From: Streptomyces sp. NBC_01551
GTDB taxonomy: Bacteria; Actinomycetota; Actinomycetes; Streptomycetales; Streptomycetaceae
NCBI RefSeq assembly: GCF_026339935.1
Contig: NZ_JAPEPX010000001.1
Span: forward strand, 62,001-126,000
Direction of reading: 5' to 3'
Length of the DNA stretch: 64,000 nucleotides
Part shown: positions 1 to 64,000 of the stretch, in pieces
Numbering within the stretch: the first letter of the stretch is position 1
Layout: the number at the start of each line of letters is the position of its first letter
Program-made: the position numbers and the translations under genes
The notes under the pieces: model-generated
The model's input: the letters and a program-made list of their open reading frames with translations, nothing else
Database searches by the model: none
What the model was told of the DNA's origin: nothing

Positions 1-3000
1 ACGTACGCGGAGCTGGACGCCCGGATCAACCGGCTGGCCCGGCTGCTGCTGGCCCGGGGCGCGGGGCCCGAGCGGGTCGTCGCCCTGGCGCTGCCGCGCT
101 CGATCGAGATGGTGGTGGCCCTGTTCGCGGTACTGCGCACGGGCGCCGCGTACCTGCCGCTCGACCTGGACCACCCGGTGGACCGGCTGCGCCTGATGAT
201 CGAGGACACCGGGCCGCTGTGCCTGCTGTCCACGGCGGCGGTCGCGCCGACGCTGCGGGGGCCGGCGGGTCCGCTCGCCCCCGAAGTCGCCCTGGACGAC
301 CCGGAGGTCACCGCCGCCCTCGCCGCGCTCCCGGGCACGGCGGTCGGTGACGCCGAGCGGCCCGCGTTCGCGCACACCGCCCCGGACCGGCTGGAGCACC
401 CGGCGTACGTGATCTACACCTCCGGCTCGACCGGCCGTCCCAAGGGCGTCGTCACCCCGTACCGGGGGCTGACGAACATGCAGCTCAACCACCAGGTGGA
501 GATCTTCGACCCGGCCATCGCCTCGGCGGGCGGCCGGCGGCTGCGGATCGCGCACACCGTGTCCTTCGCCTTCGACATGTCCTGGGAGGAGCTGCTCTGG
601 CTCGTCGAGGGCCATGAGGTGCACGTGTGTGACGAGGAGCTGCGGCGCGACGCCGCCGCCCTGGTCGCCTACTGCGACCTGCACCGCGTCGACGTGGTCA
701 ACGTGACCCCGACCTACGCCCAACTGCTCATCGAAGAGGGGCTGTTGGAGCACGACGAGGCCGCGGGCAGACACCGTCCCGCGCTGGTGCTGCTGGGCGG
801 TGAGGCCGTGTCCGACGCCGTGTGGACGCGGCTGGCCCGTACGGAGCACACCTACGGCTACAACCTGTACGGCCCGACCGAGTACACGATCAACACGCTC
901 GGCGGCTCCACCGAGGACAGTGCCACCCCGACGGTCGGCCGGCCGATCCGCGCGACCCGGGGCCATGTCCTCGACACGATGCTGCGGCCCGTCCCGCCCG
1001 GCTGCCCTGGCGAGCTGTACATCTCCGGAGCGGGCCTGGCGCGCGGCTACCACGACCGGCCGGGCCTGACGGCGGAACGGTTCGTAGCCGACCCCTTCGG
1101 GGCGCCGGGCGAGCGGATGTACCGCACCGGAGACCTGGTACGACAGCGCCCGGACGGGCTGATCGACTTCCTCGGGCGGACCGACGACCAGGTCAAGATC
1201 CGCGGCTACCGGGTGGAGCTGGGCGAGATCGGCGCGGCGCTGTCCGACCACCCGCGGATCGCCCACGCGGCCGTCGTCGTGGCGGAACACGCGGGGAACA
1301 AGCGGCTGGTGGGGTACGTGGTGCCCGAGCCGGGAGCCGACGGCGGCGACACGCTGCTCACGGCGGTGCGCGAGCACCTGAAGTCGGTCCTGCCCGGCTA
1401 CATGGTCCCGGCGGCGCTGGTCGCGGTGGACACGCTCCCGCTGACCGTCAACGGCAAGCTCGACGTGCAGGCCCTGCCGGCGCCGGACCCCGCCGCCTCC
1501 GGCACCCGCCGCCCGCCCCGCTCGCCGCGCGAGGAGACGCTGCGCGCCCTCTTCGCGCAGGTGCTGGGGCTGCCCGAGGACGGTGTCGGCATCGACGACT
1601 CCTTCTTCGACCTCGGCGGCCACTCCCTGCTGGCCACCCGTCTGATCAGCCGGGCGCGGACCGCGCTGTCGGCGGAGCTGGCGATCCGGGACCTGTTCGA
1701 GGCGCCGACGGTGGCCGAACTGGCCGAGCGGGCCGGGCGCGGGGCGGACGCCGCACGGCCCGCGCTGACCGCCGGCGAGCGGCCCGAGGAGCTGCCGCTG
1801 TCCCACGCCCAGCAGCGGCTGTGGGTGATCCAGCAGATCGAGTCGGCCTCGGCCGCGTACAACTTCCCGCTCGTGATGCGGCTGCGCGGTTCCCTCGACC
1901 TGGCCGCGTGGCGGGCGGCGCTGGCCGATGTCACGGCCCGCCACGAGGCACTGCGCACCCTGTTCGCCACCCGGGAGGGCCGGGTGTTCCAGCGGGTGCT
2001 GCCCGCCGCACAGGCCCGGCCGGTGGTGGACGTCGTCGGCGCCGACGAGGAAGAGCTGCCCGCCCTGATCGACGCGGCGGTGAGCCGCCCGTTCGATCTC
2101 GCCGCCGAACTCCCCGTCCGCGCCACCGTCTTCGCGGTGGGCCCCGAGGACCACGTCGTCGTCCTGCTGCTGCACCACATCACCACCGACGAGTGGTCGG
2201 ACCGGCCCTTCCTCGGCGACCTGGCCGCCGCCTACGCCGCCCGCCGGGCCGGCGGCGAGCCGCGCTTCGAGCCGCTGCCCGTGCAGTACGCGGACTACGC
2301 GCTGTGGCAGCGCCGGCTGCTCGGCGGCGCCCTTGACGCAGGGAGCCTCGCCGCCCGGCAGCTGGAGTACTGGCGCACCGCGCTGGAGGGCGCGCCGGAG
2401 GAGATCGAGCTGCCGGCCGACCGGCCCCGGCCCGCCCGGCCCGCCTTCACCGGGGGCGAGCTGGACATCGAGTTCGACGCCGAGACCCACCGGGGGCTAC
2501 GGCGGCTCGCCCGGGAGCACAACGCCAGCATGTTCATGGTGGTGCACGCGGCCGTCGCCGCGCTGCTGCACCGGATGGGCGCCGGCAGTGACATCCCGAT
2601 CGGCTCGCCCATCGCGGGGCGGGGCGACGAGGCGCTCGACGACCTGGTCGGCTTCTTCGTCAACACCCTGGTGCTCCGCACCGACCTGGGCGGGGACCCC
2701 GGGTTCGGCGAGCTGCTGGAGCGGGTGCGCGACACCGCGCTGGCCGCGTTCTCGCACGCCGACGTGCCGTTCGAGGCGGTGGTGGAGAAGCTGAACCCGA
2801 CCCGCTCGCTCGCCCGCAACCCCCTGTTCCAGGTGATGGTGGGCTACCACCGGCGCGTCGGGGAGGAACCGGCCCTGCCCGGGCTGGCGGTGGAGTACGT
2901 GCCGTTCCGGATCAGCTCCGCCAAGTTCGACCTCGTGTTCAGCTTCACCGAGCACACGGGCACCGGTACCCGTGATGACGCCGAGGCGCTCGGCTGCCGG

Positions 3001-6000
3001 CTGGAGTTCGCCTCCGAGCTGTTCGACCGGGAGAGCGCCGAGCTGCTGGGCGAGCGGCTGCGCCGGCTCGTCACGGCGGTGGCCGCGGATCCGCGCCTGC
3101 CGGTGTCCCGGCTGGAGATCCTGGACGCCGGGGAGCGACGGCTGGTCCTGGAGGGGTTCAACGCCACCGACCGGGCGGTCGAGGAGGCCGCCCTGCCCGC
3201 ACTGTTCGGGCGCCGGCTCGCCGAGCGGCCCGGGGCCCCCGCCGTCGTGGACCGGTCCACGACGCTCGACTACCGCGCCCTCGACGCCCGCTCCGACCGG
3301 ATCGCGCGGCTGCTGGCCGGGCGCGGGGCCGGCGCCGGGAGCGTCGTCGGCGTGGCCGTGCCCCGCTCCGCCGACATGGTCGCCGCGGTGCTCGCCGTCC
3401 TCAAGCTCGGCGCCGCGTTCCTGCCGCTCGACCTCGTCCATCCCGCCGACCGGCTCGCGTACATGGTCGCGGACTCGGGCGCCGCGCTGGTCGTCGCGAC
3501 CGAGTCCGTCGCCGGGAAGCTCCCGGCGGTCGACGGGGTCGCGGCGGTGCTGCTCGACTCCCCCGCCACCGCGGCGGAACTCGACGCGCTGCCGGACGGC
3601 CCGGTGGACGCCCCGCCCGTGCTCCTGGACGCCGCCGCGTACGTGATCTACACCTCGGGATCCACCGGCCGCCCCAAGGGCGTGGTCGTCCCGCACGAGG
3701 GCATCGCCAGCCTGGTCGCCACCGCGGTGGACCGGATGGGGCTGCGCACCGACAGCCGGGTGCTCCAGTTCGCCTCGATCGGCTTCGACGTCGCCGTGTT
3801 CGAGCTGGCGATGGCCCTGTGCCACGGGGGCGCACTGGTGCTCGTACCCGACGAGGCGCGGGTCGCGGGGGCGGCGCTCACCGAGTTCCTCGCCGAGCAG
3901 CGGATCACGCACATGATCCTTCCGCCGTCCCTGGTGTCGGCGCTGCCCGCCGGCTGCGAGCTGCCCGAGGGGTCCACGATCCTGGTGGGCACCGAGACGG
4001 TGCCGCCGGACCTGTTCGAGCGCTGGGGCGGCAGGGTGAACCTCATCGCGGCCTACGGGCTGACCGAGGCGACCGTGAACTCCACGCTGTGGCCCGCGCG
4101 GGAGGCCGGCGGGAGGCCCGGTGGGCGCGTCCCGATCGGGCGCCCCGACCCCAACACCCGCTGCTACGTGCTGGACGCGACCCTCTGCCCCGTCCCGCCG
4201 GGTGTCGCGGGCGAGCTGTACGTCGCCGGGCGCGGGCTCGCCCTCGGCTACCTCGGCAAGAGCGCGCTGACCTCCGAGCGGTTCGTCGCCGACCCGTACG
4301 GCCCGCCCGGCAGCCGCATGTACCGCACCGGGGACCGGGCCCGCTGGCGAGCGAGCGGTAACCTCGACTTCCTCGGCCGGGTCGACACCCAGGTGAAGAT
4401 CCGCGGCTTCCGCATCGAGCTGGGCGAGATCGAGTCCGCCCTCACCGCCCACCCCGACGTGGCGCAAGCCGCCGTGGTGGCCGACCGGGACGGGGACATC
4501 GTGCGCCTCGTGGGATACGCCGTTCCCGAACGCGGGGAGCTCGACGCCCGGGCGCTGCGGGCGCACGCGGCCGGGCTGCTCCCGGAGTACATGGTGCCCG
4601 CCCTCGTGGTGCCGCTGGACGGCCCGCTGCCGCTGACGCCCAACGGGAAGCTGGACCGCAAGGCGCTGCCCGCGCCGGACTGGTCGGGGATGACCGGCGA
4701 CGCCCGGCCCGCCGATGCCACACAGGCGCGGCTGGCGCGGCTGTTCGGCGAGATCCTCAAGCTGGACGAGGTGGGGGCCGACGACAACTTCTTCGCCCTG
4801 GGCGGCCATTCCATGGCGGCCATGCGCCTGCTGGGCCTGATCCGGGCCGAGTTCGGGGCGGAGCTCGGCATCCGCGACGTGTTCGACGCCCTGACGGTGA
4901 GCGGCATCGCGGAGCGGCTCGAAGGGGCCGGGGCGGCCCGGCCGCCGCTGCGGCCGGGCGCCGCGGAAGGCGGGGAGACGCCGGCCGCGCCGGTGCAGCG
5001 CGCCCAGTGGTCGGCGTACCGGTTCCGGCCAGGCTTCGACAGCGCGCTCGCGCTCCGCTCGGCGGGCCCGCTGGACGCCGGGGCGCTGGCCGAGGCGCTG
5101 GGCGACGTGGTCGGGCGGCACGCTCCGCTGCGCACCTCGTTCGCGGAGCACGGGGACGGGCTCCGGCTGCGGGCGGCCGCCGCGCCGCCGGCCCTGGCCG
5201 TCGAGCGGTGCGCCGACCTCGACGCCCGGATGGCCGAACTCGCCGGGCAGGCCCCGGACCTGGCGGTGGAGGCGCCGCTGCGGGCTCACCTGCTCCGGGC
5301 CCCGGACGGGGCCGAGGCCCTGCTGCTGGCCTCGCACTACCTGGCCGTCGACGAGTGGTCGGTGGTGCCGCTCTTCCGGGATCTGACCACCGCCTACGCG
5401 GCCCGGGCCGGCGGCCGGGCGCCCGAGTGGGAGCCGCTCGCGGTGACGTACGCCGACTACGCCCGCTGGGCCCGCGAGGTGCTCGGCGACCTCTCGGAAC
5501 CCGGCAGCGCGGGCGCGCGGCAGCTCGCGTACTGGAGGCGGACGCTGCGGGACGCACCACGCGCCCTGGCACTGCCGACGGACCGGCCTCGCCCGGCGGA
5601 TCCCGGCCCGTCGGGGTACACCGCCGGCCGGGTGCCCCTCGTACTCGACCCGGAGCTGCACGCCGGGGTGGACGCGCTGGCCCGGGAGACCGGCACCAGC
5701 ATGTTCATGGTGCTGCACGCGGCGCTGTCGGCCCTCCTCACCGCCCACGGCGCGGGCACCGACCTGCCGATCGCCACCATGGTCGCGGGCCGGTCCGACG
5801 AGCGGCTCGCCCCGCTGGTGGGCTGCTTCCTGAACACGGTGGTGCTGCGCACCGACACCGGGGGCGACCCGACCTTCCGGGAACTGCTGGCGCGGGTACG
5901 GGAGACGACGCTGAGCGCGCTGGACCGGCAGGAGGTGCCGTTCGACGAGGTGGCCCGGGTGACGGGGCTGCCGACCCAGGGGCCGCAGGTGCGGGTGGTG

Positions 6001-6294
6001 CACCACGAGCAGGCGGAGCTGGGTGAGCTGGAGGGCGGCGTGGGCTCCTTCCACGCGGTCCCGGCCGGCCGCACGACGGCGGAGCTGACGCTCGGCTTCT
6101 ACGAGCCGCGCGGAGACGGGCCGGTGCACGGGGAGCTGATCCACGCGACGGAGCTGCTCGGCCCGGCCAAGGCCCGGCGGCTCGCCGAGGAACTCCACAT
6201 GCTGATCGGGCATGTGGCCGCAGACCCGCGACAGCCGCTCTCGGAGCTGTTCGCGCTGATGTCCACGAGGACCACGAGGAGTGAGGACGCATGA
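1..6294 (+). CDS. Non-ribosomal peptide synthetase, C-terminal part (A-T-C-A-T-C), siderophore type; 5' end outside window
   Basis: The frame is open from base 1 and begins at the A1 core motif of an adenylation domain, so upstream domains are missing. Domains in order: A (about 1-1470), carrier domain with the GGHSL serine site (about 1530-1730), condensation domain with intact HHITTDE (His codons at 2173 and 2176), second A (about 3200-4670), carrier domain with GGHSM (about 4740-4920), and a final C domain (about 4970-6250). Reading the ten binding-pocket positions by eye against GrsA gives DMENLGLINK for the first A domain. That is the code described for N5-hydroxyornithine in the coelichelin synthetase. 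The second A domain reads roughly DVFILGAVNK, which I cannot assign. There is no thioesterase. The last C domain has Tyr in place of the second, catalytic His (HYLAVDE). The stop overlaps the MbtH gene by ATGA. Neighbouring export and iron-uptake genes support a hydroxamate siderophore product. Confidence 0.93.
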
Positions 6295-6500
6295 CGACCA
6301 ACCCGTTCGAGGACCCGCAGGGCAGCTTCCTGGTCCTGGTCAACGAGGAGGGCCAGCACTCGCTGTGGCCGTCCTTCGCCGAGGTGCCGGCCGGGTGGCG
6401 GACCGTGTTCGGCGCGGACACCCGGGAGGCGTGCCTGGCCCATGTGGAGGCCAACTGGACGGACTTGCGGCCCAAGAGCCTGATCGCCCGCCAGGACTGA
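6291..6500 (+). CDS. MbtH-like NRPS chaperone
   Basis: A 69-residue protein starting with the family hallmark NPFED, followed by the conserved [12 protein letters not shown] and a C-terminal Trp and RPKSL segment. MbtH-like proteins bind adenylation domains and are often needed for their solubility and activity. The ATG overlaps the NRPS stop by ATGA, so the two are translationally coupled and the partner is almost certainly the preceding NRPS. It is the last plus-strand gene before a strong bidirectional hairpin. Confidence 0.95.
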
Positions 6501-6590
6501 CCGCCCTCCAGGGCTGGCCGACCGCCGGGACTGGCCCCCCAGACTGACCCGGCGCCGGAAGCGACGCCCGCCGGGAGCCCCGGGCGGGCG

Positions 6591-6630
6591 GGGAGCCCCG
6601 GAATCCGCTCGTACGGGTTCCGGGGCTCCC
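6591..6630. terminator. Bidirectional terminator hairpin
   Basis: A perfect 13-bp inverted repeat (GGGAGCCCCGGAA at 6591-6603, its complement at 6618-6630) with a 14-nt loop. It lies between the convergent MbtH gene and the ABC exporter genes and is placed to stop transcription from both sides. Confidence 0.8.
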
Positions 6631-6650
6631 TCCTGTACGGAACGCTCCCG

Positions 6651-8534
6651 TCAGTCCTCGCTCACGCGCGGCCCGGGAAGCATGCCCGGCGTGCCCGGCG
6701 TGCTCCTTCCCGGCACGGACCGGCGGCTGTCCGACCAGGCCGCCCACAGGGTCGCGTAACTGCCGCCCGCGGCCACGAGTTCCGCATGGGTGCCGCTCTC
6801 CACGACCCGCCCGCGGTCCAGGACCACGATCCGGTCGGCGGTCGCCGCCTGCGGCAGCCGGTGGGCGACCAGCAGCCCGGTCCGCCCCTCCAGGGCGCGC
6901 AGCGCGGCGGCTTCGAGGGTACGGGCGCCCGCGCTCCCGGCGTCGGCGGTGGCCTCGTCCAGGATCGCCACCGGCGGGTCGGCGAGCACCAGGCGGGCCA
7001 GGGCGAGCTGTTGGGCCTGGGTCACCGTGAGCCGGTGCCCGCCCTCGCCGACCACTGTGGCGGCCCCCTCCGCCAGCGCCTCCACCCAGGGCAGGGCGTC
7101 GACCTGGGCCAGGGCGGCGGTGATCTCGGCGTCGGTGGCCCCCGGCCGGGCGAGCCTCAGGTCGTCGGCCAGCGGCCCGGCGAATACGTGGACCTCCTGG
7201 CTGATCAGGGTCACGGTCCGCCGGACGCCCGCCGGGCCGAGCGCGCGGGTGTCGGCGCCGCCGAGTTCGACGATGCCGCCGGTCGGCTGGTGGACCCCGG
7301 CGATCAGCTTCGCCAGGGTGGTCTTCCCGGCGCCGCTGGCGCCGACCAGCGCGACCCTTTCCCCGGCTCGGACGTCGAGGTCGACCTCGTGCAGGACCGG
7401 GTGCCCGGCCTCGTAGGCGTGGCTGAGCGCGCGCACCCGTACGGAGCCGTCGGCCGGCCGGGTGTCCCCAGCCGGGCCCGGCTCGGCGGGCAGGGCCGAG
7501 ACGCCGACGAGCCGGGCCAGGCTCGCCCCGGCGGACTGGGCGTCGTCGATGAGGAACAGCGCGGCGTTGACGGGGTTGAAGAGGCTGTGGAAGTACAGGG
7601 CGGCGGCGGTCGCGGTGCCGATGCTCACGGCGCCGTCGCCGACCAGCAGGAAGCCGGTGACGAGGACGGCGGCGAGCCCGATGAACTCGGCGAGGTTGAG
7701 TCGGGAGAAGAACCCGGAGACGAGCCGGATCCCGCGCAGGGCCAGTTCGACGGCCTCGCGCGAGCGGTGCTCCAGGAGCTCCGCGTGCTGCCCGGTCAGC
7801 CGGAACGCCCGCACGGTGCGGACGCCGCCGACGCTGTCGAGGAGCTGGTGCTGGAGCGCTCCGTTGGCCACCCGGTGCGCGGCGTACACGGGGACCGCGC
7901 GCGGGATGTACCAGCGGACGGTGAGGACGTGCACGGGGACGGCGAGCAGGACGGCGAGCAGGAACCGCCAGTCGAGTACGGCGAGTCCGACCAGGGTCAG
8001 GGCGATGGTGAGCAGGGCGGTGGTGAATTCGGGGAGGGCCTGGCGGACGACCCGGGTGATGAGGGTGACGTCTGCGGTCACCCGGGAGGTCAGGTCGCCC
8101 GAGCCGGCCTGTTCGACGCGTTCCAGCGGCAGGTTCAGGGCCCGTTCGACGAACCGCTCGCGCAGCCCGGCGAGGACGGTTTCGCCGAGGCGGGCGACGA
8201 GCGAGCTGCCGAGGGCGGTGGCGACGCCCCGGGCGGCGGCGACGGCGACGAGGAGGACCATCGGGAGGGTCAGGGAGCCGGTGCCCCGGTGCCCGGCGAC
8301 CAGGTCGACCATCCGGCCGAGCAGCGGGGCGGTGAGCAGGCCGATGCCGGTGCCCAGGGTGAGCACGGCGGCGGCGGTGAGGGTCTGGAGGCGGCGGCCG
8401 CGCAGCAGTTCCCCGACGGCGGCGAGGGTCTGGGCCCCGGTGGCCACGGGCAGGATGACGCGCTCCCGCTCCCGGGTGGCGTCCGGTGCGCTCGGCTCGG
8501 GCGGCGTGGGCGGCGTGGGCGGCGTGGGGCTCAT
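6651..8534 (-). CDS. ABC exporter half-transporter (TMD-NBD) with catalytic Walker motifs, siderophore export
   Basis: A 627-residue type IV ABC exporter half: a Pro/Thr-rich N-terminus, six predicted membrane segments, then an ATPase domain. The ATPase has an intact Walker A (GASGAGKTT), Walker B with catalytic Glu (AILDEATAD) and H-loop (VAHRLP). The signature loop, normally LSGGQ, is degenerate (TVTQAQ). The ATG overlaps the stop of the upstream exporter gene by ATGA. The partner has the opposite defects, so the two should form one heterodimer with a single consensus ATP site. From the NRPS, MbtH and importer neighbours the likely cargo is the siderophore. The start was chosen for the stop-start overlap. 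Confidence 0.9.
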   Translation of the reverse strand: MSPTPPTPPTPPEPSAPDATRERERVILPVATGAQTLAAVGELLRGRRLQTLTAAAVLTLGTGIGLLTAPLLGRMVDLVAGHRGTGSLTLPMVLLVAVAAARGVATALGSSLVARLGETVLAGLRERFVERALNLPLERVEQAGSGDLTSRVTADVTLITRVVRQALPEFTTALLTIALTLVGLAVLDWRFLLAVLLAVPVHVLTVRWYIPRAVPVYAAHRVANGALQHQLLDSVGGVRTVRAFRLTGQHAELLEHRSREAVELALRGIRLVSGFFSRLNLAEFIGLAAVLVTGFLLVGDGAVSIGTATAAALYFHSLFNPVNAALFLIDDAQSAGASLARLVGVSALPAEPGPAGDTRPADGSVRVRALSHAYEAGHPVLHEVDLDVRAGERVALVGASGAGKTTLAKLIAGVHQPTGGIVELGGADTRALGPAGVRRTVTLISQEVHVFAGPLADDLRLARPGATDAEITAALAQVDALPWVEALAEGAATVVGEGGHRLTVTQAQQLALARLVLADPPVAILDEATADAGSAGARTLEAAALRALEGRTGLLVAHRLPQAATADRIVVLDRGRVVESGTHAELVAAGGSYATLWAAWSDSRRSVPGRSTPGTPGMLPGPRVSED

Positions 8535-10228
8535 ACCAGCACCACCGCACGGTAGGACGCGTCGGCGGTGACGAGTTCGGGGTGGCGGCCGTCGGCGGTG
8601 ACGCGGCCTTCGCCGATGACGACGACCCGGTCGGTGACGGCGAGCAGCGCGGGGCTGGTGGTGACGAGCAGGGTGGTGCGGCCCTTGCGCAGGTCGCGCA
8701 GCCGGGTGGCGATCAGCGATTCGGTGACGGTGTCCACGGCGGTGGTCGGGTCGTGCACCACGAGGACGTGCGGGTCGGCGGCCAGGGCCCGGGCCAGTGC
8801 GACCCGTTGGCGCTGTCCGCCGGAGAGGGACCGGCCGCGTTCGCTGAGCGGGGTGTGCACGCCCTGGGGAAGGGCGCGGGCCACGTCGTCGGTGGTGGAG
8901 GCGGCGAGTACGGGCGCGAGGTCCGCGGCCGGGGTGTCGGCGCCGGCCCGTACGTTGTCCAGCAGGCTGGCCTCGAAGAGGTCGGCGTCGTGGTGGGCGA
9001 CGAGGACGGCGCGGCGCACGGTGTCGGGGTCGAGGGTGGCGAGGGCGATCCCGCCGAGCTCGATGACGCCGTCCCCCGGGTCGGTTTCGCGGCCGAGGCA
9101 CAGCAGCAGGTCGGTGGCCGCGGCAGGGTCCGGGCAGACGACGCCGACCAGGCTGCCCTCGGTGATGTCGAGGTCGATCCCGCGCAGGGCTCCGTACCCG
9201 ACGCCGCGCAGCCGCAGTCCTCCGGTGAACGGGTGGGGCAGGGTGGCGGTTCCCGCGGGCACGGCGTGCGCGCAGGCGAGCACCTCGCCGATCCGTTCGG
9301 CGGAGGCGCGGCCCTGGGCGAACTCGCCGCTGACGTAGGTCAGGAGCTGGAACGGCCCGAGCAGGAACTGGGCCAGCCCGACGGCCGCCACGAGCTCGCC
9401 GATGCTCAGGGAGCCGCCCATCGCCAGGCGCGCGCCCACCAGGCCGATGACGGCGATGAAGACGCCGGTCAGGGAGAGGATCGCGCCGTCGTGCCAGGAG
9501 CGGCTGCGGGCGGCGCGCACGGCGGCGGCCAGGGAGTCCTGGCTGGTGCGGCGGTAGCGGGCCACGGCGGCCGGTCCGGCGCCGATGCCCTTGAGCACGC
9601 GCAGGCCGGCGATCAGGTCGGCGGCGACTCCGGACGCGTGGGCGGCCCGCTCCTGTTCGGCCTCGCTGCGGCGTTCGAGGGGGAGGCTGATGCGGTGGCC
9701 CAGCCAGAGCAGGGGCGGTACGCCGAGCAGGATGAGCAGGCCGAGGGGTACCGAGACGCGCAGCAGGGCGAAGGCGCTGACGGCGAGTCCGGCCAGGGCG
9801 GCGACCCCGTACGGCAGGGCGGCGACGACCGCTCCCACCCGGGCGGCGTCGCCGGTGGCCATGGCGGTGAGGGCGCCGGGCAGCCGGCCGGTGTCCGCTC
9901 CGCCGCGCGGGTCGAGGACCCGGTCGCCGAGCTCGGTGCGGATCCGGTGGGCGGCGCGCTCGCCGGAGCCGTCGGTGATGCGGGCCGCGGTGCGGTAGCA
10001 GGTCGACAGGACGAGGAAGAGCGCGGCGAGGATCAGCAGCCAGCGCAGGAGCGCGCCGCTGGATCCGGTGGCCACGGCCCGGTCGATGATGACGCCGATG
10101 ACGACGGGCACCATGGCCTCGCACGCCTGGTGCGTCGTACCGAGGAGCGAGGCGGCGGCGACCCGGCGCCGCTGCCCGCTGATCGCGCGCCGGAGGACTG
10201 AGCCTCCGGGTGGACTGCCGTCAACCAT
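8531..10228 (-). CDS. ABC exporter half-transporter (TMD-NBD) with degenerate Walker motifs, siderophore export
   Basis: A 565-residue TMD-NBD half-transporter, first gene of the two-gene exporter operon. The ATPase domain keeps a perfect signature (LSGGQRQRVALARAL). It has lost Walker A (CPDPAAATD where GxxGxGKST is expected), Walker B (VLVVHDPTTAVD, His for Asp and Asp for Glu) and the H-loop His (TTSPALL). It can therefore only complete the ATP site of its partner. The ATG at 10228 has a good GGAGG site just upstream; longer starts lack one. It is divergent from the FecCD importer genes, and the iron box between them suggests co-regulation by an iron-dependent DtxR-family repressor. Confidence 0.88.
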   Translation of the reverse strand: MVDGSPPGGSVLRRAISGQRRRVAAASLLGTTHQACEAMVPVVIGVIIDRAVATGSSGALLRWLLILAALFLVLSTCYRTAARITDGSGERAAHRIRTELGDRVLDPRGGADTGRLPGALTAMATGDAARVGAVVAALPYGVAALAGLAVSAFALLRVSVPLGLLILLGVPPLLWLGHRISLPLERRSEAEQERAAHASGVAADLIAGLRVLKGIGAGPAAVARYRRTSQDSLAAAVRAARSRSWHDGAILSLTGVFIAVIGLVGARLAMGGSLSIGELVAAVGLAQFLLGPFQLLTYVSGEFAQGRASAERIGEVLACAHAVPAGTATLPHPFTGGLRLRGVGYGALRGIDLDITEGSLVGVVCPDPAAATDLLLCLGRETDPGDGVIELGGIALATLDPDTVRRAVLVAHHDADLFEASLLDNVRAGADTPAADLAPVLAASTTDDVARALPQGVHTPLSERGRSLSGGQRQRVALARALAADPHVLVVHDPTTAVDTVTESLIATRLRDLRKGRTTLLVTTSPALLAVTDRVVVIGEGRVTADGRHPELVTADASYRAVVLV

Positions 10229-10356
10229 GCGGGACCTCCGGAGGCCTTCAGTTGGGTGAGGACTCTCAATTGTTCGATGGTGGGAATCACGTGCGAATTC
10301 AGGGTCACGGGCCTGGACTGCCCTGGTCCGCAAGGCCGTTGACCCTGTCGAGTTCG

Positions 10357-10375
10357 TTCAGTTAGCCTCACCTAA
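10357..10375. promoter_or_regulatory. Iron box (DmdR/IdeR-type operator)
   Basis: The 19-mer ttcagttagcctcacctaa matches 16 of 19 positions of the actinobacterial iron-box consensus TTAGGTTAGGCTCACCTAA as I recall it. It sits in the 185-bp divergent region between the exporter operon and the FecCD importer operon, 39 bp before the importer start. It is placed so that iron-loaded DmdR1/IdeR would repress both directions. Confidence 0.75.
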
Positions 10376-10413
10376 GTTAGCGCTTCGCGAACGAATGGTC
10401 GCCGAGGGGAGCC

Positions 10414-11487
10414 GTGTTGTCGGTCGAGACCCGGGCGACGGTCGACAGGGGCGCCGCCGAGCCGGCCGCCGCGGCCCCGCGCAGGACCGCCGCGACCGCC
10501 TTGCGCGGCGCGGGCCTGATCGTCGCCCTCGCCGCCCTCATCCTGATCGCCTTGCTCAGCGTGTGGCTGGGCACCCGGGACATCCCGTTCACCTCGACGT
10601 GGAACGTGCTGTGGAACCCTGACGGGTCACAGGCCTCCGTGATCATCCACAGCTACCGGATCCCCCGGACGGTGCTCGGCGTGCTGGTGGGCATCGCCCT
10701 CGGCCTGTCGGGCGCGCTCATGCAGGCCCTGACCCGCAACCCGCTCGCCGATCCGGGCCTGTTGGGCGTGAGCCTCGGGGCCTCGACCGGCGTGGTGGTG
10801 GCCATCGCCTTCCTCGGGATCGGATCGGCCCTCGGCTACGTCTGGTTCGCCTTCGCGGGGGCCGCCGTCGCCTCGGTCGTGGTCTACCTGCTCGGCTCGG
10901 CCGGCCGCAAGCTGGCGACCCCGGACCGGCTGGTCGTCGCCGGCGCCGCGGTGACCGCGGTGCTGTACGCCTTCAACTCCGCGGTCCTGCTCCTCGACCC
11001 GCGCGCCTTCAACCAGTTCCGCTTCTGGACGGTGGGCGCGCTCGCCGGCCGCCGGATGGACGTCGTGTGGGTCGTCCTGCCCTTCGTCGTGGTGGGCCTG
11101 GTCGTCGCGCTGCTCCTGGCCCCCTCCCTCAACGCCCTCGCCATGGGCGAGCAGCTGGGACGCGCCCTGGGGGTGAACATCGGCCGGACCCGGGTGCTGG
11201 GGGTGGTCTCCGTGATGCTGCTGTGCGGGGCCGCGACCGCCGCCGCCGGGCCGATCGGCTTCGTCGGCCTGGTCGTCCCCCACGTGGCGCGCTTCGTGGT
11301 GGGCCCGGACCAGCGCTGGGTGATGGCCTACTCGATGCTGCTGGCGCCCGTCCTGCTGCTCGGGTCGGACGTCCTGGGCCGCGTGATCGGGGCGCCCGGG
11401 GAGGTACAGGTGGGCATCGTCACCGCGTTCATCGGGGCTCCGCTGTTCCTCGCCCTGTGCCGCCGCCGAAAGCTGGTCATGCTGTGA
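10414..11487 (+). CDS. FecCD-family ferric-siderophore ABC permease, first subunit
   Basis: A 357-residue polytopic membrane protein of the BtuC/FecCD family. It has the typical RIPRT segment, GAxMQALTRNPLADP, and the C-terminal PIGFVGLVVPHVAR coupling region that contacts the ATPase. The GTG start at 10414 has a GAGGGGA ribosome site. It imports ferric siderophore together with the next permease and ATPase, with which it shares stop-start overlaps. No substrate-binding lipoprotein gene is present between these genes or elsewhere in the window. Confidence 0.93.
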   Translation: MLSVETRATVDRGAAEPAAAAPRRTAATALRGAGLIVALAALILIALLSVWLGTRDIPFTSTWNVLWNPDGSQASVIIHSYRIPRTVLGVLVGIALGLSGALMQALTRNPLADPGLLGVSLGASTGVVVAIAFLGIGSALGYVWFAFAGAAVASVVVYLLGSAGRKLATPDRLVVAGAAVTAVLYAFNSAVLLLDPRAFNQFRFWTVGALAGRRMDVVWVVLPFVVVGLVVALLLAPSLNALAMGEQLGRALGVNIGRTRVLGVVSVMLLCGAATAAAGPIGFVGLVVPHVARFVVGPDQRWVMAYSMLLAPVLLLGSDVLGRVIGAPGEVQVGIVTAFIGAPLFLALCRRRKLVML

Positions 11488-12626
11488 GCCCCGCTCCGGA
11501 GGCGCGGACCTCCGCACCGCCCGCCCGCTCCGGATCCGGCTCCCGCTCCGGCTCCGGCTCGCAGCCCGGCTCCCGGTCCCGGGTGATCACCGGCCGGGTC
11601 GTCCGAAGCCGCCCGGGCGGCGGCCTCTCCCTGCGCTTCCACGGCCGTTCGCTCGCCGTCACCGCCGCGCTGGCCGTCGTACTGGTGGCGGTCATGCTGG
11701 TCACCCTGACCACCGGCGACTTCACCCTCTCCGTCCCCGAGGTGCTCCGGGCGCTGGCCGGCACCGGCTCCGGCGGCGCCGACTTCATCGTCAACACGCT
11801 GCGCATGCCCCGCCTGGTGACCGCCCTGTGCGTCGGGGCGGCCCTGTCCGTGAGCGGGGCCATCCTGCAGAGCCTGACCCGCAACGCGCTGGGCAGCCCG
11901 GACATCATCGGCTTCACCAACGGTTCGGCGACCGGGGCGCTGGTCGTGATCGTCGTCCTGCACGGCAGCATGACCCAGATCGTGCTCGGCGCGCTGATCG
12001 GCGGCCTGGGCACGGCTCTCGCGGTCTACCTGCTGGTGTTCGGCGGCGGCGTCCAGGGGTTCCGGCTCGTCGTCATGGGCATCGGGGTCAGCGCGCTGCT
12101 GCTCGCCGTCAACTCGTACCTGATCACCCGCGCCTCCTGGCAGGAGGCGCTGGAGGCGCAGGCCTGGCTGATCGGCAGCCTGGGCAACCGGACCTGGGAC
12201 CACGCGACGGCGGTCGGATGCGCGGTGGCCGTCCTGCTGCCGCTCGCCTTCCTGCTCGGCGGCCGGCTGACCATGGTGGAGATGGGCGACGACACGGCGA
12301 CGGCCCTCGGCGTGGACGTGGCGCGCAGCCGTACCGCCCTGCTGCTGATCAGCGTGGCGCTGGCCGCGTTCGCCACCGCGGTGACCGGCCCGATCTGGTT
12401 CGTCGCGCTGGCCGCTCCCCAGCTCTCCCGCAAGCTGATCCGCTCCTCGGGGTCCGGACTGGTTCCGGCCGCCCTGATGGGCGCCGTCCTGCTGGCCGTG
12501 AGCGACCTCGCGGTCCAGCGCCTCTTCTCCCCCGCCCTGCTGCCGGTCGGTACGGCGACCGGCACCGTCGGCGGTCTCTACCTCATCTGGCTGCTGGTCA
12601 CCGAGTCGCGAAAGAGCCGCGCATGA
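11484..12626 (+). CDS. FecCD-family ferric-siderophore ABC permease, second subunit
   Basis: A 380-residue FecCD permease with an unusual N-terminal extension of about 50 residues rich in Gly/Ser/Arg (GSGSRSGSGSQ) before the first membrane helix. Family motifs RMPRL, GAILQSLTRNALGSPDIIG and GPIWFVALAAPQLSR are visible. The GTG start overlaps the previous stop by GTGA, and the stop overlaps the ATPase start by ATGA. It should pair with the preceding permease as a heterodimeric channel. An internal start nearer the first helix would remove the low-complexity tail but would lose the overlap. Confidence 0.92.
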   Translation: MSPAPEARTSAPPARSGSGSRSGSGSQPGSRSRVITGRVVRSRPGGGLSLRFHGRSLAVTAALAVVLVAVMLVTLTTGDFTLSVPEVLRALAGTGSGGADFIVNTLRMPRLVTALCVGAALSVSGAILQSLTRNALGSPDIIGFTNGSATGALVVIVVLHGSMTQIVLGALIGGLGTALAVYLLVFGGGVQGFRLVVMGIGVSALLLAVNSYLITRASWQEALEAQAWLIGSLGNRTWDHATAVGCAVAVLLPLAFLLGGRLTMVEMGDDTATALGVDVARSRTALLLISVALAAFATAVTGPIWFVALAAPQLSRKLIRSSGSGLVPAALMGAVLLAVSDLAVQRLFSPALLPVGTATGTVGGLYLIWLLVTESRKSRA

Positions 12627-13507
12627 CACGTACGAGCGCTCCGGACGCCTCCCCGCCACCGAAGGGGGACGCGTCGGCCCCGACGGCCCGGCTGCGGGCC
12701 GAGGGCCTGACCCTCTGTTACGAGCAACGGACCGTGGCCACCGGCCTCGGGGTCGTCATCCCCGACCACTCCTTCACCGTGATCATCGGCCCCAACGCCT
12801 GCGGCAAGTCCACCCTCCTCAAGGCCCTCGCGCGGATGCTCAAGCCCGAGGCGGGCGAGGTCTACCTGGACGGGGCCGCCATCGCCTCCTACCGCTCCCG
12901 CGAGGTGGCCCGCCGGCTCGGCCTGCTCCCGCAGTCCTCCACCGCCCCGGGCGGCATCACGGTCGGCGACCTGGTGGCCCGCGGCCGCTACCCGCACCAG
13001 CGGATGCTGAAGCAGTGGTCCCCCGAGGACGAGGACGCCGTCGTCGAGGCCATGCGCCAGACCGGCGTGCTGGAACTCGCGGACCGCCCCGTGGACGACC
13101 TCTCCGGCGGCCAGCGCCAGCGCGTCTGGCTGTCCATGGTGCTCGCCCAGCAGACCTCCGTACTCCTGCTGGACGAGCCGACCACCTACCTGGACATCGC
13201 CCACCAGGTGGAGGTCCTCAACCTCTGCGCCGACCTGCACGAGCGCAAGGGCCACACCATCGTCGCCGTGCTCCACGACCTCAACCAGGCCTGCCGGTAC
13301 GCCAGCCACCTGGTCGTGATGAAGCCCGGCGGCACGATCGCCGCCGAGGGCGAACCCTCGACCGTCATGACCGCCGAGCTGGTCCAGGAGGTCTTCGGCC
13401 TGCCCTGCCGGATCATCGAGGACCCGGAGACCGGCACGCCCCTGATGGTCCCCACCGCCCGCACCCGCCACGCCGCGCAGCCCGAGGCCGTGGCACACAC
13501 CCCCTGA
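12623..13507 (+). CDS. Ferric-siderophore ABC transporter ATP-binding protein
   Basis: A 294-residue ATPase of the FecE/FepC family. It has Walker A GPNACGKST, Q-loop LLPQSS, signature LSGGQRQRVWLSMVL, Walker B VLLLDEPTTYLD and H-loop VLHDLNQA. The HDLNQACRYASHL stretch and YLD end of the D-loop are characteristic of siderophore/B12 importers. It is the last gene of the three-gene importer operon. Confidence 0.95.
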   Translation: MTRTSAPDASPPPKGDASAPTARLRAEGLTLCYEQRTVATGLGVVIPDHSFTVIIGPNACGKSTLLKALARMLKPEAGEVYLDGAAIASYRSREVARRLGLLPQSSTAPGGITVGDLVARGRYPHQRMLKQWSPEDEDAVVEAMRQTGVLELADRPVDDLSGGQRQRVWLSMVLAQQTSVLLLDEPTTYLDIAHQVEVLNLCADLHERKGHTIVAVLHDLNQACRYASHLVVMKPGGTIAAEGEPSTVMTAELVQEVFGLPCRIIEDPETGTPLMVPTARTRHAAQPEAVAHTP

Positions 13508-13521
13508 GGACCGGAGCGCCC

Positions 13522-15093
13522 ATGCTCAGTACGCGGCTGACCAACGCGCACGTCATCACCATGGACCCAGCTCACCCCGTCGCCCGCGACCTCGGCATCT
13601 GGCGCGGCCGGATCGTCGGGCTCGACGGGGCCGTGACGGGGCTGCCCGCCCGCGAGGTCGTCGACCTCCAGGGCGCCACCGTGCTCCCCGGGTTCATCGA
13701 CAGCCACGTCCACCTCGCCTGGGCGGGCCTGAAGGCGGCCACCCCGAGCGTGGCGCCCTGCACCCGGGCCGAGGACGTCTTGTCCGTGGTGGCCCGGGCC
13801 GTCGCGGACAAGCCGTACGGCGCCTGGGTGGACATCGCCGGATACGACCAGCGGGCCCTGGGCCGGCACCTGACCGCCGCCGAGCTGGACAAGGTGAGCG
13901 ACGGCCGCAAGATCTTCATGATCCACGACTCTGGGCACGGCTGCGTCGTCAACAGCGCGGTCCTGGACCTGCTCCCGGCCTCCGCCGCGCAGGGGCAGGG
14001 CTTCCTCGCCGAGAGCGCCATGACCGCCGCGCGGCGGCTGCGGCTGCCGTACTCCCAGACGGAACTGGCCGACGCGATCGAACGCGCCGGACGGGACTGC
14101 CTGGCCGAGGGCATCACCGCCTGCGCCGAAGCCGGTATCGGCGGCGGGCTGCTCGGCCACAGCCCGGTCGAGGCCGGGGCGTACCAACTGCTGCGCGACC
14201 GGGGCCGGCTCCCGCTGCGCGTCCAGTTGATGGCCGCCGGGGACACCCTGCGCCCGGTCGCCGCCCACCCGGGCGACGGCATCCCCCGGGCGCTCGACCT
14301 GGGGCTGCGGACCGGCTTCGGGGACGACTGGCTGTCGGTCGGCGCGCTGAAGATCTACACCGACGGCGGCATGATGGCCCGTACGGCCGCGCTGACCAGC
14401 CCGTACGAGGGGTCGGACGGGTCGGGCGAACTCCAGGACACCCCGGAGCGGATCACCGACCTCATCGTGGCCAGCCATCTCGCCGGCTGGCAGCTGGCGG
14501 TGCACGCCATCGGCGACCGCGCCGCGGACCTCGCCCTGGACGCCCTGGAGCGGGCCGGGCGGGTGCGGCCGCGGCCCGGCGCCCGGCACCGGATCGAGCA
14601 CGCCGGGCTGATCCGCCCCGATCAGCTGCCGCGCTTCGCCGCCCTCGGGGTCAGCGCGGTGGTCCAGCCGAACTTCCTGCGCTCCTTCGGCGACGACTAC
14701 GCGGCGGTCATGGGCCCGGAGCGGGCCCCGTGGATGTACCGGGGGCGGGGGTTCCTCGACCACGGCGTCACGCTGGTGGGCAGCTCCGACCGCCCGGTCA
14801 CCGACGGCGCCCCGCTGCGCGCCGTCCAGTTCATGGTGGAGCGGGCCTCCGCCTCGGGGCGGCCGATCGGTCCGGCCGAGGCGATCACGGTGGACGAGGC
14901 CCTGCACGCGTACACCGTGGCCGGCGCGTACGCCTGCCACTGGGAGGACGGCGCGGGGAGTCTGACGCCCGGCAAGCGTGCCGACCTGGTGGTGCTGGGC
15001 GACGATCCCCGACGCGTGGAGACCTCGCGCATCGGGGACATCGAGGTGGTGGAGACCTACGTGGACGGCGTGCCCACCGCGCACCGCGGCTGA
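13522..15093 (+). CDS. Amidohydrolase family protein (YtcJ-like)
   Basis: A 523-residue metal-dependent amidohydrolase. It has the N-terminal small beta domain, the GFIDSHVHL metal motif, later ligand regions (HAIGDRA, RIEHAGLI), a SSDRPV catalytic Asp segment and the closing GSLTPGKRADLVVL motif. This is the domain order of the YtcJ/NfdA-like group, which hydrolyses N-acyl or formamide bonds; the substrate cannot be read from sequence. It starts 14 bp after the iron-transporter ATPase with the same direction, so it may be co-transcribed. It could act on the siderophore, but this is only a positional inference. Confidence 0.88.
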   Translation: MLSTRLTNAHVITMDPAHPVARDLGIWRGRIVGLDGAVTGLPAREVVDLQGATVLPGFIDSHVHLAWAGLKAATPSVAPCTRAEDVLSVVARAVADKPYGAWVDIAGYDQRALGRHLTAAELDKVSDGRKIFMIHDSGHGCVVNSAVLDLLPASAAQGQGFLAESAMTAARRLRLPYSQTELADAIERAGRDCLAEGITACAEAGIGGGLLGHSPVEAGAYQLLRDRGRLPLRVQLMAAGDTLRPVAAHPGDGIPRALDLGLRTGFGDDWLSVGALKIYTDGGMMARTAALTSPYEGSDGSGELQDTPERITDLIVASHLAGWQLAVHAIGDRAADLALDALERAGRVRPRPGARHRIEHAGLIRPDQLPRFAALGVSAVVQPNFLRSFGDDYAAVMGPERAPWMYRGRGFLDHGVTLVGSSDRPVTDGAPLRAVQFMVERASASGRPIGPAEAITVDEALHAYTVAGAYACHWEDGAGSLTPGKRADLVVLGDDPRRVETSRIGDIEVVETYVDGVPTAHRG

Positions 15094-15321
15094 CCTTCAC
15101 GCGGACGGCCCTGCCGACGTGCCGGCGGCTGGTGGCCCGCAGCCGCACGGCCGCCGGACGGCAGGCCCGGGACGCCCGGATCCGCCTGCGCCACCCCTGG
15201 GCCCACCACTCCCACCAGGACGATTAGAGCAGGTCAGCCGCCTGCCGACCAGCGCAACGGGCACATCCGGTGGTCCTGGCAGATAGTGGATCACAAGGAC
15301 CTCTCTCATCTGGGGGCGCTC

Positions 15322-17145
15322 ATGGACCGCTACCCGCCCATAGCCGAGCACGGCCTGATCGGAGACCTTCAGACAGCCGCTCTGGTGACGTCCAAAGGGG
15401 TGGTGGACTGGTTCGCGGCGCCCCGCTTCGACTCGCCCACCATCTTCGCCGGACTGCTCGACCACGACCGGGGCGGATACTTCCGGATCGGCCCCGACGA
15501 CGCGGACGCCACCTGCAAACAGCTCTACTATCCGGACACGGCGCTCCTGGTGACCCGGTTCATGTCGCCCGACGGCGTCGGCGAGGCGATCGACTGGATG
15601 TCGCCGAACACGAGCCGCACCCCGGCCGACCGGCACACTCTGATCCGGACCATACGCACCGTGCGGGGCACCGTGCACTTCGACCTGGAGTGCCGCCCGC
15701 GGTTCGACTACGGCCGGGCCTCCCACGAACTCGACCTGCGCAGCACGGACGCCACCTTCCGGGCGCCGGGCGTGACCGCGTTCCTCCAGAGCACCTTCCC
15801 CCTGGAACGGGACGGCGACGACCTGCGCGGATCCATCACGCTGAAGGTCGGAGAAACGGCGGCGGCCGTGCTCACCGTCTGCGGCGCCGACGCCGAGGCA
15901 CCGGCGCCGCTCACCGTCGACGGCGTCACCGGGCAGCTGTGGGACGCGGCGGACTTCTGGCAGACGTGGGTACGCGGCTCCAACTACCGGGGCCGCTGGC
16001 CCGACATGGTCAACCGCTCCGCCATCACCCTGAAGCTGCTCACCTACGCGCCCACCGGCGCTCCGGTCGCCGCGGCCACCATGGGCCTGCCCGAACAGGT
16101 CGGCGGTGAGCGCAACTGGGACTACCGCTACACCTGGGTGCGCGACGGATCGCTCTCCGTCCGGGCCCTGCTCGACCTCGGCTACGTCGAGGAGGCCACC
16201 GCCTTCACCCGCTGGCTCGGCGACCGGCTGCGCGAGACGGCCGGCAAGCCCGGCGAGCCGCTCCAGATCATGTACCGGGTCGACGGGGAACCCCTGCTGG
16301 GCGAGGAGGTCCTCGGTCACCTGGAGGGGTACCGCGGCTCCGCCCCGGTCCGCCTCGGCAACGCCGCCGCCGACCAATTGCAGCTGGACATCTACGGCGA
16401 GGCGCTCTACGCCCTGTCGGCGGGCCGTGAGGTCGCCTACCACGTCGGCTTCCGGGGCTGGAAGGTGCTGTCCCGCACCCTGGACTGGCTGGCCGACTCC
16501 TGGGACCGCCCCGACGAGGGGATCTGGGAGACCCGCGGCGGCCGCAAGGACTTCACGTACAGCCGGGTCATGTGCTGGTCCGCCTTCGACCGCGGCCTGC
16601 GGCTGGCGGCCGATTTCAGCCGGCCCGCCGACACCGACCGCTGGACGAAGGCCCGCGACGCCATCCTGGAACAGGTGATGGAGCACGGCTGGAGCGAGAC
16701 GAACCAGGCGTACGTCCAGCACTACGGCGGCGATGACGTGCTCGACGCGTCGCTGCTGCTGATGCCGCGGGTGGGGTTCATCAGCCCCCGTGATCCGTCG
16801 TGGCTGACCACCCTGGACGCGATGGACCGCACCCTGGTCTCCGACAGCCTCGTCTACCGGTACGACCCGGCCGCCTCCCCGGACGGCCTGCGCGGCTCCG
16901 AGGGCACCTTCAGCCTCTGCACCTTCCTCTACGTGGACGCGCTGGCCCGGGCCGGGCGCCTGCGCCCGGCCCGGTACACCTTCGAGAAGATGCACACCTA
17001 CGCCAACCACGTCGGCCTCTTCGCCGAGGAGGTGGGCCCCAGCGGCGAGCAGCTCGGCAACTTCCCGCAGGCGTTCACGCACCTGTCGCTCATCACGGCG
17101 GCCTGCACCCTGGACGAGGCCCTCGACCGGCAACGCGAGACGTGA
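15322..17145 (+). CDS. Glycoside hydrolase family 15 (glucoamylase/trehalase-like)
   Basis: A 607-residue cytoplasmic GH15 protein with the family N-terminus MDRYPPIAEHGLIGD, VDWF and PRFDSPT, a middle substrate region (NWDYRYTWVRDGS) and a C-terminal EGTFSLCTFLYVDAL segment containing a likely catalytic acid. Actinobacterial homologues act as glucan 1,4-alpha-glucosidase or trehalase. An in-frame GTG 36 bp upstream exists, but the ATG at 15322 matches the usual start of the family and has a GGGGGCG ribosome site. The stop is followed at once by the cyclase-family gene. Confidence 0.9.
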   Translation: MDRYPPIAEHGLIGDLQTAALVTSKGVVDWFAAPRFDSPTIFAGLLDHDRGGYFRIGPDDADATCKQLYYPDTALLVTRFMSPDGVGEAIDWMSPNTSRTPADRHTLIRTIRTVRGTVHFDLECRPRFDYGRASHELDLRSTDATFRAPGVTAFLQSTFPLERDGDDLRGSITLKVGETAAAVLTVCGADAEAPAPLTVDGVTGQLWDAADFWQTWVRGSNYRGRWPDMVNRSAITLKLLTYAPTGAPVAAATMGLPEQVGGERNWDYRYTWVRDGSLSVRALLDLGYVEEATAFTRWLGDRLRETAGKPGEPLQIMYRVDGEPLLGEEVLGHLEGYRGSAPVRLGNAAADQLQLDIYGEALYALSAGREVAYHVGFRGWKVLSRTLDWLADSWDRPDEGIWETRGGRKDFTYSRVMCWSAFDRGLRLAADFSRPADTDRWTKARDAILEQVMEHGWSETNQAYVQHYGGDDVLDASLLLMPRVGFISPRDPSWLTTLDAMDRTLVSDSLVYRYDPAASPDGLRGSEGTFSLCTFLYVDALARAGRLRPARYTFEKMHTYANHVGLFAEEVGPSGEQLGNFPQAFTHLSLITAACTLDEALDRQRET

Positions 17146-17162
17146 CCCCGGGAGCGATGTCC

Positions 17163-18098
17163 ATGGGTCGGGAGAACCAGCCGGGTCCGCGCCAGAGCCC
17201 GGACGACTTCGAGGCCCTGTACGCCGCACTTCGGCGACAGGCGACGGGCGACGCCCGCGGCTCGCCGGCCCACATCACACCGCGGTGCGTCCTGGAGGCG
17301 GCGCGAGAGATCCGGTCCGGCCGGACCGTCACGCTCGCGGCGCCGGTCGAGACCCGTACCTCCCCCGACAACCCACAGCCCGCCGGCCACCGGCTGACCG
17401 GCCCCTGCGAGGACGAGGCGCTCGCCCACGGCTTGCACTTCGCCACCGACCGCTTCGGCATGAACGTGCACGGCGATGCCGACAGCCACCTCGACGCCCT
17501 CTGTCACGTCGTCTGGAACGGCACCCTGCACGGCGGCGTCTCCGCGGCCTCGCTCACCCCGGACGGCGCCACCGCGTTGTCGGTCGAGCTGGCGAGGAAC
17601 GGGATCGCCGGCCGGGGCGTCCTGCTCGACATCCCGCGACTGCGCGGGGTGCCCTGGCTCGAACCCGGCGACCACGTCACCGCCGGCGAACTGCTGGCCG
17701 CCGAGCGGAGCCAGAGCGTCCGGGTCGGCGAGGGGGACCTGCTCTTCGTCCGGGTCGGCCACCGGCGCCGGCGCACCGAGTCCGGCCCCTGGGACGCGGC
17801 CCGGTCCCGCGCCGGGCTGCACCCGGCGGCGATGGAACTCCTGGCCGAGCGCCGGGTGGCCGCCCTGGGCGGCGACGGCAACAACGACACGGCCCCGAGC
17901 CTCACGGACGGCGTGGAGTTCCCCGTCCACGTGCTGGGCGTGCACGCCCTCGGGCTGTACCTCCTGGACTACCTCCAGTTCGAGGATCTGGTGCCGCTGT
18001 GCGAGCAGGAGGGCCGCTGGTCGTTCTTCTGCGTGATCGCACCGCTGCGGCTCCCCCGGGCCACCGGCTCACCCGTCAACCCCATCGCGATCCTCTGA
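17163..18098 (+). CDS. Cyclase-family metal-dependent hydrolase (kynurenine-formamidase-like fold)
   Basis: A 311-residue protein with the PF04199-type metal motif HGDADSHLDALCHV and a second ligand region GVEFPVHVLGVHALG. Members hydrolyse formamides or cyclic amides/esters. The start at 17163 has GGGAG eight bases upstream; a GTG overlapping the previous stop at 17142 and an ATG at 17157 are alternatives. It lies between GH15 and GMC oxidoreductase genes with gaps of about 20 bp, suggesting one transcript. The substrate is unknown. Confidence 0.85.
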   Translation: MGRENQPGPRQSPDDFEALYAALRRQATGDARGSPAHITPRCVLEAAREIRSGRTVTLAAPVETRTSPDNPQPAGHRLTGPCEDEALAHGLHFATDRFGMNVHGDADSHLDALCHVVWNGTLHGGVSAASLTPDGATALSVELARNGIAGRGVLLDIPRLRGVPWLEPGDHVTAGELLAAERSQSVRVGEGDLLFVRVGHRRRRTESGPWDAARSRAGLHPAAMELLAERRVAALGGDGNNDTAPSLTDGVEFPVHVLGVHALGLYLLDYLQFEDLVPLCEQEGRWSFFCVIAPLRLPRATGSPVNPIAIL

Positions 18099-18121
18099 CC
18101 AACGACACCAAGGTGGCCGAC

Positions 18122-19702
18122 ATGGTCGACAACCAGCACTACGACGTCATCGTCATCGGCACCGGTGCGGGCGGCGGCACGCTCGCCCACCGCCTCGCCC
18201 CGAGCGGGAAGCGCGTCCTGATCCTGGAGCGCGGCGGCTACCTCCCCCGCGAGCGCGACAACTGGGAGTCCACCGCCGTCTTCGTCAAGGGCAAGTACCG
18301 CGCGCCCGAGTTCTGGTACGACAAGCACGGCGACCGGTTCCCGCCGGAGGTCAACTACTACGTCGGCGGCAACACCAAGTTCTTCGGCGCCGCGCTGTTC
18401 CGCCTGCGCCCCGAGGACTTCGCGCAGTTGCGCCACCACGGCGGCATCTCACCGGCCTGGCCGATCCGCTACGAGGACCTGGAGCCGTACTACACGGAGG
18501 CAGAGCACCTCTACCTCGTGCACGGCCGGCACGGCGAGGATCCGGGCGAGGGGCCGGTCAGCGCCCAGTACGCCCATCCGCCGGTGCTGCACGAGCCGCG
18601 GATCCAGCAGCTCAGCGACGACCTGGAGAGTCAGGGCCTGCACCCCTTCCACCTGCCCATCGGCGTGAACCTCACCCAGGACGCCGACGGCCGCGCGACC
18701 CACGGGAGCGTGTGCATCCGCTGCAACCGGGTGGACGGCTTCCCCTGCCTGGTGCGCGGCAAGGCGGACTCCCAGGTGATCTGCGTCGATCCCGCCCTGC
18801 GGCACGACAACGTCCACATGGTCACGGGTGCCAACGTCCGGACGCTGGAGACCGACGACACCGGGCGCACCGTCACCGCGGTGGTCGCCGAGCTGGAGGA
18901 CGGCTCCGAGGCCCGGTTCCGCGGCGACATCGTGGTGGTGGCCTGTGGCGCGGTGAACTCCGCCGCACTGCTGCTGCGTTCGGCGAACGAGCGGCACCCG
19001 CGCGGTCTGGCCAACAGCTCGGACGTCGTCGGCCGCCACTACATGCGGCACAACAACCTGGCCCTGATGGCGGTTTCACACGAGCCGAACGACACGCAGT
19101 TCCAGAAGACCCTCGCGCTCAACGACTGGTACCTGGGCGCCGACGACTGGGAGTTCCCGCTCGGCGGCATCCAGATGCTGGGGAAGTCCGACGCCGAACA
19201 GATCAAGGGCGAGGCGCCGCACTGGGCGGGACTGGCCTCGCCCGACATGCCGTTCGAGGTGCTGGCCCACCACGCGGTGGACTTCTGGCTGTGCGGCGAG
19301 GACCTGCCCCGACCGGACAACCGCGTCACGCTGGACGACAACGGCGACATCCACCTGGCGCTGGACGAGAAGAACAACATCGAAGGGCTGAAGCGGCTCC
19401 AGCACAAGCTGCGGGGGATGCTCGGCAAGCTGGGCATGCATCCGCACCACCTCCTGCCGCACAGCCTCTACCTGCACAAGGGCATGCCGATCGGCGCCAC
19501 CGCCCACCAGGCGGGCACCGTCCGTTTCGGGACCGACCCGCAGACCTCCGCGCTCGACGTCGACTGCAAGGCCCACGACCTCGACAACCTCTACGTCGTG
19601 GACACCGCCTTCTTCCCGAGCATCGGCGCCGTGAACCCGTCGCTGACCGCCATCGCCAACGCGATGCGCGTCGGCGACCGCATCGCCGAGCGCATCCGCT
19701 GA
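18122..19702 (+). CDS. GMC-family FAD-dependent oxidoreductase
   Basis: A 526-residue flavoprotein with an N-terminal FAD-binding motif (VIGTGAGGGTLA, ILERGG), the YYVGGNTKFFGAAL signature, a Cys-rich CIRCNRVDGFPC segment, and a C-terminal GMC_oxred_C domain with HQAGT and the closing TAFFPSIGAVNPSLT. The last two supply the catalytic His and Asn typical of the family. It oxidises an alcohol group; the substrate is not predictable. There is no signal peptide. Last gene of the GH15-cyclase-GMC run, convergent with the antiporter only 12 bp away. Confidence 0.9.
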   Translation: MVDNQHYDVIVIGTGAGGGTLAHRLAPSGKRVLILERGGYLPRERDNWESTAVFVKGKYRAPEFWYDKHGDRFPPEVNYYVGGNTKFFGAALFRLRPEDFAQLRHHGGISPAWPIRYEDLEPYYTEAEHLYLVHGRHGEDPGEGPVSAQYAHPPVLHEPRIQQLSDDLESQGLHPFHLPIGVNLTQDADGRATHGSVCIRCNRVDGFPCLVRGKADSQVICVDPALRHDNVHMVTGANVRTLETDDTGRTVTAVVAELEDGSEARFRGDIVVVACGAVNSAALLLRSANERHPRGLANSSDVVGRHYMRHNNLALMAVSHEPNDTQFQKTLALNDWYLGADDWEFPLGGIQMLGKSDAEQIKGEAPHWAGLASPDMPFEVLAHHAVDFWLCGEDLPRPDNRVTLDDNGDIHLALDEKNNIEGLKRLQHKLRGMLGKLGMHPHHLLPHSLYLHKGMPIGATAHQAGTVRFGTDPQTSALDVDCKAHDLDNLYVVDTAFFPSIGAVNPSLTAIANAMRVGDRIAERIR

Positions 19703-19714
19703 GGGGTGTTCGCC

Positions 19715-21484
19715 CTATGCGCGGACGGACGCCGGCGCGGGGGTCAGGAGGATGGCGGTGTCACCCTCCAGCGGCGCGGGCGCGGCGGCGTCGGTGACCG
19801 CGACGAGCTGCCCGGTCGGGCGCACCAGGAACAGCACCTCGTGTCCGGGCGGGATGCCCCCTTCCACGCGCGAGGGGACGATGCGGGCGCCGCCCGCGTA
19901 CCGGCGGGCCAGCTCGGGCCGGTTGAGGCCGCGCGCGAACAGCGCCTCGCCGCCGGTGTAGGGCGCGACGACCCCGTGGCTGCGCGTGGGCGGCTCCAGG
20001 CGGTGGACGGGACCCCTCACGGTCGCCTTGAGGGTGAGCAGCGCGAGCGCGTTGAAGTCGTCCTCGCTGGTGAGCAGGAGCACGTCGGTGATGCCTTCGA
20101 GCTCGGCCCCGGCGCCGGTGGCGGCGGCGAGCAGCTCACCCGGGGCCAGGGCGAGACCGGCGTCCGTGATGCTCCGGCGCTGCTGGTCGAGGCCGGCCCA
20201 CATGAGGACGTCCAGGCCCGCCGCGCGCAGGGCACCCCCCAGCTCCACCACCCAGGGGTCGCCGCCCACCAGGAGCGGCCGGGACCGCGCGGAGCGGCGG
20301 ACGCCGAGCAGCCGGGCCGCGGGGAGCGCCGTCAGGCCGTACAACATGACGGTGGCGACGATCACGATGAAGGTGGCCGGGAGGATCTTCTGCGCGCCGG
20401 CGACGCCCGCTTGCACGAGGGAGACCGAGAACGTGGAGGCGGTGGCCGCGGCGACGATGCCGCGGGGCGCCATCCATCCGATGAACCACCTCTCCCGGTA
20501 CGGGACGTCGGTGCGGGCCGTGGAGAGCAGTGCCACCAGGGGTCTGACCACGAGGACGAGGACGGCGACGAGCGCGAGGGCGGGCAGCACGACATGGCTG
20601 AGGGACTGCGGGGTGACCGTGGCCGAGATGGAGACGAACAGCACGCCGATGATCAGCGAGACCAGCGTCTCGAAGAAGGGCCGCCGGGCGGGGATGTCCA
20701 GCCCCGGCAGGTTGGCCAGGGCCAATCCCATGACGACGGCGGCGATGAGGCCCGTGTCGTCCCGGAAGGCGTCGCAGGCCGCCGCCACCGCGACCACGGC
20801 GGCGAACTGGACCGTCGTGCCGAGCACCTCACCGAGGTCGAGGCGACGCAGCAGCAGCCAGAGCACCGCCGCTCCGACGGCGCCGCCGAGCAGTCCGACG
20901 GCCGCGCTGCCGCCGAACTCCAGGACCTGGCTGCCGAGGCCGGGCTGCCCGCCGGCCAGGACCCCGTGGAAGACGAACGCGCCGAGGATGCCGCCGAGCG
21001 GGTCGATCAGGGTGCCCTCCCAGACGAGGACGCGTTGCAGGCGCTCGCTCGGGCGGACGAAGTCGAGGACCGGGCCGACCACCGTCGGGCCGCTGACCAC
21101 GAGGATCGCGCCCAGCATGACGGCCGCGGCCCGCGACATGCCGAGGAGGGGGACGGCCAGCAGCGCCGCGGACACCCCGGTGACCAGTGCCCCGAGCCAG
21201 ATGAGCCGGACCACGACGGTCCGGGTGTGGCCCCGCAGCCGGTGCAGGTCCAGGCCGAGTCCCGCGTCGTAGAGGATCACCGCCACGGCGAGCGAGACGA
21301 GCGGGGAGAACGCGGCGCCCAGCAGCTTCTCGGGGTTGACGTCGTCGGTCAGCGTGCCGGCGATGAAACCGGCCGGCAGCAGCAGGAGGATCGCCGGGAT
21401 CCGCAGGAGGCTCGCCACCAGCTGGGAGCCGGCGGCGAGGGCCACGATCAGTCCGATGCCGACCAGGACCTGGCTCGACGTCAC
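19715..21484 (-). CDS. CPA1-type cation:proton antiporter with TrkA-like C-terminal domain
   Basis: A 589-residue protein with about 12 membrane segments in residues 1-390. They carry antiporter motifs including ILYDAGLGLD and a SGPTVVGPVLDF helix break, and then a MAPRGIVAAATAS helix. A soluble C-terminal part resembles TrkA-N/TrkA-C nucleotide or regulator domains (about residues 400-589). It exchanges Na+ or K+ for H+. The GTG start at 21484 is preceded by GAGGGGACGGGG and matches the first helix. It is the gene downstream of cydB, 19 bp apart, so the three may be one operon. Confidence 0.88.
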   Translation of the reverse strand: MTSSQVLVGIGLIVALAAGSQLVASLLRIPAILLLLPAGFIAGTLTDDVNPEKLLGAAFSPLVSLAVAVILYDAGLGLDLHRLRGHTRTVVVRLIWLGALVTGVSAALLAVPLLGMSRAAAVMLGAILVVSGPTVVGPVLDFVRPSERLQRVLVWEGTLIDPLGGILGAFVFHGVLAGGQPGLGSQVLEFGGSAAVGLLGGAVGAAVLWLLLRRLDLGEVLGTTVQFAAVVAVAAACDAFRDDTGLIAAVVMGLALANLPGLDIPARRPFFETLVSLIIGVLFVSISATVTPQSLSHVVLPALALVAVLVLVVRPLVALLSTARTDVPYRERWFIGWMAPRGIVAAATASTFSVSLVQAGVAGAQKILPATFIVIVATVMLYGLTALPAARLLGVRRSARSRPLLVGGDPWVVELGGALRAAGLDVLMWAGLDQQRRSITDAGLALAPGELLAAATGAGAELEGITDVLLLTSEDDFNALALLTLKATVRGPVHRLEPPTRSHGVVAPYTGGEALFARGLNRPELARRYAGGARIVPSRVEGGIPPGHEVLFLVRPTGQLVAVTDAAAPAPLEGDTAILLTPAPASVRA

Positions 21485-21503
21485 CGCGCCCCGTCCCCTC
21501 CCG

Positions 21504-22523
21504 TCATTCGGCGACGTCCTCGTCGGTGAGGGGTTCCAGTACGCCACGGGTGTCGAGGCGGTAGAGCACGACCAGGGCGGGGCCGATCAGCACCAGCGCG
21601 ACGGCCGTGACGAAGAGCAGCCAGTGGAGCGGCTGGCTCGCCCCCGCGCCCTGCTGGACGGTCAGTGTCGTGGGCACCAGGTAGGGGCGCTGGGCGGCTC
21701 CCCAGGCGGCGATCAGCAGGGCCACGGTGGCCACCGAGGAGTACCGCGCCCACCCGGCGGCGGGGCCGGAGACCAGCCAGGCGGTGACCGCCAACGCCGC
21801 CACGGCGGCGATGAGCAGGGCCAGCCCGGCGCCGTGGGTGAGCCCGTGATGGACGTACGCGGCCTTCGGGTCGGTCAGGGTCAGGCCGATCACGCCGACC
21901 ACCAGCAGCGCGGCGCCGGCGATCCGGGCCCGGAGCCGGAAGTAGCCGATCAGGTCACCGGCCCCGAAACGCCGGGCGTCCACGGAGAGGAAGACCGCCC
22001 CGAGGAAGGCGGTGGCGGCGACGGCCACCAGGCCGGCCGTGATCGAGGTGGTGTTGGCCCAGGCGTGAGCCGAGGCGACGGTGCCCGGAGCGACGCGCCC
22101 GGAGGCCACGCTGCCGATGACCGTGCCCAGGAAGAACGGGGTGAGCAGGGACGAGACGGCGAAAACGACGCCGTAGACCCGGCGTCCTGCGAGGTTGCGG
22201 GTGGGCTTGCGAAAGGCGAACCCGGCGCCGCGCAGGACCATGCCGACGGCGGCGAGTACCAACGGGAGCCAGAGAGCCGTGAACACCGTCTGGAAGAACT
22301 CCGGGAATCCGGTCCACATCAGGATCAGTACGAAGATCAGCCAGACGTTGTTGACCTCCCAGACCGGTGCCATGGCGTGGTCGATCAGCCAGCGGGGGCG
22401 CTTGCCGCGCGCGGCGCCCCCGGCGCACAGGTCCCAGAACCCGGCGCCGTAGTCGACTCCCCCGCCGCACGCGTAGGCGGCGATGACGAGCAGCAGGATC
22501 CAGGCGACGATGCTCGCGGTCAC
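21504..22523 (-). CDS. cydB: Cytochrome bd ubiquinol/menaquinol oxidase subunit II
   Basis: A 339-residue polytopic membrane protein with the CydB features YACGGGVDYGAGFWDL near the N-terminus, APVWEVNNVWLIF and WTGFPEFF. The GTG start overlaps the cydA stop by GTGA, so the two subunits are translationally coupled. It forms the high-affinity terminal oxidase with CydA. The cydCD assembly transporter genes are not in this window. Confidence 0.95.
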   Translation of the reverse strand: MTASIVAWILLLVIAAYACGGGVDYGAGFWDLCAGGAARGKRPRWLIDHAMAPVWEVNNVWLIFVLILMWTGFPEFFQTVFTALWLPLVLAAVGMVLRGAGFAFRKPTRNLAGRRVYGVVFAVSSLLTPFFLGTVIGSVASGRVAPGTVASAHAWANTTSITAGLVAVAATAFLGAVFLSVDARRFGAGDLIGYFRLRARIAGAALLVVGVIGLTLTDPKAAYVHHGLTHGAGLALLIAAVAALAVTAWLVSGPAAGWARYSSVATVALLIAAWGAAQRPYLVPTTLTVQQGAGASQPLHWLLFVTAVALVLIGPALVVLYRLDTRGVLEPLTDEDVAE

Positions 22524-23992
22524 TGCTCGCTCCCTGGTGCTCGGTGGTCCCCGCCGGCTCCGGCCACCGGTTCCGGGCGCGGACCGTAGGGGGTGTCCGT
22601 CTCCGGGCCCTCGGTGAGCGCCTGGACGGAGTCGGGGCCGCAGGCGGCGTCGGCGAGCCGCCAGCGGGTGCGCATCTTCAGCACCACGCCGAGCAGCGAG
22701 CCGAAGACCAGCGCGTAGACCACGACGACGAGGCCGAACGCGGCCCACAGGGAGGCGGCGGCGGTGGGGGTCACCGCCTCGGACACACGCATGTTCTGGT
22801 AGACGATCCAGGGCTGGCGGCCCACCTCGGTGGCGATCCAGCCGCATTCCACGGTCACCACGCTGGCCACGCCGGACACGGCGGCGCACCGGAAGAACCA
22901 GCGGGACTTCGGCAGGTCGCGGTGGCGCCACCAGCACCAGGCGTACCAGAGGGCCAGCAGGATCAGGGCGGAGCCGATGAGCGCCATGATGTCGAAGGCC
23001 CAGTGCGCGATGGTCGCCTGGGTGGCGGTGGGACGGTCCGAGGCGGGCACCGAACTCAGACCGGTGACCTGCGTGTCGGGACTCTTCCCGGCCAGGATGG
23101 AGTCGAGCACGGGGATCTTGATGCCGCCCTTGACGGTGCCGTCCTCCTGGAGCCGGCCGAACAGGTACTCGGGGACGTGCGTGTCGGTGTTCCAGACCAG
23201 TTCGAGGGCGGCGAACTTGATGGGCTGCTTGAGGAAGACCTGCCTCGCGATGTTGTCGCCGAGCACGAACTGCACGGGGGTGAGGAGCGCGGCGACGGTG
23301 AACGGCACGGTGAAACCGAGGCGGTGGTAGCGGTCACGGCGACCGCGGAGCCAGCCGACCGCGTAGACCCCGGCCACCACGTAGCCGGCGGTGATGAACA
23401 TGGCGACGACGAAGTGCCAGTACTGCGGGCCGAACATCGGCGTGAAGATCGCCTGCTGGACGCTGACGTTCACCGGACGGCCGTCGGCGTCGAGGGTGAA
23501 GCCGCGCGGGGTGTTCATCCACGAGTTGGCGGCGATGATGCCGAAGGAGCCCATCAGGGCCGCCAGCGGCAGGGGTACGCCGAGCCAGAAGTGCGTCTTC
23601 GGCGGCAGCCGTCGCCAGCCGTAGAGGTAGATGGCGATCAGGATCGCCTCCAGGAAGAAGGCCCACGCCTCGATCCCGAAGCCGAGGCCGAAGACGTCGC
23701 CCCAGCGGCCCATCATGCCGGGCCAGAGCAGCCCGAACTCGAAGGACAGCACGGTGCCCGTGACGATGCCGACGGCGAACTGCACGGCCATCACGGCGGA
23801 CCACCGCCGGGCCAGGAGCATCGCGACCGGATCGGACTTCCGCAGGCCCCGGTGGTGCATGAGGAGGGTGATGAACGGCAACGCCACCCCCAGCGGCACC
23901 AGGATGATGTGCGAGGCCAGGGTGAACGCCATCATTTCCCGGGCGGGCAGCAGTTGTTCGGGGCCGTCCGCCAGGAGGTGTACTGGGATCAT
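22520..23992 (-). CDS. cydA: Cytochrome bd ubiquinol/menaquinol oxidase subunit I
   Basis: A 490-residue CydA with a haem-ligand His in the first helix (LASHIILVPLG), the GxWxEAWAFFLEA-type second helix and TPMFGPQYWHF. The quinol-binding Q-loop is short, as is usual in actinobacteria. The C-terminal tail (after about residue 460) is Pro/Gly-rich and probably disordered. The ATG at 23992 has GAGGACC upstream. Electron transfer from quinol to oxygen at low oxygen is the family role. Confidence 0.95.
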   Translation of the reverse strand: MIPVHLLADGPEQLLPAREMMAFTLASHIILVPLGVALPFITLLMHHRGLRKSDPVAMLLARRWSAVMAVQFAVGIVTGTVLSFEFGLLWPGMMGRWGDVFGLGFGIEAWAFFLEAILIAIYLYGWRRLPPKTHFWLGVPLPLAALMGSFGIIAANSWMNTPRGFTLDADGRPVNVSVQQAIFTPMFGPQYWHFVVAMFITAGYVVAGVYAVGWLRGRRDRYHRLGFTVPFTVAALLTPVQFVLGDNIARQVFLKQPIKFAALELVWNTDTHVPEYLFGRLQEDGTVKGGIKIPVLDSILAGKSPDTQVTGLSSVPASDRPTATQATIAHWAFDIMALIGSALILLALWYAWCWWRHRDLPKSRWFFRCAAVSGVASVVTVECGWIATEVGRQPWIVYQNMRVSEAVTPTAAASLWAAFGLVVVVYALVFGSLLGVVLKMRTRWRLADAACGPDSVQALTEGPETDTPYGPRPEPVAGAGGDHRAPGSEQ

Positions 23993-24103
23993 CGTGCGGT
24001 CCTCGGTGACTCGTTCCTGGTGACCGCGGGGGCCAGTGGACGGGACGGGGAGACGGCCCCGCGCGCCTGCCACGTGCGGGGCCGGCCGGGTGGGGGCGCC
24101 GGG

Positions 24104-24937
24104 TCAGCCTCCGGTCGCGAAGCCCGGGAAGAGGGTCATCCCACCGTCGACGTAGAGGGTGGTCCCGACGACGTAGTCCATCAGGTCGGAGGCCAGAACG
24201 GTGACCGCCCGCGCGATGTCCTCGGGATCCCCGACCCGGCGGTAGGGGATCAGCTGCAAGAGGGCCGCCTCGGCCTCTGGGGTGTCCCAGGCGTCCCGGT
24301 TGATCGGGGTGCGGATGGCTCCGGGGGCCACGGCGTTCACCCTGATGCCCTGCGGCGCGAGTTCCTGGGCCAGCGTCTGCATCAGCATCAGGACGCCCCC
24401 CTTGGACGAGGCGTAGTTCACGTGGCCCGCCCAGGGGATGATCTGGTGGACCGAACTCATGCAGACGATCTTCCCGGCCGAGCGGGACACCTCGGGCACC
24501 ACGCCCCGGCGGACGAACTCCTTCGCCGCCTCCCGGGCGCACAGGAACTGGCCCGTGAGGTTGACGTCGATCACCTTCTGCCACTGGGCGACCGTCATCT
24601 CGGTGATGGCCGCGTCCCGCTGCAGGCCGGCATTGGCCACCATGATGTCGATCGTCCCGAACTCCGCGACCATCCGGTCGACCATCGCGACGACCTGGTC
24701 CTCCTGGGAGACGTCCGCCTCGTGGGCGTAGGCCCGCACGCCGTGCGACGTGATCTCCGCGACGACCGCCTCGGCCTCCTCCGCCCCGGAGACGTAGTTC
24801 ACGACCACGTCGGCGCCCGCGCGGCCCAGCCCGATCGCGGTCGCCTTGCCGATGCCCGAGTTGGCACCGGTCACCAGTGCCTTCTGCCCGTCGAGGATCC
24901 GCAGCGTCGCCCTGAGCGTCTCGTCCCCGGTCGACAT
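24104..24937 (-). CDS. Short-chain dehydrogenase/reductase (glucose 1-dehydrogenase-like)
   Basis: A 277-residue classical SDR: coenzyme motif TGANSGIGKAT, NAG (VANAGLQ), catalytic Ser region MSSVHQ, YASSK (catalytic Tyr and Lys), and the C-terminal YVDGGMTLFPGF typical of the glucose 1-dehydrogenase-like group. NAD(P)-dependent oxidation of a sugar or alcohol is inferred. Its ATG has a GGGAGAG site. It is divergent from gluconokinase, and the pair could feed an oxidised-glucose pathway, which is inference from position. Confidence 0.88.
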   Translation of the reverse strand: MSTGDETLRATLRILDGQKALVTGANSGIGKATAIGLGRAGADVVVNYVSGAEEAEAVVAEITSHGVRAYAHEADVSQEDQVVAMVDRMVAEFGTIDIMVANAGLQRDAAITEMTVAQWQKVIDVNLTGQFLCAREAAKEFVRRGVVPEVSRSAGKIVCMSSVHQIIPWAGHVNYASSKGGVLMLMQTLAQELAPQGIRVNAVAPGAIRTPINRDAWDTPEAEAALLQLIPYRRVGDPEDIARAVTVLASDLMDYVVGTTLYVDGGMTLFPGFATGG

Positions 24938-25148
24938 CAATCGTCTCTCCCATTCGTTGGCGGCAGGTACCGGCACCGGCAGACCACACTCACCCGCGCG
25001 GACCCGCGCGGCGCCGGGCGGCTCGCACCACTCGGCCGATCGGGGCAACCACACCCCTCCGACGGCGTAAGGGGGGCTGGACGGAGCCGATCGCCTGGAT
25101 GATCTCCTGACCAGGCCGTCCGGCTCATGGGCTACCCGGGAGCGCGCT

Positions 25149-25706
25149 GTGCAGACATCCGGACCGGCACGGCCGGCACCGACCGTCGTGGTGGTCATGG
25201 GCGTTTCCGGATCGGGCAAGAGCACCGTGGGCCGGCTGCTCGCCGCCCGCCGCGAGGTGCCGTTCGTGGAGGGCGACGACTTCCATCCGGCGGCGAACAT
25301 CGCCAAGATGCGCGCCGGTCATCCGCTCGACGACGCGGACCGCGAGCCGTGGCTGACGGGCCTGGCCGACGGGATCCGCGACGCCCTGCGCGCCGGAGCG
25401 GGCGCCGTCGTCTCGTGCTCGGCACTCAAGCGGAAGTACCGAGACCGCCTTCGCGCGGTCGCCCCGGGGGTCTGGTTCCTGCACCTGACGCTGGACCGGG
25501 CCGTGGCGCGCGCCCGTGTCACCGGGCGGGCGGGACACTTCATGCCGGTCCGGCTCCTGGAGTCCCAGTACGACGTCCTGGAACCGCTGGGGGCCGACGA
25601 ACCCGGCCTCACCGTCGACGCCGGCGCGGGCGCCGACTCCGTCCTCGGACGGGCCGGGGACGCCCTCGCGGAATTCGAGGCCCGCAGGGGCGCGGGCGGC
25701 GGATAG
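25149..25706 (+). CDS. Gluconokinase
   Basis: A 185-residue P-loop kinase with GVSGSGKST, EGDDFHPAANIAKM, the LTGLADGIRDAL segment and SCSALKRKYRD, all typical of GntK-type gluconokinases that phosphorylate gluconate to 6-phosphogluconate. The GTG start at 25149 follows GGGAGCGCT. It is divergent from the SDR gene and monocistronic, because the next gene starts about 390 bp away. Confidence 0.93.
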   Translation: MQTSGPARPAPTVVVVMGVSGSGKSTVGRLLAARREVPFVEGDDFHPAANIAKMRAGHPLDDADREPWLTGLADGIRDALRAGAGAVVSCSALKRKYRDRLRAVAPGVWFLHLTLDRAVARARVTGRAGHFMPVRLLESQYDVLEPLGADEPGLTVDAGAGADSVLGRAGDALAEFEARRGAGGG

Positions 25707-26098
25707 CCGTCGTGCAGGGTAGCGGACTCCCACCGCCCCGGGAGGGTAGGACGATCGGCCATATCAGTGGCCGAATACGCACCTTAACTGTATCGCCACA
25801 TCGTGCTTGGATGGCGCCGCCACAGTAATTCGTTTACGGCTGAACGGTTTTGACGGACCGGCGGTAACTCCACGAAGCATCCAGGTTACACAGAAGGGAG
25901 AAACTGTCGGCCGGTGCCAAACAAGTCATCCTTTGGCTCGACTTCCGCAAGATCCGTTATGTAGTGTTCCAGTCATTCACCGCCCAACGGGGGGCGGAAA
26001 AGCGACTGCGGGCTTGGTTCGGACTATTTCCGGCGTGCGACGGGCCCCGCAGAACCGGCAGACCGCCGCCCCCGCCACGCTCCCTACAGGGGGAATGC
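25707..26098 (+). other. Intergenic region upstream of the SARP regulator
   Basis: About 390 bp with lower GC than its surroundings, containing runs such as gtaattcgtttacgg and ccgttatgtagtgttcc. It presumably holds the promoter of the RiPP regulator. The frame of the regulator stays open back to an ATG at 25964, but no ribosome site supports that start. I see no convincing operator repeat. Confidence 0.4.
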
Positions 26099-27940
26099 GT
26101 GTCCCGACTCGGGGGATCAATCATCCGGTTCCAGCTTCTGGGGCCTTTGAGCATTGCGCACGGCCTCGAAACCGTCGTTCTCAAACCGTCCAAGCCGACC
26201 AGTCTTCTCGCCGCACTTCTCCTGCATCCCGGCACCGTGGTGTCGACCACGTACCTGCTGCGCGCCGTGTGGGACGAGGAACCACCCGCCACCGCCCGCG
26301 CCGCACTGCAGACGTGCGTGCTCCGCCTGCGCCGGCTATTCGCCAAGTACGGCATTTCCGCGACCACCATAGAGGCCGTACCGGGCGGTTACCGGATGCA
26401 CAACGACACGGAAACTCTCGACCTCGTGCTCTTCCGCGCGCTCACGGCCGCGGCGGGATCCGCGACCGGTCCGGGAGAGGAGCTGTACCGGCTCCGGGAG
26501 GCCCTTTCGCTCTGGCACGGCCAGCCCTTGGCCAATGTGGCCTCGCGCATGCTCCAGCAGGACGCGGTACCAGCCCTCGAACAGGAGCGGCTCCGGGTAC
26601 TGGAAAGGGTCTGCGACCTCGAACTCGCCGCCGGGAACTGCCATCAGGTCCTGGTCGACCTGTACGAGAGCGCCCGTCGGCACCCGGTGCGGGAACGATT
26701 CACCGAGCAGCTCATCGAGGCCCTCTACCGCACCGGACGCCAAGCCGAAGCCCTCGCCGAGTACCGCACGGTGCGCGACCGGCTCCGCGACGAGCTGGGC
26801 ATCGACCCGGGCGCGGGACTGCGACGGCTGGAACTCGCCATCCTGCGCTCCGAGGACCTGGCGCCCGCCCCGCCGCCGCGACCCGCGCGACCGCTCACCA
26901 CCGGGGCCGAACTCCCCGAACCGTCGGCCGCCGTACGCGCCGGTGTCCCGAACCGGCCGGTCCGGGCGGTGCCGCCCGTCCCCGCCTTCGCGGGGCGCGA
27001 GAGCGACCGCGGGGCCATGGCCGAGCGGCTCACCTGCGCCGACGGACCGCGACTGGTCGTCGTCTCGGGGGCGCCGGGCATCGGAAAGTCCGCTCTGGCC
27101 CGCCAGACGGCCCACGAGACGCAGGGCGCCTTCCCCGGCGGGGTGTTCTCGATTCAGCTGGACCGGCCGGACGGGACCGCGCTGCCCGTCGAGGAGGCGG
27201 CGCGACTGCTGCCGGAGGCCGGCGCGGGGGCCGATCCCGGGGCCGGCGCGGGACCCGGTGCGGGAGCCGGCCGGCGGCTGATCGTCCTGGACGGCGCGGC
27301 CGGCGCCTGGCAGGTGCTCCCGCTGCTGACCGCGACCGGGGACGCGTCGGTCCTCGTGACCAGCAGGCGCGGCCTGGCCGCCGTCGTCGCCACCCACGGC
27401 GGCGCGGTGCACCGCCTCGACGTCCTGCGACCCGCCGAGGCGTACGCCCTGCTCGCCGGGCTCGTCGGCGAGCGGCGGATCGCCGCCGAGCCGGCGGCGG
27501 CCCGGGAACTGGCCTCCGTGTGCGGCCATTTCCCGCTCGCGCTGCGGATCGCGGCGGGACGGCTGCTGACCCGGCCCGCATTGTCGGTGGCGGACTGCGC
27601 GGCGTGGCTCGCCGAGGATCCCCCCGCCCGGCTGGCCCTCGCGGAGGACGCCCGGCTCTCGGTGCCGGAGGTGTTCGGGCAGGCGCTCGACGCGCTGCCT
27701 CCCGAACTGCGGGAGGCGTTCCTGCGGCTCGGCGCCCTCGCCGCGGGCGCCGACGCGTCGGCCGGGGAGAGCGAGAGCGTACTCGAACAGCTCGTGGACA
27801 CCGGGCTGTTGGAGGACGGGCCGCCCGGCCCGTACCGCCTCCACGACTTCCTTCGCATCTACGCGCGTTGGCGCGTCCGCACGCACGAGACGACCGCCGC
27901 GACCGCTGCGACAGCCGCGACAGCGACCGCACCGCACTGA
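26099..27940 (+). CDS. SARP/AfsR-type transcriptional regulator (wHTH-BTAD-NB-ARC)
   Basis: A 613-residue regulator. Residues about 5-95 form an OmpR-like winged helix (FQLLGPLSI, LLAALLLHPG, TARAALQTCVLRLRR). Residues about 100-250 are a bacterial transcriptional activation domain (BTAD). From about 300 there is an NB-ARC/AAA ATPase with Walker A SGAPGIGKSALAR and a LIVLDGAAG Walker B-like strand. It lacks the TPR region of full-length AfsR. The GTG at 26099 has AGGGGGA four bases upstream. SARPs activate nearby antibiotic genes by binding heptamer direct repeats with 11-bp spacing. It is the first gene of the RiPP cluster and probably its pathway activator. Confidence 0.88.
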   Translation: MSRLGGSIIRFQLLGPLSIAHGLETVVLKPSKPTSLLAALLLHPGTVVSTTYLLRAVWDEEPPATARAALQTCVLRLRRLFAKYGISATTIEAVPGGYRMHNDTETLDLVLFRALTAAAGSATGPGEELYRLREALSLWHGQPLANVASRMLQQDAVPALEQERLRVLERVCDLELAAGNCHQVLVDLYESARRHPVRERFTEQLIEALYRTGRQAEALAEYRTVRDRLRDELGIDPGAGLRRLELAILRSEDLAPAPPPRPARPLTTGAELPEPSAAVRAGVPNRPVRAVPPVPAFAGRESDRGAMAERLTCADGPRLVVVSGAPGIGKSALARQTAHETQGAFPGGVFSIQLDRPDGTALPVEEAARLLPEAGAGADPGAGAGPGAGAGRRLIVLDGAAGAWQVLPLLTATGDASVLVTSRRGLAAVVATHGGAVHRLDVLRPAEAYALLAGLVGERRIAAEPAAARELASVCGHFPLALRIAAGRLLTRPALSVADCAAWLAEDPPARLALAEDARLSVPEVFGQALDALPPELREAFLRLGALAAGADASAGESESVLEQLVDTGLLEDGPPGPYRLHDFLRIYARWRVRTHETTAATAATAATATAPH

Positions 27941-27952
27941 GCGCCACACCCG

Positions 27953-28006
27953 CCTTCCCCTCTCCCCTCCGCTCCCCCTCTCCCCCTCTCCCCCTCTCCT
28001 CCTCCC
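27953..28006 (+). repeat. Polypyrimidine tract before the RiPP operon
   Basis: A C/T-only stretch broken by a single G at 27971, with a tccccctc unit repeating about every 9 bp. It fills most of the 98-bp gap between the regulator and the leader-binding protein gene. It could form H-DNA or leave the transcript unstructured; its role is unknown. Confidence 0.6.
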
Positions 28007-28038
28007 GATCCCGCCCAGACCGCACCCAGGGGTGTCCC

Positions 28039-30267
28039 ATGGCTCACGCCAGCTATCAAGCCGTTGCCGCGACCCGTCCCCGGATCCGCCGGGACGTGCT
28101 GTTCACCGAGACGCCGGACGGTGTGCTGTTCCACAACGCGGACGGCGGCTTCCGCCTCACGGCCAAGTCCGCCTACCGCTTCGCGACGCTGATCGTCCCC
28201 CACCTCACCGGCGAACACTCGGTCGCCGACCTGTGCCGGGGCCTCGGCGAGGCACAGCAGGCGATGGTCGGGGAGCTGGTCCGGACCCTGTACGAACGGG
28301 ACTTCGCCCGGCCCGTCGCCGCCCCGGCCGAGGAGGCCGCCGAGCGGCCGGCGCTCGCGCCCGACGTGGCCCGCCGGTTCGCCCCGCAGATCGCGTACGC
28401 CGACCACTACGCCGACGACGCCGAGGCACGGTTCCTGCGCTTCCGCGAGACCCGGGTGGCCGTCCTCGGCGACGACGACGTGGCCCGCTGGTGCGCGTCG
28501 AGCCTGATACGCAACGGCTGCGCGAGCGTCGGCGTGCCGGCGGACATGGAGACCCCGGCGCTCGACGCGGAGGTCGCGGAGGCCGTCGGCGACGGCTGCC
28601 CGGTCGAGCTCCGCACGCTGGCGCCGGCCGGCGGTCGGGAGCCCGGCTGGCCCGAACTGGCCGACTACGACCTCGTCGTCGTCACCGGCGGCCGGACCGC
28701 GCCCGCCCGGCTGCTGCCCCTGCTGCGCGCGGGGATCCCCGCCGGCCGCACCCTGCTGCCCGCCTGGTCGTACGGCGCCGACGCCGTGATCGGCCCGCTG
28801 ATGGCGCACGGCACCGCCGGCTGCTGGGCCTGCGCCGCGCTCCGGCTCGGTGCGGCCGTCGGCCGTGACACCGCGGCCGCGGCCGAGCTGTGGAGCACCC
28901 TCGCGCTGCCCGGCAGCCCCGCGCCGGCCGGCCCGGAGCCGGGGCGGCCGCTGGCCGCGATGATCGGCAACCTGCTGGGGTACGAGGTCTTCCGCGCCAC
29001 CTCGGGGGCCCTGCCCGCCGAGACCGCGGGCCAGGTGATCGTGCAGGACATGGCCTCGCTGGACGTCACGGCGGAACCTCTCCTCGTACACCCGCGCTGT
29101 CCGTTCTGCGCCCCAGCCGAGGAGGACGCGGCCCTGGAAGCCGTGGCTCCCGTGGACCTCGCCGCGGCGGGCACCTCCCCGGCACCCGCGCCGGCGACCC
29201 TGGAGACCGCGCGCGAGGCGGACGCCCTGGTGGAGGAGCTGAACCGGCGGTCCGCGCTGGTCCGTCCGTACACCGGTGTCTTCACGCGCTACGCGGACGA
29301 GCCGCTCACCCAGATCCCCCTCAAGCTGAGCGTGGTGGAGTTCGGCACGGGCCACGCGGGCCCCCGCGCGGTCGCGGCCTTCGACGTCCACCACGTCGCC
29401 GGGGCGCGGATGCGGGCGCTGGACGCCGCCGCGGTCCTCTACGCCGAGCACGTCGTCCCCGCCCGCGGTCTCGTGGCGCGGGCCGAGGGGGCGGTCGCGG
29501 AGAGCGCGCTGACCATCGCCTCCGGTCTGTCGGGCACAGCCTCGGCCTGGCAGCGGGCCGTCTCGCTGGTCACGAAGGAGCCCGCGCTGGTTCCGGCGGG
29601 CGCGGTACGCCCGTTCGGCCCGCACAACGGCGACAGGCTCTACGAGCGCACCCGCGCCGGAGCCGGAGCCGGCCCGACGCCCGCCGACGCCGCGGCGGCC
29701 GGCCTGCTGTCGGCGCTGGCCCACGACGCGCTGCTGCGGGCGGTACGGGGGGCGGCGGCCGCGCCGGTCCTGCTCACGGACGAGACGCCCGACGCCGAAC
29801 TCGCCTTCCTCGTACGGTCGGCGGAACGCCTCGGGATCGCCGTCGAGCTGCTGGACCTCGGCGAGGGCGCCCGGTCCGGCGTGCAGGTGCTGCTGGCCCG
29901 GGCGGAGCAGCGGTGGGCCGTGGGCGCCGACCTGGACCGGCAGACGGCGACGGTCGCCGCGCTGCGGGACCTGCTGGGCGCCGTTCAGTACGAGCGGGAC
30001 GCCACCGCCTCCGGGGCGCCGGCCGACACGGGTGACCCGCTGCTGCGGGATCTCGACGCCCGCACGCTCACGGTGTCCGCCGACGCCGGTGACGCCCGGG
30101 CGAACGCGGTCGTCGCGGCGGGCTGGACGGGGGTGCTGGACCGGCTGCGCGCGGCGCGCCGCGACGCCTACGCGGTCCCCACCGGTTCCGCGGACCTGGC
30201 CTCCGCCGGACTGCACACCGCCAGAGTGCTGCTCACGTGCACCCAGGAGCCGGGCGATGACCACTGA
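28039..30267 (+). CDS. TOMM cyclodehydratase partner: RRE plus ThiF-like leader-binding protein
   Basis: A 742-residue 'ocin-ThiF'/F-protein. Residues about 12-80 look like a PqqD-type RiPP recognition element (TPDGVLFHNADGGFRLT) that binds the precursor leader. The middle is a degenerate E1/ThiF fold (VAVLGDDDVARWCASSL) with two CxxC pairs, GCWACAALR and HPRCPFCAP, likely to bind zinc. The C-terminal 350 residues resemble a non-catalytic YcaO-associated region. In thiopeptide and linear-azole systems such proteins present the precursor to YcaO and stimulate ATP-dependent cyclodehydration. The stop overlaps the first YcaO gene by 11 bp. Confidence 0.88.
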   Translation: MAHASYQAVAATRPRIRRDVLFTETPDGVLFHNADGGFRLTAKSAYRFATLIVPHLTGEHSVADLCRGLGEAQQAMVGELVRTLYERDFARPVAAPAEEAAERPALAPDVARRFAPQIAYADHYADDAEARFLRFRETRVAVLGDDDVARWCASSLIRNGCASVGVPADMETPALDAEVAEAVGDGCPVELRTLAPAGGREPGWPELADYDLVVVTGGRTAPARLLPLLRAGIPAGRTLLPAWSYGADAVIGPLMAHGTAGCWACAALRLGAAVGRDTAAAAELWSTLALPGSPAPAGPEPGRPLAAMIGNLLGYEVFRATSGALPAETAGQVIVQDMASLDVTAEPLLVHPRCPFCAPAEEDAALEAVAPVDLAAAGTSPAPAPATLETAREADALVEELNRRSALVRPYTGVFTRYADEPLTQIPLKLSVVEFGTGHAGPRAVAAFDVHHVAGARMRALDAAAVLYAEHVVPARGLVARAEGAVAESALTIASGLSGTASAWQRAVSLVTKEPALVPAGAVRPFGPHNGDRLYERTRAGAGAGPTPADAAAAGLLSALAHDALLRAVRGAAAAPVLLTDETPDAELAFLVRSAERLGIAVELLDLGEGARSGVQVLLARAEQRWAVGADLDRQTATVAALRDLLGAVQYERDATASGAPADTGDPLLRDLDARTLTVSADAGDARANAVVAAGWTGVLDRLRAARRDAYAVPTGSADLASAGLHTARVLLTCTQEPGDDH

Positions 30268-32185
30268 ACGGCTCGCGGTCGGCCCCGAGGTCGCCCGGGC
30301 GCTCGGTCCGGACGCGGCGGCCCGTTTCACCTCGCTGCTGGAGCGCGCCCTCGGGGCCCTGGGCGGTCCCCGGGTGACGCTGTCGGCGCTGGGGACCGCG
30401 GACGCCTTCGCCCTGCCCGCGCCCGAGCCCGGCGAGAGCCGCGCCGCCGTGCCCGTGCACCTGTACGGCCACCAGGCGGTCGTCGGGCCGCGGGGCGGCT
30501 GCGCCCGCTGTCTGGAACGCCGCTGGCAGGCCGTGCGGTCCGTCGCGCTCCGGGACGCCCTGGAACTGGGCGGTGGCACGCGGGCCGCCGGCGAGTGGCC
30601 GCACGCGCACGCCTTCGCGGCTCAGGCGCTGGCCGCGCTGATCGCGGCGGCGGCCGAGCCCGGCGCCCCCGCGCCCGCCGGGGTCTTCCCCGAGGTCCGG
30701 CTCCTGGATCTGCGGACGGGCACCGTACGCCGGTATCCGCTGGTCCCCGACCCCGAGTGCCCGGTGTGCGGCGCCCCGGGGACGGACACCGCCCAAGGGG
30801 CCGTGCTGGAGCTGCCGCCCGCGCCGAAGTACCGGCCGGGTGTCTTCCGTACCCGCCCCATCGAGTCGTACGGGATCGACGTGGCGGCCTTCGCCAACCC
30901 GCTGTGCGGGGCGCTGGGCCCCTCGCTCGTCCAGGACGTCTCCTCCACCTCCACCTCCGCGACCATCGGCTGCTTCTCGATGCGCTCGGGCGCGTACCTG
31001 CGCGAGACGTTCTGGGGCGGCCACACCGACTCCTTCGCCCGCAGCGCGCGGGTGGGGGTGCTGGAGGGGCTGGAGCGCTACGCCGGGATGCGGGCGCGGT
31101 CGCGGACCACGAGCGTCACGGGCTCGCTCAAGCGGTTCGGCGCCGATGCCGTCGACCCCCGGGAAGTCGGCCTGTACAGCGAGGCCTTCCACCGGGACAA
31201 CCCGCGCGTGCGCCCCTTCGACCCGGACCGGGAGATCGCCTGGGTGTGGGGCTGGTCGCTGCGCGACCGGGTACCGCGGCTGGTGCCGGAGATCCTGACG
31301 TACTATCACGCGCCCGGGCTGGAGAACCGGTTCGTGCAGGAGAGCTCCAACGGCTGCGCCTCCGGCGGCAGTCCGGCCGAGGCCGTGTACTTCGGGCTGA
31401 TGGAGGTCGTCGAGCGGGACGCGTTCCTCCTCACCTGGTACGGGCGGCAGCCGCTGCCCGAGATCGACCCGTCGAGCAGTTCCCGGCCGTCGACGCGCGC
31501 GATGGTCGACCGGCTGGCGATGTACGGCTACCGGGCCCGGTTCTTCGACACCCGGATCACCTTCCCGATCCCCGTCGTGACGGCGGTCGCCGAGCGCTTC
31601 GACGGCGGCCCCGGCCGGATGTGCTTCGGGGCGGGGGCCGGTCTCGACCCGGAGTCGGCCCTGGACTCGGCGCTCTGCGAGATCGCCACGGACGCCGTCA
31701 ACCTGCCGGGACGCACCGAACGCGACGAGGCCCGGCTGCGCGCCATGGCAGCCGACTTCGGCCTGGTCACCGCGCTGCACGACCATCCGCTCGTGTACGG
31801 GGTCCCGGAGATGGGCCGCCACGCGGACTTCCTGCTGCGGGCCGGCGGCGGGCCCGCGCGGGCCGTGGCCGAGCTGGCGTGGCCGGACGCCCGGGGCGCG
31901 GCCGCGGCCGACGACGTACGCACCGACCTGGAGCGGTGCGTGTCGGCGGTCACGGCCGAGGGATTCGACGTCGTGGTCGTCGACCAGACGATGCCCGAGC
32001 AGCGCGCCCTCGGCCTGCACACCGTGAGCGTGCTCGTCCCCGGGCTGCTCCCCATCGACTTCGGGTGGTCCCGGCAGCGGGCGCTCGGCATGCCGCGGAT
32101 GCGGACCGGCCTGTTCGACGCCGGGCTGCGCGAGCGCGCGCTGGAGTCCGCCGACCTGAACCCGGCCCCCCACCCCTTCCCCTGA
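30257..32185 (+). CDS. YcaO-family azoline cyclodehydratase 1
   Basis: A 642-residue protein. Residues 1-200 are a remnant E1-like domain with two CxxC pairs (GCARC, PECPVC). Residues about 200-640 form the YcaO domain with the ATP/Mg motif ESSNGCASGG and EVVERDAF, then the conserved VVVVDQT. It ends in the proline-rich tail HPFP required for azoline formation in characterised YcaOs. It should convert Cys, and possibly Ser/Thr, of the precursor core to thiazolines/oxazolines using ATP. The start overlaps the partner protein by 11 bp. A second, complete YcaO lies at the far end of the operon. Confidence 0.92.
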   Translation: MTTERLAVGPEVARALGPDAAARFTSLLERALGALGGPRVTLSALGTADAFALPAPEPGESRAAVPVHLYGHQAVVGPRGGCARCLERRWQAVRSVALRDALELGGGTRAAGEWPHAHAFAAQALAALIAAAAEPGAPAPAGVFPEVRLLDLRTGTVRRYPLVPDPECPVCGAPGTDTAQGAVLELPPAPKYRPGVFRTRPIESYGIDVAAFANPLCGALGPSLVQDVSSTSTSATIGCFSMRSGAYLRETFWGGHTDSFARSARVGVLEGLERYAGMRARSRTTSVTGSLKRFGADAVDPREVGLYSEAFHRDNPRVRPFDPDREIAWVWGWSLRDRVPRLVPEILTYYHAPGLENRFVQESSNGCASGGSPAEAVYFGLMEVVERDAFLLTWYGRQPLPEIDPSSSSRPSTRAMVDRLAMYGYRARFFDTRITFPIPVVTAVAERFDGGPGRMCFGAGAGLDPESALDSALCEIATDAVNLPGRTERDEARLRAMAADFGLVTALHDHPLVYGVPEMGRHADFLLRAGGGPARAVAELAWPDARGAAAADDVRTDLERCVSAVTAEGFDVVVVDQTMPEQRALGLHTVSVLVPGLLPIDFGWSRQRALGMPRMRTGLFDAGLRERALESADLNPAPHPFP

Positions 32186-32229
32186 CCCGGCCGCCGCGAC
32201 CGGCGTCCGACCCGAACGTAGGAGGACCC

Positions 32230-33788
32230 ATGGGCTACGCCCATGTCTACGCCCACGAGATCATGCACCGCGGCCGGGTGCCGATGGAGCCCGCCGACTT
32301 CGTACCCGACTGGTCCGACCGGCCGCGCAAGGCGAAGTTCTACCCGGACGCCGAGACGCTCCCGTTGCCGGAGCCCCGGCTGCCGTCCCCGTCCGACGGC
32401 GCAGCCCGGGGTTTCACCCTGCCGCTGCTGTCCGGGATGCTCCGGGACTCCTACGGGCTGACCGGCCGGCGTCTCGCGGTCCAGGCGAACACCGACCTGG
32501 CGGCGCTGCCGCACTACACGCACGCGAACTGGTCGCGGGGCACCGCGTCGGGCGGCGGGCTCTACCCGGTGGGCATCCACTGGGCGGCGGGCCCGGGCGG
32601 GCCGTTGACGCCGGGGCTCTACCACTACGCGCCGCACCAGCACGGGCTGCGCCGGCTGCTGACGGGTGATGTCACCGGGGAGGTCCGGGCGGCCCTCGGC
32701 TCCGGGGCGGGCGCGGCCGCCGCCGCGACGCAGTACCTCGTCCTCGGCGTGAAGTACTGGCAGAACGCCTTCAAGTACAACAGCTTCTCCTTCCACGCCG
32801 TGAGCATGGACGTGGGCGCCCTGGTGCAGACGTGGCGGCTGTGGGCGGCGCAGTACGGGCTGCGGATCGACCCGGTGCTGTGGTTCGACGAGGACCGCCT
32901 GGCCCGGCTGCTGGGCGTGGCCCCCCAGGAGGAGGGCGTCTTCGCGGTCGTTCCGCTGACCTGGGAGGGAGCGCGGCCGGCCGGGGAGACCGCCCGGGCG
33001 ACCGGGGCCGCGGTGCGACACCGGGACGTCGAACGCTCCCGCCGCGTCCTGGAGTTCGAGACGATGCTGCGCATCCACGAGGCCACGGCGGGGCGGGCCG
33101 CCGACCGCCCGGCGCCGGGCGCGCTGGACGCGGCCGCCGCGTTCGCGCCGCGCGGCGCCGATCCGCAGCCGCTGCCGGCGCCCCCGCGCCGCCGGCCGCC
33201 ACCGGGCGGGCGCTGCGCGAACGCCGCAGCAGCTTCGGCCGGTTCGACGCCTCCCGGCCGGTCGCGGCCGAGCAGCTCGCCGCCGCGCTGGCCGACTGCG
33301 CGGCCACCGCGTACGGCACGGAGGCCGAGCGTCCCGGCGGACCGTCGCTCACCTCGCTGTACGCGTTCGTCAACCACGTCGAGGGCGTCGCGCCCGGTGC
33401 GTACGCCTACGATCCGGCCGCGCACGCCCTGCGCCTGGTGGTGCCCGAGCCGCCCGGGCCGTTCCTCCAGCGCAACTACTTCCTGTCCAACTACAACCTG
33501 GAGCAAGCGGGCGCGGTGGTCGTCCCGACGGTGCGCACCACGGCCGTGCTGGACGCGGTGGGCGATCGCGGCTACCGGCTGGTGGGCGCCACCATCGGCG
33601 CGATCGCGCAGACCTTCTACACCACGGCCGCGGCCTTCGGCCTGGGCGCCGGCGTCGCACTCGGCTTCGACAACATCTCGTACATCGAGGAGCTGGGGCT
33701 GAGCGGCACCGACGAGGCGCCGCTGCTGATCATGCTGCTGGGCCACGAGCGGCCGAGGCCGGCCGACTTCCGCCACGAGACGGCCTGA
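32230..33788 (+). CDS. SagB-type azoline dehydrogenase, interrupted by a one-base frameshift
   Basis: A two-domain nitroreductase-fold FMN oxidase of about 519 residues that would oxidise azolines to azoles. The first part (ATG 32230, strong taggagga ribosome site) reads to about 33180 with SagB features (RGTASGGGLYPVGIHW, NAFKYNSFSFHAVSMD). Homology then continues in a different frame from about 33186 (LRERRSSFGRF, IGAIAQTFYTTAAAFGLG, LGFDNISYIEELG) to the stop at 33788. The shift falls at a run of five C (33181-33185); one extra C restores the full protein. Without correction the first frame runs on to 33702 with an unrelated tail. It could be a sequencing error, a recent mutation or a slippage site. 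The rest of the operon looks intact. Confidence 0.85.
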
Positions 33789-33801
33789 GGGGAACGGGAC
33801 G

Positions 33802-36567
33802 ATGAACACCACCGAGTGGCATGCGGGCGACCGCTTCATGCTGCGGGTCGCGGGGCTCCCGCTGTCCGCGGTCGATGCCCTGCGGGCCACGGACACGCGT
33901 CGCTGGGCCGAGGACGTCCTGGCCGCCGAGGCGGGGTTGCGCGCGGGCGCGCAGCGGCTGAGCGACGTGCTCCACGAGGCCGTCGGGGCCACCGATCCGG
34001 CCCCGGACGGCGCGGGCGCGACGCAGCGCCGGGCGCTGCTGCGGCTGCGCCGGCAGATCCACAACGACCGGCTGCCGGCCCGGCCGGACGCCTCGACCGA
34101 GACGGCCATGGAGGCCGTCGCGGCCGTGGACGAGGCCGCCGCCGAGCACCTGGCCGGCTGGCTGCACCGGCGCCGGCTGCTGGAGAAGCTGCTGGCGGAG
34201 GGTGAGCCTCTGCTCACCGCGGACCTGGCCCGCAACCGGGCCGCGCTGCGGGAGCTGGTGGCAGACGACCGGCTGCGGCTCGGGCTGCTGCTGGCCTCGC
34301 CGGTGCTGGAGGGGCAGCTCGACGGGTACGCGCGGGCGAAGGGCGTGCCCAGCGGCCGGGCCCGCAAGGCCGAGCGGTCGGTCCTGTCGTACGTGTACCG
34401 CACGGCCTGCAAGACGAGCCCGTTCAGCACGTTCACGGGGGTGGCGACCGGCCGTTTCACGGAGGATGCCGCCGGCGCGGACGGGATCCGGGTCGCCGAC
34501 GCGTGGAGCAGCCATGTCCGGCTGAACGTCGTGGTACTGGCGCGGCTCGCCGAGCTGATCCTGGCCGACCCGGTGCGCCGCCGGGACCTGCCGCTGCGCC
34601 TGGCCTCGGGCTGGGGCCACGAGGAGGACCGGATCCGCTACGTGCGGCGCTCGGTCACCGCGGGCGACGACGCGGCGGCCGTCACCTTCGACGCGGTCAA
34701 GGACCGGCTGTTCTTCCTGCGCCGCAGCGGGACGCTGGAGCGGCTCCTCGCCCTGTTCGCCGAGCGGCCCGAGCTGCGGCACGCGGAGCTGGCCGACTGG
34801 CTGGCCGCCGAGCACTCGGCCGACGCGGCCGACTGCGAGGCGTACGTCTGCGCGCTGCTCCAGCTCGGCATGGTGCGGGTGCCCTGCCTGGACACGGAGG
34901 TCCACAGCGCGGACCCGCTGCGGTCCTTCCAGCGGTCGCTGGCCTCGCTGGAGCGGCCGTGGTCCGACCGGCTCGCCGCCCTGCTGGAGGCGCCCGCCGC
35001 GGCGCTGGCCGACTACCCGGCGGCCGGGCAGGCCGAACGGGCCGCGCTGCTGCGCGTCCTGCGCGCCGGGCTGCACCGGGCGCAGGAGGAACTCGGCTCA
35101 CCGGACGCCGCCCTGCCGCAGACCCTGCTGTACGAGGACGTGAGCGCGGGCCGCGCGCTGCCCTGCGCGCCCCGGGACTGGTCCGCGCTGCGCTCGGTCG
35201 AGCGGATCCTGCCCGCCTTCGACCTGACGCTGGCCGGGCGGATCACGTTCGAGGGGTTCTTCACCGCGCGGTACGGCGCCGGCGGCCGCTGCGAGGACCT
35301 CCTGGGGCTGGTGCACGACTTCCACGAGGACTTCTTCGACCAGTACCTGTCGTTCACCGCCCGCCGCAAGCCCTTCGACGAGCACGGCGAGTACGTCGCG
35401 GAGGTGAACTGGCTCGGCCTGCCCGGCATCCGTGCCCTGGACGCGGCCCGCCGGGCGTTCGTCGGCCGCATGCGGCAGGCCTGGTCGGCGTACGAGGACA
35501 CGCGGGCCACGGCAGCGTCACACCCGGACGTCATCCGCCTCGACGAAGCGGACCTGGCGGCCGTGGCCTCCGAACTCTCCCCGGTGACCTCGGACTTCGC
35601 ACCGCGCTGCCACCACCTGCAGCTCGCCCGGGACCCCGCCGACGGCACGGCGCTGACCGTGCTGAACCGCTCGTACGGCGGCCTGTCCTTCCCCTTCAGC
35701 CGCTTCACGCACGTGTACGACGGGCAGGGCGAGGCCCCGTCCGCGGAAGGGCCCGGCGCCGGCTTCTCCGGCGCGCTGCGGGCCACGGCCGGCCGGGTCA
35801 CCCCACCGGGCGCGGTGTTCGCCGAGGTCACCGGTGGCCCGGTCACCACCAACCTCAACCTGCACGGGCAGCTGACCGACTACGAGATCGTCTGCCCGGG
35901 CGAGAGCGGCACCCTCCCGCCGGAGCGGCGGCTGCACCTGGACGACCTGTACGCCGAGCACGTGCCGCGGACCGGGCGGGTGGTGCTGCGCTCGCGGCGG
36001 CTGGGGTGCGAGGTCATCCCCGTCTACCTCGGCTACCTGGTGCCGCTCGCGCTGCCCGCGATCCCGCGCACCCTGCTGCTGCTGTCCCCGTCGTCGATGT
36101 CCCCGCTCGACGTGTGGGCGGGAGTACCCGAGGGGGCGGACCGCGACGGCGTCACCACCCGCCCCCGGGTGGTCCACGGCGACGTCGTGCTCAGCCGGCG
36201 CAGCTGGACCACCACGGCGGGTGCTCTCCCCGTACAAGGCGCCCAGGAGGCCTCGCACTTCCTCGCCTGGCAGCGCTGGCGGCATGCCCACGGGCTGCCG
36301 GAGCAGGTGTTCGCGACCGTCTCGGCGGGCCCGTCGGCCGCCGGGGCCAAGCCGCAGTACGTCGACTTCGCCGGCCTCCTCTCGCTGGCCGCCTTCGAGA
36401 CGCTGCTGCGCGATCCGGCGCACCGGGTCGTCTTCCGCGAGATGCTCCCCGACCCCGACGGCCTGCACGTGCACTCGGCGCGCGGCGCCCACGTCGCCGA
36501 ACTGGCCGTCGAGACACACACCTTGACCCTCAGAGACCAGGAAGGCGGCGCCCGATGTCGGAGCTGA
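33802..36567 (+). CDS. LanB-type dehydratase, glutamylation protein (lantibiotic dehydratase N-terminal domain)
   Basis: A 921-residue protein of the Lant_dehydr_N family with the signature TACKTSPFSTFTGVATGRF, a FDAVKDRLFFLRRSG segment and a C-terminal GGPVTTNLNLHG region. In split LanB systems (thiopeptides, goadsporin) this protein transfers Glu from Glu-tRNA to Ser/Thr side chains. The elimination half is a separate protein, here the next gene, with a 13-bp overlap. It should generate dehydroalanine and dehydrobutyrine in the Ser/Thr-rich core. It follows SagB by 13 bp. Confidence 0.93.
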   Translation: MNTTEWHAGDRFMLRVAGLPLSAVDALRATDTRRWAEDVLAAEAGLRAGAQRLSDVLHEAVGATDPAPDGAGATQRRALLRLRRQIHNDRLPARPDASTETAMEAVAAVDEAAAEHLAGWLHRRRLLEKLLAEGEPLLTADLARNRAALRELVADDRLRLGLLLASPVLEGQLDGYARAKGVPSGRARKAERSVLSYVYRTACKTSPFSTFTGVATGRFTEDAAGADGIRVADAWSSHVRLNVVVLARLAELILADPVRRRDLPLRLASGWGHEEDRIRYVRRSVTAGDDAAAVTFDAVKDRLFFLRRSGTLERLLALFAERPELRHAELADWLAAEHSADAADCEAYVCALLQLGMVRVPCLDTEVHSADPLRSFQRSLASLERPWSDRLAALLEAPAAALADYPAAGQAERAALLRVLRAGLHRAQEELGSPDAALPQTLLYEDVSAGRALPCAPRDWSALRSVERILPAFDLTLAGRITFEGFFTARYGAGGRCEDLLGLVHDFHEDFFDQYLSFTARRKPFDEHGEYVAEVNWLGLPGIRALDAARRAFVGRMRQAWSAYEDTRATAASHPDVIRLDEADLAAVASELSPVTSDFAPRCHHLQLARDPADGTALTVLNRSYGGLSFPFSRFTHVYDGQGEAPSAEGPGAGFSGALRATAGRVTPPGAVFAEVTGGPVTTNLNLHGQLTDYEIVCPGESGTLPPERRLHLDDLYAEHVPRTGRVVLRSRRLGCEVIPVYLGYLVPLALPAIPRTLLLLSPSSMSPLDVWAGVPEGADRDGVTTRPRVVHGDVVLSRRSWTTTAGALPVQGAQEASHFLAWQRWRHAHGLPEQVFATVSAGPSAAGAKPQYVDFAGLLSLAAFETLLRDPAHRVVFREMLPDPDGLHVHSARGAHVAELAVETHTLTLRDQEGGARCRS

Positions 36568-37673
36568 CCCCGTCCACCGGCGCCCGCGCCGAGACCCGCG
36601 GCGCATGGCAGGCCCTGCACGTCTTCTACGCCGCCAATCCGCAGCCCCTGCTGACGCGGTGCGTGCGGCCGCTGATCGCCGAACTCACCGCCGACGGCCT
36701 GCTCGCCGGGCACTTCTTCATCAACTACTGGCTGGAGGGCCCGCACGTGCGGCTTCGGCTGCGCCCGGCCACGCCGGAAGCCGGGCCGGAGGTACGGCGT
36801 CGCGCCGAGGAGGCCGTCGCCGCGTTCCTGGCCACCCGCCCGGCCCTCTACGAGGTGGACTCCGGATTCCTCAACGAGTTCTACAACACGCTGTTCGACA
36901 TCGAGTTCCCGGAGGGCGACCGGGCCGCTTTCATGGGCCCCGACGGCCGGATGAACCTGAGGCCGAACAATTCGCATTCCTGGGAACCCTACGAGCCCGA
37001 ATTCGGAAAGTACGGCGGCCCGGCGGGCGTCGAACTCGCCGAATGGCATTTCGCCCGCTCCAGCGACCTGGTCATCGACGCCCTGCACCGCATGAACCTG
37101 CACCTGCGGACCGTCCTGCTGGGCACCTCCGCCCAGCTGATGATGGTGATGGCGGGGGTCTTCCTGCCGGAGCGCGAGGAACTCACCGGATATCTCGACC
37201 GCTACTACGAGTTCTGGCACCAGGCCTTCCCCGGCACCGGGTTCATCGGGTCCGAGGAGTACGACCGCAACTACGAGCAGACGGCGCCCGGACTCGGCCG
37301 CCGGTTCGCGGCCGTGCGCGAGGCGCTCGCCTGCGGGGAGACCGGCCGGCTCCCGGCCTTCCTGGCCGGCTGGGCGGAGCACTGCCGGGAGCTGCGCGAG
37401 CGCGCCGAGGCGCTGGCCGTCGCCGGGGACCTGGTGTTCCGCTCCTGGGACGGCACGCGTGACGAGCGGGTGACGGATCCGGCCGTGGCCCTGCCGCTGC
37501 TGCTCTCCCCGTACATGCACATGACCAACAACCGGCTGCACGTCACTATCCGCGACGAGGCGTACCTGGCGCACCTGCTGGGCCGCGTCCTGCGCGAGAG
37601 CGAGAGCGCGGACCGGAGCGACGGCGCGGGCGCGGGCGCGGGCCGGACCGAGGGCGCGGCGGTCGCCCCGTGA
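36555..37673 (+). CDS. LanB elimination-domain / thiopeptide-type SpaB_C protein
   Basis: A 372-residue SpaB_C (thiopep_ocin) family protein. It has the N-terminal LHVFYAANPQPLLTRCVRPLI, the HVRLRLR strand, and a C-terminal LLSPYMHMTNNRLHV region that in this family precedes the end of the domain. Relatives either eliminate glutamate from glutamylated Ser/Thr or, in thiopeptides, form the pyridine macrocycle by a [4+2] reaction. With only one such protein in the cluster, the elimination role is the more necessary one. The start overlaps the dehydratase gene by 13 bp. The Gly/Ala-rich C-tail (after about residue 350) is low complexity. Confidence 0.88.
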   Translation: MSELTPSTGARAETRGAWQALHVFYAANPQPLLTRCVRPLIAELTADGLLAGHFFINYWLEGPHVRLRLRPATPEAGPEVRRRAEEAVAAFLATRPALYEVDSGFLNEFYNTLFDIEFPEGDRAAFMGPDGRMNLRPNNSHSWEPYEPEFGKYGGPAGVELAEWHFARSSDLVIDALHRMNLHLRTVLLGTSAQLMMVMAGVFLPEREELTGYLDRYYEFWHQAFPGTGFIGSEEYDRNYEQTAPGLGRRFAAVREALACGETGRLPAFLAGWAEHCRELRERAEALAVAGDLVFRSWDGTRDERVTDPAVALPLLLSPYMHMTNNRLHVTIRDEAYLAHLLGRVLRESESADRSDGAGAGAGRTEGAAVAP

Positions 37674-38794
37674 CCGGGCACACCCCCGCGCCGGGCCCGG
37701 CGGGGCTGCTCGGGCACCGGCCGACACTGCGGCCGGAGGTGCTGCTGTCCGCGCCGCTGCTCAACGGGGCGGCCACCGTCCACCTCGTCAAGGACCCGGT
37801 GTCCGGCGCCTCGTTCGAGATCGGGCCGAAGGAGTTCTTCCTAGTCTCCCGGCTCGACGGCTCCCGCAGTCTCGCCGAGATCGGCGCCGAGTACGCGCAG
37901 GCGTTCGGGCGGCGGCTCGGCGAGGGGAACTGGCAGCAGTTGCTGTCCCTGCTCGGCGCCCGCCGGCTGCTCGCGGGCGGCCCGCCGCCGCCCGCACCGG
38001 CGCCGCCCGGCAAGCCGCTGACCGGCACGCTGCTCAAGGGCACGTTGCGCCTGGTCGCGGACGCCGACGCCACCACGGCCCGGCTGCACCGCGCGCTGCG
38101 GCCGCTGCTGCACCCCGCGGTGCTCCTCGTACTGCTGCTCGGCTGCCTGGCGATGGAGGCCGCGCTCGCCCTGTCCTTCGGTGAACTCGCCGACGCCTTC
38201 GGGTGGTTGCTGCGCCACCCGGCGCCGCTGCTGGCGGTGGCCACCCTGACGTGGCTGAGCACCGCGCTGCACGAGTTCGCGCACGGCGTCGCCGCCCGCC
38301 ACGTCGGCGGCACCGTCGGCGAGATCGGGCTGCGGTGGCGGCTGCCCGTCGCCATCATGTACTGCACCGTCGACAACTACCGTTTCCTGGAACGCCGTCG
38401 GCACCAGGCGGCGGTGGCCTGCGCGGGCGCCTTCGCCAACCTGCTGTTCCTGCTGCCGTTCTTCGGCTGGTGGGCGGCGCTGCCCGAGGGTGACCCCACC
38501 CGCCGGGTGCTCGGCGCGCTCCTTCTGATCGGCAGTGCGCAGGCGCTGGTCAACCTGATCCCGCTGCCTCCGCTGGACGGCTACACGATGCTCGGCCACG
38601 CCCTGCGCGTCACCCGTCTGGCGCCGGCGAGTTCGGGGTATCTCCGTCTGCGGACGCGCGACCGGGCGGCCGCCGCCGCGTATCCGCCACGGGCCCGCCG
38701 GCTCTACCTCGGATACGGCATCGGCTCCGCCCTGCTCGTCCTGTTGCTGGCGGCCGGCCTCACGGGAGCCGTCTGGTACTCCGTCACCACCTGA
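37670..38794 (+). CDS. M50-type membrane metalloprotease with PqqD/RRE-like N-terminal domain
   Basis: A 374-residue protein, GTG start overlapping the previous stop by GTGA. Residues about 20-100 look like a PqqD-type winged helix (GASFEIGPKEFFLVSRLDG, SLAEIGAEYAQAF). From about residue 145 there are several membrane helices with the zinc-protease motif HEFAHG and a second ligand segment PLPPLDGY. This matches RiPP-associated 'peptide zinc metalloprotease' proteins. It may remove the leader peptide at the membrane or process it for export. No other cluster-internal leader peptidase is evident. Confidence 0.85.
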   Translation: MTGHTPAPGPAGLLGHRPTLRPEVLLSAPLLNGAATVHLVKDPVSGASFEIGPKEFFLVSRLDGSRSLAEIGAEYAQAFGRRLGEGNWQQLLSLLGARRLLAGGPPPPAPAPPGKPLTGTLLKGTLRLVADADATTARLHRALRPLLHPAVLLVLLLGCLAMEAALALSFGELADAFGWLLRHPAPLLAVATLTWLSTALHEFAHGVAARHVGGTVGEIGLRWRLPVAIMYCTVDNYRFLERRRHQAAVACAGAFANLLFLLPFFGWWAALPEGDPTRRVLGALLLIGSAQALVNLIPLPPLDGYTMLGHALRVTRLAPASSGYLRLRTRDRAAAAAYPPRARRLYLGYGIGSALLVLLLAAGLTGAVWYSVTT

Positions 38795-38870
38795 CCCCTC
38801 ACGAACCGCATTCCCCCAAGGACCGGGGTCACGCCCGGGCCGTACGCACACACAGAGGAACGCACGCCCC

Positions 38871-39887
38871 ATGACAACTGACGCCACCCAGCCGCCCGAC
38901 TCCCCGGCCATCGCCGTCCAGGACGTCCACAAACGCTACAGTGACCGCCGGGCGGTGGACGGGGTCTCCCTCGACGTGCGCCGCGGCGAGTTCTTCGGGC
39001 TGCTCGGCCCCAACGGGGCGGGAAAGACCACCCTCATCGAGATCATGGAGGGGCTGCGGCAGGCGGACGCCGGCACGGTCAGCGTCCTCGGCCACAGCCC
39101 GTGGCCCCGTGACACCGCGCTGCTGCCCCGGATGGGCGTGCAGACGCAGGCCTCGGCGTTCTTCGTACGGCTCAGCGCCCGCGAGCACCTCGCCACCGTG
39201 GCGGGCCTGTACCGCTGCGACCCGGCGGCCGCGGACCGCACGCTGGAGACCGTCGGGCTCACCGAGCAGCGCGACGTCCTGGTGGAGAACCTCTCCGGCG
39301 GCCAGCGCCAGCGCCTGGCCATCGCCTCCGCCCTCGTCCACGGCCCGGAGCTGATCTTCCTGGACGAGCCGACGGCCGCCCTGGACCCGCAGGCCCGCCG
39401 CGATCTGTGGGAGGTGCTGCGCGCCCTGAAGAGCGAGGGCCGCACGATCGTCTACACGACCCACCACCTCGACGAGGCCGAGGCGCTGTGCGACCGCGTC
39501 GCGATACTCGTCGACGGCCGGATCGCCGCTCTCGACTCGCCCCACCGGCTGGTGACGGCGGCGGGCGCGCCCTCCCGGCTGCTGCTGCCGGCGGGCCGGC
39601 TCGGCATCGAGGAGGCCGCCACGCTGCCCGGCGTGGACCGGGCCACTCTGCAGGGCGGCTCGCTGGTGCTGGAGACCGCGGCGCCCGGCAAGGTGCTGCA
39701 GGCCGTGGACGCCCTCACCGGGCTGGACGGGGTGATGACCCGCACGGCGACGCTGGAGGACGTCTACCTCGAACTCACCGGCGCCGCCCACCACGGCCGC
39801 CCCGCCGACCCCGGGGCCGGCGCCCACCCGCACGACACGCGGAACACGCACGACACGCAGAACACGCGGACGGAGCACCAGGCATGA
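38871..39887 (+). CDS. ABC transporter ATP-binding protein (DrrA-like), RiPP export/immunity
   Basis: A 338-residue ATPase with Walker A GPNGAGKTT, Q-loop MGVQTQASAF, signature LSGGQRQRLAIASAL, Walker B LIFLDEPTAALD and H-loop TTHHLDEAE. It also has a C-terminal extension typical of daunorubicin-resistance-type ATPases. The tail is a His/Asp/Thr-rich low-complexity stretch (DTRNTHDTQNTRT). It is coupled to the permease by an ATGA overlap. It probably energises export of the mature peptide and thereby self-protection. Confidence 0.92.
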   Translation: MTTDATQPPDSPAIAVQDVHKRYSDRRAVDGVSLDVRRGEFFGLLGPNGAGKTTLIEIMEGLRQADAGTVSVLGHSPWPRDTALLPRMGVQTQASAFFVRLSAREHLATVAGLYRCDPAAADRTLETVGLTEQRDVLVENLSGGQRQRLAIASALVHGPELIFLDEPTAALDPQARRDLWEVLRALKSEGRTIVYTTHHLDEAEALCDRVAILVDGRIAALDSPHRLVTAAGAPSRLLLPAGRLGIEEAATLPGVDRATLQGGSLVLETAAPGKVLQAVDALTGLDGVMTRTATLEDVYLELTGAAHHGRPADPGAGAHPHDTRNTHDTQNTRTEHQA

Positions 39888-40639
39888 GCGCATACACGGC
39901 CCTGACCGCGGCCGGATACCGGGCGCAGGTCCGGGACAAGACCACCCTCTTCTTCACGTTCGCCTTCCCGCTGCTCTTCCTCGTCGTCTTCGGCCTGATC
40001 TTCAGCGGGCAGGACGTCGAGGAGACCGGCCGCCCCTACATCTCGTACATCGCGCCCGGCGTGATGTCGTGGGGCGTCGCCAACGCGGCCGTCTTCGGCA
40101 TCGCGTTCACGCTGATGCAGTGGCGGCGCGACGACCTGCTGCGGCTGATCCGGCTCACGCCGACCCCCGTGACGACCGTCCTCGCCTCGCGGTACGTGCT
40201 GGCCCTGGTCGTGGGCGTGGTGCAGGCGGCCGTGTTCGTCGCGGTGGCGATGGTGCCGGGCTTCGGGCTGGTCCTGGACGGGCGCTGGCCGCTGGCGCTG
40301 CCCGCCCTGGTGCTCGGCATCACCGCGTTCCTCGCCATCGGGGTGATCGTCGGCACGTACGCGAACACCCCGGAGGCCGTCGCCGCGATCGCCAACTGCC
40401 TGATGGTGCCGATGGCGTTCCTTTCCGGCTCGTTCCTGCCGCTGGACATGATGCCGTCGTGGCTCCAGCAGGTCTCGCGCGTGCTGCCGCTGCGCTACCT
40501 CAACGACGCCGCGACCGGCGCGCTCACGGGAACCGGGTCGCTCGGCGCCGTCTGGACCGGGTGCGCGGCGCTGCTCGGCTTCGCCGTCCTCTTCGGCGCG
40601 ATCGGGCTGAAGACCTTCCGCTGGAGCAACCGGACATGA
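39884..40639 (+). CDS. ABC-2 type transporter permease, RiPP export
   Basis: A 251-residue ABC-2 permease with six predicted membrane helices, beginning FFTFAFPLLFLVVFGLIF and ending with the conserved LSGSFLPLDMMPSWLQ and LPLRYLNDA region. It is overlapped on both sides by ATGA junctions, with the ATPase upstream and the second YcaO downstream. The transporter is therefore embedded in the biosynthetic operon. Confidence 0.92.
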   Translation: MSAYTALTAAGYRAQVRDKTTLFFTFAFPLLFLVVFGLIFSGQDVEETGRPYISYIAPGVMSWGVANAAVFGIAFTLMQWRRDDLLRLIRLTPTPVTTVLASRYVLALVVGVVQAAVFVAVAMVPGFGLVLDGRWPLALPALVLGITAFLAIGVIVGTYANTPEAVAAIANCLMVPMAFLSGSFLPLDMMPSWLQQVSRVLPLRYLNDAATGALTGTGSLGAVWTGCAALLGFAVLFGAIGLKTFRWSNRT

Positions 40640-42594
40640 CGCCGCCGTCGCTCGTCGCCCCCGCGGGCGCCGTCCCTGCGCTCGCCCCCGACGGGGCTCC
40701 TCTGGAGGCCGCCCGCCGGGACCTCGCCCGGGCGCTGGAGCCGCTCGGCGCCGTCGTGGTGACCCTGGGCGTCCACGACGCCCTGGGGCCGCGCGCCGCC
40801 GACCCCTTCGCGGCGGTCCGGCCGGGCGCGACCGTGCACCTGAGCGCGCGGGAGATCCTCGTCGGCCCGTGGGGCGGCGACGGCACCGCCCCGGCGTGCG
40901 GCCAGTGCCTGGCCATGCGCCGCCAGCGGCTGCGCAGCCGCAGCGAGCGGGACGCCCTGGAGACCGGCAGCGCGGTGGGCACTGCGGCCGGCCCGGAGTG
41001 GCCCCGGCTGTCCCCGTACGTCCACGACGCGGTGCACGCGCTGCACGAGGCCGTCCTCGGCGGTCAGGCCGCCGCTCCCGACGGGTCGGCGGCCGACCGG
41101 GCACTGCCCCAGGTGTCGCGGCTGGACCTGGAGACGCTGCGGATCCGCACGTACCCGCTGCTGGCCGACCCGCTGTGCCCGGACTGCGGCCCCCGGGGCA
41201 CCGACGCGCCCCGGCCGTTCACGCCCGAGTCCCGGCCCAAGCCCGACCCGGGCGCGCAGCGGCTGCGGGCCGCGTCCTCGTACCCGATGCCGTACGCGGC
41301 GCTGGCCAATCCGGTGACGGGGGTGCTCGGCGGCGGCACCTGGCTCAACGTCACCTCGCCGACCACCGCACCGGTCGCCGGGAGCGTCTTCATGCGCGGG
41401 TACGCGGGCCTGACGGACGTCACCTGGAGCGGACAGGCCAACAGCTTCGCCGCGAGCCGCGACCTCGCCTACCTGGAGGGGCTGGAGCGCTACGCCGGAA
41501 CCCACCGCCGCACCGGGAACTCGCTGCTCACCGCCTCGTACGCGGAACTGGGCGAGCGGGCCCTCGACCCGGCCGAGTGCGGCTTCTACGCCCCCGGGAC
41601 CTACCGCGACGACCCGCTCGTGTCCCCCTTCGACCCGCAGCGGCCGATCCCGTGGGTGTACGGGCACTCGCTGCGCGACGACCGGCCCGTCCTGGTCCCG
41701 GCCCGGCTGGTGCACTACAGCGCGGGCCTCGCCGCCGACAACTTCGTCTTCGAGTGCTCCAACGGCTGCGCGATCGGCAGCTGCCTGGAGGAGGCGCTGC
41801 TCGGGGCGCTGCTCGAACTCGTGGAGCGGGACGCCTTCCTGATCGGCTGGTACGGCGGGCTTCCGCTGACCGAGATCGACCTGTCGACGGTGCCGGGCAC
41901 GGCGGTGCGCACGATGGCCGACCGGGCGGCGCTCCAGGGGTACGACGTGCACGCCTTCGACAACCGCGTCGATCTCGCGGTACCGGTGGTGACGGGGCTG
42001 GCGGTGCGGCGCGACGGCGGTCCGGGGCTGTTCTCCTTCGGCGCCGGCGCGGCCCTCGATCCGGCGACGGCGGTGGAGGCCGCGCTGTCGGAAGTCCTCA
42101 CGTACATTCCGCACCTGCCCCGCCAGGTCGAGGAGCGGCGCGGCGAACTGGAGGCGATGGCACAGGACTTCGGCCGGGTGCTGCACCTGAAGGACCATGC
42201 CCAGCTGTACGGGCTGCCGGCGATGGCCGAGTACGTGCGGCCCTACCGGGAGCCGGTGGCGGTGCGCCCGATGGACGAGGTCTACCGCTCCTGGACGGAG
42301 CACGGGCGCCCGCGCACCGGTGACCTGCGCGACGATCTGCTGTGCTGCGTGGCCGAGTTGACGCGGGCGGGGCACGACGTCGTCGTCGTCGACCAGACGA
42401 CGCCCGAGCAGCGCCGGATCGGGCTGCGCACGGTGTGCGCGGTGGTGCCGGGGCTGCTGCCGATCGACTTCGGCTGGTCCCGGCAGCGGGCACCGTACCT
42501 GCCGCGGCTGCGCACCGCGCCCCGGCGGGCGGGGCTGCGGGCGGCCGACCTCACCGAGGCCGAAGTCCGCATGGTCCCGCACCCGTTCCCGTAA
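40636..42594 (+). CDS. YcaO-family azoline cyclodehydratase 2
   Basis: A 652-residue protein of the same architecture as the first YcaO. Residues 1-210 are an E1-like remnant with CxxC pairs (ACGQC, LCPDC). The catalytic YcaO domain carries ECSNGCAIGS, ELVERDAF and VVVVDQT, and the protein ends in the same HPFP tail. All catalytic motifs are kept, so it is not an obviously dead paralogue. The two may split work between residues (Cys versus Ser/Thr, or different positions), or form a heteromer. The start overlaps the permease stop by ATGA. It is the last gene of the plus-strand operon, ending at a shared hairpin opposite the precursor. Confidence 0.92.
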   Translation: MTPPSLVAPAGAVPALAPDGAPLEAARRDLARALEPLGAVVVTLGVHDALGPRAADPFAAVRPGATVHLSAREILVGPWGGDGTAPACGQCLAMRRQRLRSRSERDALETGSAVGTAAGPEWPRLSPYVHDAVHALHEAVLGGQAAAPDGSAADRALPQVSRLDLETLRIRTYPLLADPLCPDCGPRGTDAPRPFTPESRPKPDPGAQRLRAASSYPMPYAALANPVTGVLGGGTWLNVTSPTTAPVAGSVFMRGYAGLTDVTWSGQANSFAASRDLAYLEGLERYAGTHRRTGNSLLTASYAELGERALDPAECGFYAPGTYRDDPLVSPFDPQRPIPWVYGHSLRDDRPVLVPARLVHYSAGLAADNFVFECSNGCAIGSCLEEALLGALLELVERDAFLIGWYGGLPLTEIDLSTVPGTAVRTMADRAALQGYDVHAFDNRVDLAVPVVTGLAVRRDGGPGLFSFGAGAALDPATAVEAALSEVLTYIPHLPRQVEERRGELEAMAQDFGRVLHLKDHAQLYGLPAMAEYVRPYREPVAVRPMDEVYRSWTEHGRPRTGDLRDDLLCCVAELTRAGHDVVVVDQTTPEQRRIGLRTVCAVVPGLLPIDFGWSRQRAPYLPRLRTAPRRAGLRAADLTEAEVRMVPHPFP

Positions 42595-42619
42595 CCGCTC
42601 ACCGATCCCCTGACGGGCG

Positions 42620-42657
42620 GATGCCCCGGTCCTCGCGTCGGCGAGGGCCGGGGCATC
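42620..42657. terminator. Bidirectional terminator between RiPP operon and precursor gene
   Basis: Inverted repeat with 17-bp arms (42620-42636 and 42641-42657), one T/G mismatch that would pair as U-G, and a 4-nt loop gtcg. It sits in the 85-bp convergent gap between the second YcaO gene and the precursor gene, so it can end both transcripts. Confidence 0.8.
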
Positions 42658-42679
42658 GGCGTCCGCGCGGCCTGACGGG

Positions 42680-42853
42680 TCAGGCGGAGCAGGAGGTGGT
42701 GCTGGTGGTCGAGGAGCAGGTCGAGGTGGAGCTGCAGCTCGTGGAACCGGCGAGCACGACCTCGCTGGCGTCCGAGTAGTCGGAGATCTCGAAGGTCTCG
42801 GACTCCAGCTCCAGGATCTCGTCCGCGAGCGAGGCGAGAGGCGACTTCTCCAT
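42680..42853 (-). CDS. Thiazolylpeptide-type RiPP precursor peptide
   Basis: A 57-residue peptide. Residues 1-36 form an acidic leader (LADEILELESETFEISDYSD, then ASEVVLAG) like those of thiopeptide precursors. Residues 37-57 are the predicted core: 10 Ser, 7 Thr, 3 Cys (core positions 4, 10 and 19) and a final Ala, so every residue but the last can be cyclised or dehydrated. The ATG at 42853 has an ideal aaggag site seven bases upstream. The gene lies opposite to and convergent with the modification operon. The exact leader cut (after LAG) is inferred from family habit, not demonstrated. Confidence 0.9.
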   Translation of the reverse strand: MEKSPLASLADEILELESETFEISDYSDASEVVLAGSTSCSSTSTCSSTTSTTSCSA

Positions 42854-42940
42854 GATGACTCCTTCTGAGTACGGGGCGGCACCGGTCTGTGCCGTGCCGG
42901 TCTCCATCAGAGCCGGTGGCGCCGTCACCGCAGCCGTCGC

Positions 42941-42976
42941 GGCGCTGACACTCCTCTGACACAAGGTGTCAGCGCC
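42941..42976. promoter_or_regulatory. Operator-like repeat array upstream of the RiPP precursor
   Basis: Two heptamers CTGACAC at 42945-42951 and 42956-42962, exactly 11 bp apart with a 4-bp spacer, followed by the inverted heptamer GTGTCAG at 42966-42972. The outer part forms an 11-bp perfect inverted repeat (42941-42951 with 42966-42976). The 11-bp direct-repeat period is the pattern of SARP binding sites, and the cluster encodes a SARP. It lies about 90 bp before the precursor start and about 45 bp before the divergent M20 peptidase gene, so it may control either. Confidence 0.6.
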
Positions 42977-43017
42977 CTGCCGCACCCCCTCCGGTACGAC
43001 TGTCCGATCATGACGGC

Positions 43018-44289
43018 ATGACCGGCCCCGCACCCGTCCCCGCATCCGCGCCGCTCGCCCGGCTGGACGCGCACCTGCGCGCCCTGACGACGCTCTACCT
43101 GGAGCTGCACCGGGATCCCGAGCTGTCGGGCGCGGAGCGGCGTACGGCGGACCGCTTCGCCGGCCGGCTGGAGGCGGCGGGGTTCGCGACCACGCGCGGC
43201 ATCGGCGGCCACGGCGTGGCCGGGGTGCTGCGCAACGGCGACGGGCCCACGGTCCTGCTGCGGGCCGAACTCGACGCCCTGCCGGTGCGGGAGGCGAGCG
43301 GCCTTCCGTACGCGGCCGACGGGGAGGCGGCGCACGCCTGCGGGCACGATCTGCATCTGGCCGCGGCGGCGGGCGCCGCCACGCTGCTGGCCGAGACGCC
43401 GGGGGCCTGGCGCGGCACCCTCGTGGTGGCCGGGCAGCCGGCCGAGGAGACGCTGGAGGGGGCGCGGGCGATGCTGGCCGACGGCCTCTACCGGCGGTGC
43501 GGCCGCCCGGACGACGTACTGGCCCAGCACGCCGCCCCGCTGCCGGCCGGGATGGTCGCGCACGGGTACGGGCCGATGACGGCCGGGAGCGTCACCTTCC
43601 GGGTGGTGGTGCACGGCCGCGGCGGCCACGCGGGCGCCCCGCACCTCGCCGTGGACCCCGTCGTCGCGGCGGCCCACGTGGTGACCCGGCTGCAGACGGT
43701 GGTGGCGCGGGAGGCCGCCCCTGCGGAGCAGGTCGCGGTGACCGTCGGCTCGTTCCGGGCCGGCGACCGGGCCAACGTCATCCCGGACCGCGCCGAACTG
43801 GCCCTCACCGTCCGGGCGGTGAGCGAGGCCTCGCTGGCCCGGGCCGCCGACGCGGTGGAACGGATCGTGCGCGCCGAGTGCACCGCCGCGGCCTGCCCCC
43901 GGGACCCGGAGATCGTCCGGGTGTCCGCCTCCCCCGTCACCCACCCCGATCCAGGGGTCACGGCGGCCGTACGGGAGGCACACGCGGCCGAGTTCGGGGC
44001 GGAGCGGGTGGCGATGTGGCCGCCCTCGCTGGCGACGGAGGACTTCGCGCTGTTCGGCGACGCGGGCGTGGACGTGCACGGCGAGCGGGGCATCCGGCTC
44101 GGCTACTGGATGCTGGGCACGGTCGGCCCGGCCGCCTGGTCCCGCGCCCCCGGGACGACGGCGGCCGAGAAGCTGGCGGCCCTGCCGGCCAACCACGCCC
44201 CCGACTTCGCCCCGGACGTCCGCAGCGCCCTGCCGGCCGGCGTCCGGGCCCTGACGGTGGCCGCGCTGGCCCGCCTCGGCACCCCGTAG
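43018..44289 (+). CDS. M20-family metallopeptidase / amidohydrolase
   Basis: A 423-residue M20D-type enzyme with metal motifs HACGHDLH, a GQPAEETLEGA catalytic Glu region, a dimerisation domain (HGRGGHAGAPHLAVDP) and a late ligand segment TEDFALFGDAG. Family members hydrolyse N-acyl amino acids or small peptides. It is divergent from the RiPP precursor and shares the operator-bearing intergenic region. No clear ribosome site precedes the ATG at 43018, so translation may be leaderless or weak. A role in leader removal or trimming is possible but unsupported. Confidence 0.87.
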   Translation: MTGPAPVPASAPLARLDAHLRALTTLYLELHRDPELSGAERRTADRFAGRLEAAGFATTRGIGGHGVAGVLRNGDGPTVLLRAELDALPVREASGLPYAADGEAAHACGHDLHLAAAAGAATLLAETPGAWRGTLVVAGQPAEETLEGARAMLADGLYRRCGRPDDVLAQHAAPLPAGMVAHGYGPMTAGSVTFRVVVHGRGGHAGAPHLAVDPVVAAAHVVTRLQTVVAREAAPAEQVAVTVGSFRAGDRANVIPDRAELALTVRAVSEASLARAADAVERIVRAECTAAACPRDPEIVRVSASPVTHPDPGVTAAVREAHAAEFGAERVAMWPPSLATEDFALFGDAGVDVHGERGIRLGYWMLGTVGPAAWSRAPGTTAAEKLAALPANHAPDFAPDVRSALPAGVRALTVAALARLGTP

Positions 44290-44624
44290 GCGCGGCGGAA
44301 CGCCGCTTTCCGGTCAGCCTGGGTGGCCGTCCGGTGAACCGTGCGCGGCCTGAGGAAGGTCAACCGTTGGTCAATGGCTGGTCAACGGCCTGCGATGGGC
44401 ACGGCACCCCGGTCGTCACCCTCCGTCCGCATGTGATCGCGAAGGGCACACACCCCGCCTGAGCTGCCAGAACGACCGTTCGGTCGTCGATATGCGAACG
44501 GTGTGTCCGTAAATCGGTCATCGATGTGCGCGCACCCTTCACACCGGCAAGACTCGGCGACGTCCACTCGACACACCGCAGCCAAATGCTGCGTCTGCCC
44601 TTCGAATTGAAAGAGAGTACCGTC
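44290..44624 (+). other. Intergenic region upstream of the protease inhibitor gene
   Basis: A 335-bp region with comparatively AT-rich patches. It contains the three heptamer direct repeats described separately (44358-44386) and presumably the promoter of the inhibitor gene. No open frame with coding character was seen. Confidence 0.4.
44358..44386 (+). promoter_or_regulatory. Three heptamer direct repeats with 11-bp period (SARP- or PhoP-box-like)
   Basis: GGTCAAC, GGTCAAT and GGTCAAC start at 44358, 44369 and 44380, each separated by 4 bp. Exact one-helical-turn spacing of heptamers is the layout of SARP sites and of Streptomyces PhoP boxes (consensus unit GTTCACC, 5 of 7 matching here). 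It is 238 bp before the inhibitor start codon. Which regulator binds cannot be decided from sequence. Confidence 0.5.
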
Positions 44625-45047
44625 GTGCGTCACCGCATCGCTGCTGTCTCCGCCGCCGCCCTCCTCGCCCTGGCCGCCGGCGCCACGGGCATCGCGCAGG
44701 CACAGCCCGCGAGCCTGTACGCCCCGTCCGCCGTGGTCCTCGCCGTCGCCCAGGGCGACGACGGGGTGACCGTCGTACGCGCGTCCACCCTCAGCTGCGC
44801 ACCGACCGCCCAGGGCACGCACCCCAACCCCCGGGCCGCCTGCACGGCCCTCGCCGCCACCGCCGGCACCCTCGACGGGCTCCTCGCCGCCCCGAACCCC
44901 GACCGCGCCTGTCCGATGCACTACGACCCCGTCACCGTCACCGCGGACGGCGTCTGGCAGGGCAAGCGCATCTCCTGGAAGCACAGCTTCTCCAACGCGT
45001 GCGCCATGTCCGCGACCCTCAACGGCAACCCGGTCTTCGCCTTCTGA
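44625..45047 (+). CDS. Subtilisin inhibitor-like protein (SSI family)
   Basis: A 140-residue secreted serine-protease inhibitor. It has a Sec signal peptide (RHRIAAVSAAALLALAAGA, likely cleavage after AQAQ or nearby) and a mature SSI domain starting near SLYAPSAVVL. Four Cys for two disulfides are present, along with the reactive-site loop CPMHYDPV and the closing GVWQGKR and PVFAF. By analogy with SSI, P1 is Met; P1' is His where SSI has Val. The GTG at 44625 gives a normal signal length with GAGAG upstream; an ATG at 44586 would add an atypical extension. It inhibits subtilisin-like proteases outside the cell. Confidence 0.95.
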   Translation: MRHRIAAVSAAALLALAAGATGIAQAQPASLYAPSAVVLAVAQGDDGVTVVRASTLSCAPTAQGTHPNPRAACTALAATAGTLDGLLAAPNPDRACPMHYDPVTVTADGVWQGKRISWKHSFSNACAMSATLNGNPVFAF

Positions 45048-45073
45048 CCACCTCCGAGCACCTCTGACCGGCT

Positions 45074-45107
45074 CTCCCGGCGCGGCGTGCGCACGCCGCG
45101 CCGGGAG
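45074..45107. terminator. Terminator palindrome after the inhibitor gene
   Basis: A perfect 34-bp palindrome (arms 45074-45090 and 45091-45107, no spacer, very GC-rich) 27 bp after the inhibitor stop codon. It forms a long stable hairpin consistent with a factor-independent terminator without a U tract. Confidence 0.75.
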
Positions 45108-45200
45108 GGGGGTCGCAGCTCGATCATCGGCCGTCGCATCCTTGGACTGAGCGAATCGCGCACTCGCGCGCCACGCCACCCGAGCGATCAGGAGGATCCG

Positions 45201-45950
45201 ATGAACGCCGCCGGAGAAGGACCGCAGCTGCCGGACGCGGTCAGCGTCGCCAATGCGAAGACGACGCTCCTCCAGCTCCTCGCCCGGGCGGGCGTCTACA
45301 CCGGCGACGCGGAGGAACTGATCGGACTCGTCGCGGCCGGCTCCCTGGCCCGCGCGTACGAGGAGATCGCCGCCGGCGCGCGGACCGCTCCGGGGGACAA
45401 GGGCGAACCGTACGACTCCGGCTGGCTCGACGGCGCCCGCGATGTCGTCGACGCGCTCGGCGGCATCGCGGACCAGGCCGTGCGCCAGGCCGTGGGAGCG
45501 GACGCGTCCGACCCCTCCGATCCGTCGGCCGGCTCCCCGGAGGACCGCCCGCGCGTACGGCGGATGGAGGTGGAGCGGGCCCAGGTGGCGGTCTCCCCGC
45601 TCTACCTCTCCTTCGCCTCCGTCTCCGACTTCGACCCCGAGGTCACCACCGAGGTGCTCACGGCCGTCCTCGGCACGCTGGGCTCCCGGCAGCGGGCCCT
45701 GTACGCCGGACGCCTCACGGAGTTCAGCTCGGCCCATCAGGCCCGCCTGGAGCGGCTGTACGCGGAGTACGGACCCGGCAGCGCGATCGCGATCCACGGC
45801 CGCTACTCCCTCATCCACTCCCCCACCAGCCTCGCCGTCCTGGAGCGCCTGGCCACGGCCCCGGCCGCCCTGCGCGAGGAATGGGACGCCGGCGAACTGC
45901 CCCCGGCCTGGCTGGACGGCCTGACCACGGCCTGGGACGCCTCGGCCTGA
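45201..45950 (+). CDS. Protein of unknown function
   Basis: A 249-residue soluble, acidic, Ala-rich protein with no signal peptide or membrane helix and no motif I recognise. A helical N-terminal part (residues 10-70) is followed by a charged linker (DASDPSDPSAGSPEDRPR). The C-terminal half is predicted helical with an LERLYAEYGPGSAIAIHGRY segment. The ATG at 45201 has a textbook aggagg site. It stands alone between the inhibitor terminator and the terpene cyclase gene. Confidence 0.8.
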   Translation: MNAAGEGPQLPDAVSVANAKTTLLQLLARAGVYTGDAEELIGLVAAGSLARAYEEIAAGARTAPGDKGEPYDSGWLDGARDVVDALGGIADQAVRQAVGADASDPSDPSAGSPEDRPRVRRMEVERAQVAVSPLYLSFASVSDFDPEVTTEVLTAVLGTLGSRQRALYAGRLTEFSSAHQARLERLYAEYGPGSAIAIHGRYSLIHSPTSLAVLERLATAPAALREEWDAGELPPAWLDGLTTAWDASA

Positions 45951-46122
45951 ATCCCCGAACCCATCGCGGGGAGATCGCGGGGAGATTGTCCTATTGGATC
46001 AATCCTCTCGACTGCTTACTATGCGCCATAGTCGATCACTCCGAAGTGCAGGTGGTCTACGGCCCCGGGATCACCCACGGGCTTCGGCTGAGGCGCCTTG
46101 CACCATGTCGAGAGGGGGGCCG

Positions 46123-47217
46123 ATGGGGCCTGACCTGGAAGTTCCGCCGCTCTTCACTCCCATCCCGTCTGCGATCCATCCGGCACACGCGGAGATAGAC
46201 GTCCAGACCGCGGCTTGGGCCGAAACGTTTCGCATCGGGTCCGAAGAGCTGCGCGGCCGACTGGTGAGGCAGGACATCGGCATGTTCGCGGCCAGGATCC
46301 TCCCGGAGGGCCGCGAGGGAACCGTCTCCCTCCTCGCGGACTTCATCCTCTGGCTCTTCGGCGTCGACGACGGGCACTGCGAGGAGGGGGAACTCGGCAA
46401 CCACCCCGGCGACTTGGCCGGCGTCCTCTCGCGGCTGCTGCGGGTCGCGCAGAACCCCGAGGCCCCCATGCTGCTGGACGACCCGCTCTCCGCCGGGCTG
46501 CGCGACCTGCGCTACAGAGCCGACCACTACGGAACGGCCGGACAAGTCGCCCGCTGGGTGGACACGTTGCGCGAGTACTTCTTCTCCGTGGTCTGGGAGG
46601 CCTCCCACCGCAGCACGGGCACGGTGCCCGATCTCAACGACTACACCCTGATGCGCCTCTATTCCGGCGCCACTTCGGTGGTGTTCCCGATGCTGGAAAT
46701 GGGCGGTGGGTACGAACTCCAGCCGCACGAGCGGGACCGTACGACGGTGCGCGCCGCGGCCGAGATGGCGTCATTCATCATCACCTGGGACAACGACATC
46801 TTCTCCCACCACAAGGAGCGGACCGGGGCGGGCTACTACCTGAACGTCCTGCGGGTGCTGGAGGACGAGCAGGGCCTCGACGCCGCCCAGGCGCTGGACG
46901 TGGCGATCGCCCAGCGGGACCGCGCGATGTGCCTGTTCACACGGCTCAGCACCCGTCTGGCCACGGAGGGAAGCCCGCAGCTTCGCCAATACCTTCAGGG
47001 CCTCGGGTCCTTCATACGGGGCGCCCAGGACTGGGGCATCAGCTCCCTGCGGTACAGCTCCCCCGACGACCCGGCCGGCATCCCCTCCGTGTTCCGCGAC
47101 ACGCCGACCGACTCCCGGCACGAACCGCTCGGCATTCCCGCCGTCGACTGGTGGTGGGACCTGCTCCCGGAATCCGCGCCGCTGCCCGACTCCGTATCCG
47201 CGGACCGGAGCGCGTAG
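46123..47217 (+). CDS. Class I sesquiterpene synthase, selina-4(15),7(11)-diene synthase-like
   Basis: A 364-residue terpene cyclase with the Mg-binding DDxx(D/E)-type motif in LFGVDDGHCEE, the NSE motif NDIFSHHKE, and the C-terminal RY pair (SLRYSS). It ionises farnesyl diphosphate and cyclises it. From its N-terminus (VPPLFTPI, DVQTAAWAETFRIGSEELRG) and overall length it looks very close to the Streptomyces pristinaespiralis selinadiene synthase as I remember it, without alignment. The ATG at 46123 has AGGGGGG upstream; an ATG at 46105 is also in frame. It is convergent with a P450 gene that may oxidise the product. Confidence 0.9.
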   Translation: MGPDLEVPPLFTPIPSAIHPAHAEIDVQTAAWAETFRIGSEELRGRLVRQDIGMFAARILPEGREGTVSLLADFILWLFGVDDGHCEEGELGNHPGDLAGVLSRLLRVAQNPEAPMLLDDPLSAGLRDLRYRADHYGTAGQVARWVDTLREYFFSVVWEASHRSTGTVPDLNDYTLMRLYSGATSVVFPMLEMGGGYELQPHERDRTTVRAAAEMASFIITWDNDIFSHHKERTGAGYYLNVLRVLEDEQGLDAAQALDVAIAQRDRAMCLFTRLSTRLATEGSPQLRQYLQGLGSFIRGAQDWGISSLRYSSPDDPAGIPSVFRDTPTDSRHEPLGIPAVDWWWDLLPESAPLPDSVSADRSA

Positions 47218-47331
47218 AGCGGCCGGCCCGCACGCGGCGGCCCGGGGCCTCGCGCGCGGAGACGACCGGTTCCCGGTGACGGCGTTCGGGACCGGGCACG
47301 CGATCGCTCCACGCGACGTGAGGCCGCCCCG

Positions 47332-48684
47332 TCAGCTCCGGCGGGGTTCGACGGTCATCAGGATGCGGTCGGCACGCGCCACCGCGGAGGCGACTTCCCG
47401 CGGCGTGTGCCCCGGAACCGGTGTGAGGCGCCACCGGGAGAGCAGCGTCGCGATGGCTATGGTCACCTCCGCCCAGACGAAGGTGTCGCCGATGCACTTG
47501 CGGTTGCCCGCGCCGAACGGGACGTAGGCCTCGCGTCCGAGTCCCGCCTCGGCCTGGCGGTGCGGCAGCCAGCGGTCGGGGTCGAAGCTGTCGGGGTTCG
47601 CGTAGAGGTCCGGATCCCGGTGTACGGCGTAGAGACTGAACGCCACCTCGGTGCCCACGGGAAGGGTGAAGCCGCCCAGCTCGACGGGGACCGTGTTGCG
47701 GCGCATGAGCAGCGTCACGCCGTGCAGGCGGATCACCTCGTCGATGACCCGCCGCAGGCACACGAGCCGGGGAACGTCCGAGATGGAGACCGGCCCGTCG
47801 CCGACGACGTCCCGGATCTCCGCGACCACCTGGGCCTCGACCTCGGGATGGGCGGCCAGCTCGTGGAAGGTCCAGGCGAGGGTCGCCGCGGTCGTCTCCG
47901 CTCCCGCGAAGAGGATCGTGCTGAGCTCGTCGCGGACCTCGGCATCGGTCAGGGGCTCGCCGCCCTCGCTGTCCTGAGCCCGCAGCAACAGGGAGAGGAG
48001 ATCGTCGCGTTCGGTGTCCCCGGAGCGCCGGGCGGTGAGGATGACCTCGTCGATCACCCGGCGCAGGCTCGCCGACGCCGCGTCGAAATCGCGGTTGGCG
48101 CGGATGGGCAGCCGGTCCAGGAACTTCGGGGAGGCGGCCCGTACCAGCAGGTTCTTCAGGAGAACGGGCAGGTTCTCGCGTACGGCCGCCACGGCCGGCA
48201 GGCCGATGTCCGCGGAGAACAGCGTCGAGGCCAGGGTCTCGATGGCGTAGTCGGCCATCGCCTGCTCCAGGTCCACCTCCAGCCCCGGAGTCCAGGAGTC
48301 GGCGAGAGCCAGCGCGTTGCGGCTCATGGTGTCGGAGTACCCGGCGATGCGTTCCTTGGAGAACATCGGCTGGATCAGGCGGCGGTGCTTGCGGTGGACC
48401 TCGCCGTCGGAGTTCGCCAGCCCGTTGCCCGCCAGGGGCCGCAGCCGGTCGAAGAAGCGTCCCTTCTCGAAGTCGCGCGCCTGGGTGACCGTCACTTCAC
48501 GCACCAGGAACGCCGAAGTGGCGACGTACATCGGCATCGTGCCGAGGTCGACGCGGACCAGGTCCCCGTGCTCCCGCAAGCCCGTCAGAAAACCGAAGGG
48601 ATCACGCCACAGGTGCAGGGCGTGCCCAAGCAGCGGCACCGCCCCGGGCGCCCGTGGGACCGACCGCAACTCAACATCCGACAC
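47332..48684 (-). CDS. Cytochrome P450 (fatty-acid/terpene hydroxylase-like)
   Basis: A 450-residue P450 with the I-helix AGAETTAATLAW, ExxR motif EVIR, the PDSFDPDRWLP segment and the haem loop FGAGNRKCIGD. The N-terminal PRAPGAVPLLGHALHLWRDP and full PERF region make it resemble class E bacterial P450s of the pentalenene-oxygenase/CYP102-like branch. The GTG at 48684 has GAGAGGAA upstream. Its convergent position next to the terpene cyclase makes sesquiterpene oxidation a reasonable guess. Redox partners are not encoded nearby. Confidence 0.92.
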   Translation of the reverse strand: MSDVELRSVPRAPGAVPLLGHALHLWRDPFGFLTGLREHGDLVRVDLGTMPMYVATSAFLVREVTVTQARDFEKGRFFDRLRPLAGNGLANSDGEVHRKHRRLIQPMFSKERIAGYSDTMSRNALALADSWTPGLEVDLEQAMADYAIETLASTLFSADIGLPAVAAVRENLPVLLKNLLVRAASPKFLDRLPIRANRDFDAASASLRRVIDEVILTARRSGDTERDDLLSLLLRAQDSEGGEPLTDAEVRDELSTILFAGAETTAATLAWTFHELAAHPEVEAQVVAEIRDVVGDGPVSISDVPRLVCLRRVIDEVIRLHGVTLLMRRNTVPVELGGFTLPVGTEVAFSLYAVHRDPDLYANPDSFDPDRWLPHRQAEAGLGREAYVPFGAGNRKCIGDTFVWAEVTIAIATLLSRWRLTPVPGHTPREVASAVARADRILMTVEPRRS

Positions 48685-49017
48685 TCTGGGTTCCTCTCCG
48701 ATGGGGCGTACGTGACCGGCTAACTGGAACACACCGGCGCAACCGCGCACTCGCCAGGGGCGCTTCCGGCCGGCCTGTTCCGCGGCCGCTGATCGCGGCG
48801 CCGACCGGGCGCCCCAAGGGATCTCGCAAGCCGGGGAGTTGGAACCCGGCCCACTCTGCTGACGCCCCGGCACACCCGGTTATGCTGCGTGTCGCTGCCG
48901 TTACGCCGCTCTGCCTACGCGAGCACACCTGCGGATCCGGCCGAACCCAGGTCCAGGCCGGCAGCGACTTGACACATGTCCGGCTCCCTTTTCCACGCCG
49001 CTGCTTTCGGAGGCCTC
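48685..49017. other. Divergent promoter region between two P450 genes
   Basis: A 333-bp region between the minus-strand P450 and the plus-strand P450. It should contain both promoters. I see no strong repeat or small gene; a few short open frames have no ribosome site. Confidence 0.4.
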
Positions 49018-50451
49018 GTGACGACCCCGTACCCAGACGCAACCGGTGCTTCGCCCGCGCCCGTCCCGCCTCCGGGATGCCCCGCACACCTGCCGCAAGG
49101 TCCCCGGCCGGACGGCCTGCGGCGGCTGTACGGGCCCGAGGCGGAGGGCTCGCCCTACGCCATGTACGACGAGCTCCGCCGGCAGCACGGCTCGGTGGCA
49201 CCCGTGCTCCTGCAGGACGACGTACCGGCCTGGCTGGTGCTGGGACACCGGGAGATCCTGGAGGTGATGCGCAACCCCAAGCAGTACTCCAGCGACTCCC
49301 GCGTCTGGAAGGTCCAGCTCGCCCCGACGTCCCCGCTGCTCCCCATCACCGCCTGGCAGCCCCTGGTGGCCTTCGCCGACGGCCACGAGCACGCGCGGCT
49401 GCGCGCCGCGATCACGGACAGCCTCGGCCGCTTCCGCCGCCGCGGCATCCGCAGCTACGTCGTCCGCTACACCGAGCAGCTGATCGGCGAGTTCGCGGGG
49501 AACGGCAAGGCCGATCTCGTGTCCGACTTCGCCGAGAAGCTCCCGGCCCTGGTCGTGGGGCGCCTCTTCGGAGTCCCCGAAAAGGACGCGCCGGCCGTGG
49601 GTGTCGCCGTACGGGACATGGTCAAGGGCACGGCAACCGCCCTGGAGAGCAACACGTTCGTCGTGGGCGTCCTGACCGAGCTGGTACGGCGCAGGAAGAG
49701 CAGCCCGGGCGAGGACTTCACCAGCTGGCTGCTGAGCCACGAGTCGGACCTCAGCGACCACGAGGCGATGGAGCACCTGCGGCACGCCATGGTCGCCGCC
49801 ATCGAGAACACCACCAACCTGATAGCCAGCACGCTCCGGATGGTCCTGACCCACCCCCGCTTCCGCGCGAGCCTGTCCGGCGGCTCCATGACGCTGCCGG
49901 ACGGCCTGGACCAGGTCCTCTGGGACGACCCGCCGCTCATCGTGCTGCCCACCCGGTGGGCGACCGCCGACACCCAGCTCGGGAGCCAGCAGATCCGGGC
50001 CGGTGACCTGGTGATGCTGGGGCTGGCCGCCGGCAACGTCGACCCCGAGATCCGGCCCGACCTGACCACACCGGTGCACGGAAACCGCTCGCACCTCGCG
50101 TTCGGCAGCGGGCCCCACGCGTGCCCGGGTGAGGACATCGGACGGGCGATCGCGGAGACGGGCATCGACACGCTGCTCGCACGGCTGCCCGACATCCAGC
50201 TCGTCGGGGAGGAGAGCGACCTGCGGGTGTCCGCTTCCCTGCTCTCCAGCCGCCTGGACAACCTGCCCGTCCACTTCACCCCCCGCCCCACCGGGAACAG
50301 CGCCAAGCCCGAGGCGGGCCCCACGGCCAAGGCCGGCGTCGCGGCGCCGGCCGTCCGGATCCCGTCCCCACCGGCCGCCGGAACCGGCGCCGGCACCGGC
50401 GCCGGCACCCGCCGGCCCTGGTGGCGAAGCCTCCTCTCCGGCCGCCGGTAG
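49018..50451 (+). CDS. Cytochrome P450 lacking the ExxR motif (CYP157-like)
   Basis: A 477-residue P450. The haem loop FGSGPHACPGED (Cys369) is intact and the I-helix reads AAIENTTN. At the K-helix the normally invariant ExxR is DQVLW (Gln299 and Trp302 at 49909-49923). A similar loss is known from CYP157 enzymes of Streptomyces conservons (EQSLW in CYP157C1). About 55 residues after the catalytic domain form a Pro/Gly/Ala tail ending WWRSLLSGRR, perhaps a membrane anchor. The GTG start at 49018 has GGAGG; an ATG at 48976 is an alternative. No conservon kinase, roadblock or GTPase genes are nearby. Confidence 0.9.
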   Translation: MTTPYPDATGASPAPVPPPGCPAHLPQGPRPDGLRRLYGPEAEGSPYAMYDELRRQHGSVAPVLLQDDVPAWLVLGHREILEVMRNPKQYSSDSRVWKVQLAPTSPLLPITAWQPLVAFADGHEHARLRAAITDSLGRFRRRGIRSYVVRYTEQLIGEFAGNGKADLVSDFAEKLPALVVGRLFGVPEKDAPAVGVAVRDMVKGTATALESNTFVVGVLTELVRRRKSSPGEDFTSWLLSHESDLSDHEAMEHLRHAMVAAIENTTNLIASTLRMVLTHPRFRASLSGGSMTLPDGLDQVLWDDPPLIVLPTRWATADTQLGSQQIRAGDLVMLGLAAGNVDPEIRPDLTTPVHGNRSHLAFGSGPHACPGEDIGRAIAETGIDTLLARLPDIQLVGEESDLRVSASLLSSRLDNLPVHFTPRPTGNSAKPEAGPTAKAGVAAPAVRIPSPPAAGTGAGTGAGTRRPWWRSLLSGRR

Positions 50452-50453
50452 CG

Positions 50454-50518
50454 GACACGGCATGACGGGAGGCCCGGCCAGGCGATCCACGCCGTGGTCC
50501 GGGCCTCCCGCCCGTGTC
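50454..50518. terminator. Bidirectional terminator between convergent P450 genes
   Basis: Perfect 12-bp inverted repeat cgggaggcccgg (50466-50477) with 50499-50510, extended by outer gacacgg/ccgtgtc arms (50454-50460 and 50512-50518). It fills the 69-bp gap between two convergent stop codons. Confidence 0.75.
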
Positions 50519-50520
50519 GT

Positions 50521-51768
50521 TCAGGAGAGCAGCGCGCCCCTGCCCTGGAGCCGGACCGGCAGGTTCTGAAGGCCCTGGAGCGGGATGGACGCCACGGTGG
50601 TGGGGGCCTCGTCGGCGAGGGCCAGGCCGGGGAAGCGCGCGAACAGCGCCCCGAGCGCCACTTCCGCTTCGAGCCTGGCCAGGTTCGCACCGAGGCAGTA
50701 GTGCGAGCCGTGCCCGAACGCCAGGTGGTGGCGGGCCGCCCGGTCCAGGTCGAAGCGGTCCGCGTTCTCGTGCACCTGCGGGTCCCGTCCGGCCGCGAAG
50801 AGCGCGGCGATGACGGGCTCTCCCTTCTCGATGGTGACTCCGCCGATCTGGACGTCCTCGGTGGCGTACCGCATGAGGGCGTACCGCACCGGCGAGGAGT
50901 GGCGCAGCCCCTCCTCGACGGCGTCCGCCCAGGTGTGGGTGCCCGCGACGACCGCGGCGACCTGCGAGGGGTCGCTCAGCAGGCTGTGCACGGTGCCGGT
51001 GATGAGGGCAACGGTCGTCTCCTGCCCGGCGATCAACAGCAGGAACATCGTCTGGACCAGCTCTTGGTCACTGAGCCTGTCGTCGTCCGCGTCACGCGCC
51101 CGGATCAGTTCGGTGGCGAGGTCGGCGCCGGGGTTCTCGCGCTTCAGGGCGATCAGCTGCGCGAGCTCGCCGGCGATCGTCATCTGGGCCGCCAGAACCC
51201 CGTCCTGGTCGGACGACTCCGACGGCTGAGGCGTCACCAACCGGTCGAAGGCACCGCGCAGCCTCGCGGCCGCGGCCACGGGGATGCCGAGAAGTTCACA
51301 GATGACCTCGACCGGCAGCTGCCACGCGAACTCCTCGCGAAGATCGACCGCTTCGTCCGCACCGGCGCTCTCCAACCGGTCGAGCAGAACGCTCGCGATC
51401 TCCTCGATACGCGGTCTCATGGCCTCGACGGAGGCACGCCGGAAGGCGGAACTGACGAGCCCGCGCAGCCGCGCGTGAGCCGCGCCGCCCGCGTGGAGCA
51501 TGCCGGCCCCCTGAATGAGCGCGCCGAGCTCCCAATCCGGGGGTATCCGACCGTCCGTCAGGGCCTGCCAGTGGACGGCGTCCTTGCTGAGCAGAGCATG
51601 CCCGAGCGCGTCCCTCGACGTCTGGTGGTCGAGGGTCGCCACCGCCTCCACACCACCGGGCAACAAGACCTTCCGGACCGGACAACCCGCCCCGCGAAGC
51701 GCATCGGCTTCAACGGCGGGGTCAGCGCCCGGATCGAGCGGGAACGGGATGGCATCAAGGTGTTGCAC
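50521..51768 (-). CDS. Cytochrome P450, conventional
   Basis: A 415-residue bacterial P450 of the CYP105/107-like type. It has I-helix LIAGQETTVAL, ExxR in EEGLRHSSPVRY, and haem loop FGHGSHYCLGANLARLE. The GTG at 51768 has GGAGCAC upstream. All catalytic motifs are intact, in contrast to its convergent neighbour. The substrate is unknown; it is separated by a terminator from the CYP157-like gene, so co-function is not implied by transcription. Confidence 0.92.
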   Translation of the reverse strand: MQHLDAIPFPLDPGADPAVEADALRGAGCPVRKVLLPGGVEAVATLDHQTSRDALGHALLSKDAVHWQALTDGRIPPDWELGALIQGAGMLHAGGAAHARLRGLVSSAFRRASVEAMRPRIEEIASVLLDRLESAGADEAVDLREEFAWQLPVEVICELLGIPVAAAARLRGAFDRLVTPQPSESSDQDGVLAAQMTIAGELAQLIALKRENPGADLATELIRARDADDDRLSDQELVQTMFLLLIAGQETTVALITGTVHSLLSDPSQVAAVVAGTHTWADAVEEGLRHSSPVRYALMRYATEDVQIGGVTIEKGEPVIAALFAAGRDPQVHENADRFDLDRAARHHLAFGHGSHYCLGANLARLEAEVALGALFARFPGLALADEAPTTVASIPLQGLQNLPVRLQGRGALLS

Positions 51769-51913
51769 GAGTGCTCCATCACTAGGGTGGCACGTTCTTC
51801 GAGGGGCACGCCAATTGTGCCCAACACCCCAACGACCTGCGAAAGTAGGGCCGCCGCACCCTCAACCGGGCCCCCGGCCCGCCGGTCGGTCAGGGGCGCG
51901 ATCGACGTCACCG

Positions 51914-52084
51914 TCACTTCGCCTGGGCGAGGCGGACCGCGTCGGGGCCGGCCGGGAAGCGGAGCTGGCCGGTCGTGTCGTGCGCGGCTCGCCACACCGC
52001 CTCGGCGACGTCGCTCTCCTTGGTGAGCAGGTCCTCGCCCATGGCATGCCGCGCCAGCAGGGTGCGGAGCTCTTCGAGGCACAT
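51914..52084 (-). pseudogene. Remnant: C-terminal tail of an SDR oxidoreductase
   Basis: A 56-codon frame whose last 40 residues (ESDVAEAVWRAAHDTTGQLRF, then PAGPDAVRLAQ) read like the C-terminus of a classical short-chain dehydrogenase. The Rossmann and YxxxK parts are absent upstream. A weak GGAG precedes an ATG at 52084, so a short peptide could still be made. A gene fragment left by deletion is the simplest explanation. Confidence 0.55.
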
Positions 52085-52207
52085 GACTCCATTGCAGCAC
52101 CGCGATCGCCCGCCACGCGGCCCGGCCGGCCAGGAACCGAATTGATCACGTTTGACGTCTTCGGGGGCACATGATCACGCAGAACGGGCGGAAAAGGAGA
52201 GACTGAT

Positions 52208-53152
52208 ATGAAAACCCCGGGGGCAATGCCATCCCGTCGCACGCTGCTGACCGTGGGAGCGGGGGCCGCGCTGGCCGTGGCGGTGCCGGCGGGCGCGGCC
52301 CGCGCGGCCTCGGCTTCGGCTTCGGCGTCGGTTTCGGCGCCGGGCGAGGCGGCCGGCGTCACGGCGCGGCTGCGCGTACTGGAGCGCGAGTACGGGGCGC
52401 GGCTGGGGGTGTACGCGCGGGACACCGCCACGGGCCGGACCGTGCTCTACCGCTCCGACGAACCGTTCCCCATGTGCTCGGTGTTCAAGACCCTCGCGGC
52501 GGCGGCCGTGATGCGGGACCTCGACCACGACGGCACCCACCTCGCGAAGCGGATCCACTACACGCAGCAGGACGTCACGGACGCGGGCGGCGGAGAGATC
52601 ACGAAGCGGCCCGAGAACATCGCGGGCGGCCTGACCGTGGCCGAACTCTGCTCGGCGGCCATCGCCCAGAGCGACAACGCCGCCGGGAACCTCCTCCTGC
52701 GCGAGCTGGGCGGTCCCACCGCGATCACCCGCTTCTGCCGCTCGCTGGGGGACCGCACGACACGGCTCGACCGGTGGGAGCCCGCGCTGAACTCGGCCGA
52801 ACCCTCACGGGTGACCGACACCACCAGCCCGCGCGCGATCGGGCAGACGTACGCGCGGCTCACCCTCGGCGACGCGCTGACCCCCGGGCACCGGGAGCGG
52901 CTGACCGGGTGGCTGCTGTCCAACACCACCAGCGGTGACCGGCTCCGGGCCGGGCTGCCCCGCGACTGGGCCGTCGCGGACAAGACCGGAGCCGGTTCGT
53001 ACGGGACCAACAACAACGTGGGCATCGCCTGGCCGCCGGGACGGCCGCCTGTGGTCCTGGCCATCCTCAGCACCAAGCCGGACGCGGCCGCGCCCCGTGA
53101 CAACGCTCTGATCGCCGACGCCGCGAAACTGCTGGCGGACACGTTCGCCTGA
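52208..53152 (+). CDS. Class A beta-lactamase, Tat-secreted
   Basis: A 314-residue serine beta-lactamase. The N-terminal SRRTLLTVGAG is a twin-arginine signal ending near AARA, followed by an Ala/Ser repeat linker (SASASASVS). Catalytic elements: SVFK (Ser70/Lys73), SDN loop QSDNAAGN, omega-loop RWEPALN with Glu166, and KTG in DKTGAG. It hydrolyses penicillins/cephalosporins outside the membrane. Strong aaaggagag ribosome site. Actinobacterial class A enzymes of this type are chromosomal and common in Streptomyces. Confidence 0.95.
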   Translation: MKTPGAMPSRRTLLTVGAGAALAVAVPAGAARAASASASASVSAPGEAAGVTARLRVLEREYGARLGVYARDTATGRTVLYRSDEPFPMCSVFKTLAAAAVMRDLDHDGTHLAKRIHYTQQDVTDAGGGEITKRPENIAGGLTVAELCSAAIAQSDNAAGNLLLRELGGPTAITRFCRSLGDRTTRLDRWEPALNSAEPSRVTDTTSPRAIGQTYARLTLGDALTPGHRERLTGWLLSNTTSGDRLRAGLPRDWAVADKTGAGSYGTNNNVGIAWPPGRPPVVLAILSTKPDAAAPRDNALIADAAKLLADTFA

Positions 53153-53184
53153 CGGTCCGGGACCGCGAAGCCGCCGCGGCCCGG

Positions 53185-53835
53185 TCACCTGGGGGTGGCC
53201 GGGGCGGCGGCTTCCAGGTCGTCGATGCTGCCGGACATGACGGCGCGCACGTTCCGGGTCAGGTGCTCGGCCGGCCAGTCCCACCAGGCCAGCGCGAGGA
53301 GGCGGTTGACGTCCGCCTCGCTGTACCGGGTCCGGATCAGCTTGGCCGGGTTGCCGCCGACCACTCCGTAGTCGGGGACGTCGTCGACGACCACGGCCCC
53401 GGAGGCGATGATCGCGCCGTGGCCGATGCGCACTCCGGGCATGACCGTGGCACCGTGGCCGAACCAGACGTCGTTGCCGACGACGGTGTCCCCGCGGCCG
53501 GGGAGGCCGGTGATGAGATCGAAGTGCTCGGCCCAGGCGCCGCCCATGATGGGGAACGGGAAGGTCGAGGGCCCGTCCATGCGGTGGTTGGCGCCGTTCA
53601 TGATGAACCGGACGCCGGTACCCAGTGCGCAGAACCTCCCGATGACGAGCCTCTCCGGCCCGTAGTGGTAAAGCACGTTGCGGGTCTCGAAGGCGGTGGG
53701 CTCGTCCGGATCGTCGTAGTAGGAATACTCGCCGACCTCGATCAGAGGAGACGTCACCAGCGGCTTCAGGAGCACGACGCGCGGCTGTCCGGGCATCGGG
53801 TGGAGCACGGTGGGGTCGGGCGGATCAGCATGCAC
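53185..53835 (-). CDS. Xenobiotic (Vat/CatB-type) hexapeptide acetyltransferase
   Basis: A 216-residue left-handed beta-helix acetyltransferase. It has the active-site His segment [16 protein letters not shown], the [19 protein letters not shown] repeat region, and the hexapeptide turns [13 protein letters not shown] and [11 protein letters not shown]. This is the pattern of streptogramin A and chloramphenicol (CatB) acetyltransferases using acetyl-CoA. The GTG at 53835 gives the usual start ([18 protein letters not shown]) with GGAGTGG upstream. Actual drug specificity is not predictable. It is convergent with the beta-lactamase gene. Confidence 0.9.
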
Positions 53836-53956
53836 GGGTGAACCACTCCAGACGGTCTGTACGCGCGTGGGCAGTACGTCCATGATCCCGGACCGCACGC
53901 CCAGCCCGCCTTCAACGCCTGTGTCTGACGCCAACGTCTGGATCTGACGCGCGGGC

Positions 53957-54175
53957 TCAGCCTCCGGACTTCCCGCGGCGCATCTCGCGTACCGGCTCGG
54001 GCGACGGGCCCGGCCGGTCCAGACGGCTCGCCTCGTCGGTGTCGGCCGCCCGGACGGGTGCCGGCTCGTCCTGGCCGGTGGGTTCGGTCCGCCGCTCGAC
54101 GTGCGGGGCGCGCCGCCGTTCCTTGTCGTCGTGACCGTGCAGGGGAACGCCTCCGGCGCCGCCTTGGTCTTCCAT
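53957..54175 (-). CDS. Small hydrophilic protein of unknown function
   Basis: 72 residues, rich in Arg, Glu, Pro and Gly, no hydrophobic segment, probably disordered ([17 protein letters not shown]). The ATG at 54175 has a ggaggga site. I do not recognise a family; it resembles other small charged proteins that are common around Streptomyces stress genes. Confidence 0.5.
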
Positions 54176-54394
54176 GGCTCCGTCCCTCCATCCGTCTCGT
54201 ACCTCTCCCCTCGCGCCTGCCCGGAGCCCGGTGCGGAAAACCCGAAACCCCGCGGCCGCCCGAGTGAGGCGGCTGATTGAGACGCTGCGGTCCGGGCAGG
54301 CGTCCCCGGTACGAGAAACCCGCGCGGGAGCCGGACGGGCGCGCAGCGCGTACGGCCCGGCCCGCGGAACGACGACGCCGAGGTGAGGGCACCC

Positions 54395-54571
54395 ATGCAA
54401 CGGACCACCGAGCCGGAACCCGAGGGCCCCGGCCCCACACCGGCAGGGCCGAACGCGATCCCCCGGGAGCAGGTGCGTCCGGACCCCGGTGGGCGGCCGC
54501 CCGCGCCCGATCCCGTACCGGACCAGCCGTCTCCCGCGGAAGAGCCCGTGGTTCCGGAACCGCCCGACTGA
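54395..54571 (+). CDS. Small Pro/Glu-rich protein of unknown function
   Basis: 58 residues, about one third Pro, with many Glu/Asp and no Cys or hydrophobic core ([13 protein letters not shown]). It starts at ATG 54395 behind gaggtgaggg. The composition may simply reflect GC-rich DNA, so coding status is uncertain. Confidence 0.35.
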
Positions 54572-54660
54572 ACCTCGCCCGCCCCCGGCCCGACCGGAGC
54601 CGGCCCGACCGGACGCCGGCCTGAACCCCGGACGAACCCCGACTGACGGAGGTGCCCCTG

Positions 54661-55218
54661 ATGCGTATCGCCTTCCTCACGGCGCCCGAAGGCGTCGAGG
54701 AGACCGAACTGACCGAACCCTGGCGAGCCGTGCTGGACGCGGGCTGGAACCCACAGCTGGTGTCCACCGAGCCCGGCCGCGTCCGAGCGTTCCGCCACCT
54801 CGACAAGGCGGGCACGTACACCGTCGACCACGTCCTCGCGGGCGACACGGCGGACGCCTTCGACGCCCTGGTGCTGCCCGGCGGCGTCGCCAACCCCGAC
54901 GCGCTGCGGATGAACGAGCGCGCCGTCGGGTTCACCCGCAGCTTCTTCGAGGCGGGCAAGCCCGTCGCCGCGATCTGCCACGCGCCGTGGACGCTCGTGG
55001 AGGCGGACGTCGTACGGGGCCGGACCCTCACGTCCTGGCCGAGCATCGCGACGGACATCCGCAACGCGGGCGGCACCTGGGTGGACGAGGAGGTCCACGT
55101 CTGTCACGCCCGGCCCGCCACGCTGGTCACCAGCCGCAAGCCGGCGGACCTGTCGGCCTTCTGCGGCACGCTCGTGAGGGAGTTCGCCGCGGCCCGCTCA
55201 CTGAGCGGCGCGACCTGA
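54661..55218 (+). CDS. DJ-1/PfpI-family (type 1 glutamine amidotransferase-like) protein
   Basis: A 185-residue DJ-1/PfpI protein: opening [17 protein letters not shown] with the conserved Glu, [11 protein letters not shown], and the nucleophile elbow AICHAPW (Cys). General-stress proteins of this group act as chaperones, deglycases or proteases; the activity is not fixed by sequence. Ribosome site ggaggtg before ATG 54661. A decayed oxidoreductase fragment follows directly. Confidence 0.9.
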
Positions 55219-55684
55219 TCGCCGAGCGGCCGCCGGAGATGCCGGAGGAGGCCGTGGCGATCATCCGCGCGCTCTTCGCCGGCGAGTCCCTGAACCACCG
55301 CGGGCAGTACTTCGACGTCAGAACGCCAAACTGTGGGATCTGCCCGACCGGCCCCCGCCGATCGGCATCGCGGTCTGCGGGGACCGGTCCTGCGAGGTGG
55401 CGGCCCGGTACGTCCGCCCGGAGGACGTACCGGAGTCGATCCCCTGCGGGGACGACGTCGGCGCGGTCGTGGACGCCGTCCGGCCGTTCGTGGACGCGGG
55501 GTTCACCGAGGTCGCGCTCGTCCAGGTGGGCGGCGAGCACCAGCAGCCCTTCCTGGACTGGTCCGGATCGACGCTCCTCCCGGCCCTGCGCGAACTCCGT
55601 CCGCCACGCGGGCCTGAGCGGGCGTCCGACAGGCTGACCGGACGGGGCGGGGCCGTCGAAAATTGCGTGCCGTGCGGGGCGTAG
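55209..55684 (+). pseudogene. Decayed F420-dependent LLM-class oxidoreductase (G6PDH family)
   Basis: Pieces of one gene in two frames. The first piece has PPEMPEEAVAIIRALFAG and NHRGQYFDV up to about 55320. The frame then changes to NAKLWDLPDRPPPIGIAVCG, which jumps straight to YVRPEDVPESIPCGDDV and ends with EVALVQVGGEHQQPFLDW and LLPALREL. Intact members have about 150 more residues at the front and roughly 70-80 between the last pieces. N-terminal loss, a frameshift and an internal deletion make it non-functional. Confidence 0.75.
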
Positions 55685-55702
55685 GACGTGCAGAATCGCG
55701 CC

Positions 55703-56320
55703 ATGGCGAACATGGGGGCGTTCCGGGACGCGGTCGGTCAGTGGGCGGCGGGGGGTCCCGGTGGACCGGCGAGCGATCTGGCCGTGCGACTGGGGCTGCG
55801 GACGGCGGTGCTGCTGGAGGGACTGAGCGACCTCGCGGCCGTCGACGCGCTGGCCGCACGGCGCGGCCGGGACCTCGCCGCCGAAGGCGTGTGCGTCGTG
55901 CGGATGGGCGGGGCGATGAACATCGGCCGCTACGCCGCTCTGCTCGGGCCGCCCGGACTCGGTCTGCGCCTGACCGGGCTGTGCGACGCGGGCGAACGGG
56001 GCCACTACGACCGTGGCCTGGAGCGGGCCGGGGCGCCGCGCCTGGGCTTCTTCGTGTGCGCGGCGGACCTGGAGGACGAGCTCATCCGCGCGCTGGGCAC
56101 GGCGGGCGTCGAGGAGATCATCCGGGGCGAGGGCGACCTGCGCGCCTGGCAGACCTTCCTGCACCAGCCGGCGCACCGGGGCCGCTCCCGCCAACAGCAA
56201 TTGCGTCGCTTCCTCGGCACGAAGAAGGGCCGCAAGATCCGCTACGGCCGTCTGCTGGCGGAGGCCCTCGGCCCCGGCCGGGTACCGGCCCCGCTCGACG
56301 ACCTCTTCACGGCCCTCTGA
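55703..56320 (+). CDS. Stand-alone TOPRIM-domain protein (OLD-like)
   Basis: A 205-residue protein with a TOPRIM-type pattern. The acidic Glu lies in AVLLEGLSDLAAVDALA, VVRMGGAMNIGRY follows, and a later acidic stretch is LGFFVCAADLEDELI. The C-terminal part is basic (GRSRQQQLRRFLGTKKGRKIRYGRL). Such domains occur in OLD-family nucleases and primases, but no ATPase part is present here. Streptomyces genomes carry similar stand-alone copies. The start is uncertain (ATG 55703; GTG 55688 or ATG 55712 also in frame). Nucleic-acid cleavage is inference. Confidence 0.75.
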   Translation: MANMGAFRDAVGQWAAGGPGGPASDLAVRLGLRTAVLLEGLSDLAAVDALAARRGRDLAAEGVCVVRMGGAMNIGRYAALLGPPGLGLRLTGLCDAGERGHYDRGLERAGAPRLGFFVCAADLEDELIRALGTAGVEEIIRGEGDLRAWQTFLHQPAHRGRSRQQQLRRFLGTKKGRKIRYGRLLAEALGPGRVPAPLDDLFTAL

Positions 56321-56369
56321 CCGCGAGGAAGGCGATCGCCTCGGCGATCAGAGGCGGCAGCTGATCTCC

Positions 56370-56516
56370 ATGCCGCCCTCCACCGGGAACGTGACGCAGC
56401 TCGTGGGGCCGATCTACCACCGCGTCCTGGTGACGGCGGAACCCGTCGGCCGGGCCTTCACCGACCGCCTCGTCGACGACTTCCTGCACCGCCACGCACC
56501 GGCGCCGCCCGCCTGA
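56370..56516 (+). pseudogene. Remnant: C-terminal end of a TetR-family regulator
   Basis: A 48-codon stretch reading LVGPIYHRVLVTAEPVGRAF and TDRLVDDFL, the typical last helices of a TetR/AcrR ligand domain. No helix-turn-helix or other TetR part precedes it. It is probably a leftover of a deleted regulator gene. Confidence 0.55.
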
Positions 56517-56559
56517 CCCCACCGCCGCGCGGCGCCCGCGGGCGCGGCGCCGGCCGGCC

Positions 56560-56946
56560 CTACTTGCTGTGCAGGATCTGGATCAGGTTGCCGCAGGTGT
56601 CGTCCAGAACGGCCGTGGTGACCGCGCCCATCTCCAGGGGCTGCTGGGTGAAGACCACGCCGAGGGCGCGCAGCCGGTCGAACTCCGCCGGCACGTCGTC
56701 CACGACGAAGGCGGCGAGCGGGATGCCGTCCTTGGCCAGCCCCTCCCGGTACGCCTTCACGACGGGATGACCGGCGGGCTCCAGCAACAGCTCGGTCCCG
56801 TCGGGAGCCTCCGGCGAGACCACGGTCAGCCAGCGGTCGTCGCCCAGCGGGACGTCGTGCTTCTTCACGAAGCCCAGCACGTCCGTGTAGAAGCGCAGGG
56901 CCTTTTCCTGGTCGTCGACGAAGACGCTGGTCCGGTGGATCTTCAT
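56560..56946 (-). CDS. VOC (glyoxalase/bleomycin-resistance fold) protein
   Basis: A 128-residue VOC-superfamily protein with paired beta-alpha-beta modules (RTSVFVDDQEKALRFYTDVLG and PLAAFVVDDVPAEFDRLRALG). It closes with DDTCGNLIQILHSK, typical of the glyoxalase-like group with a conserved Gly-Asn near the end. The start overlaps the ArsR regulator stop by ATGA, so it is the regulated partner. The substrate is unknown. Confidence 0.9.
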   Translation of the reverse strand: MKIHRTSVFVDDQEKALRFYTDVLGFVKKHDVPLGDDRWLTVVSPEAPDGTELLLEPAGHPVVKAYREGLAKDGIPLAAFVVDDVPAEFDRLRALGVVFTQQPLEMGAVTTAVLDDTCGNLIQILHSK

Positions 56947-57239
56947 GGGGTGTTCTCCGGGGTGGTGTCGGGCCTGAGCCACCGGGTCGCGATGCGCTCA
57001 AGTGGTTCGGTGTTCAGATCGTGGAACTTGTAGCGGCCCTCGCGCCGCGAAAGGACCAGCCCCGCGGATTCCAGAACGGCCAGGTGCTGGCTGATCGCCT
57101 GGCGGGACAGCCCCAGGCCGTGCTTGGTCACCAGCCGCGCGCATATTTCGAACAGGGTCTGGCCGTCGCGTTCCACCAGCTCATCGAGGATGCGCCGACG
57201 GGTGGGGTCGGCCAGCGCCTTGAAGACATCCTCCGCCAT
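56943..57239 (-). CDS. ArsR-family winged-helix repressor
   Basis: A 98-residue ArsR/SmtB-type regulator: ALADPTRRRILDELV, recognition helix LSRQAISQHLAVLESAGLV, wing RREGRYKFHDLN. There are no Cys clusters typical of metal sensors, so it probably senses something else. It forms an operon with the VOC gene. A perfect 10-bp inverted repeat 11 bp before its start is a likely autoregulatory site. The ATG at 57239 has GAGGG; another ATG lies 12 bp upstream. Confidence 0.92.
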   Translation of the reverse strand: MAEDVFKALADPTRRRILDELVERDGQTLFEICARLVTKHGLGLSRQAISQHLAVLESAGLVLSRREGRYKFHDLNTEPLERIATRWLRPDTTPENTP

Positions 57240-57249
57240 GACCCTCACC

Positions 57250-57273
57250 ATAGGCAAGCAACGGCTTGCCTAT
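57250..57273. promoter_or_regulatory. Operator-like inverted repeat upstream of the ArsR gene
   Basis: ataggcaagc (57250-57259) and its perfect complement gcttgcctat (57264-57273), separated by aacg. Its location 11 bp upstream of the ArsR start codon, in the promoter/leader, suits an ArsR dimer autorepressing the ArsR-VOC operon. Confidence 0.65.
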
Positions 57274-57456
57274 CAACCCGGGTGCGGCGGCACGGCCCGG
57301 CCGAGGAGATCCGCCCGGCCGTCCGGTTTGAGGGCCGCAGGGGCGGTCAGACGCCAAGGGCCACCCTTTTGCCCAGGTGAGCGGCGCGCTTCGGGGCCCG
57401 CACACGGCCGGTACACCGGGTCGGCAGCCGAGACGTCCCAACGATCGGAGCACGCC

Positions 57457-58044
57457 ATGGAAGCCCATCCCCAGGAGCCGAAAGCCCGTCGCTCCCCCGT
57501 TCCCCGCCCACAGCGCCTCCTCACGATCTACCTGAACGACCACCTCGCGGGCGCCTCCGGCGGCGTCTCCCTCATCCACCGCATGGCACGGACGCACCGC
57601 GGCACCCCGGCGGGGGCGCCCCTGGCCGAGCTGGCCCGAGAGATCGCCGAGGACCGGGAGAGCCTGCGCGAGATCATGACGGCTCTCGACGTCCCCGAGC
57701 GGTGGCCCAGGGTCGTCATGGGCCGTCTGGCCGAGAAGGCGGCCAGGGTCAAGCTCAACGGCCGCCTGGTGAGGCGCTCACCCCTCAGCGACGTCCTCGA
57801 ACTGGAAGCCATGCGGCTCGGAGTGGAGGGAAAGGCGTCCCTGTGGCGGTCGCTGGAGACCCTCGCCGCAACCACCGCGCCCCTCGCCCCGGCCACCGTC
57901 GACCGGCTCCTGAGCCGCGCGCAGCGGCAGGCGGCCGTCCTGGAGGAACTGCGCGTGGAGGCCGCCGGCCGGACCTTCACCGCCGACGCCGCCGACGGTA
58001 CGGTCACCGACGCGCTCGGTGTCGCCCGCCGCCGCCCGGCCTGA
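57457..58044 (+). CDS. Conserved-looking helical protein of unknown function
   Basis: A 195-residue, mostly alpha-helical, basic protein (QRLLTIYLNDHLAGASGGVS, LAELAREIAEDRESLREIM, RLAEKAARVKLNGRLVRRS). It has no membrane helix, signal peptide or Cys. The organisation suggests a four-helix bundle. The ATG at 57457 has GGAG. Divergent from the ArsR-VOC operon. I cannot name the family. Confidence 0.75.
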   Translation: MEAHPQEPKARRSPVPRPQRLLTIYLNDHLAGASGGVSLIHRMARTHRGTPAGAPLAELAREIAEDRESLREIMTALDVPERWPRVVMGRLAEKAARVKLNGRLVRRSPLSDVLELEAMRLGVEGKASLWRSLETLAATTAPLAPATVDRLLSRAQRQAAVLEELRVEAAGRTFTADAADGTVTDALGVARRRPA

Positions 58045-58087
58045 GCATCGCGGGCGCCGGGCGGCGGCGCGAGTGAGCCGGCCGCGC

Positions 58088-58579
58088 TCAGGCGGGGTGG
58101 CCGGGGGCGATCTGCGTAGCGTCGCTCAGTCGCAGCAGCGCATGCGCGCTCGGGACGGGTGGGGAGACCTCGGTGGGTTCCAGGACGAAGCCCACGTGGT
58201 CGCCGCCGTCGACGCGCGTCTCGATCCGGCCGACGAACCATGCGCGGGCGCCGGCCAGCAGCGGGCTGCCGTCGGCGCTCGGCCGCCAGTCGACCCGTGC
58301 GAACTTGTCCACCTGGTCGCCCGTCTCTCCGCCGAACAGCTCCGCCAGCGCCAGCTGGCCGTGGTCCAGCAGGTGCACCGCCAAGTGCGTGGCGCCGGCG
58401 GCCACGCCGAACGTGTGGTTGAGCCGGGAGAGCCACACCGTGAAGCGCGGCGGCCGGATCGAGCACTGCGAGGCGAAGCCCACGAGGCAGCCCGACCGCT
58501 CGCCCCCGGCCGCCACCGTGACCACGTACAGGGGGCCGTCCAGGACCTCGGCGAACGCGTCGAGCTCCGTATCCGCCAC
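58088..58579 (-). CDS. Flavin reductase-like FMN-binding protein
   Basis: A 163-residue protein of the flavin-reductase split-barrel family: VVTVAAGGERSGCLVGFASQ, CSIRPPRFTVWLSRLNHT, and LFGGETGDQVDKFARVDW. It binds FMN or FAD and may reduce flavin or act as a small oxidoreductase. The GTG at 58579 has a strong ggagggagc site and fits the domain start; longer frames upstream lack coding character. Confidence 0.85.
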   Translation of the reverse strand: MADTELDAFAEVLDGPLYVVTVAAGGERSGCLVGFASQCSIRPPRFTVWLSRLNHTFGVAAGATHLAVHLLDHGQLALAELFGGETGDQVDKFARVDWRPSADGSPLLAGARAWFVGRIETRVDGGDHVGFVLEPTEVSPPVPSAHALLRLSDATQIAPGHPA

Positions 58580-58670
58580 GACCGCTCCCTCCGTCCGCTC
58601 TTGCACCGCCGGCTGGCGCCTACCCCCGTCATCGGCGTCGAATCCCGGCGGCACGAGGCCCCCGGCGGGG

Positions 58671-59156
58671 TCATTCGGCGGAGCGCGCGCGGGCGGGATC
58701 TTCGGGCACGGGATCTCCGGAGACGGGGTCTTCGGACACGGGGTCTTCGGACACGGGGTCTTCGGGGACTGCCGCGAGGACGAACCCGTGGCCGGCCGGA
58801 TCGGCGTAGCGGCGCAGGGTGGTCCGGCTGCCCGGCAGGCTGCCGTCGTCCTCCGCGGCCACCGGGCGCGCCCCGAGGTTCACGGCCTCGCGCTCGGCCT
58901 CGTCGAGGCGTCGCTCCTCCACGAGGATGCACACGTGGGCCTGCTGGGAACCCTCCGGGAGCGGCCAGCTCGGCGGAGCGTGGTACGGGTCGCGGCGGAC
59001 TCCGAGCACCACACCGGTTCCGCCGGAGACCAGGAGGAGGTCCCCGTCGCCCGGGGCGGGGCCCGCCGTGGCGCCGAGCAGTTCGGCGTAGAACTGCGCC
59101 AGCACCTCGGGCTCGGCACTGTCCAGGACGAGAACGGCTGTCTTGGGTACGGTCAT
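58671..59156 (-). CDS. VOC-family protein with a tandem-repeat C-terminal tail
   Basis: A 161-residue glyoxalase-fold protein (KTAVLVLDSAEPEVLAQFYAELLG; DPAGHGFVLAAVPEDP). After the domain, about 20 residues form an EDPVS pentapeptide repeat encoded by a 15-bp DNA repeat. The ATG at 59156 opens with the usual MTVPKTAVLVLD. Function unknown; the tail is probably disordered. Confidence 0.88.
   Translation of the reverse strand: MTVPKTAVLVLDSAEPEVLAQFYAELLGATAGPAPGDGDLLLVSGGTGVVLGVRRDPYHAPPSWPLPEGSQQAHVCILVEERRLDEAEREAVNLGARPVAAEDDGSLPGSRTTLRRYADPAGHGFVLAAVPEDPVSEDPVSEDPVSGDPVPEDPARARSAE
58697..58771. repeat. Five 15-bp tandem repeats within the VOC gene
   Basis: Units of the type ggtcttcggacacgg, two of them identical (58727-58741, 58742-58756) and three diverged, encoding EDPVS on the minus strand. 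Unit length is a multiple of three, so copy-number change would keep the reading frame. Confidence 0.85.
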
Positions 59157-59253
59157 GCACCCCGTTTGCCCTGTGTCGGCGCCCGTACACGGCGCGTGGC
59201 CGTAGCCGTAGCCGGGGCCGGACGCCGCGAACCAGCCGGCCGCACTCGACCGC

Positions 59254-59631
59254 TCAGGAGCGGACGCGGAGTCCGATCTCCTTTTCCTGGTCGCCCGACA
59301 CGGTTCCCGTGCCCTCGACCGTGAAGTGCCCGGCGAGCGCGGCCCGCACCCGCTCCACCGCGCGGGGGCCTCCCTGGAGGGTGACGCTGACCGCGTCCTT
59401 CAGCCGGACGGGGCTCGGCTGCCGCTCCGGCGGTTCCGCCGGCCTCGCCGCGTCGAAGGTCGCGCTCCACACGGTCGCGGCCTGCCCGCCTTGCGCCGCG
59501 CCGCTCACCCCGGACTCCGGGGAGAAGGAGCGTTCGAGCAGGTCGAGGACGGCGTGCGCGTCCTCCGGAGAGCAGTCGCCGACCGCCACCACCACTTCGT
59601 CCGCCGGGTTGTCCCTGTCCTGGCCGTCCAT
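59254..59631 (-). CDS. Protein of unknown function
   Basis: A 125-residue acidic soluble protein (VVVAVGDCSPEDAHAVLDLLE; SVTLQGGPRAVERVRAALAG) with an alternating beta-alpha pattern like a small ferredoxin-type fold. No motif I recognise. The ATG at 59631 follows a Gly-rich leader with a plausible gagagagg site. It ends with a basic strand (EIGLRVRS). Confidence 0.7.
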   Translation of the reverse strand: MDGQDRDNPADEVVVAVGDCSPEDAHAVLDLLERSFSPESGVSGAAQGGQAATVWSATFDAARPAEPPERQPSPVRLKDAVSVTLQGGPRAVERVRAALAGHFTVEGTGTVSGDQEKEIGLRVRS

Positions 59632-59824
59632 CGGGGCCGCCTCTCTCGTGCCGCGGGGTCTCCGCCACGCTCACACAGCGAGTGGGGCCCCGCATCATTT
59701 GCCTCGCGGAGGGAACAGGACGCGGCCCCGCGACGCCGAGGCGCCGGGGGCCGCGTCCTTGTCGCGTCACCCGCGGGCCCCGGCGGGATTCACCGGGACT
59801 CGATGGGGCGGCGCGTCAGATCCT

Positions 59825-60022
59825 TCAGATCCTGCCTTGCTTGTCCCGCAGGGAATCCTGGGCGCCGCGGGCACGCTTCTCGGTTTCGCTCAGGGCTTCC
59901 TTCGCCTTGCCCTTGGCCTGGTCCATCTTGCCTTCGGCCTTCATCCGGTCGTTCCCTGTGACCTTGCCGGCGGCCTCCTTGGCCTTGCCCTTGGCCTGGT
60001 CCATCTTTCCCTTGTCAGCCAT
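59825..60022 (-). CDS. CsbD-family general stress protein
   Basis: A 65-residue, highly charged helical protein with two copies of GKMDQAKGKAKEA, the CsbD hallmark. Members are induced by general stress; their molecular role is unknown. It has an excellent aaggag site eight bases before ATG 60022. Confidence 0.95.
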   Translation of the reverse strand: MADKGKMDQAKGKAKEAAGKVTGNDRMKAEGKMDQAKGKAKEALSETEKRARGAQDSLRDKQGRI

Positions 60023-60248
60023 GGTGAACTCCTTGGTGTGAATGAGACTCCTTGACGGAGAACAAACTAGGTGAAACCGGACTGTTGTGCGCGGCGAGGC
60101 CGGCACATGCCGTACCGCCCGCGCCAGACGCCGCACGGGCGCCGAAATTTCCCGCTCTCGCTGTGTTTGAGCCTTCGGTTCTGGGCCATACGCGTGAACA
60201 TCGGCGGGTTGCCGTTCGAGCGGTACGTCGACCCGCCGAGATCGGCGG

Positions 60249-60289
60249 CCGCGCGCCGGTGTCCCGTCCCCCCGGACACCGGCGCGCGG
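60249..60289. terminator. Strong hairpin, likely terminator
   Basis: Perfect 16-bp inverted repeat (60249-60264 with 60274-60289) with a 9-nt loop cgtcccccc. It lies downstream of the small membrane peptide gene on the minus strand and in a 320-bp stretch that otherwise shows no convincing gene. Confidence 0.7.
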
Positions 60290-60341
60290 CTGCCGTCCTG
60301 TTGCCCGGTGGGTCGTTCGAACCTGCGCCGTCGATCGCGGG

Positions 60342-60443
60342 CTACCAGCGGTACCAGCGTCCGCCACTGTCCGCGGGGCGGGCCACGAAGCCGGCGAGCC
60401 ACAGCGCCAGGACGACCAGAAGAACCAGCAGCAGGGGAACCAC
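60342..60443 (-). CDS. Small single-pass membrane peptide
   Basis: 33 residues: one hydrophobic helix (PLLLVLLVVLALWLAGFV) followed by a short polar end ARPADSGGRWYRW. The RWYRW end is typical of small hydrophobic proteins found across Streptomyces, which normally have a longer membrane part (about 55 residues). GTG start at 60443 with aggtgg upstream; the frame stays open further upstream. This may be a shortened copy. Confidence 0.5.
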   Translation of the reverse strand: MVPLLLVLLVVLALWLAGFVARPADSGGRWYRW

Positions 60444-60541
60444 GGTTGTCCACCTGCTACACACCGTCTGCCCTGTCGCCTCCCCGGTATGCGCGGGAAT
60501 TTCCCTCGGTTCCCCTCCGCATGCACGGGTAGGCGCCGTCC

Positions 60542-60757
60542 ATGAACCTCGCAACCGTGCTCTCCGCCGAAGCAACCCCGTCCCTGCTGCTGATCCTCGT
60601 CGGCGTGGTGATCGCCGCGCTGCTGGTCGCCGCCTTCTGGTGGGGCAGCCGTCGCGCAGCCCGCCGCCGGTCCCCGGTCGGCGCCACCCCCCAGCCGCGC
60701 AGCGGCTCCTGGCAGACCCCGGAAGAGGCCCCGGACCAGGGACGTCCCGGCTCCTGA
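60542..60757 (+). CDS. Small membrane protein (DUF6479-like)
   Basis: 71 residues: short N-terminus, one membrane helix (LLLILVGVVIAALLVAAFWW), then a basic juxtamembrane run (GSRRAARRR) and a Pro/Gln/Glu tail (SGSWQTPEEAPDQGRPGS). This matches the layout of small Streptomyces proteins grouped as DUF6479, a recognition from memory. Function unknown. Confidence 0.75.
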   Translation: MNLATVLSAEATPSLLLILVGVVIAALLVAAFWWGSRRAARRRSPVGATPQPRSGSWQTPEEAPDQGRPGS

Positions 60758-60814
60758 GCCGGACCGCGCCCATCGCGGCAGGGCGGAGGGGAGGGCGGGG
60801 CGCGGCCGCGCGGG

Positions 60815-61276
60815 CTACGGCTGGCTCTCCTCGGGCTCCTCGATGACGTGCATGGCGGCTTCCTCGGCGGAGGCTGCCCCCGCGTCGATCCCCACGTCCC
60901 GCGCGAGGACGGAGTTCCCGTGGGGCGAGGCGGTGACCGGCGCCAGCCGGCCTGCGCGCGAATCGCCCGCCTGCGCGTCCACGGGCTCGCCCTCTCCGTT
61001 GACCAGGTCACCGATGCCGTCTCCCGCCGGGGGCTCCTGCTCGGGCTCCTCCCGGGCGAGGCGTTGATCGAGGCTCTCTCCCCGCCGTTGCGCCTCACCG
61101 GTGCTGGCGTCCCCGTGCCTGGTGTAGAGCCGCTCGGGCGGCGAGTACCCCTGGTCGAGCAGGGCGTCCGTGCCGAGTTCGCCGAGGCTGCCGTCCATGT
61201 CGGGCTGCAGTTCGGAGGGCTCGTCCTCCGGCTGGGGCTGGTAGACGTCGTCGCCGCGGGCATTGGTCTCGCTCAT
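60815..61276 (-). CDS. DUF5709-like acidic protein
   Basis: A 153-residue acidic hydrophilic protein with segments (MSETNARGDDVYQPQ; LGTDALLDQGYSPPERL; ESLDQRLAREEPE) that I associate with the actinobacterial DUF5709 family. Probably disordered in part, no membrane helix, function unknown. ATG at 61276 behind a gaaggaggac site. Confidence 0.8.
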   Translation of the reverse strand: MSETNARGDDVYQPQPEDEPSELQPDMDGSLGELGTDALLDQGYSPPERLYTRHGDASTGEAQRRGESLDQRLAREEPEQEPPAGDGIGDLVNGEGEPVDAQAGDSRAGRLAPVTASPHGNSVLARDVGIDAGAASAEEAAMHVIEEPEESQP

Positions 61277-61909
61277 GGTCCTGTCCTCCTTCTCGTTCTC
61301 GTCGCGGCAGCCGTCGCTTCACCCGCCTGGCGTTCTCCGGTCCGCGGCTACTTCCAGCCTCGCCGGTGCCCACGCCCAGCGCGAACCGGCGCCGATCCGC
61401 GTCTGCGGGTTCGGAACGACGGCGGCGAAACAGGCGGCCGGATCGGCGCCGGGTTGGTCACCACCACGGGGCCATCGGCCGCTTCCGGGTCGCCCGAGGC
61501 GAGGGAAAGCCCGTGACCGGCAGCTTGGAGGTGTACTGGGGCACGGACCGGGAGCAGACCGTCGACAACCGCGCACCGGCCGCGGCCCGCCGAGCACCCG
61601 CCCGGCGAACCGGCGCGGGCCCTGCCGAGTCCGCCGACTGCCGCCCCGCGCGGGAACGACGCGGCCGCCGCGATGGCGTGTACGGCTGCATCGACCACGC
61701 CGACGCCATCGCGCTGTTCGGCCACTTCACGGCCGGGACCCGGCACCACCCTCGCGCTGAGCGTCCGCCCGGCGCGGGAGCGTCCGTGCCGTGGCGCGCC
61801 GCGCCGGCATCCGCGAGGGCGCCCCGGCCCCGAAGCAGCCGCCTTCACGACGGGCCTGCCCGCATCGCCCTGGCACCCACCGGGCCGCCGGCCTCCCCGC
61901 TCGCTCCGG
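61277..61909. other. Gene-poor 630-bp region
   Basis: Several overlapping open frames exist on both strands, but none has a convincing ribosome site, recognisable domain or consistent composition. A plus-strand frame across 61366-61932 is Arg/Ala/Pro-rich and looks like GC noise. It may be decayed coding DNA. Confidence 0.5.
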
Positions 61910-62233
61910 TCAGTGGCCGAGGGCCCGCTTGAGTTCGGCCTTGTCCATCTTCGAACGGCCTTCGACGCCCCGCTGCTTCGCCTCGTTGTAGAGCTGCTCC
62001 TTCGTGGGGCCCTGGGCGCCGCTGTGCGAGCGCTGTCCGCCCCTCTTCGACGACGACATGTCGTGCGTGGAGGACCGGCTCGCCGTCTTCGACTCCCCTG
62101 AGCGGGCGCGTTCCTTGTTGACGGTGCGCGCGGCGATCTCCTTCGCGCGCTTCGTGCTCTCGCCGCGCTGCTCGGCGCTCTCCTTGATGTGCTCGTACTG
62201 TCGTTCACGCTTGGGACTGGAACCGCGAGGCAT
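61910..62233 (-). CDS. Small basic protein with Rho-N-like C-terminal domain ('plasmid stabilization protein'-like)
   Basis: 107 residues, very basic and hydrophilic: MPRGSSPKRERQYEHIKES, a Ser/Lys/Arg linker, and a C-terminal Rho_N/SAP-like helix pair (TKEQLYNEAKQRGVEGRSKM; DKAELKRALGH). Such proteins are widely annotated as plasmid stabilization proteins in Streptomyces without experimental proof; nucleic-acid binding is plausible. ATG at 62233 behind ggaggagt. Confidence 0.85.
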   Translation of the reverse strand: MPRGSSPKRERQYEHIKESAEQRGESTKRAKEIAARTVNKERARSGESKTASRSSTHDMSSSKRGGQRSHSGAQGPTKEQLYNEAKQRGVEGRSKMDKAELKRALGH

Positions 62234-62322
62234 GGCGACTCCTCCACTCGGCTCGGATGCGGAATCAGTTCACGGATCCGCCGGATCCGTACGACGCCTG
62301 CCCGCCCGGGGCCACGTCATTC

Positions 62323-62391
62323 GGGCGGTCCGGCCCCGGCTCCCCGGGGGCAGCCCGGCGGGCGAGGGGCGGTCCGGCCCCGGCTCCCCGG
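62323..62391. repeat. 25-bp direct repeat pair
   Basis: The sequence starting gggcggtccggccccggctc is present twice without mismatch, at 62323-62347 and 62367-62391 (44-bp period), just downstream of the TetR gene. Probably a local duplication; each copy could form a GC hairpin. Confidence 0.7.
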
Positions 62392-62439
62392 CGCGGCGGC
62401 CACCCGGCACGGCGGTGCCCGGGGCGGCCCCCGGGCCGG

Positions 62440-63012
62440 TCAGCGGGGCCGCACGCCGTCGAAGACCACCTCGAAGATCCGCTCCACGGCCGCCGGGTCC
62501 GCGCTGAGCTGCTCCACCATCGCGCCGGTACCGACCAGCAGGGCCAGCAGCTCCGGCAGGCGCAGCTCCGCGCGGACCACCCCGGCCCGCTGCGCCTCGG
62601 ACAGCAGGCCGGCCAGCCGGGTCTGGATCTCCTCGGTCGGCTCGCGCAGCGACGCGTGTACGTCCACCCCGGCCGCGGCCAGCGCCTGGGCGAACTCGTT
62701 CTTGCCCGCCGACCGTTCCACCACCAGACGGAAACAGGCGAAGAAGGCCTCGGCCGGATCGGCCCGCGCCTCCAGCTGCGCGGTCACGGCCGCCATCTCC
62801 TCCAGCCTGCGCACCATCACGGCCTCCAGCAGCGCCTCCTTGGTCGGGAAGTGCCTGAAGAGCGTGCCGACACCGACCCCGGCGGCCCGGGCGATCTCCT
62901 CGGTCGGCACGCCGACGCCGCGGGTGGTGAACACCTCCGTGGCGACATCGAGCACCCTGGCCCGGTTACGGGCCGCGTCCGCCCGCAGCGGACGCTCCTG
63001 AGCGCCACTCAT
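62440..63012 (-). CDS. TetR/AcrR-family transcriptional regulator
   Basis: A 190-residue repressor with N-terminal helix-turn-helix (RARVLDVATEVFTTRGVGVP; IARAAGVGVGTLFRHFPTKEAL) and a helical C-terminal ligand domain. It is divergent from the SnoaL-like gene, with paired operator-like repeats between them, so it most likely represses that gene and itself. ATG 63012 chosen; a longer in-frame start at 63057 is possible. Confidence 0.92.
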   Translation of the reverse strand: MSGAQERPLRADAARNRARVLDVATEVFTTRGVGVPTEEIARAAGVGVGTLFRHFPTKEALLEAVMVRRLEEMAAVTAQLEARADPAEAFFACFRLVVERSAGKNEFAQALAAAGVDVHASLREPTEEIQTRLAGLLSEAQRAGVVRAELRLPELLALLVGTGAMVEQLSADPAAVERIFEVVFDGVRPR

Positions 63013-63058
63013 CCCTCTTCCGCCTTCCTCTGCCGCGGCGGGAGAACCACTGGACAAC

Positions 63059-63102
63059 CGGAGTCGCCAGTCCGTATCGTCGAAAACGGAGCCGCTAGTC
63101 CG
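63059..63102. promoter_or_regulatory. Paired operator-like repeats between TetR and SnoaL-like genes
   Basis: cggagtcgccagtccg (63059-63074) and cggagccgctagtccg (63087-63102) match at 14 of 16 positions and are 28 bp apart. Each has CGGA/TCCG inverted ends, the shape of a TetR dimer site. A third half-site-like ctagtgg follows at 63106. Confidence 0.6.
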
Positions 63103-63134
63103 ATTCTAGTGGCCGATCCCGCCGGAGGTTGATC

Positions 63135-63584
63135 ATGCCCAAAACGCTGTCACCGCGAGAGGTCTCCCAGAAGCTGCTGGAGAACATCGGCGCGGGGCGG
63201 TACGCGGAGCTGGCCGGACTCTACGCGGAAGACGCCGTCGTGGAGACCGTCTTCGAGCCGGTCGGGCCGCGCCGGTTCGAGGGCCGGGCCATGCTCGAAG
63301 AGCGGCTCGCGGCGGTCGCCGCGAGCTCGCCCGTGGAGCTGACCCCGATGAACGTGGTGATCCGGGAGACCGACGACCGGGAGGTGGTCGTCGCCGAGTG
63401 GGACTACCGGGTTCACCACCGGGCGACCGGGCGGACCTTCGAAACCGCCAACATCCAGGTGCTGCGGGTCCGCGACGGCCTGATCGTCACCAGCCGGGAC
63501 TTCCACGACCACCTGGCCCTCGTCGTGGCCGGCGGCCATCTGCCCCAGCTGGTGGAGGCGCTGGAGGGCGGGCAGGGCGAGTAG
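63135..63584 (+). CDS. SnoaL-like/NTF2-fold protein
   Basis: A 149-residue NTF2-like protein: helical start SPREVSQKLLENIGAGRYAE, LAGLYAEDAVVET, and core strands EVVVAEWDYRVHHRATGR and NIQVLRVRDGLIVTSRDFHD. Members are small-molecule isomerases, cyclases or binding proteins. The ATG at 63135 has GGAGG six bases upstream. Probably controlled by the divergent TetR protein. Confidence 0.9.
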   Translation: MPKTLSPREVSQKLLENIGAGRYAELAGLYAEDAVVETVFEPVGPRRFEGRAMLEERLAAVAASSPVELTPMNVVIRETDDREVVVAEWDYRVHHRATGRTFETANIQVLRVRDGLIVTSRDFHDHLALVVAGGHLPQLVEALEGGQGE

Positions 63585-63661
63585 GACCACCGCCGGGCCG
63601 GGCCGCACCCCCGCCTGCCGCGCCGCCCGCCACGGCGGGGTCCGGCCCGCCCGCCCCGGCG

Positions 63662-64000
63662 CTACGCCTGCGCGAGGGCCCGGGGGTCGACCGGGCGGGG
63701 CACGAAGACCGGGGAGTCCGACTGGTAGAAGAGGTCGATGTCGGCCTCCTCGCCGCCCACGATCAGGGTGTCCCAGGCGCCGCTCTCCCGCAGCGTGCGG
63801 AGGGTTGCGGGGGCGATCGAGGCGAGGTGGGAGCGGAGTTCCCCGTCCGTGGGCAGGCCGGGGAGCCTGGACCCCAGCCGGTCGCGGATCCCGGCCATCC
63901 GCTCCAACAGCGCGTCCAGGTCGCTCCCGCCGGCCGGGGCGGACGCCGCGCCGGACGCCGCACCACCCGCCGGACCGAACCCCGCACCGCCGCCGGCCTC
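63662..64000 (-). CDS. Protein of unknown function, C-terminal part; 5' end outside window
   Basis: The frame is open from the window edge to the stop at 63662 (112 residues visible). A Gly/Ala-rich linker is followed by a folded-looking segment (LDALLERMAGIRDRLGSRLP; LRSHLASIAPATLRTLRESG) and the end IDLFYQSDSPVFVPRPVDP. No family recognised. The internal ATG at 63907 is probably not the true start, because the linker reads on in frame. Confidence 0.7.
   Translation of the reverse strand, partial: EAGGGAGFGPAGGAASGAASAPAGGSDLDALLERMAGIRDRLGSRLPGLPTDGELRSHLASIAPATLRTLRESGAWDTLIVGGEEADIDLFYQSDSPVFVPRPVDPRALAQA

Follow-up and report, generated by a model that had tools for sequence, protein, structure and literature searches.

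A widespread Streptomyces gene cluster predicted to turn a nearly invariant Ser/Thr/Cys-rich core into a linear azole and dehydroamino-acid peptide

Goadsporin of Streptomyces sp. TP-A0584 is N-acetylated and carries six azoles and two Dha residues in its chain (PMC5303826), and PMC4603692 describes for it a split LanB together with one fused cyclodehydratase. The same paper describes the type 1 and type 2 coryneazolisin systems of Corynebacterium, with two D proteins, one of them discrete, lanthipeptide-like dehydratases and no [4+2] protein; the product is not characterized there. Azoles and dehydroamino acids also occur together in spongiicolazolicin (PMC10676384 and PMC11583998). Finally, PMC6553541 ties the antifungal conprimycin, called a thiopeptide in print, to the one thiopeptide cluster among 27 clusters of S. 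globisporus TFH56, states that S. griseus, K. albolonga and S. fulvissimus have homologues, and says that the cluster occurs only in strains closely related to S. globisporus.

We analyzed a 64-kb window (the whole stretch of DNA under study, 64,000 nucleotides) in which a RiPP operon (26099-42594) adjoins a precursor gene. The features of the locus are the following.

26099..27940 (+), SARP/AfsR-type regulator (Trans_reg_C, BTAD and NB-ARC, Pfam matches over cut-off)
28039..30267 (+), F protein, predicted leader-binding, ocin-ThiF-like/RRE-type with a degenerate YcaO-like C-terminus (profiles, motifs)
30257..32185 (+), CD1, fused C-D cyclodehydratase (YcaO; TIGR03604, TIGR03882, PF02624)
32230..33788 (+), SagB didomain azoline dehydrogenase, frame-interrupted in the linker (TIGR03605 in both halves)
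33802..36567 (+), LanB N part, putative glutamylation subunit of a split dehydratase (PF04738, 136.5 bits)
36555..37673 (+), LanB C part, putative glutamate-elimination subunit (PF14028, 145.7 bits)
37670..38794 (+), M50 intramembrane metalloprotease (HEFAH), candidate leader protease (PF02163, 30.9 bits, cut-off 27.2)
38871..39887 (+), DrrA-like ABC exporter ATPase (PF00005; 78/80 related loci)
39884..40639 (+), DrrB-like ABC-2 exporter permease (PF01061; 79/80 related loci)
40636..42594 (+), CD2, second fused C-D cyclodehydratase (YcaO; TIGR03604, 334.6 bits)
42680..42853 (-), precursor, 57 aa plus stop codon (TIGR03892, NF033400; 160 homologues at E<=1)
42746..42853 (-), leader, 36 aa with the C-terminal end VVLAG, up to the predicted cleavage site
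42683..42745 (-), predicted core STSCSSTSTCSSTTSTTSCSA, 21 residues (invariance across copies)
42945..42961 (-), direct repeat TGTCAG-N5-TGTCAG with an 11-bp period, candidate SARP operator (pattern search)
43018..44289 (+), M20-family amidohydrolase/peptidase, divergent from the precursor (TIGR01891, PF01546, PF07687)

Like the goadsporin system, this cluster has a split LanB and a fused cyclodehydratase, but here there are two such cyclodehydratases. As in coryneazolisin, two D proteins accompany lanthipeptide-like dehydratases without a [4+2] protein; both D proteins are C-fused here, and the precursors differ. Profile matches place every enzyme named in an earlier sequence-only reading of this DNA where that reading had put it. 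What it had called an RRE/ThiF-like protein is present (66.3 bits on TIGR03882, above the cut-off of 36.9; 73.1 bits on TIGR03693, below the cut-off of 561.9), with the correction that its C-terminal end is a degenerate YcaO-like domain in which neither E..ER motif of the YcaO fold nor a terminal PHPFP is present. CD1 (303.8 bits on TIGR03604, cut-off 219.25) and CD2 both keep the two E..ER motifs and end in PHPFP, of the PxPxP type, and on these features CD1 is probably an azoline-forming cyclodehydratase. The LanB N part had no NCBIfam match, and its sole PDB relative at E<=0.1 was 6ec7, a lantibiotic dehydratase-domain protein (E 1.1e-41). The M50 protein scored 97.7 bits on NF041824, below the cut-off of 300.

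The precursor has the position and composition first reported for it. It scores 49.5 bits on the thiazolylpeptide-type model TIGR03892 (cut-off 25) and 41 bits on NF033400 (cut-off 30), and is publicly annotated as a 'thiazolylpeptide-type bacteriocin'. Searching both strands of the window for ORFs of 30-140 aa with Ser, Thr or Cys making up at least 60% of the final 18 residues gave one match, the precursor ORF including nested starts. Its core comprises 10 Ser, 7 Thr and 3 Cys and ends in Ala, unlike goadsporin, in which ordinary residues stand between the modified ones. Modification of such a core had been described as unusually dense; that density is not unique, as the known thiopeptides nosiheptide, micrococcin and berninamycin have comparable cores made up almost entirely of Ser, Thr and Cys. 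Across 79 copies (the window copy and loci L007-L086 only), 16 of the 21 core positions never vary while the coding DNA does. The pentamer preceding the 21-mer is VVLAG in 61 copies and VMLGS in 16. S. virginiae NRRL ISP-5094 (L007) has an identical core. The calculated [M+H]+ of this core is 1976.737 before modification; it falls to 1916.658 with three thiazoles, to 1628.489 with water lost at residues 2-20 and three oxidations, and to 1596.239 with azoles at all 19 positions. The core pN/pS of 0.66 (Nei-Gojobori) is inflated by TCN/AGY serine switches, and we therefore took amino-acid invariance rather than this ratio as the evidence of conservation. The core had also been put forward as matching no recognized compound. 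Three core fragments and the precursor sequence indeed had no printed match in the running text of open-licence PMC papers, but the precursor is annotated publicly and its cluster is already catalogued, probably being a conprimycin homologue.

The family is widespread. Of the 392 Streptomyces genomes sampled, 65 carry the precursor, which corresponds to roughly one species in six of those sampled; a motif search admitting EAETFE leaders returned 77 sources and a narrower pattern 62, and protein-level counts refer to the 120 listed among the 160 homologues. Separation of the precursor gene from the enzymes in related genomes had been named as an outcome that would refute the first reading. The two proved strongly conserved together: by tblastn, the precursor lies beside the enzymes in 76 of 80 related loci (the best 80 of 129) and was not found in the other four (L030, L032, L037 and L054). 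CD1 matches were left uncounted across these 80 loci because CD2 also answers the CD1 query. Full collinearity was seen in 16/20 genomes, and tblastn detected the SARP gene, for which the NCBIfam SARP models stayed below their cut-offs, in 19 of the 20 cluster regions retrieved. The M20 amidohydrolase, absent from the genes first listed, belongs to the locus: it scores 238 bits on TIGR01891 (cut-off 153.75) and is conserved in 77/80 loci. The TGTCAG-N5-TGTCAG repeat occurs once in the window, against 0.11 matches expected, and among 76 relative loci (1.54 Mb) 54 of its 55 matches sit upstream of the precursor in the same place.

We consider this cluster a probable orthologue of the one to which conprimycin has been assigned, because in S. 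griseus NCTC13033 the studied locus is the only contig on which YcaO and LanB-N matches co-occur, and S. griseus is among the species for which PMC6553541 states a homologue. LanB-N matches in S. sindenensis fall in the studied cluster only; in S. microflavus and S. parvus, additional LanB-N frames occur. Measured in four genomes that may be of other species, the spacing between the locus and siderophore genes differs from the published TFH56 cluster map, a mismatch that does not decide the matter. Two differences from the description also stand out: the conprimycin cluster (S. globisporus/griseus, S4-7) is described as narrow whereas the studied family is widespread, and conprimycin is named a thiopeptide whereas the family lacks a pyridine synthase.

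Another instructive comparison is the spongiicolazolicin strain CWH03. Its locus L181 resembles the studied cluster in encoding YcaO, both parts of LanB (N and C) and an M50 protein, and its single PF14028 gene with an M50 gene is a precedent for the arrangement seen here. The L181 precursor ends in a 29-residue stretch that fits the published length of spongiicolazolicin A, from which we infer that L181 is the spongiicolazolicin locus. Unlike the studied cluster, L181 has a single YcaO, its core stretch contains Gly/Ala spacers, and its enzymes share 25-31% identity with those studied. CWH03 also carries the studied cluster (L066), on another contig. Since one strain holds both loci, with different precursors, the two clusters are distinct and spongiicolazolicin was rejected as the product.

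Whether the product is a thiopeptide proper turns on the LanB C part. The cluster does combine a YcaO cyclodehydratase, a split LanB and a Ser/Thr/Cys-rich core, the precursor exceeds the cut-offs of both precursor models, and conprimycin bears the thiopeptide name in print; a [4+2] macrocycle could then form between Dha residues derived from Ser1 and from a Ser further along the core, with LanB-C or a protein from another locus as the pyridine synthase. By sequence as well as by fold, the solved structures closest to LanB-C are the pyridine synthases TbtD and PbtD. No standalone elimination protein is among the matches, and the fold search does not discriminate. On the other hand, the window cluster has one PF14028 gene and no pyridine ([4+2]) synthase beside it. 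Its protein carries the motifs YGG and HMTNNRL, and H[ML]xxNR is present in 20/20 LanB-C proteins of the family and 7/7 elimination-type but 0/7 pyridine-synthase reference proteins. Compared with seven Streptomyces loci that bear a synthase, it matched the elimination-type protein (56-107 bits) better than the synthase (30-52 bits) in all seven, the narrowest case being 56.0 against 51.8. On the pyridine synthase model NF045556 it reached 97.9 bits against a cut-off of 325; no protein over that cut-off was found in the window's genome, whose one further PF14028 match lies inside a 1094-aa frame. Over-cut-off synthases occur in 7 of 295 genomes searched and in none of the 65 precursor-positive ones, 46 of which were within that search, all with sub-threshold matches only. 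In a tree with long branches, rooted on the synthases by choice, the family splits from the synthases (100/100) and lies outside both reference groups, not nested in the elimination type (one-clade test, p 0.079). Because the sole PF14028 protein of the cluster looks elimination-type and the genome has no over-cut-off synthase, we judge a thiopeptide proper unlikely, and the [4+2] macrocycle would be a distinctly improbable outcome. The combination of YcaO, SagB and split LanB without a pyridine synthase is that of a linear azole peptide with Dha/Dhb, and it is present, SagB being frame-interrupted here.

Thioether rings formed by attack of the three Cys on Dha/Dhb would give a lanthipeptide-like product, for which the LanB pair and the Cys residues are at hand. 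We regard this as highly improbable: the cluster genes scanned include no LanC-type cyclase, YcaO and SagB are present, and Cys at core position 4 is replaced by Ser or Thr in 26/79 copies, a change that heterocyclization tolerates but a thioether does not. Decay of the cluster in this particular strain, compatible with the reading proposed for the family, deserves more weight. SagB, named by the sequence-only reading, is there, but a one-base gap at about 33181-33207 splits it into two frames (32230 to about 33190, then about 33190 to 33788), which searched apart score 87.3 and 59.2 bits on TIGR03605 (cut-off 78.4, the second half falling below). It is a single ORF in 86 of the 87 relative loci with both halves (three genomes are entered twice, as the 20-region set overlaps L007, L012 and L018), the window being one base shorter in the inter-domain linker. 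The gap is an artefact of the draft assembly or else a genuine lesion, and with SagB interrupted the strain may stop at azolines or yield no product at all. A real lesion and a dead pathway are conceivable but rather unlikely, as the gap falls within a run of C in a GC-rich linker, the assembly is a draft of 28 contigs, the other genes are open frames with family matches and the core is unchanged.

We thus consider it likely that the product is a linear (non-macrocyclic) azole and Dha/Dhb peptide of the goadsporin/spongiicolazolicin kind, derived from a single precursor that hardly varies; enzyme content and motifs support the azole and dehydroamino-acid chemistry proposed at the outset. Conservation, motifs, gene content and the direct repeat are computational findings; the steps that follow are judged from the protein families. 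The SARP would switch on the divergent precursor/M20 promoter via the 11-bp direct repeat. The F protein would bind the acidic leader and hand the core to CD1 and CD2, which would divide the work on Ser, Thr and Cys between them, and SagB would oxidize azolines to azoles. Remaining Ser and Thr would be glutamylated by LanB-N using Glu-tRNA, with glutamate elimination by LanB-C giving Dha/Dhb. Cleavage near LAG|S by the M50 protease and export by the ABC pair would follow, and trimming or inactivation of the product is a possible role of the M20 enzyme.

That the product region is constant in roughly one in six of the Streptomyces species sampled, while its DNA drifts, argues for a fixed structure with a common role. 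More tentatively, and with considerable doubt on our part, the near-invariant, fully side-chain-processed scaffold (Ser, Thr or Cys at all positions except the last), retained without change in many actinomycetes, might act as a signal of fixed structure or an agent with broad targets and not as an antibiotic that diversifies; conprimycin might be a linear azole/dehydroamino-acid peptide and not a thiopeptide. In that case CD1 and CD2, sharing a single F protein and a single dehydrogenase, would divide between them the Ser, Thr and Cys residues of a core that has no landmark side chain. The family would offer a hard test case for substrate choice by two cyclodehydratases and a dehydratase faced with 20 chemically similar residues, and a single, nearly invariant product is a cheap target for structure elucidation. 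The findings also suggest a possible misclassification of an antifungal that has been described as a thiopeptide.

The window (G000:C1:62001-126000) belongs to a 7.05 Mb draft assembly of 28 contigs (G000), whose nearest named relative by identity of the second cyclodehydratase is S. virginiae (92%; very near records are possibly absent from this comparison). The cluster comprises:

plus strand, in order: SARP regulator; F, leader-binding ocin-ThiF/RRE-type protein; CD1, fused C-D cyclodehydratase (YcaO); SagB, azoline dehydrogenase; LanB-N, glutamylation subunit of the split dehydratase; LanB-C, its PF14028 protein; M50 protease; ABC ATPase; ABC permease; CD2, second C-D cyclodehydratase
42680-42853, minus strand, opposite to the operon run: precursor
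divergent from the precursor: M20 amidohydrolase

The predicted core, the last 21 precursor residues, has exactly the composition claimed by the sequence-only reading: 10 Ser, 7 Thr and 3 Cys, with Ala last. No other open reading frame of 30-140 aa in the window has at least 60% S/T/C in its last 18 residues, which argues against a chance origin. SagB is one base short in a linker C run (33181-33207) and falls into two frames, a gap that may be either a draft error or a real lesion; of the 87 relative loci in which both halves are present, 86 have SagB in one uninterrupted frame, the exception being locus L022.

Elsewhere in the window, a separate terpene locus (45994-50451) encodes a selina-4(15),7(11)-diene synthase (629.8 bits, cut-off 450) adjoined by two P450-type genes. 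A partial NRPS with two condensation and two AMP-binding stretches (1-6294) continues past the left end, and FecCD-type and ABC transporter genes lie at 8531-11487. The same genome carries an additional YcaO gene distant from the cluster (G000:C1:3619334-3620314).

A phmmer search returned 160 precursor homologues at E<=1 out of 163 candidates. Many are annotated as thiazolylpeptide-type bacteriocins; the family is thus already catalogued and not an unknown one. Among the 120 homologues listed of these 160, the 12 residues preceding the last were all S/T/C in 112, Ala was C-terminal in 109, STCSSTTSTTSC was present in 85 and the 21-mer core was identical in 20. Scanning species genomes with CD2 yielded 129 relative loci, of which the best 80 were used. 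The sequence-only reading had named a survey separating precursor from enzymes as evidence against itself; tblastn detected the precursor in 76 of these 80 best loci. Searching by motif recovered 79 copies from 77 sources, window included, with tandem copies (about 11960-12820) in L033, where the cores differ at position 4, and L059, where they differ at 4 and 12. Sixteen of the 21 core positions were the same in all 79 copies, positions 1, 2, 4 and 20 varied only among S, T and C, and position 12 was Ala in one copy; the window's exact core occurred in 32. The core DNA had diverged into 69 distinct sequences (mean 12.0 of 63 nucleotides different), and both TCN and AGY codons were used at 9 of 10 core Ser positions. 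Switching between these codon sets by single-base steps requires passage through another residue.

Precursor-positive genomes amounted to 65 of 392 in Streptomyces, window's own counted, and to 4 of 396 phylum-wide, all Streptomyces. The CD2 scan also named loci in Kitasatospora, Actinacidiphila, Streptantibioticus, Micromonospora and Sphaerimonospora (in the last no precursor was found, the locus sequence stopping there), and the phmmer homologue names add Catenulispora, Actinokineospora and others as hosts. Gene order from SARP to M20 was collinear with the window in 16 of 20 fetched genomes, three of which are also within the 80 loci. In L140, L141 and L142 the precursor adjoins SARP at the far end, not CD2, and M20 was not found in the 20 kb fetched for these three. 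The remaining genome (G038) has a divergent cluster version, the remainder of which (L175) holds two adjacent precursors of different cores at 6814-7198. M20 was present in 77 of the 80 loci, the others being L054, where the sequence stops, and L070 and L075, both from Micromonospora. Cluster and precursor are real, and their conservation exceeds what could be judged from the window's sequence. A cousin cluster (L179, G153) gave one cyclodehydratase match and a precursor (2738-2905) ending in SSSSCSCSSCCSCSTSSCCSCSSSTS, 26 residues of S/C/T only.

LanB-C is the enzyme that decides thiopeptide membership. In a thiopeptide proper, LanB-C or an enzyme encoded elsewhere would act as pyridine synthase, and the pyridine synthases TbtD and PbtD are the best matches of LanB-C among solved structures, by sequence and by fold; in a tree, the family's LanB-C stands as a third group, outside both reference groups. 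However, it scored 97.9 bits against a pyridine-synthase cut-off of 325, and both scores and motif side with the elimination-type proteins, a label assigned from gene position and motif. The synthase exceeded its cut-off in 7 of 295 Streptomyces genomes, in all seven adjoined by a second PF14028-type protein, and LanB-C was nearer to this neighbor than to the synthase in 7/7 comparisons, by a narrow margin in one. The H[ML]xxNR motif occurred in 20/20 family LanB-C proteins and 7/7 elimination-type neighbors vs 0/7 synthases; the lantibiotic dehydratase MibB (5ehk) has LHMTCNRL and YGG at corresponding places, in weak alignments. No genome with a synthase over cut-off was among the 65 precursor-positive Streptomyces genomes, and the 46 of these that appear in the synthase scan gave matches below threshold only. 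The window's own genome had no synthase over cut-off and one further PF14028 match, in a 1094-aa frame. We consider a thiopeptide proper less likely than a linear azole/dehydroamino-acid peptide, which is the likely product class on these sequence comparisons.

Among the azole enzymes, CD1 and CD2 both exceed the SagD-type cyclodehydratase cut-off, are fused to a leader-binding C domain and keep two E..ER motifs and the PHPFP end, which F is without. A PxPxP C-terminus marks azoline-forming YcaOs. Two C-D proteins beside a single F and a single SagB suggest that cyclization work is divided, perhaps between Cys and Ser/Thr. If the leader is cut directly before the core, residue 1 cannot be an azole in the final product, because the ring would consume the scissile carbonyl.

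As to known compounds, strain CWH03, labelled S. pacificus in its record and the spongiicolazolicin source according to PMC8838263, carries a window-type cluster (L066) with a core identical to the window's. On a different contig it has a second YcaO/LanB/M50 locus (L181), whose M50 protease resembles the window cluster's and whose precursor (17639-17800) ends in AGNCAGSASTAGSFSCPGGTIGSAGSASST. This ending is 29 residues long counted from its first Gly, the length reported for spongiicolazolicin A, and L181 apparently holds the spongiicolazolicin precursor and cluster. We therefore rejected spongiicolazolicin as the window family's product, which should be a different one. PMC6553541 describes one thiopeptide cluster out of 27 in S. 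globisporus TFH56, ties it to conprimycin of strain S4-7 and names C-1027, S. griseus, K. albolonga and S. fulvissimus as carrying homologues. YcaO and LanB-N matches share just one contig in S. griseus NCTC13033, and this contig carries the window-type cluster. Against a link, the same paper regards the conprimycin genes as confined to S. globisporus and the strains nearest to it, in a comparison that took in few strains. Our family counts extend to homologues with enzymes about 60% identical, and conprimycin rather probably derives from the window's cluster family. It reportedly has an antifungal role and a cell-wall mode of action, protection being lost in deficient mutants. Four sponge Streptomyces are stated in PMC7093587 to share a thiopeptide cluster with conserved prepeptides, transfer being suggested.

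Finally, the direct repeat TGNCAG-N5-TGNCAG occurs once in the window (42945-42961, minus strand; 0.11 expected). In the 76 precursor-bearing loci (1.54 Mb) it matched 55 times, 54 of them upstream of the leader motif, at a distance of at most 420 nt, and spread over 53 loci that are related and thus not independent counts; the exact repeat was absent from 23 of the 76. With TG[ACT]CAG halves, a spacer of 5 was found in 49 of the 77 200-bp regions vs at most 4 for any other spacer from 0 to 14, and in none of 200 mononucleotide shuffling rounds. The repeat is distinct against diverged flanking sequence. SARP operators are known as direct repeats with an 11-bp period, and a SARP gene is encoded in the same cluster; the repeat upstream of the precursor may be the target of the cluster's own SARP.
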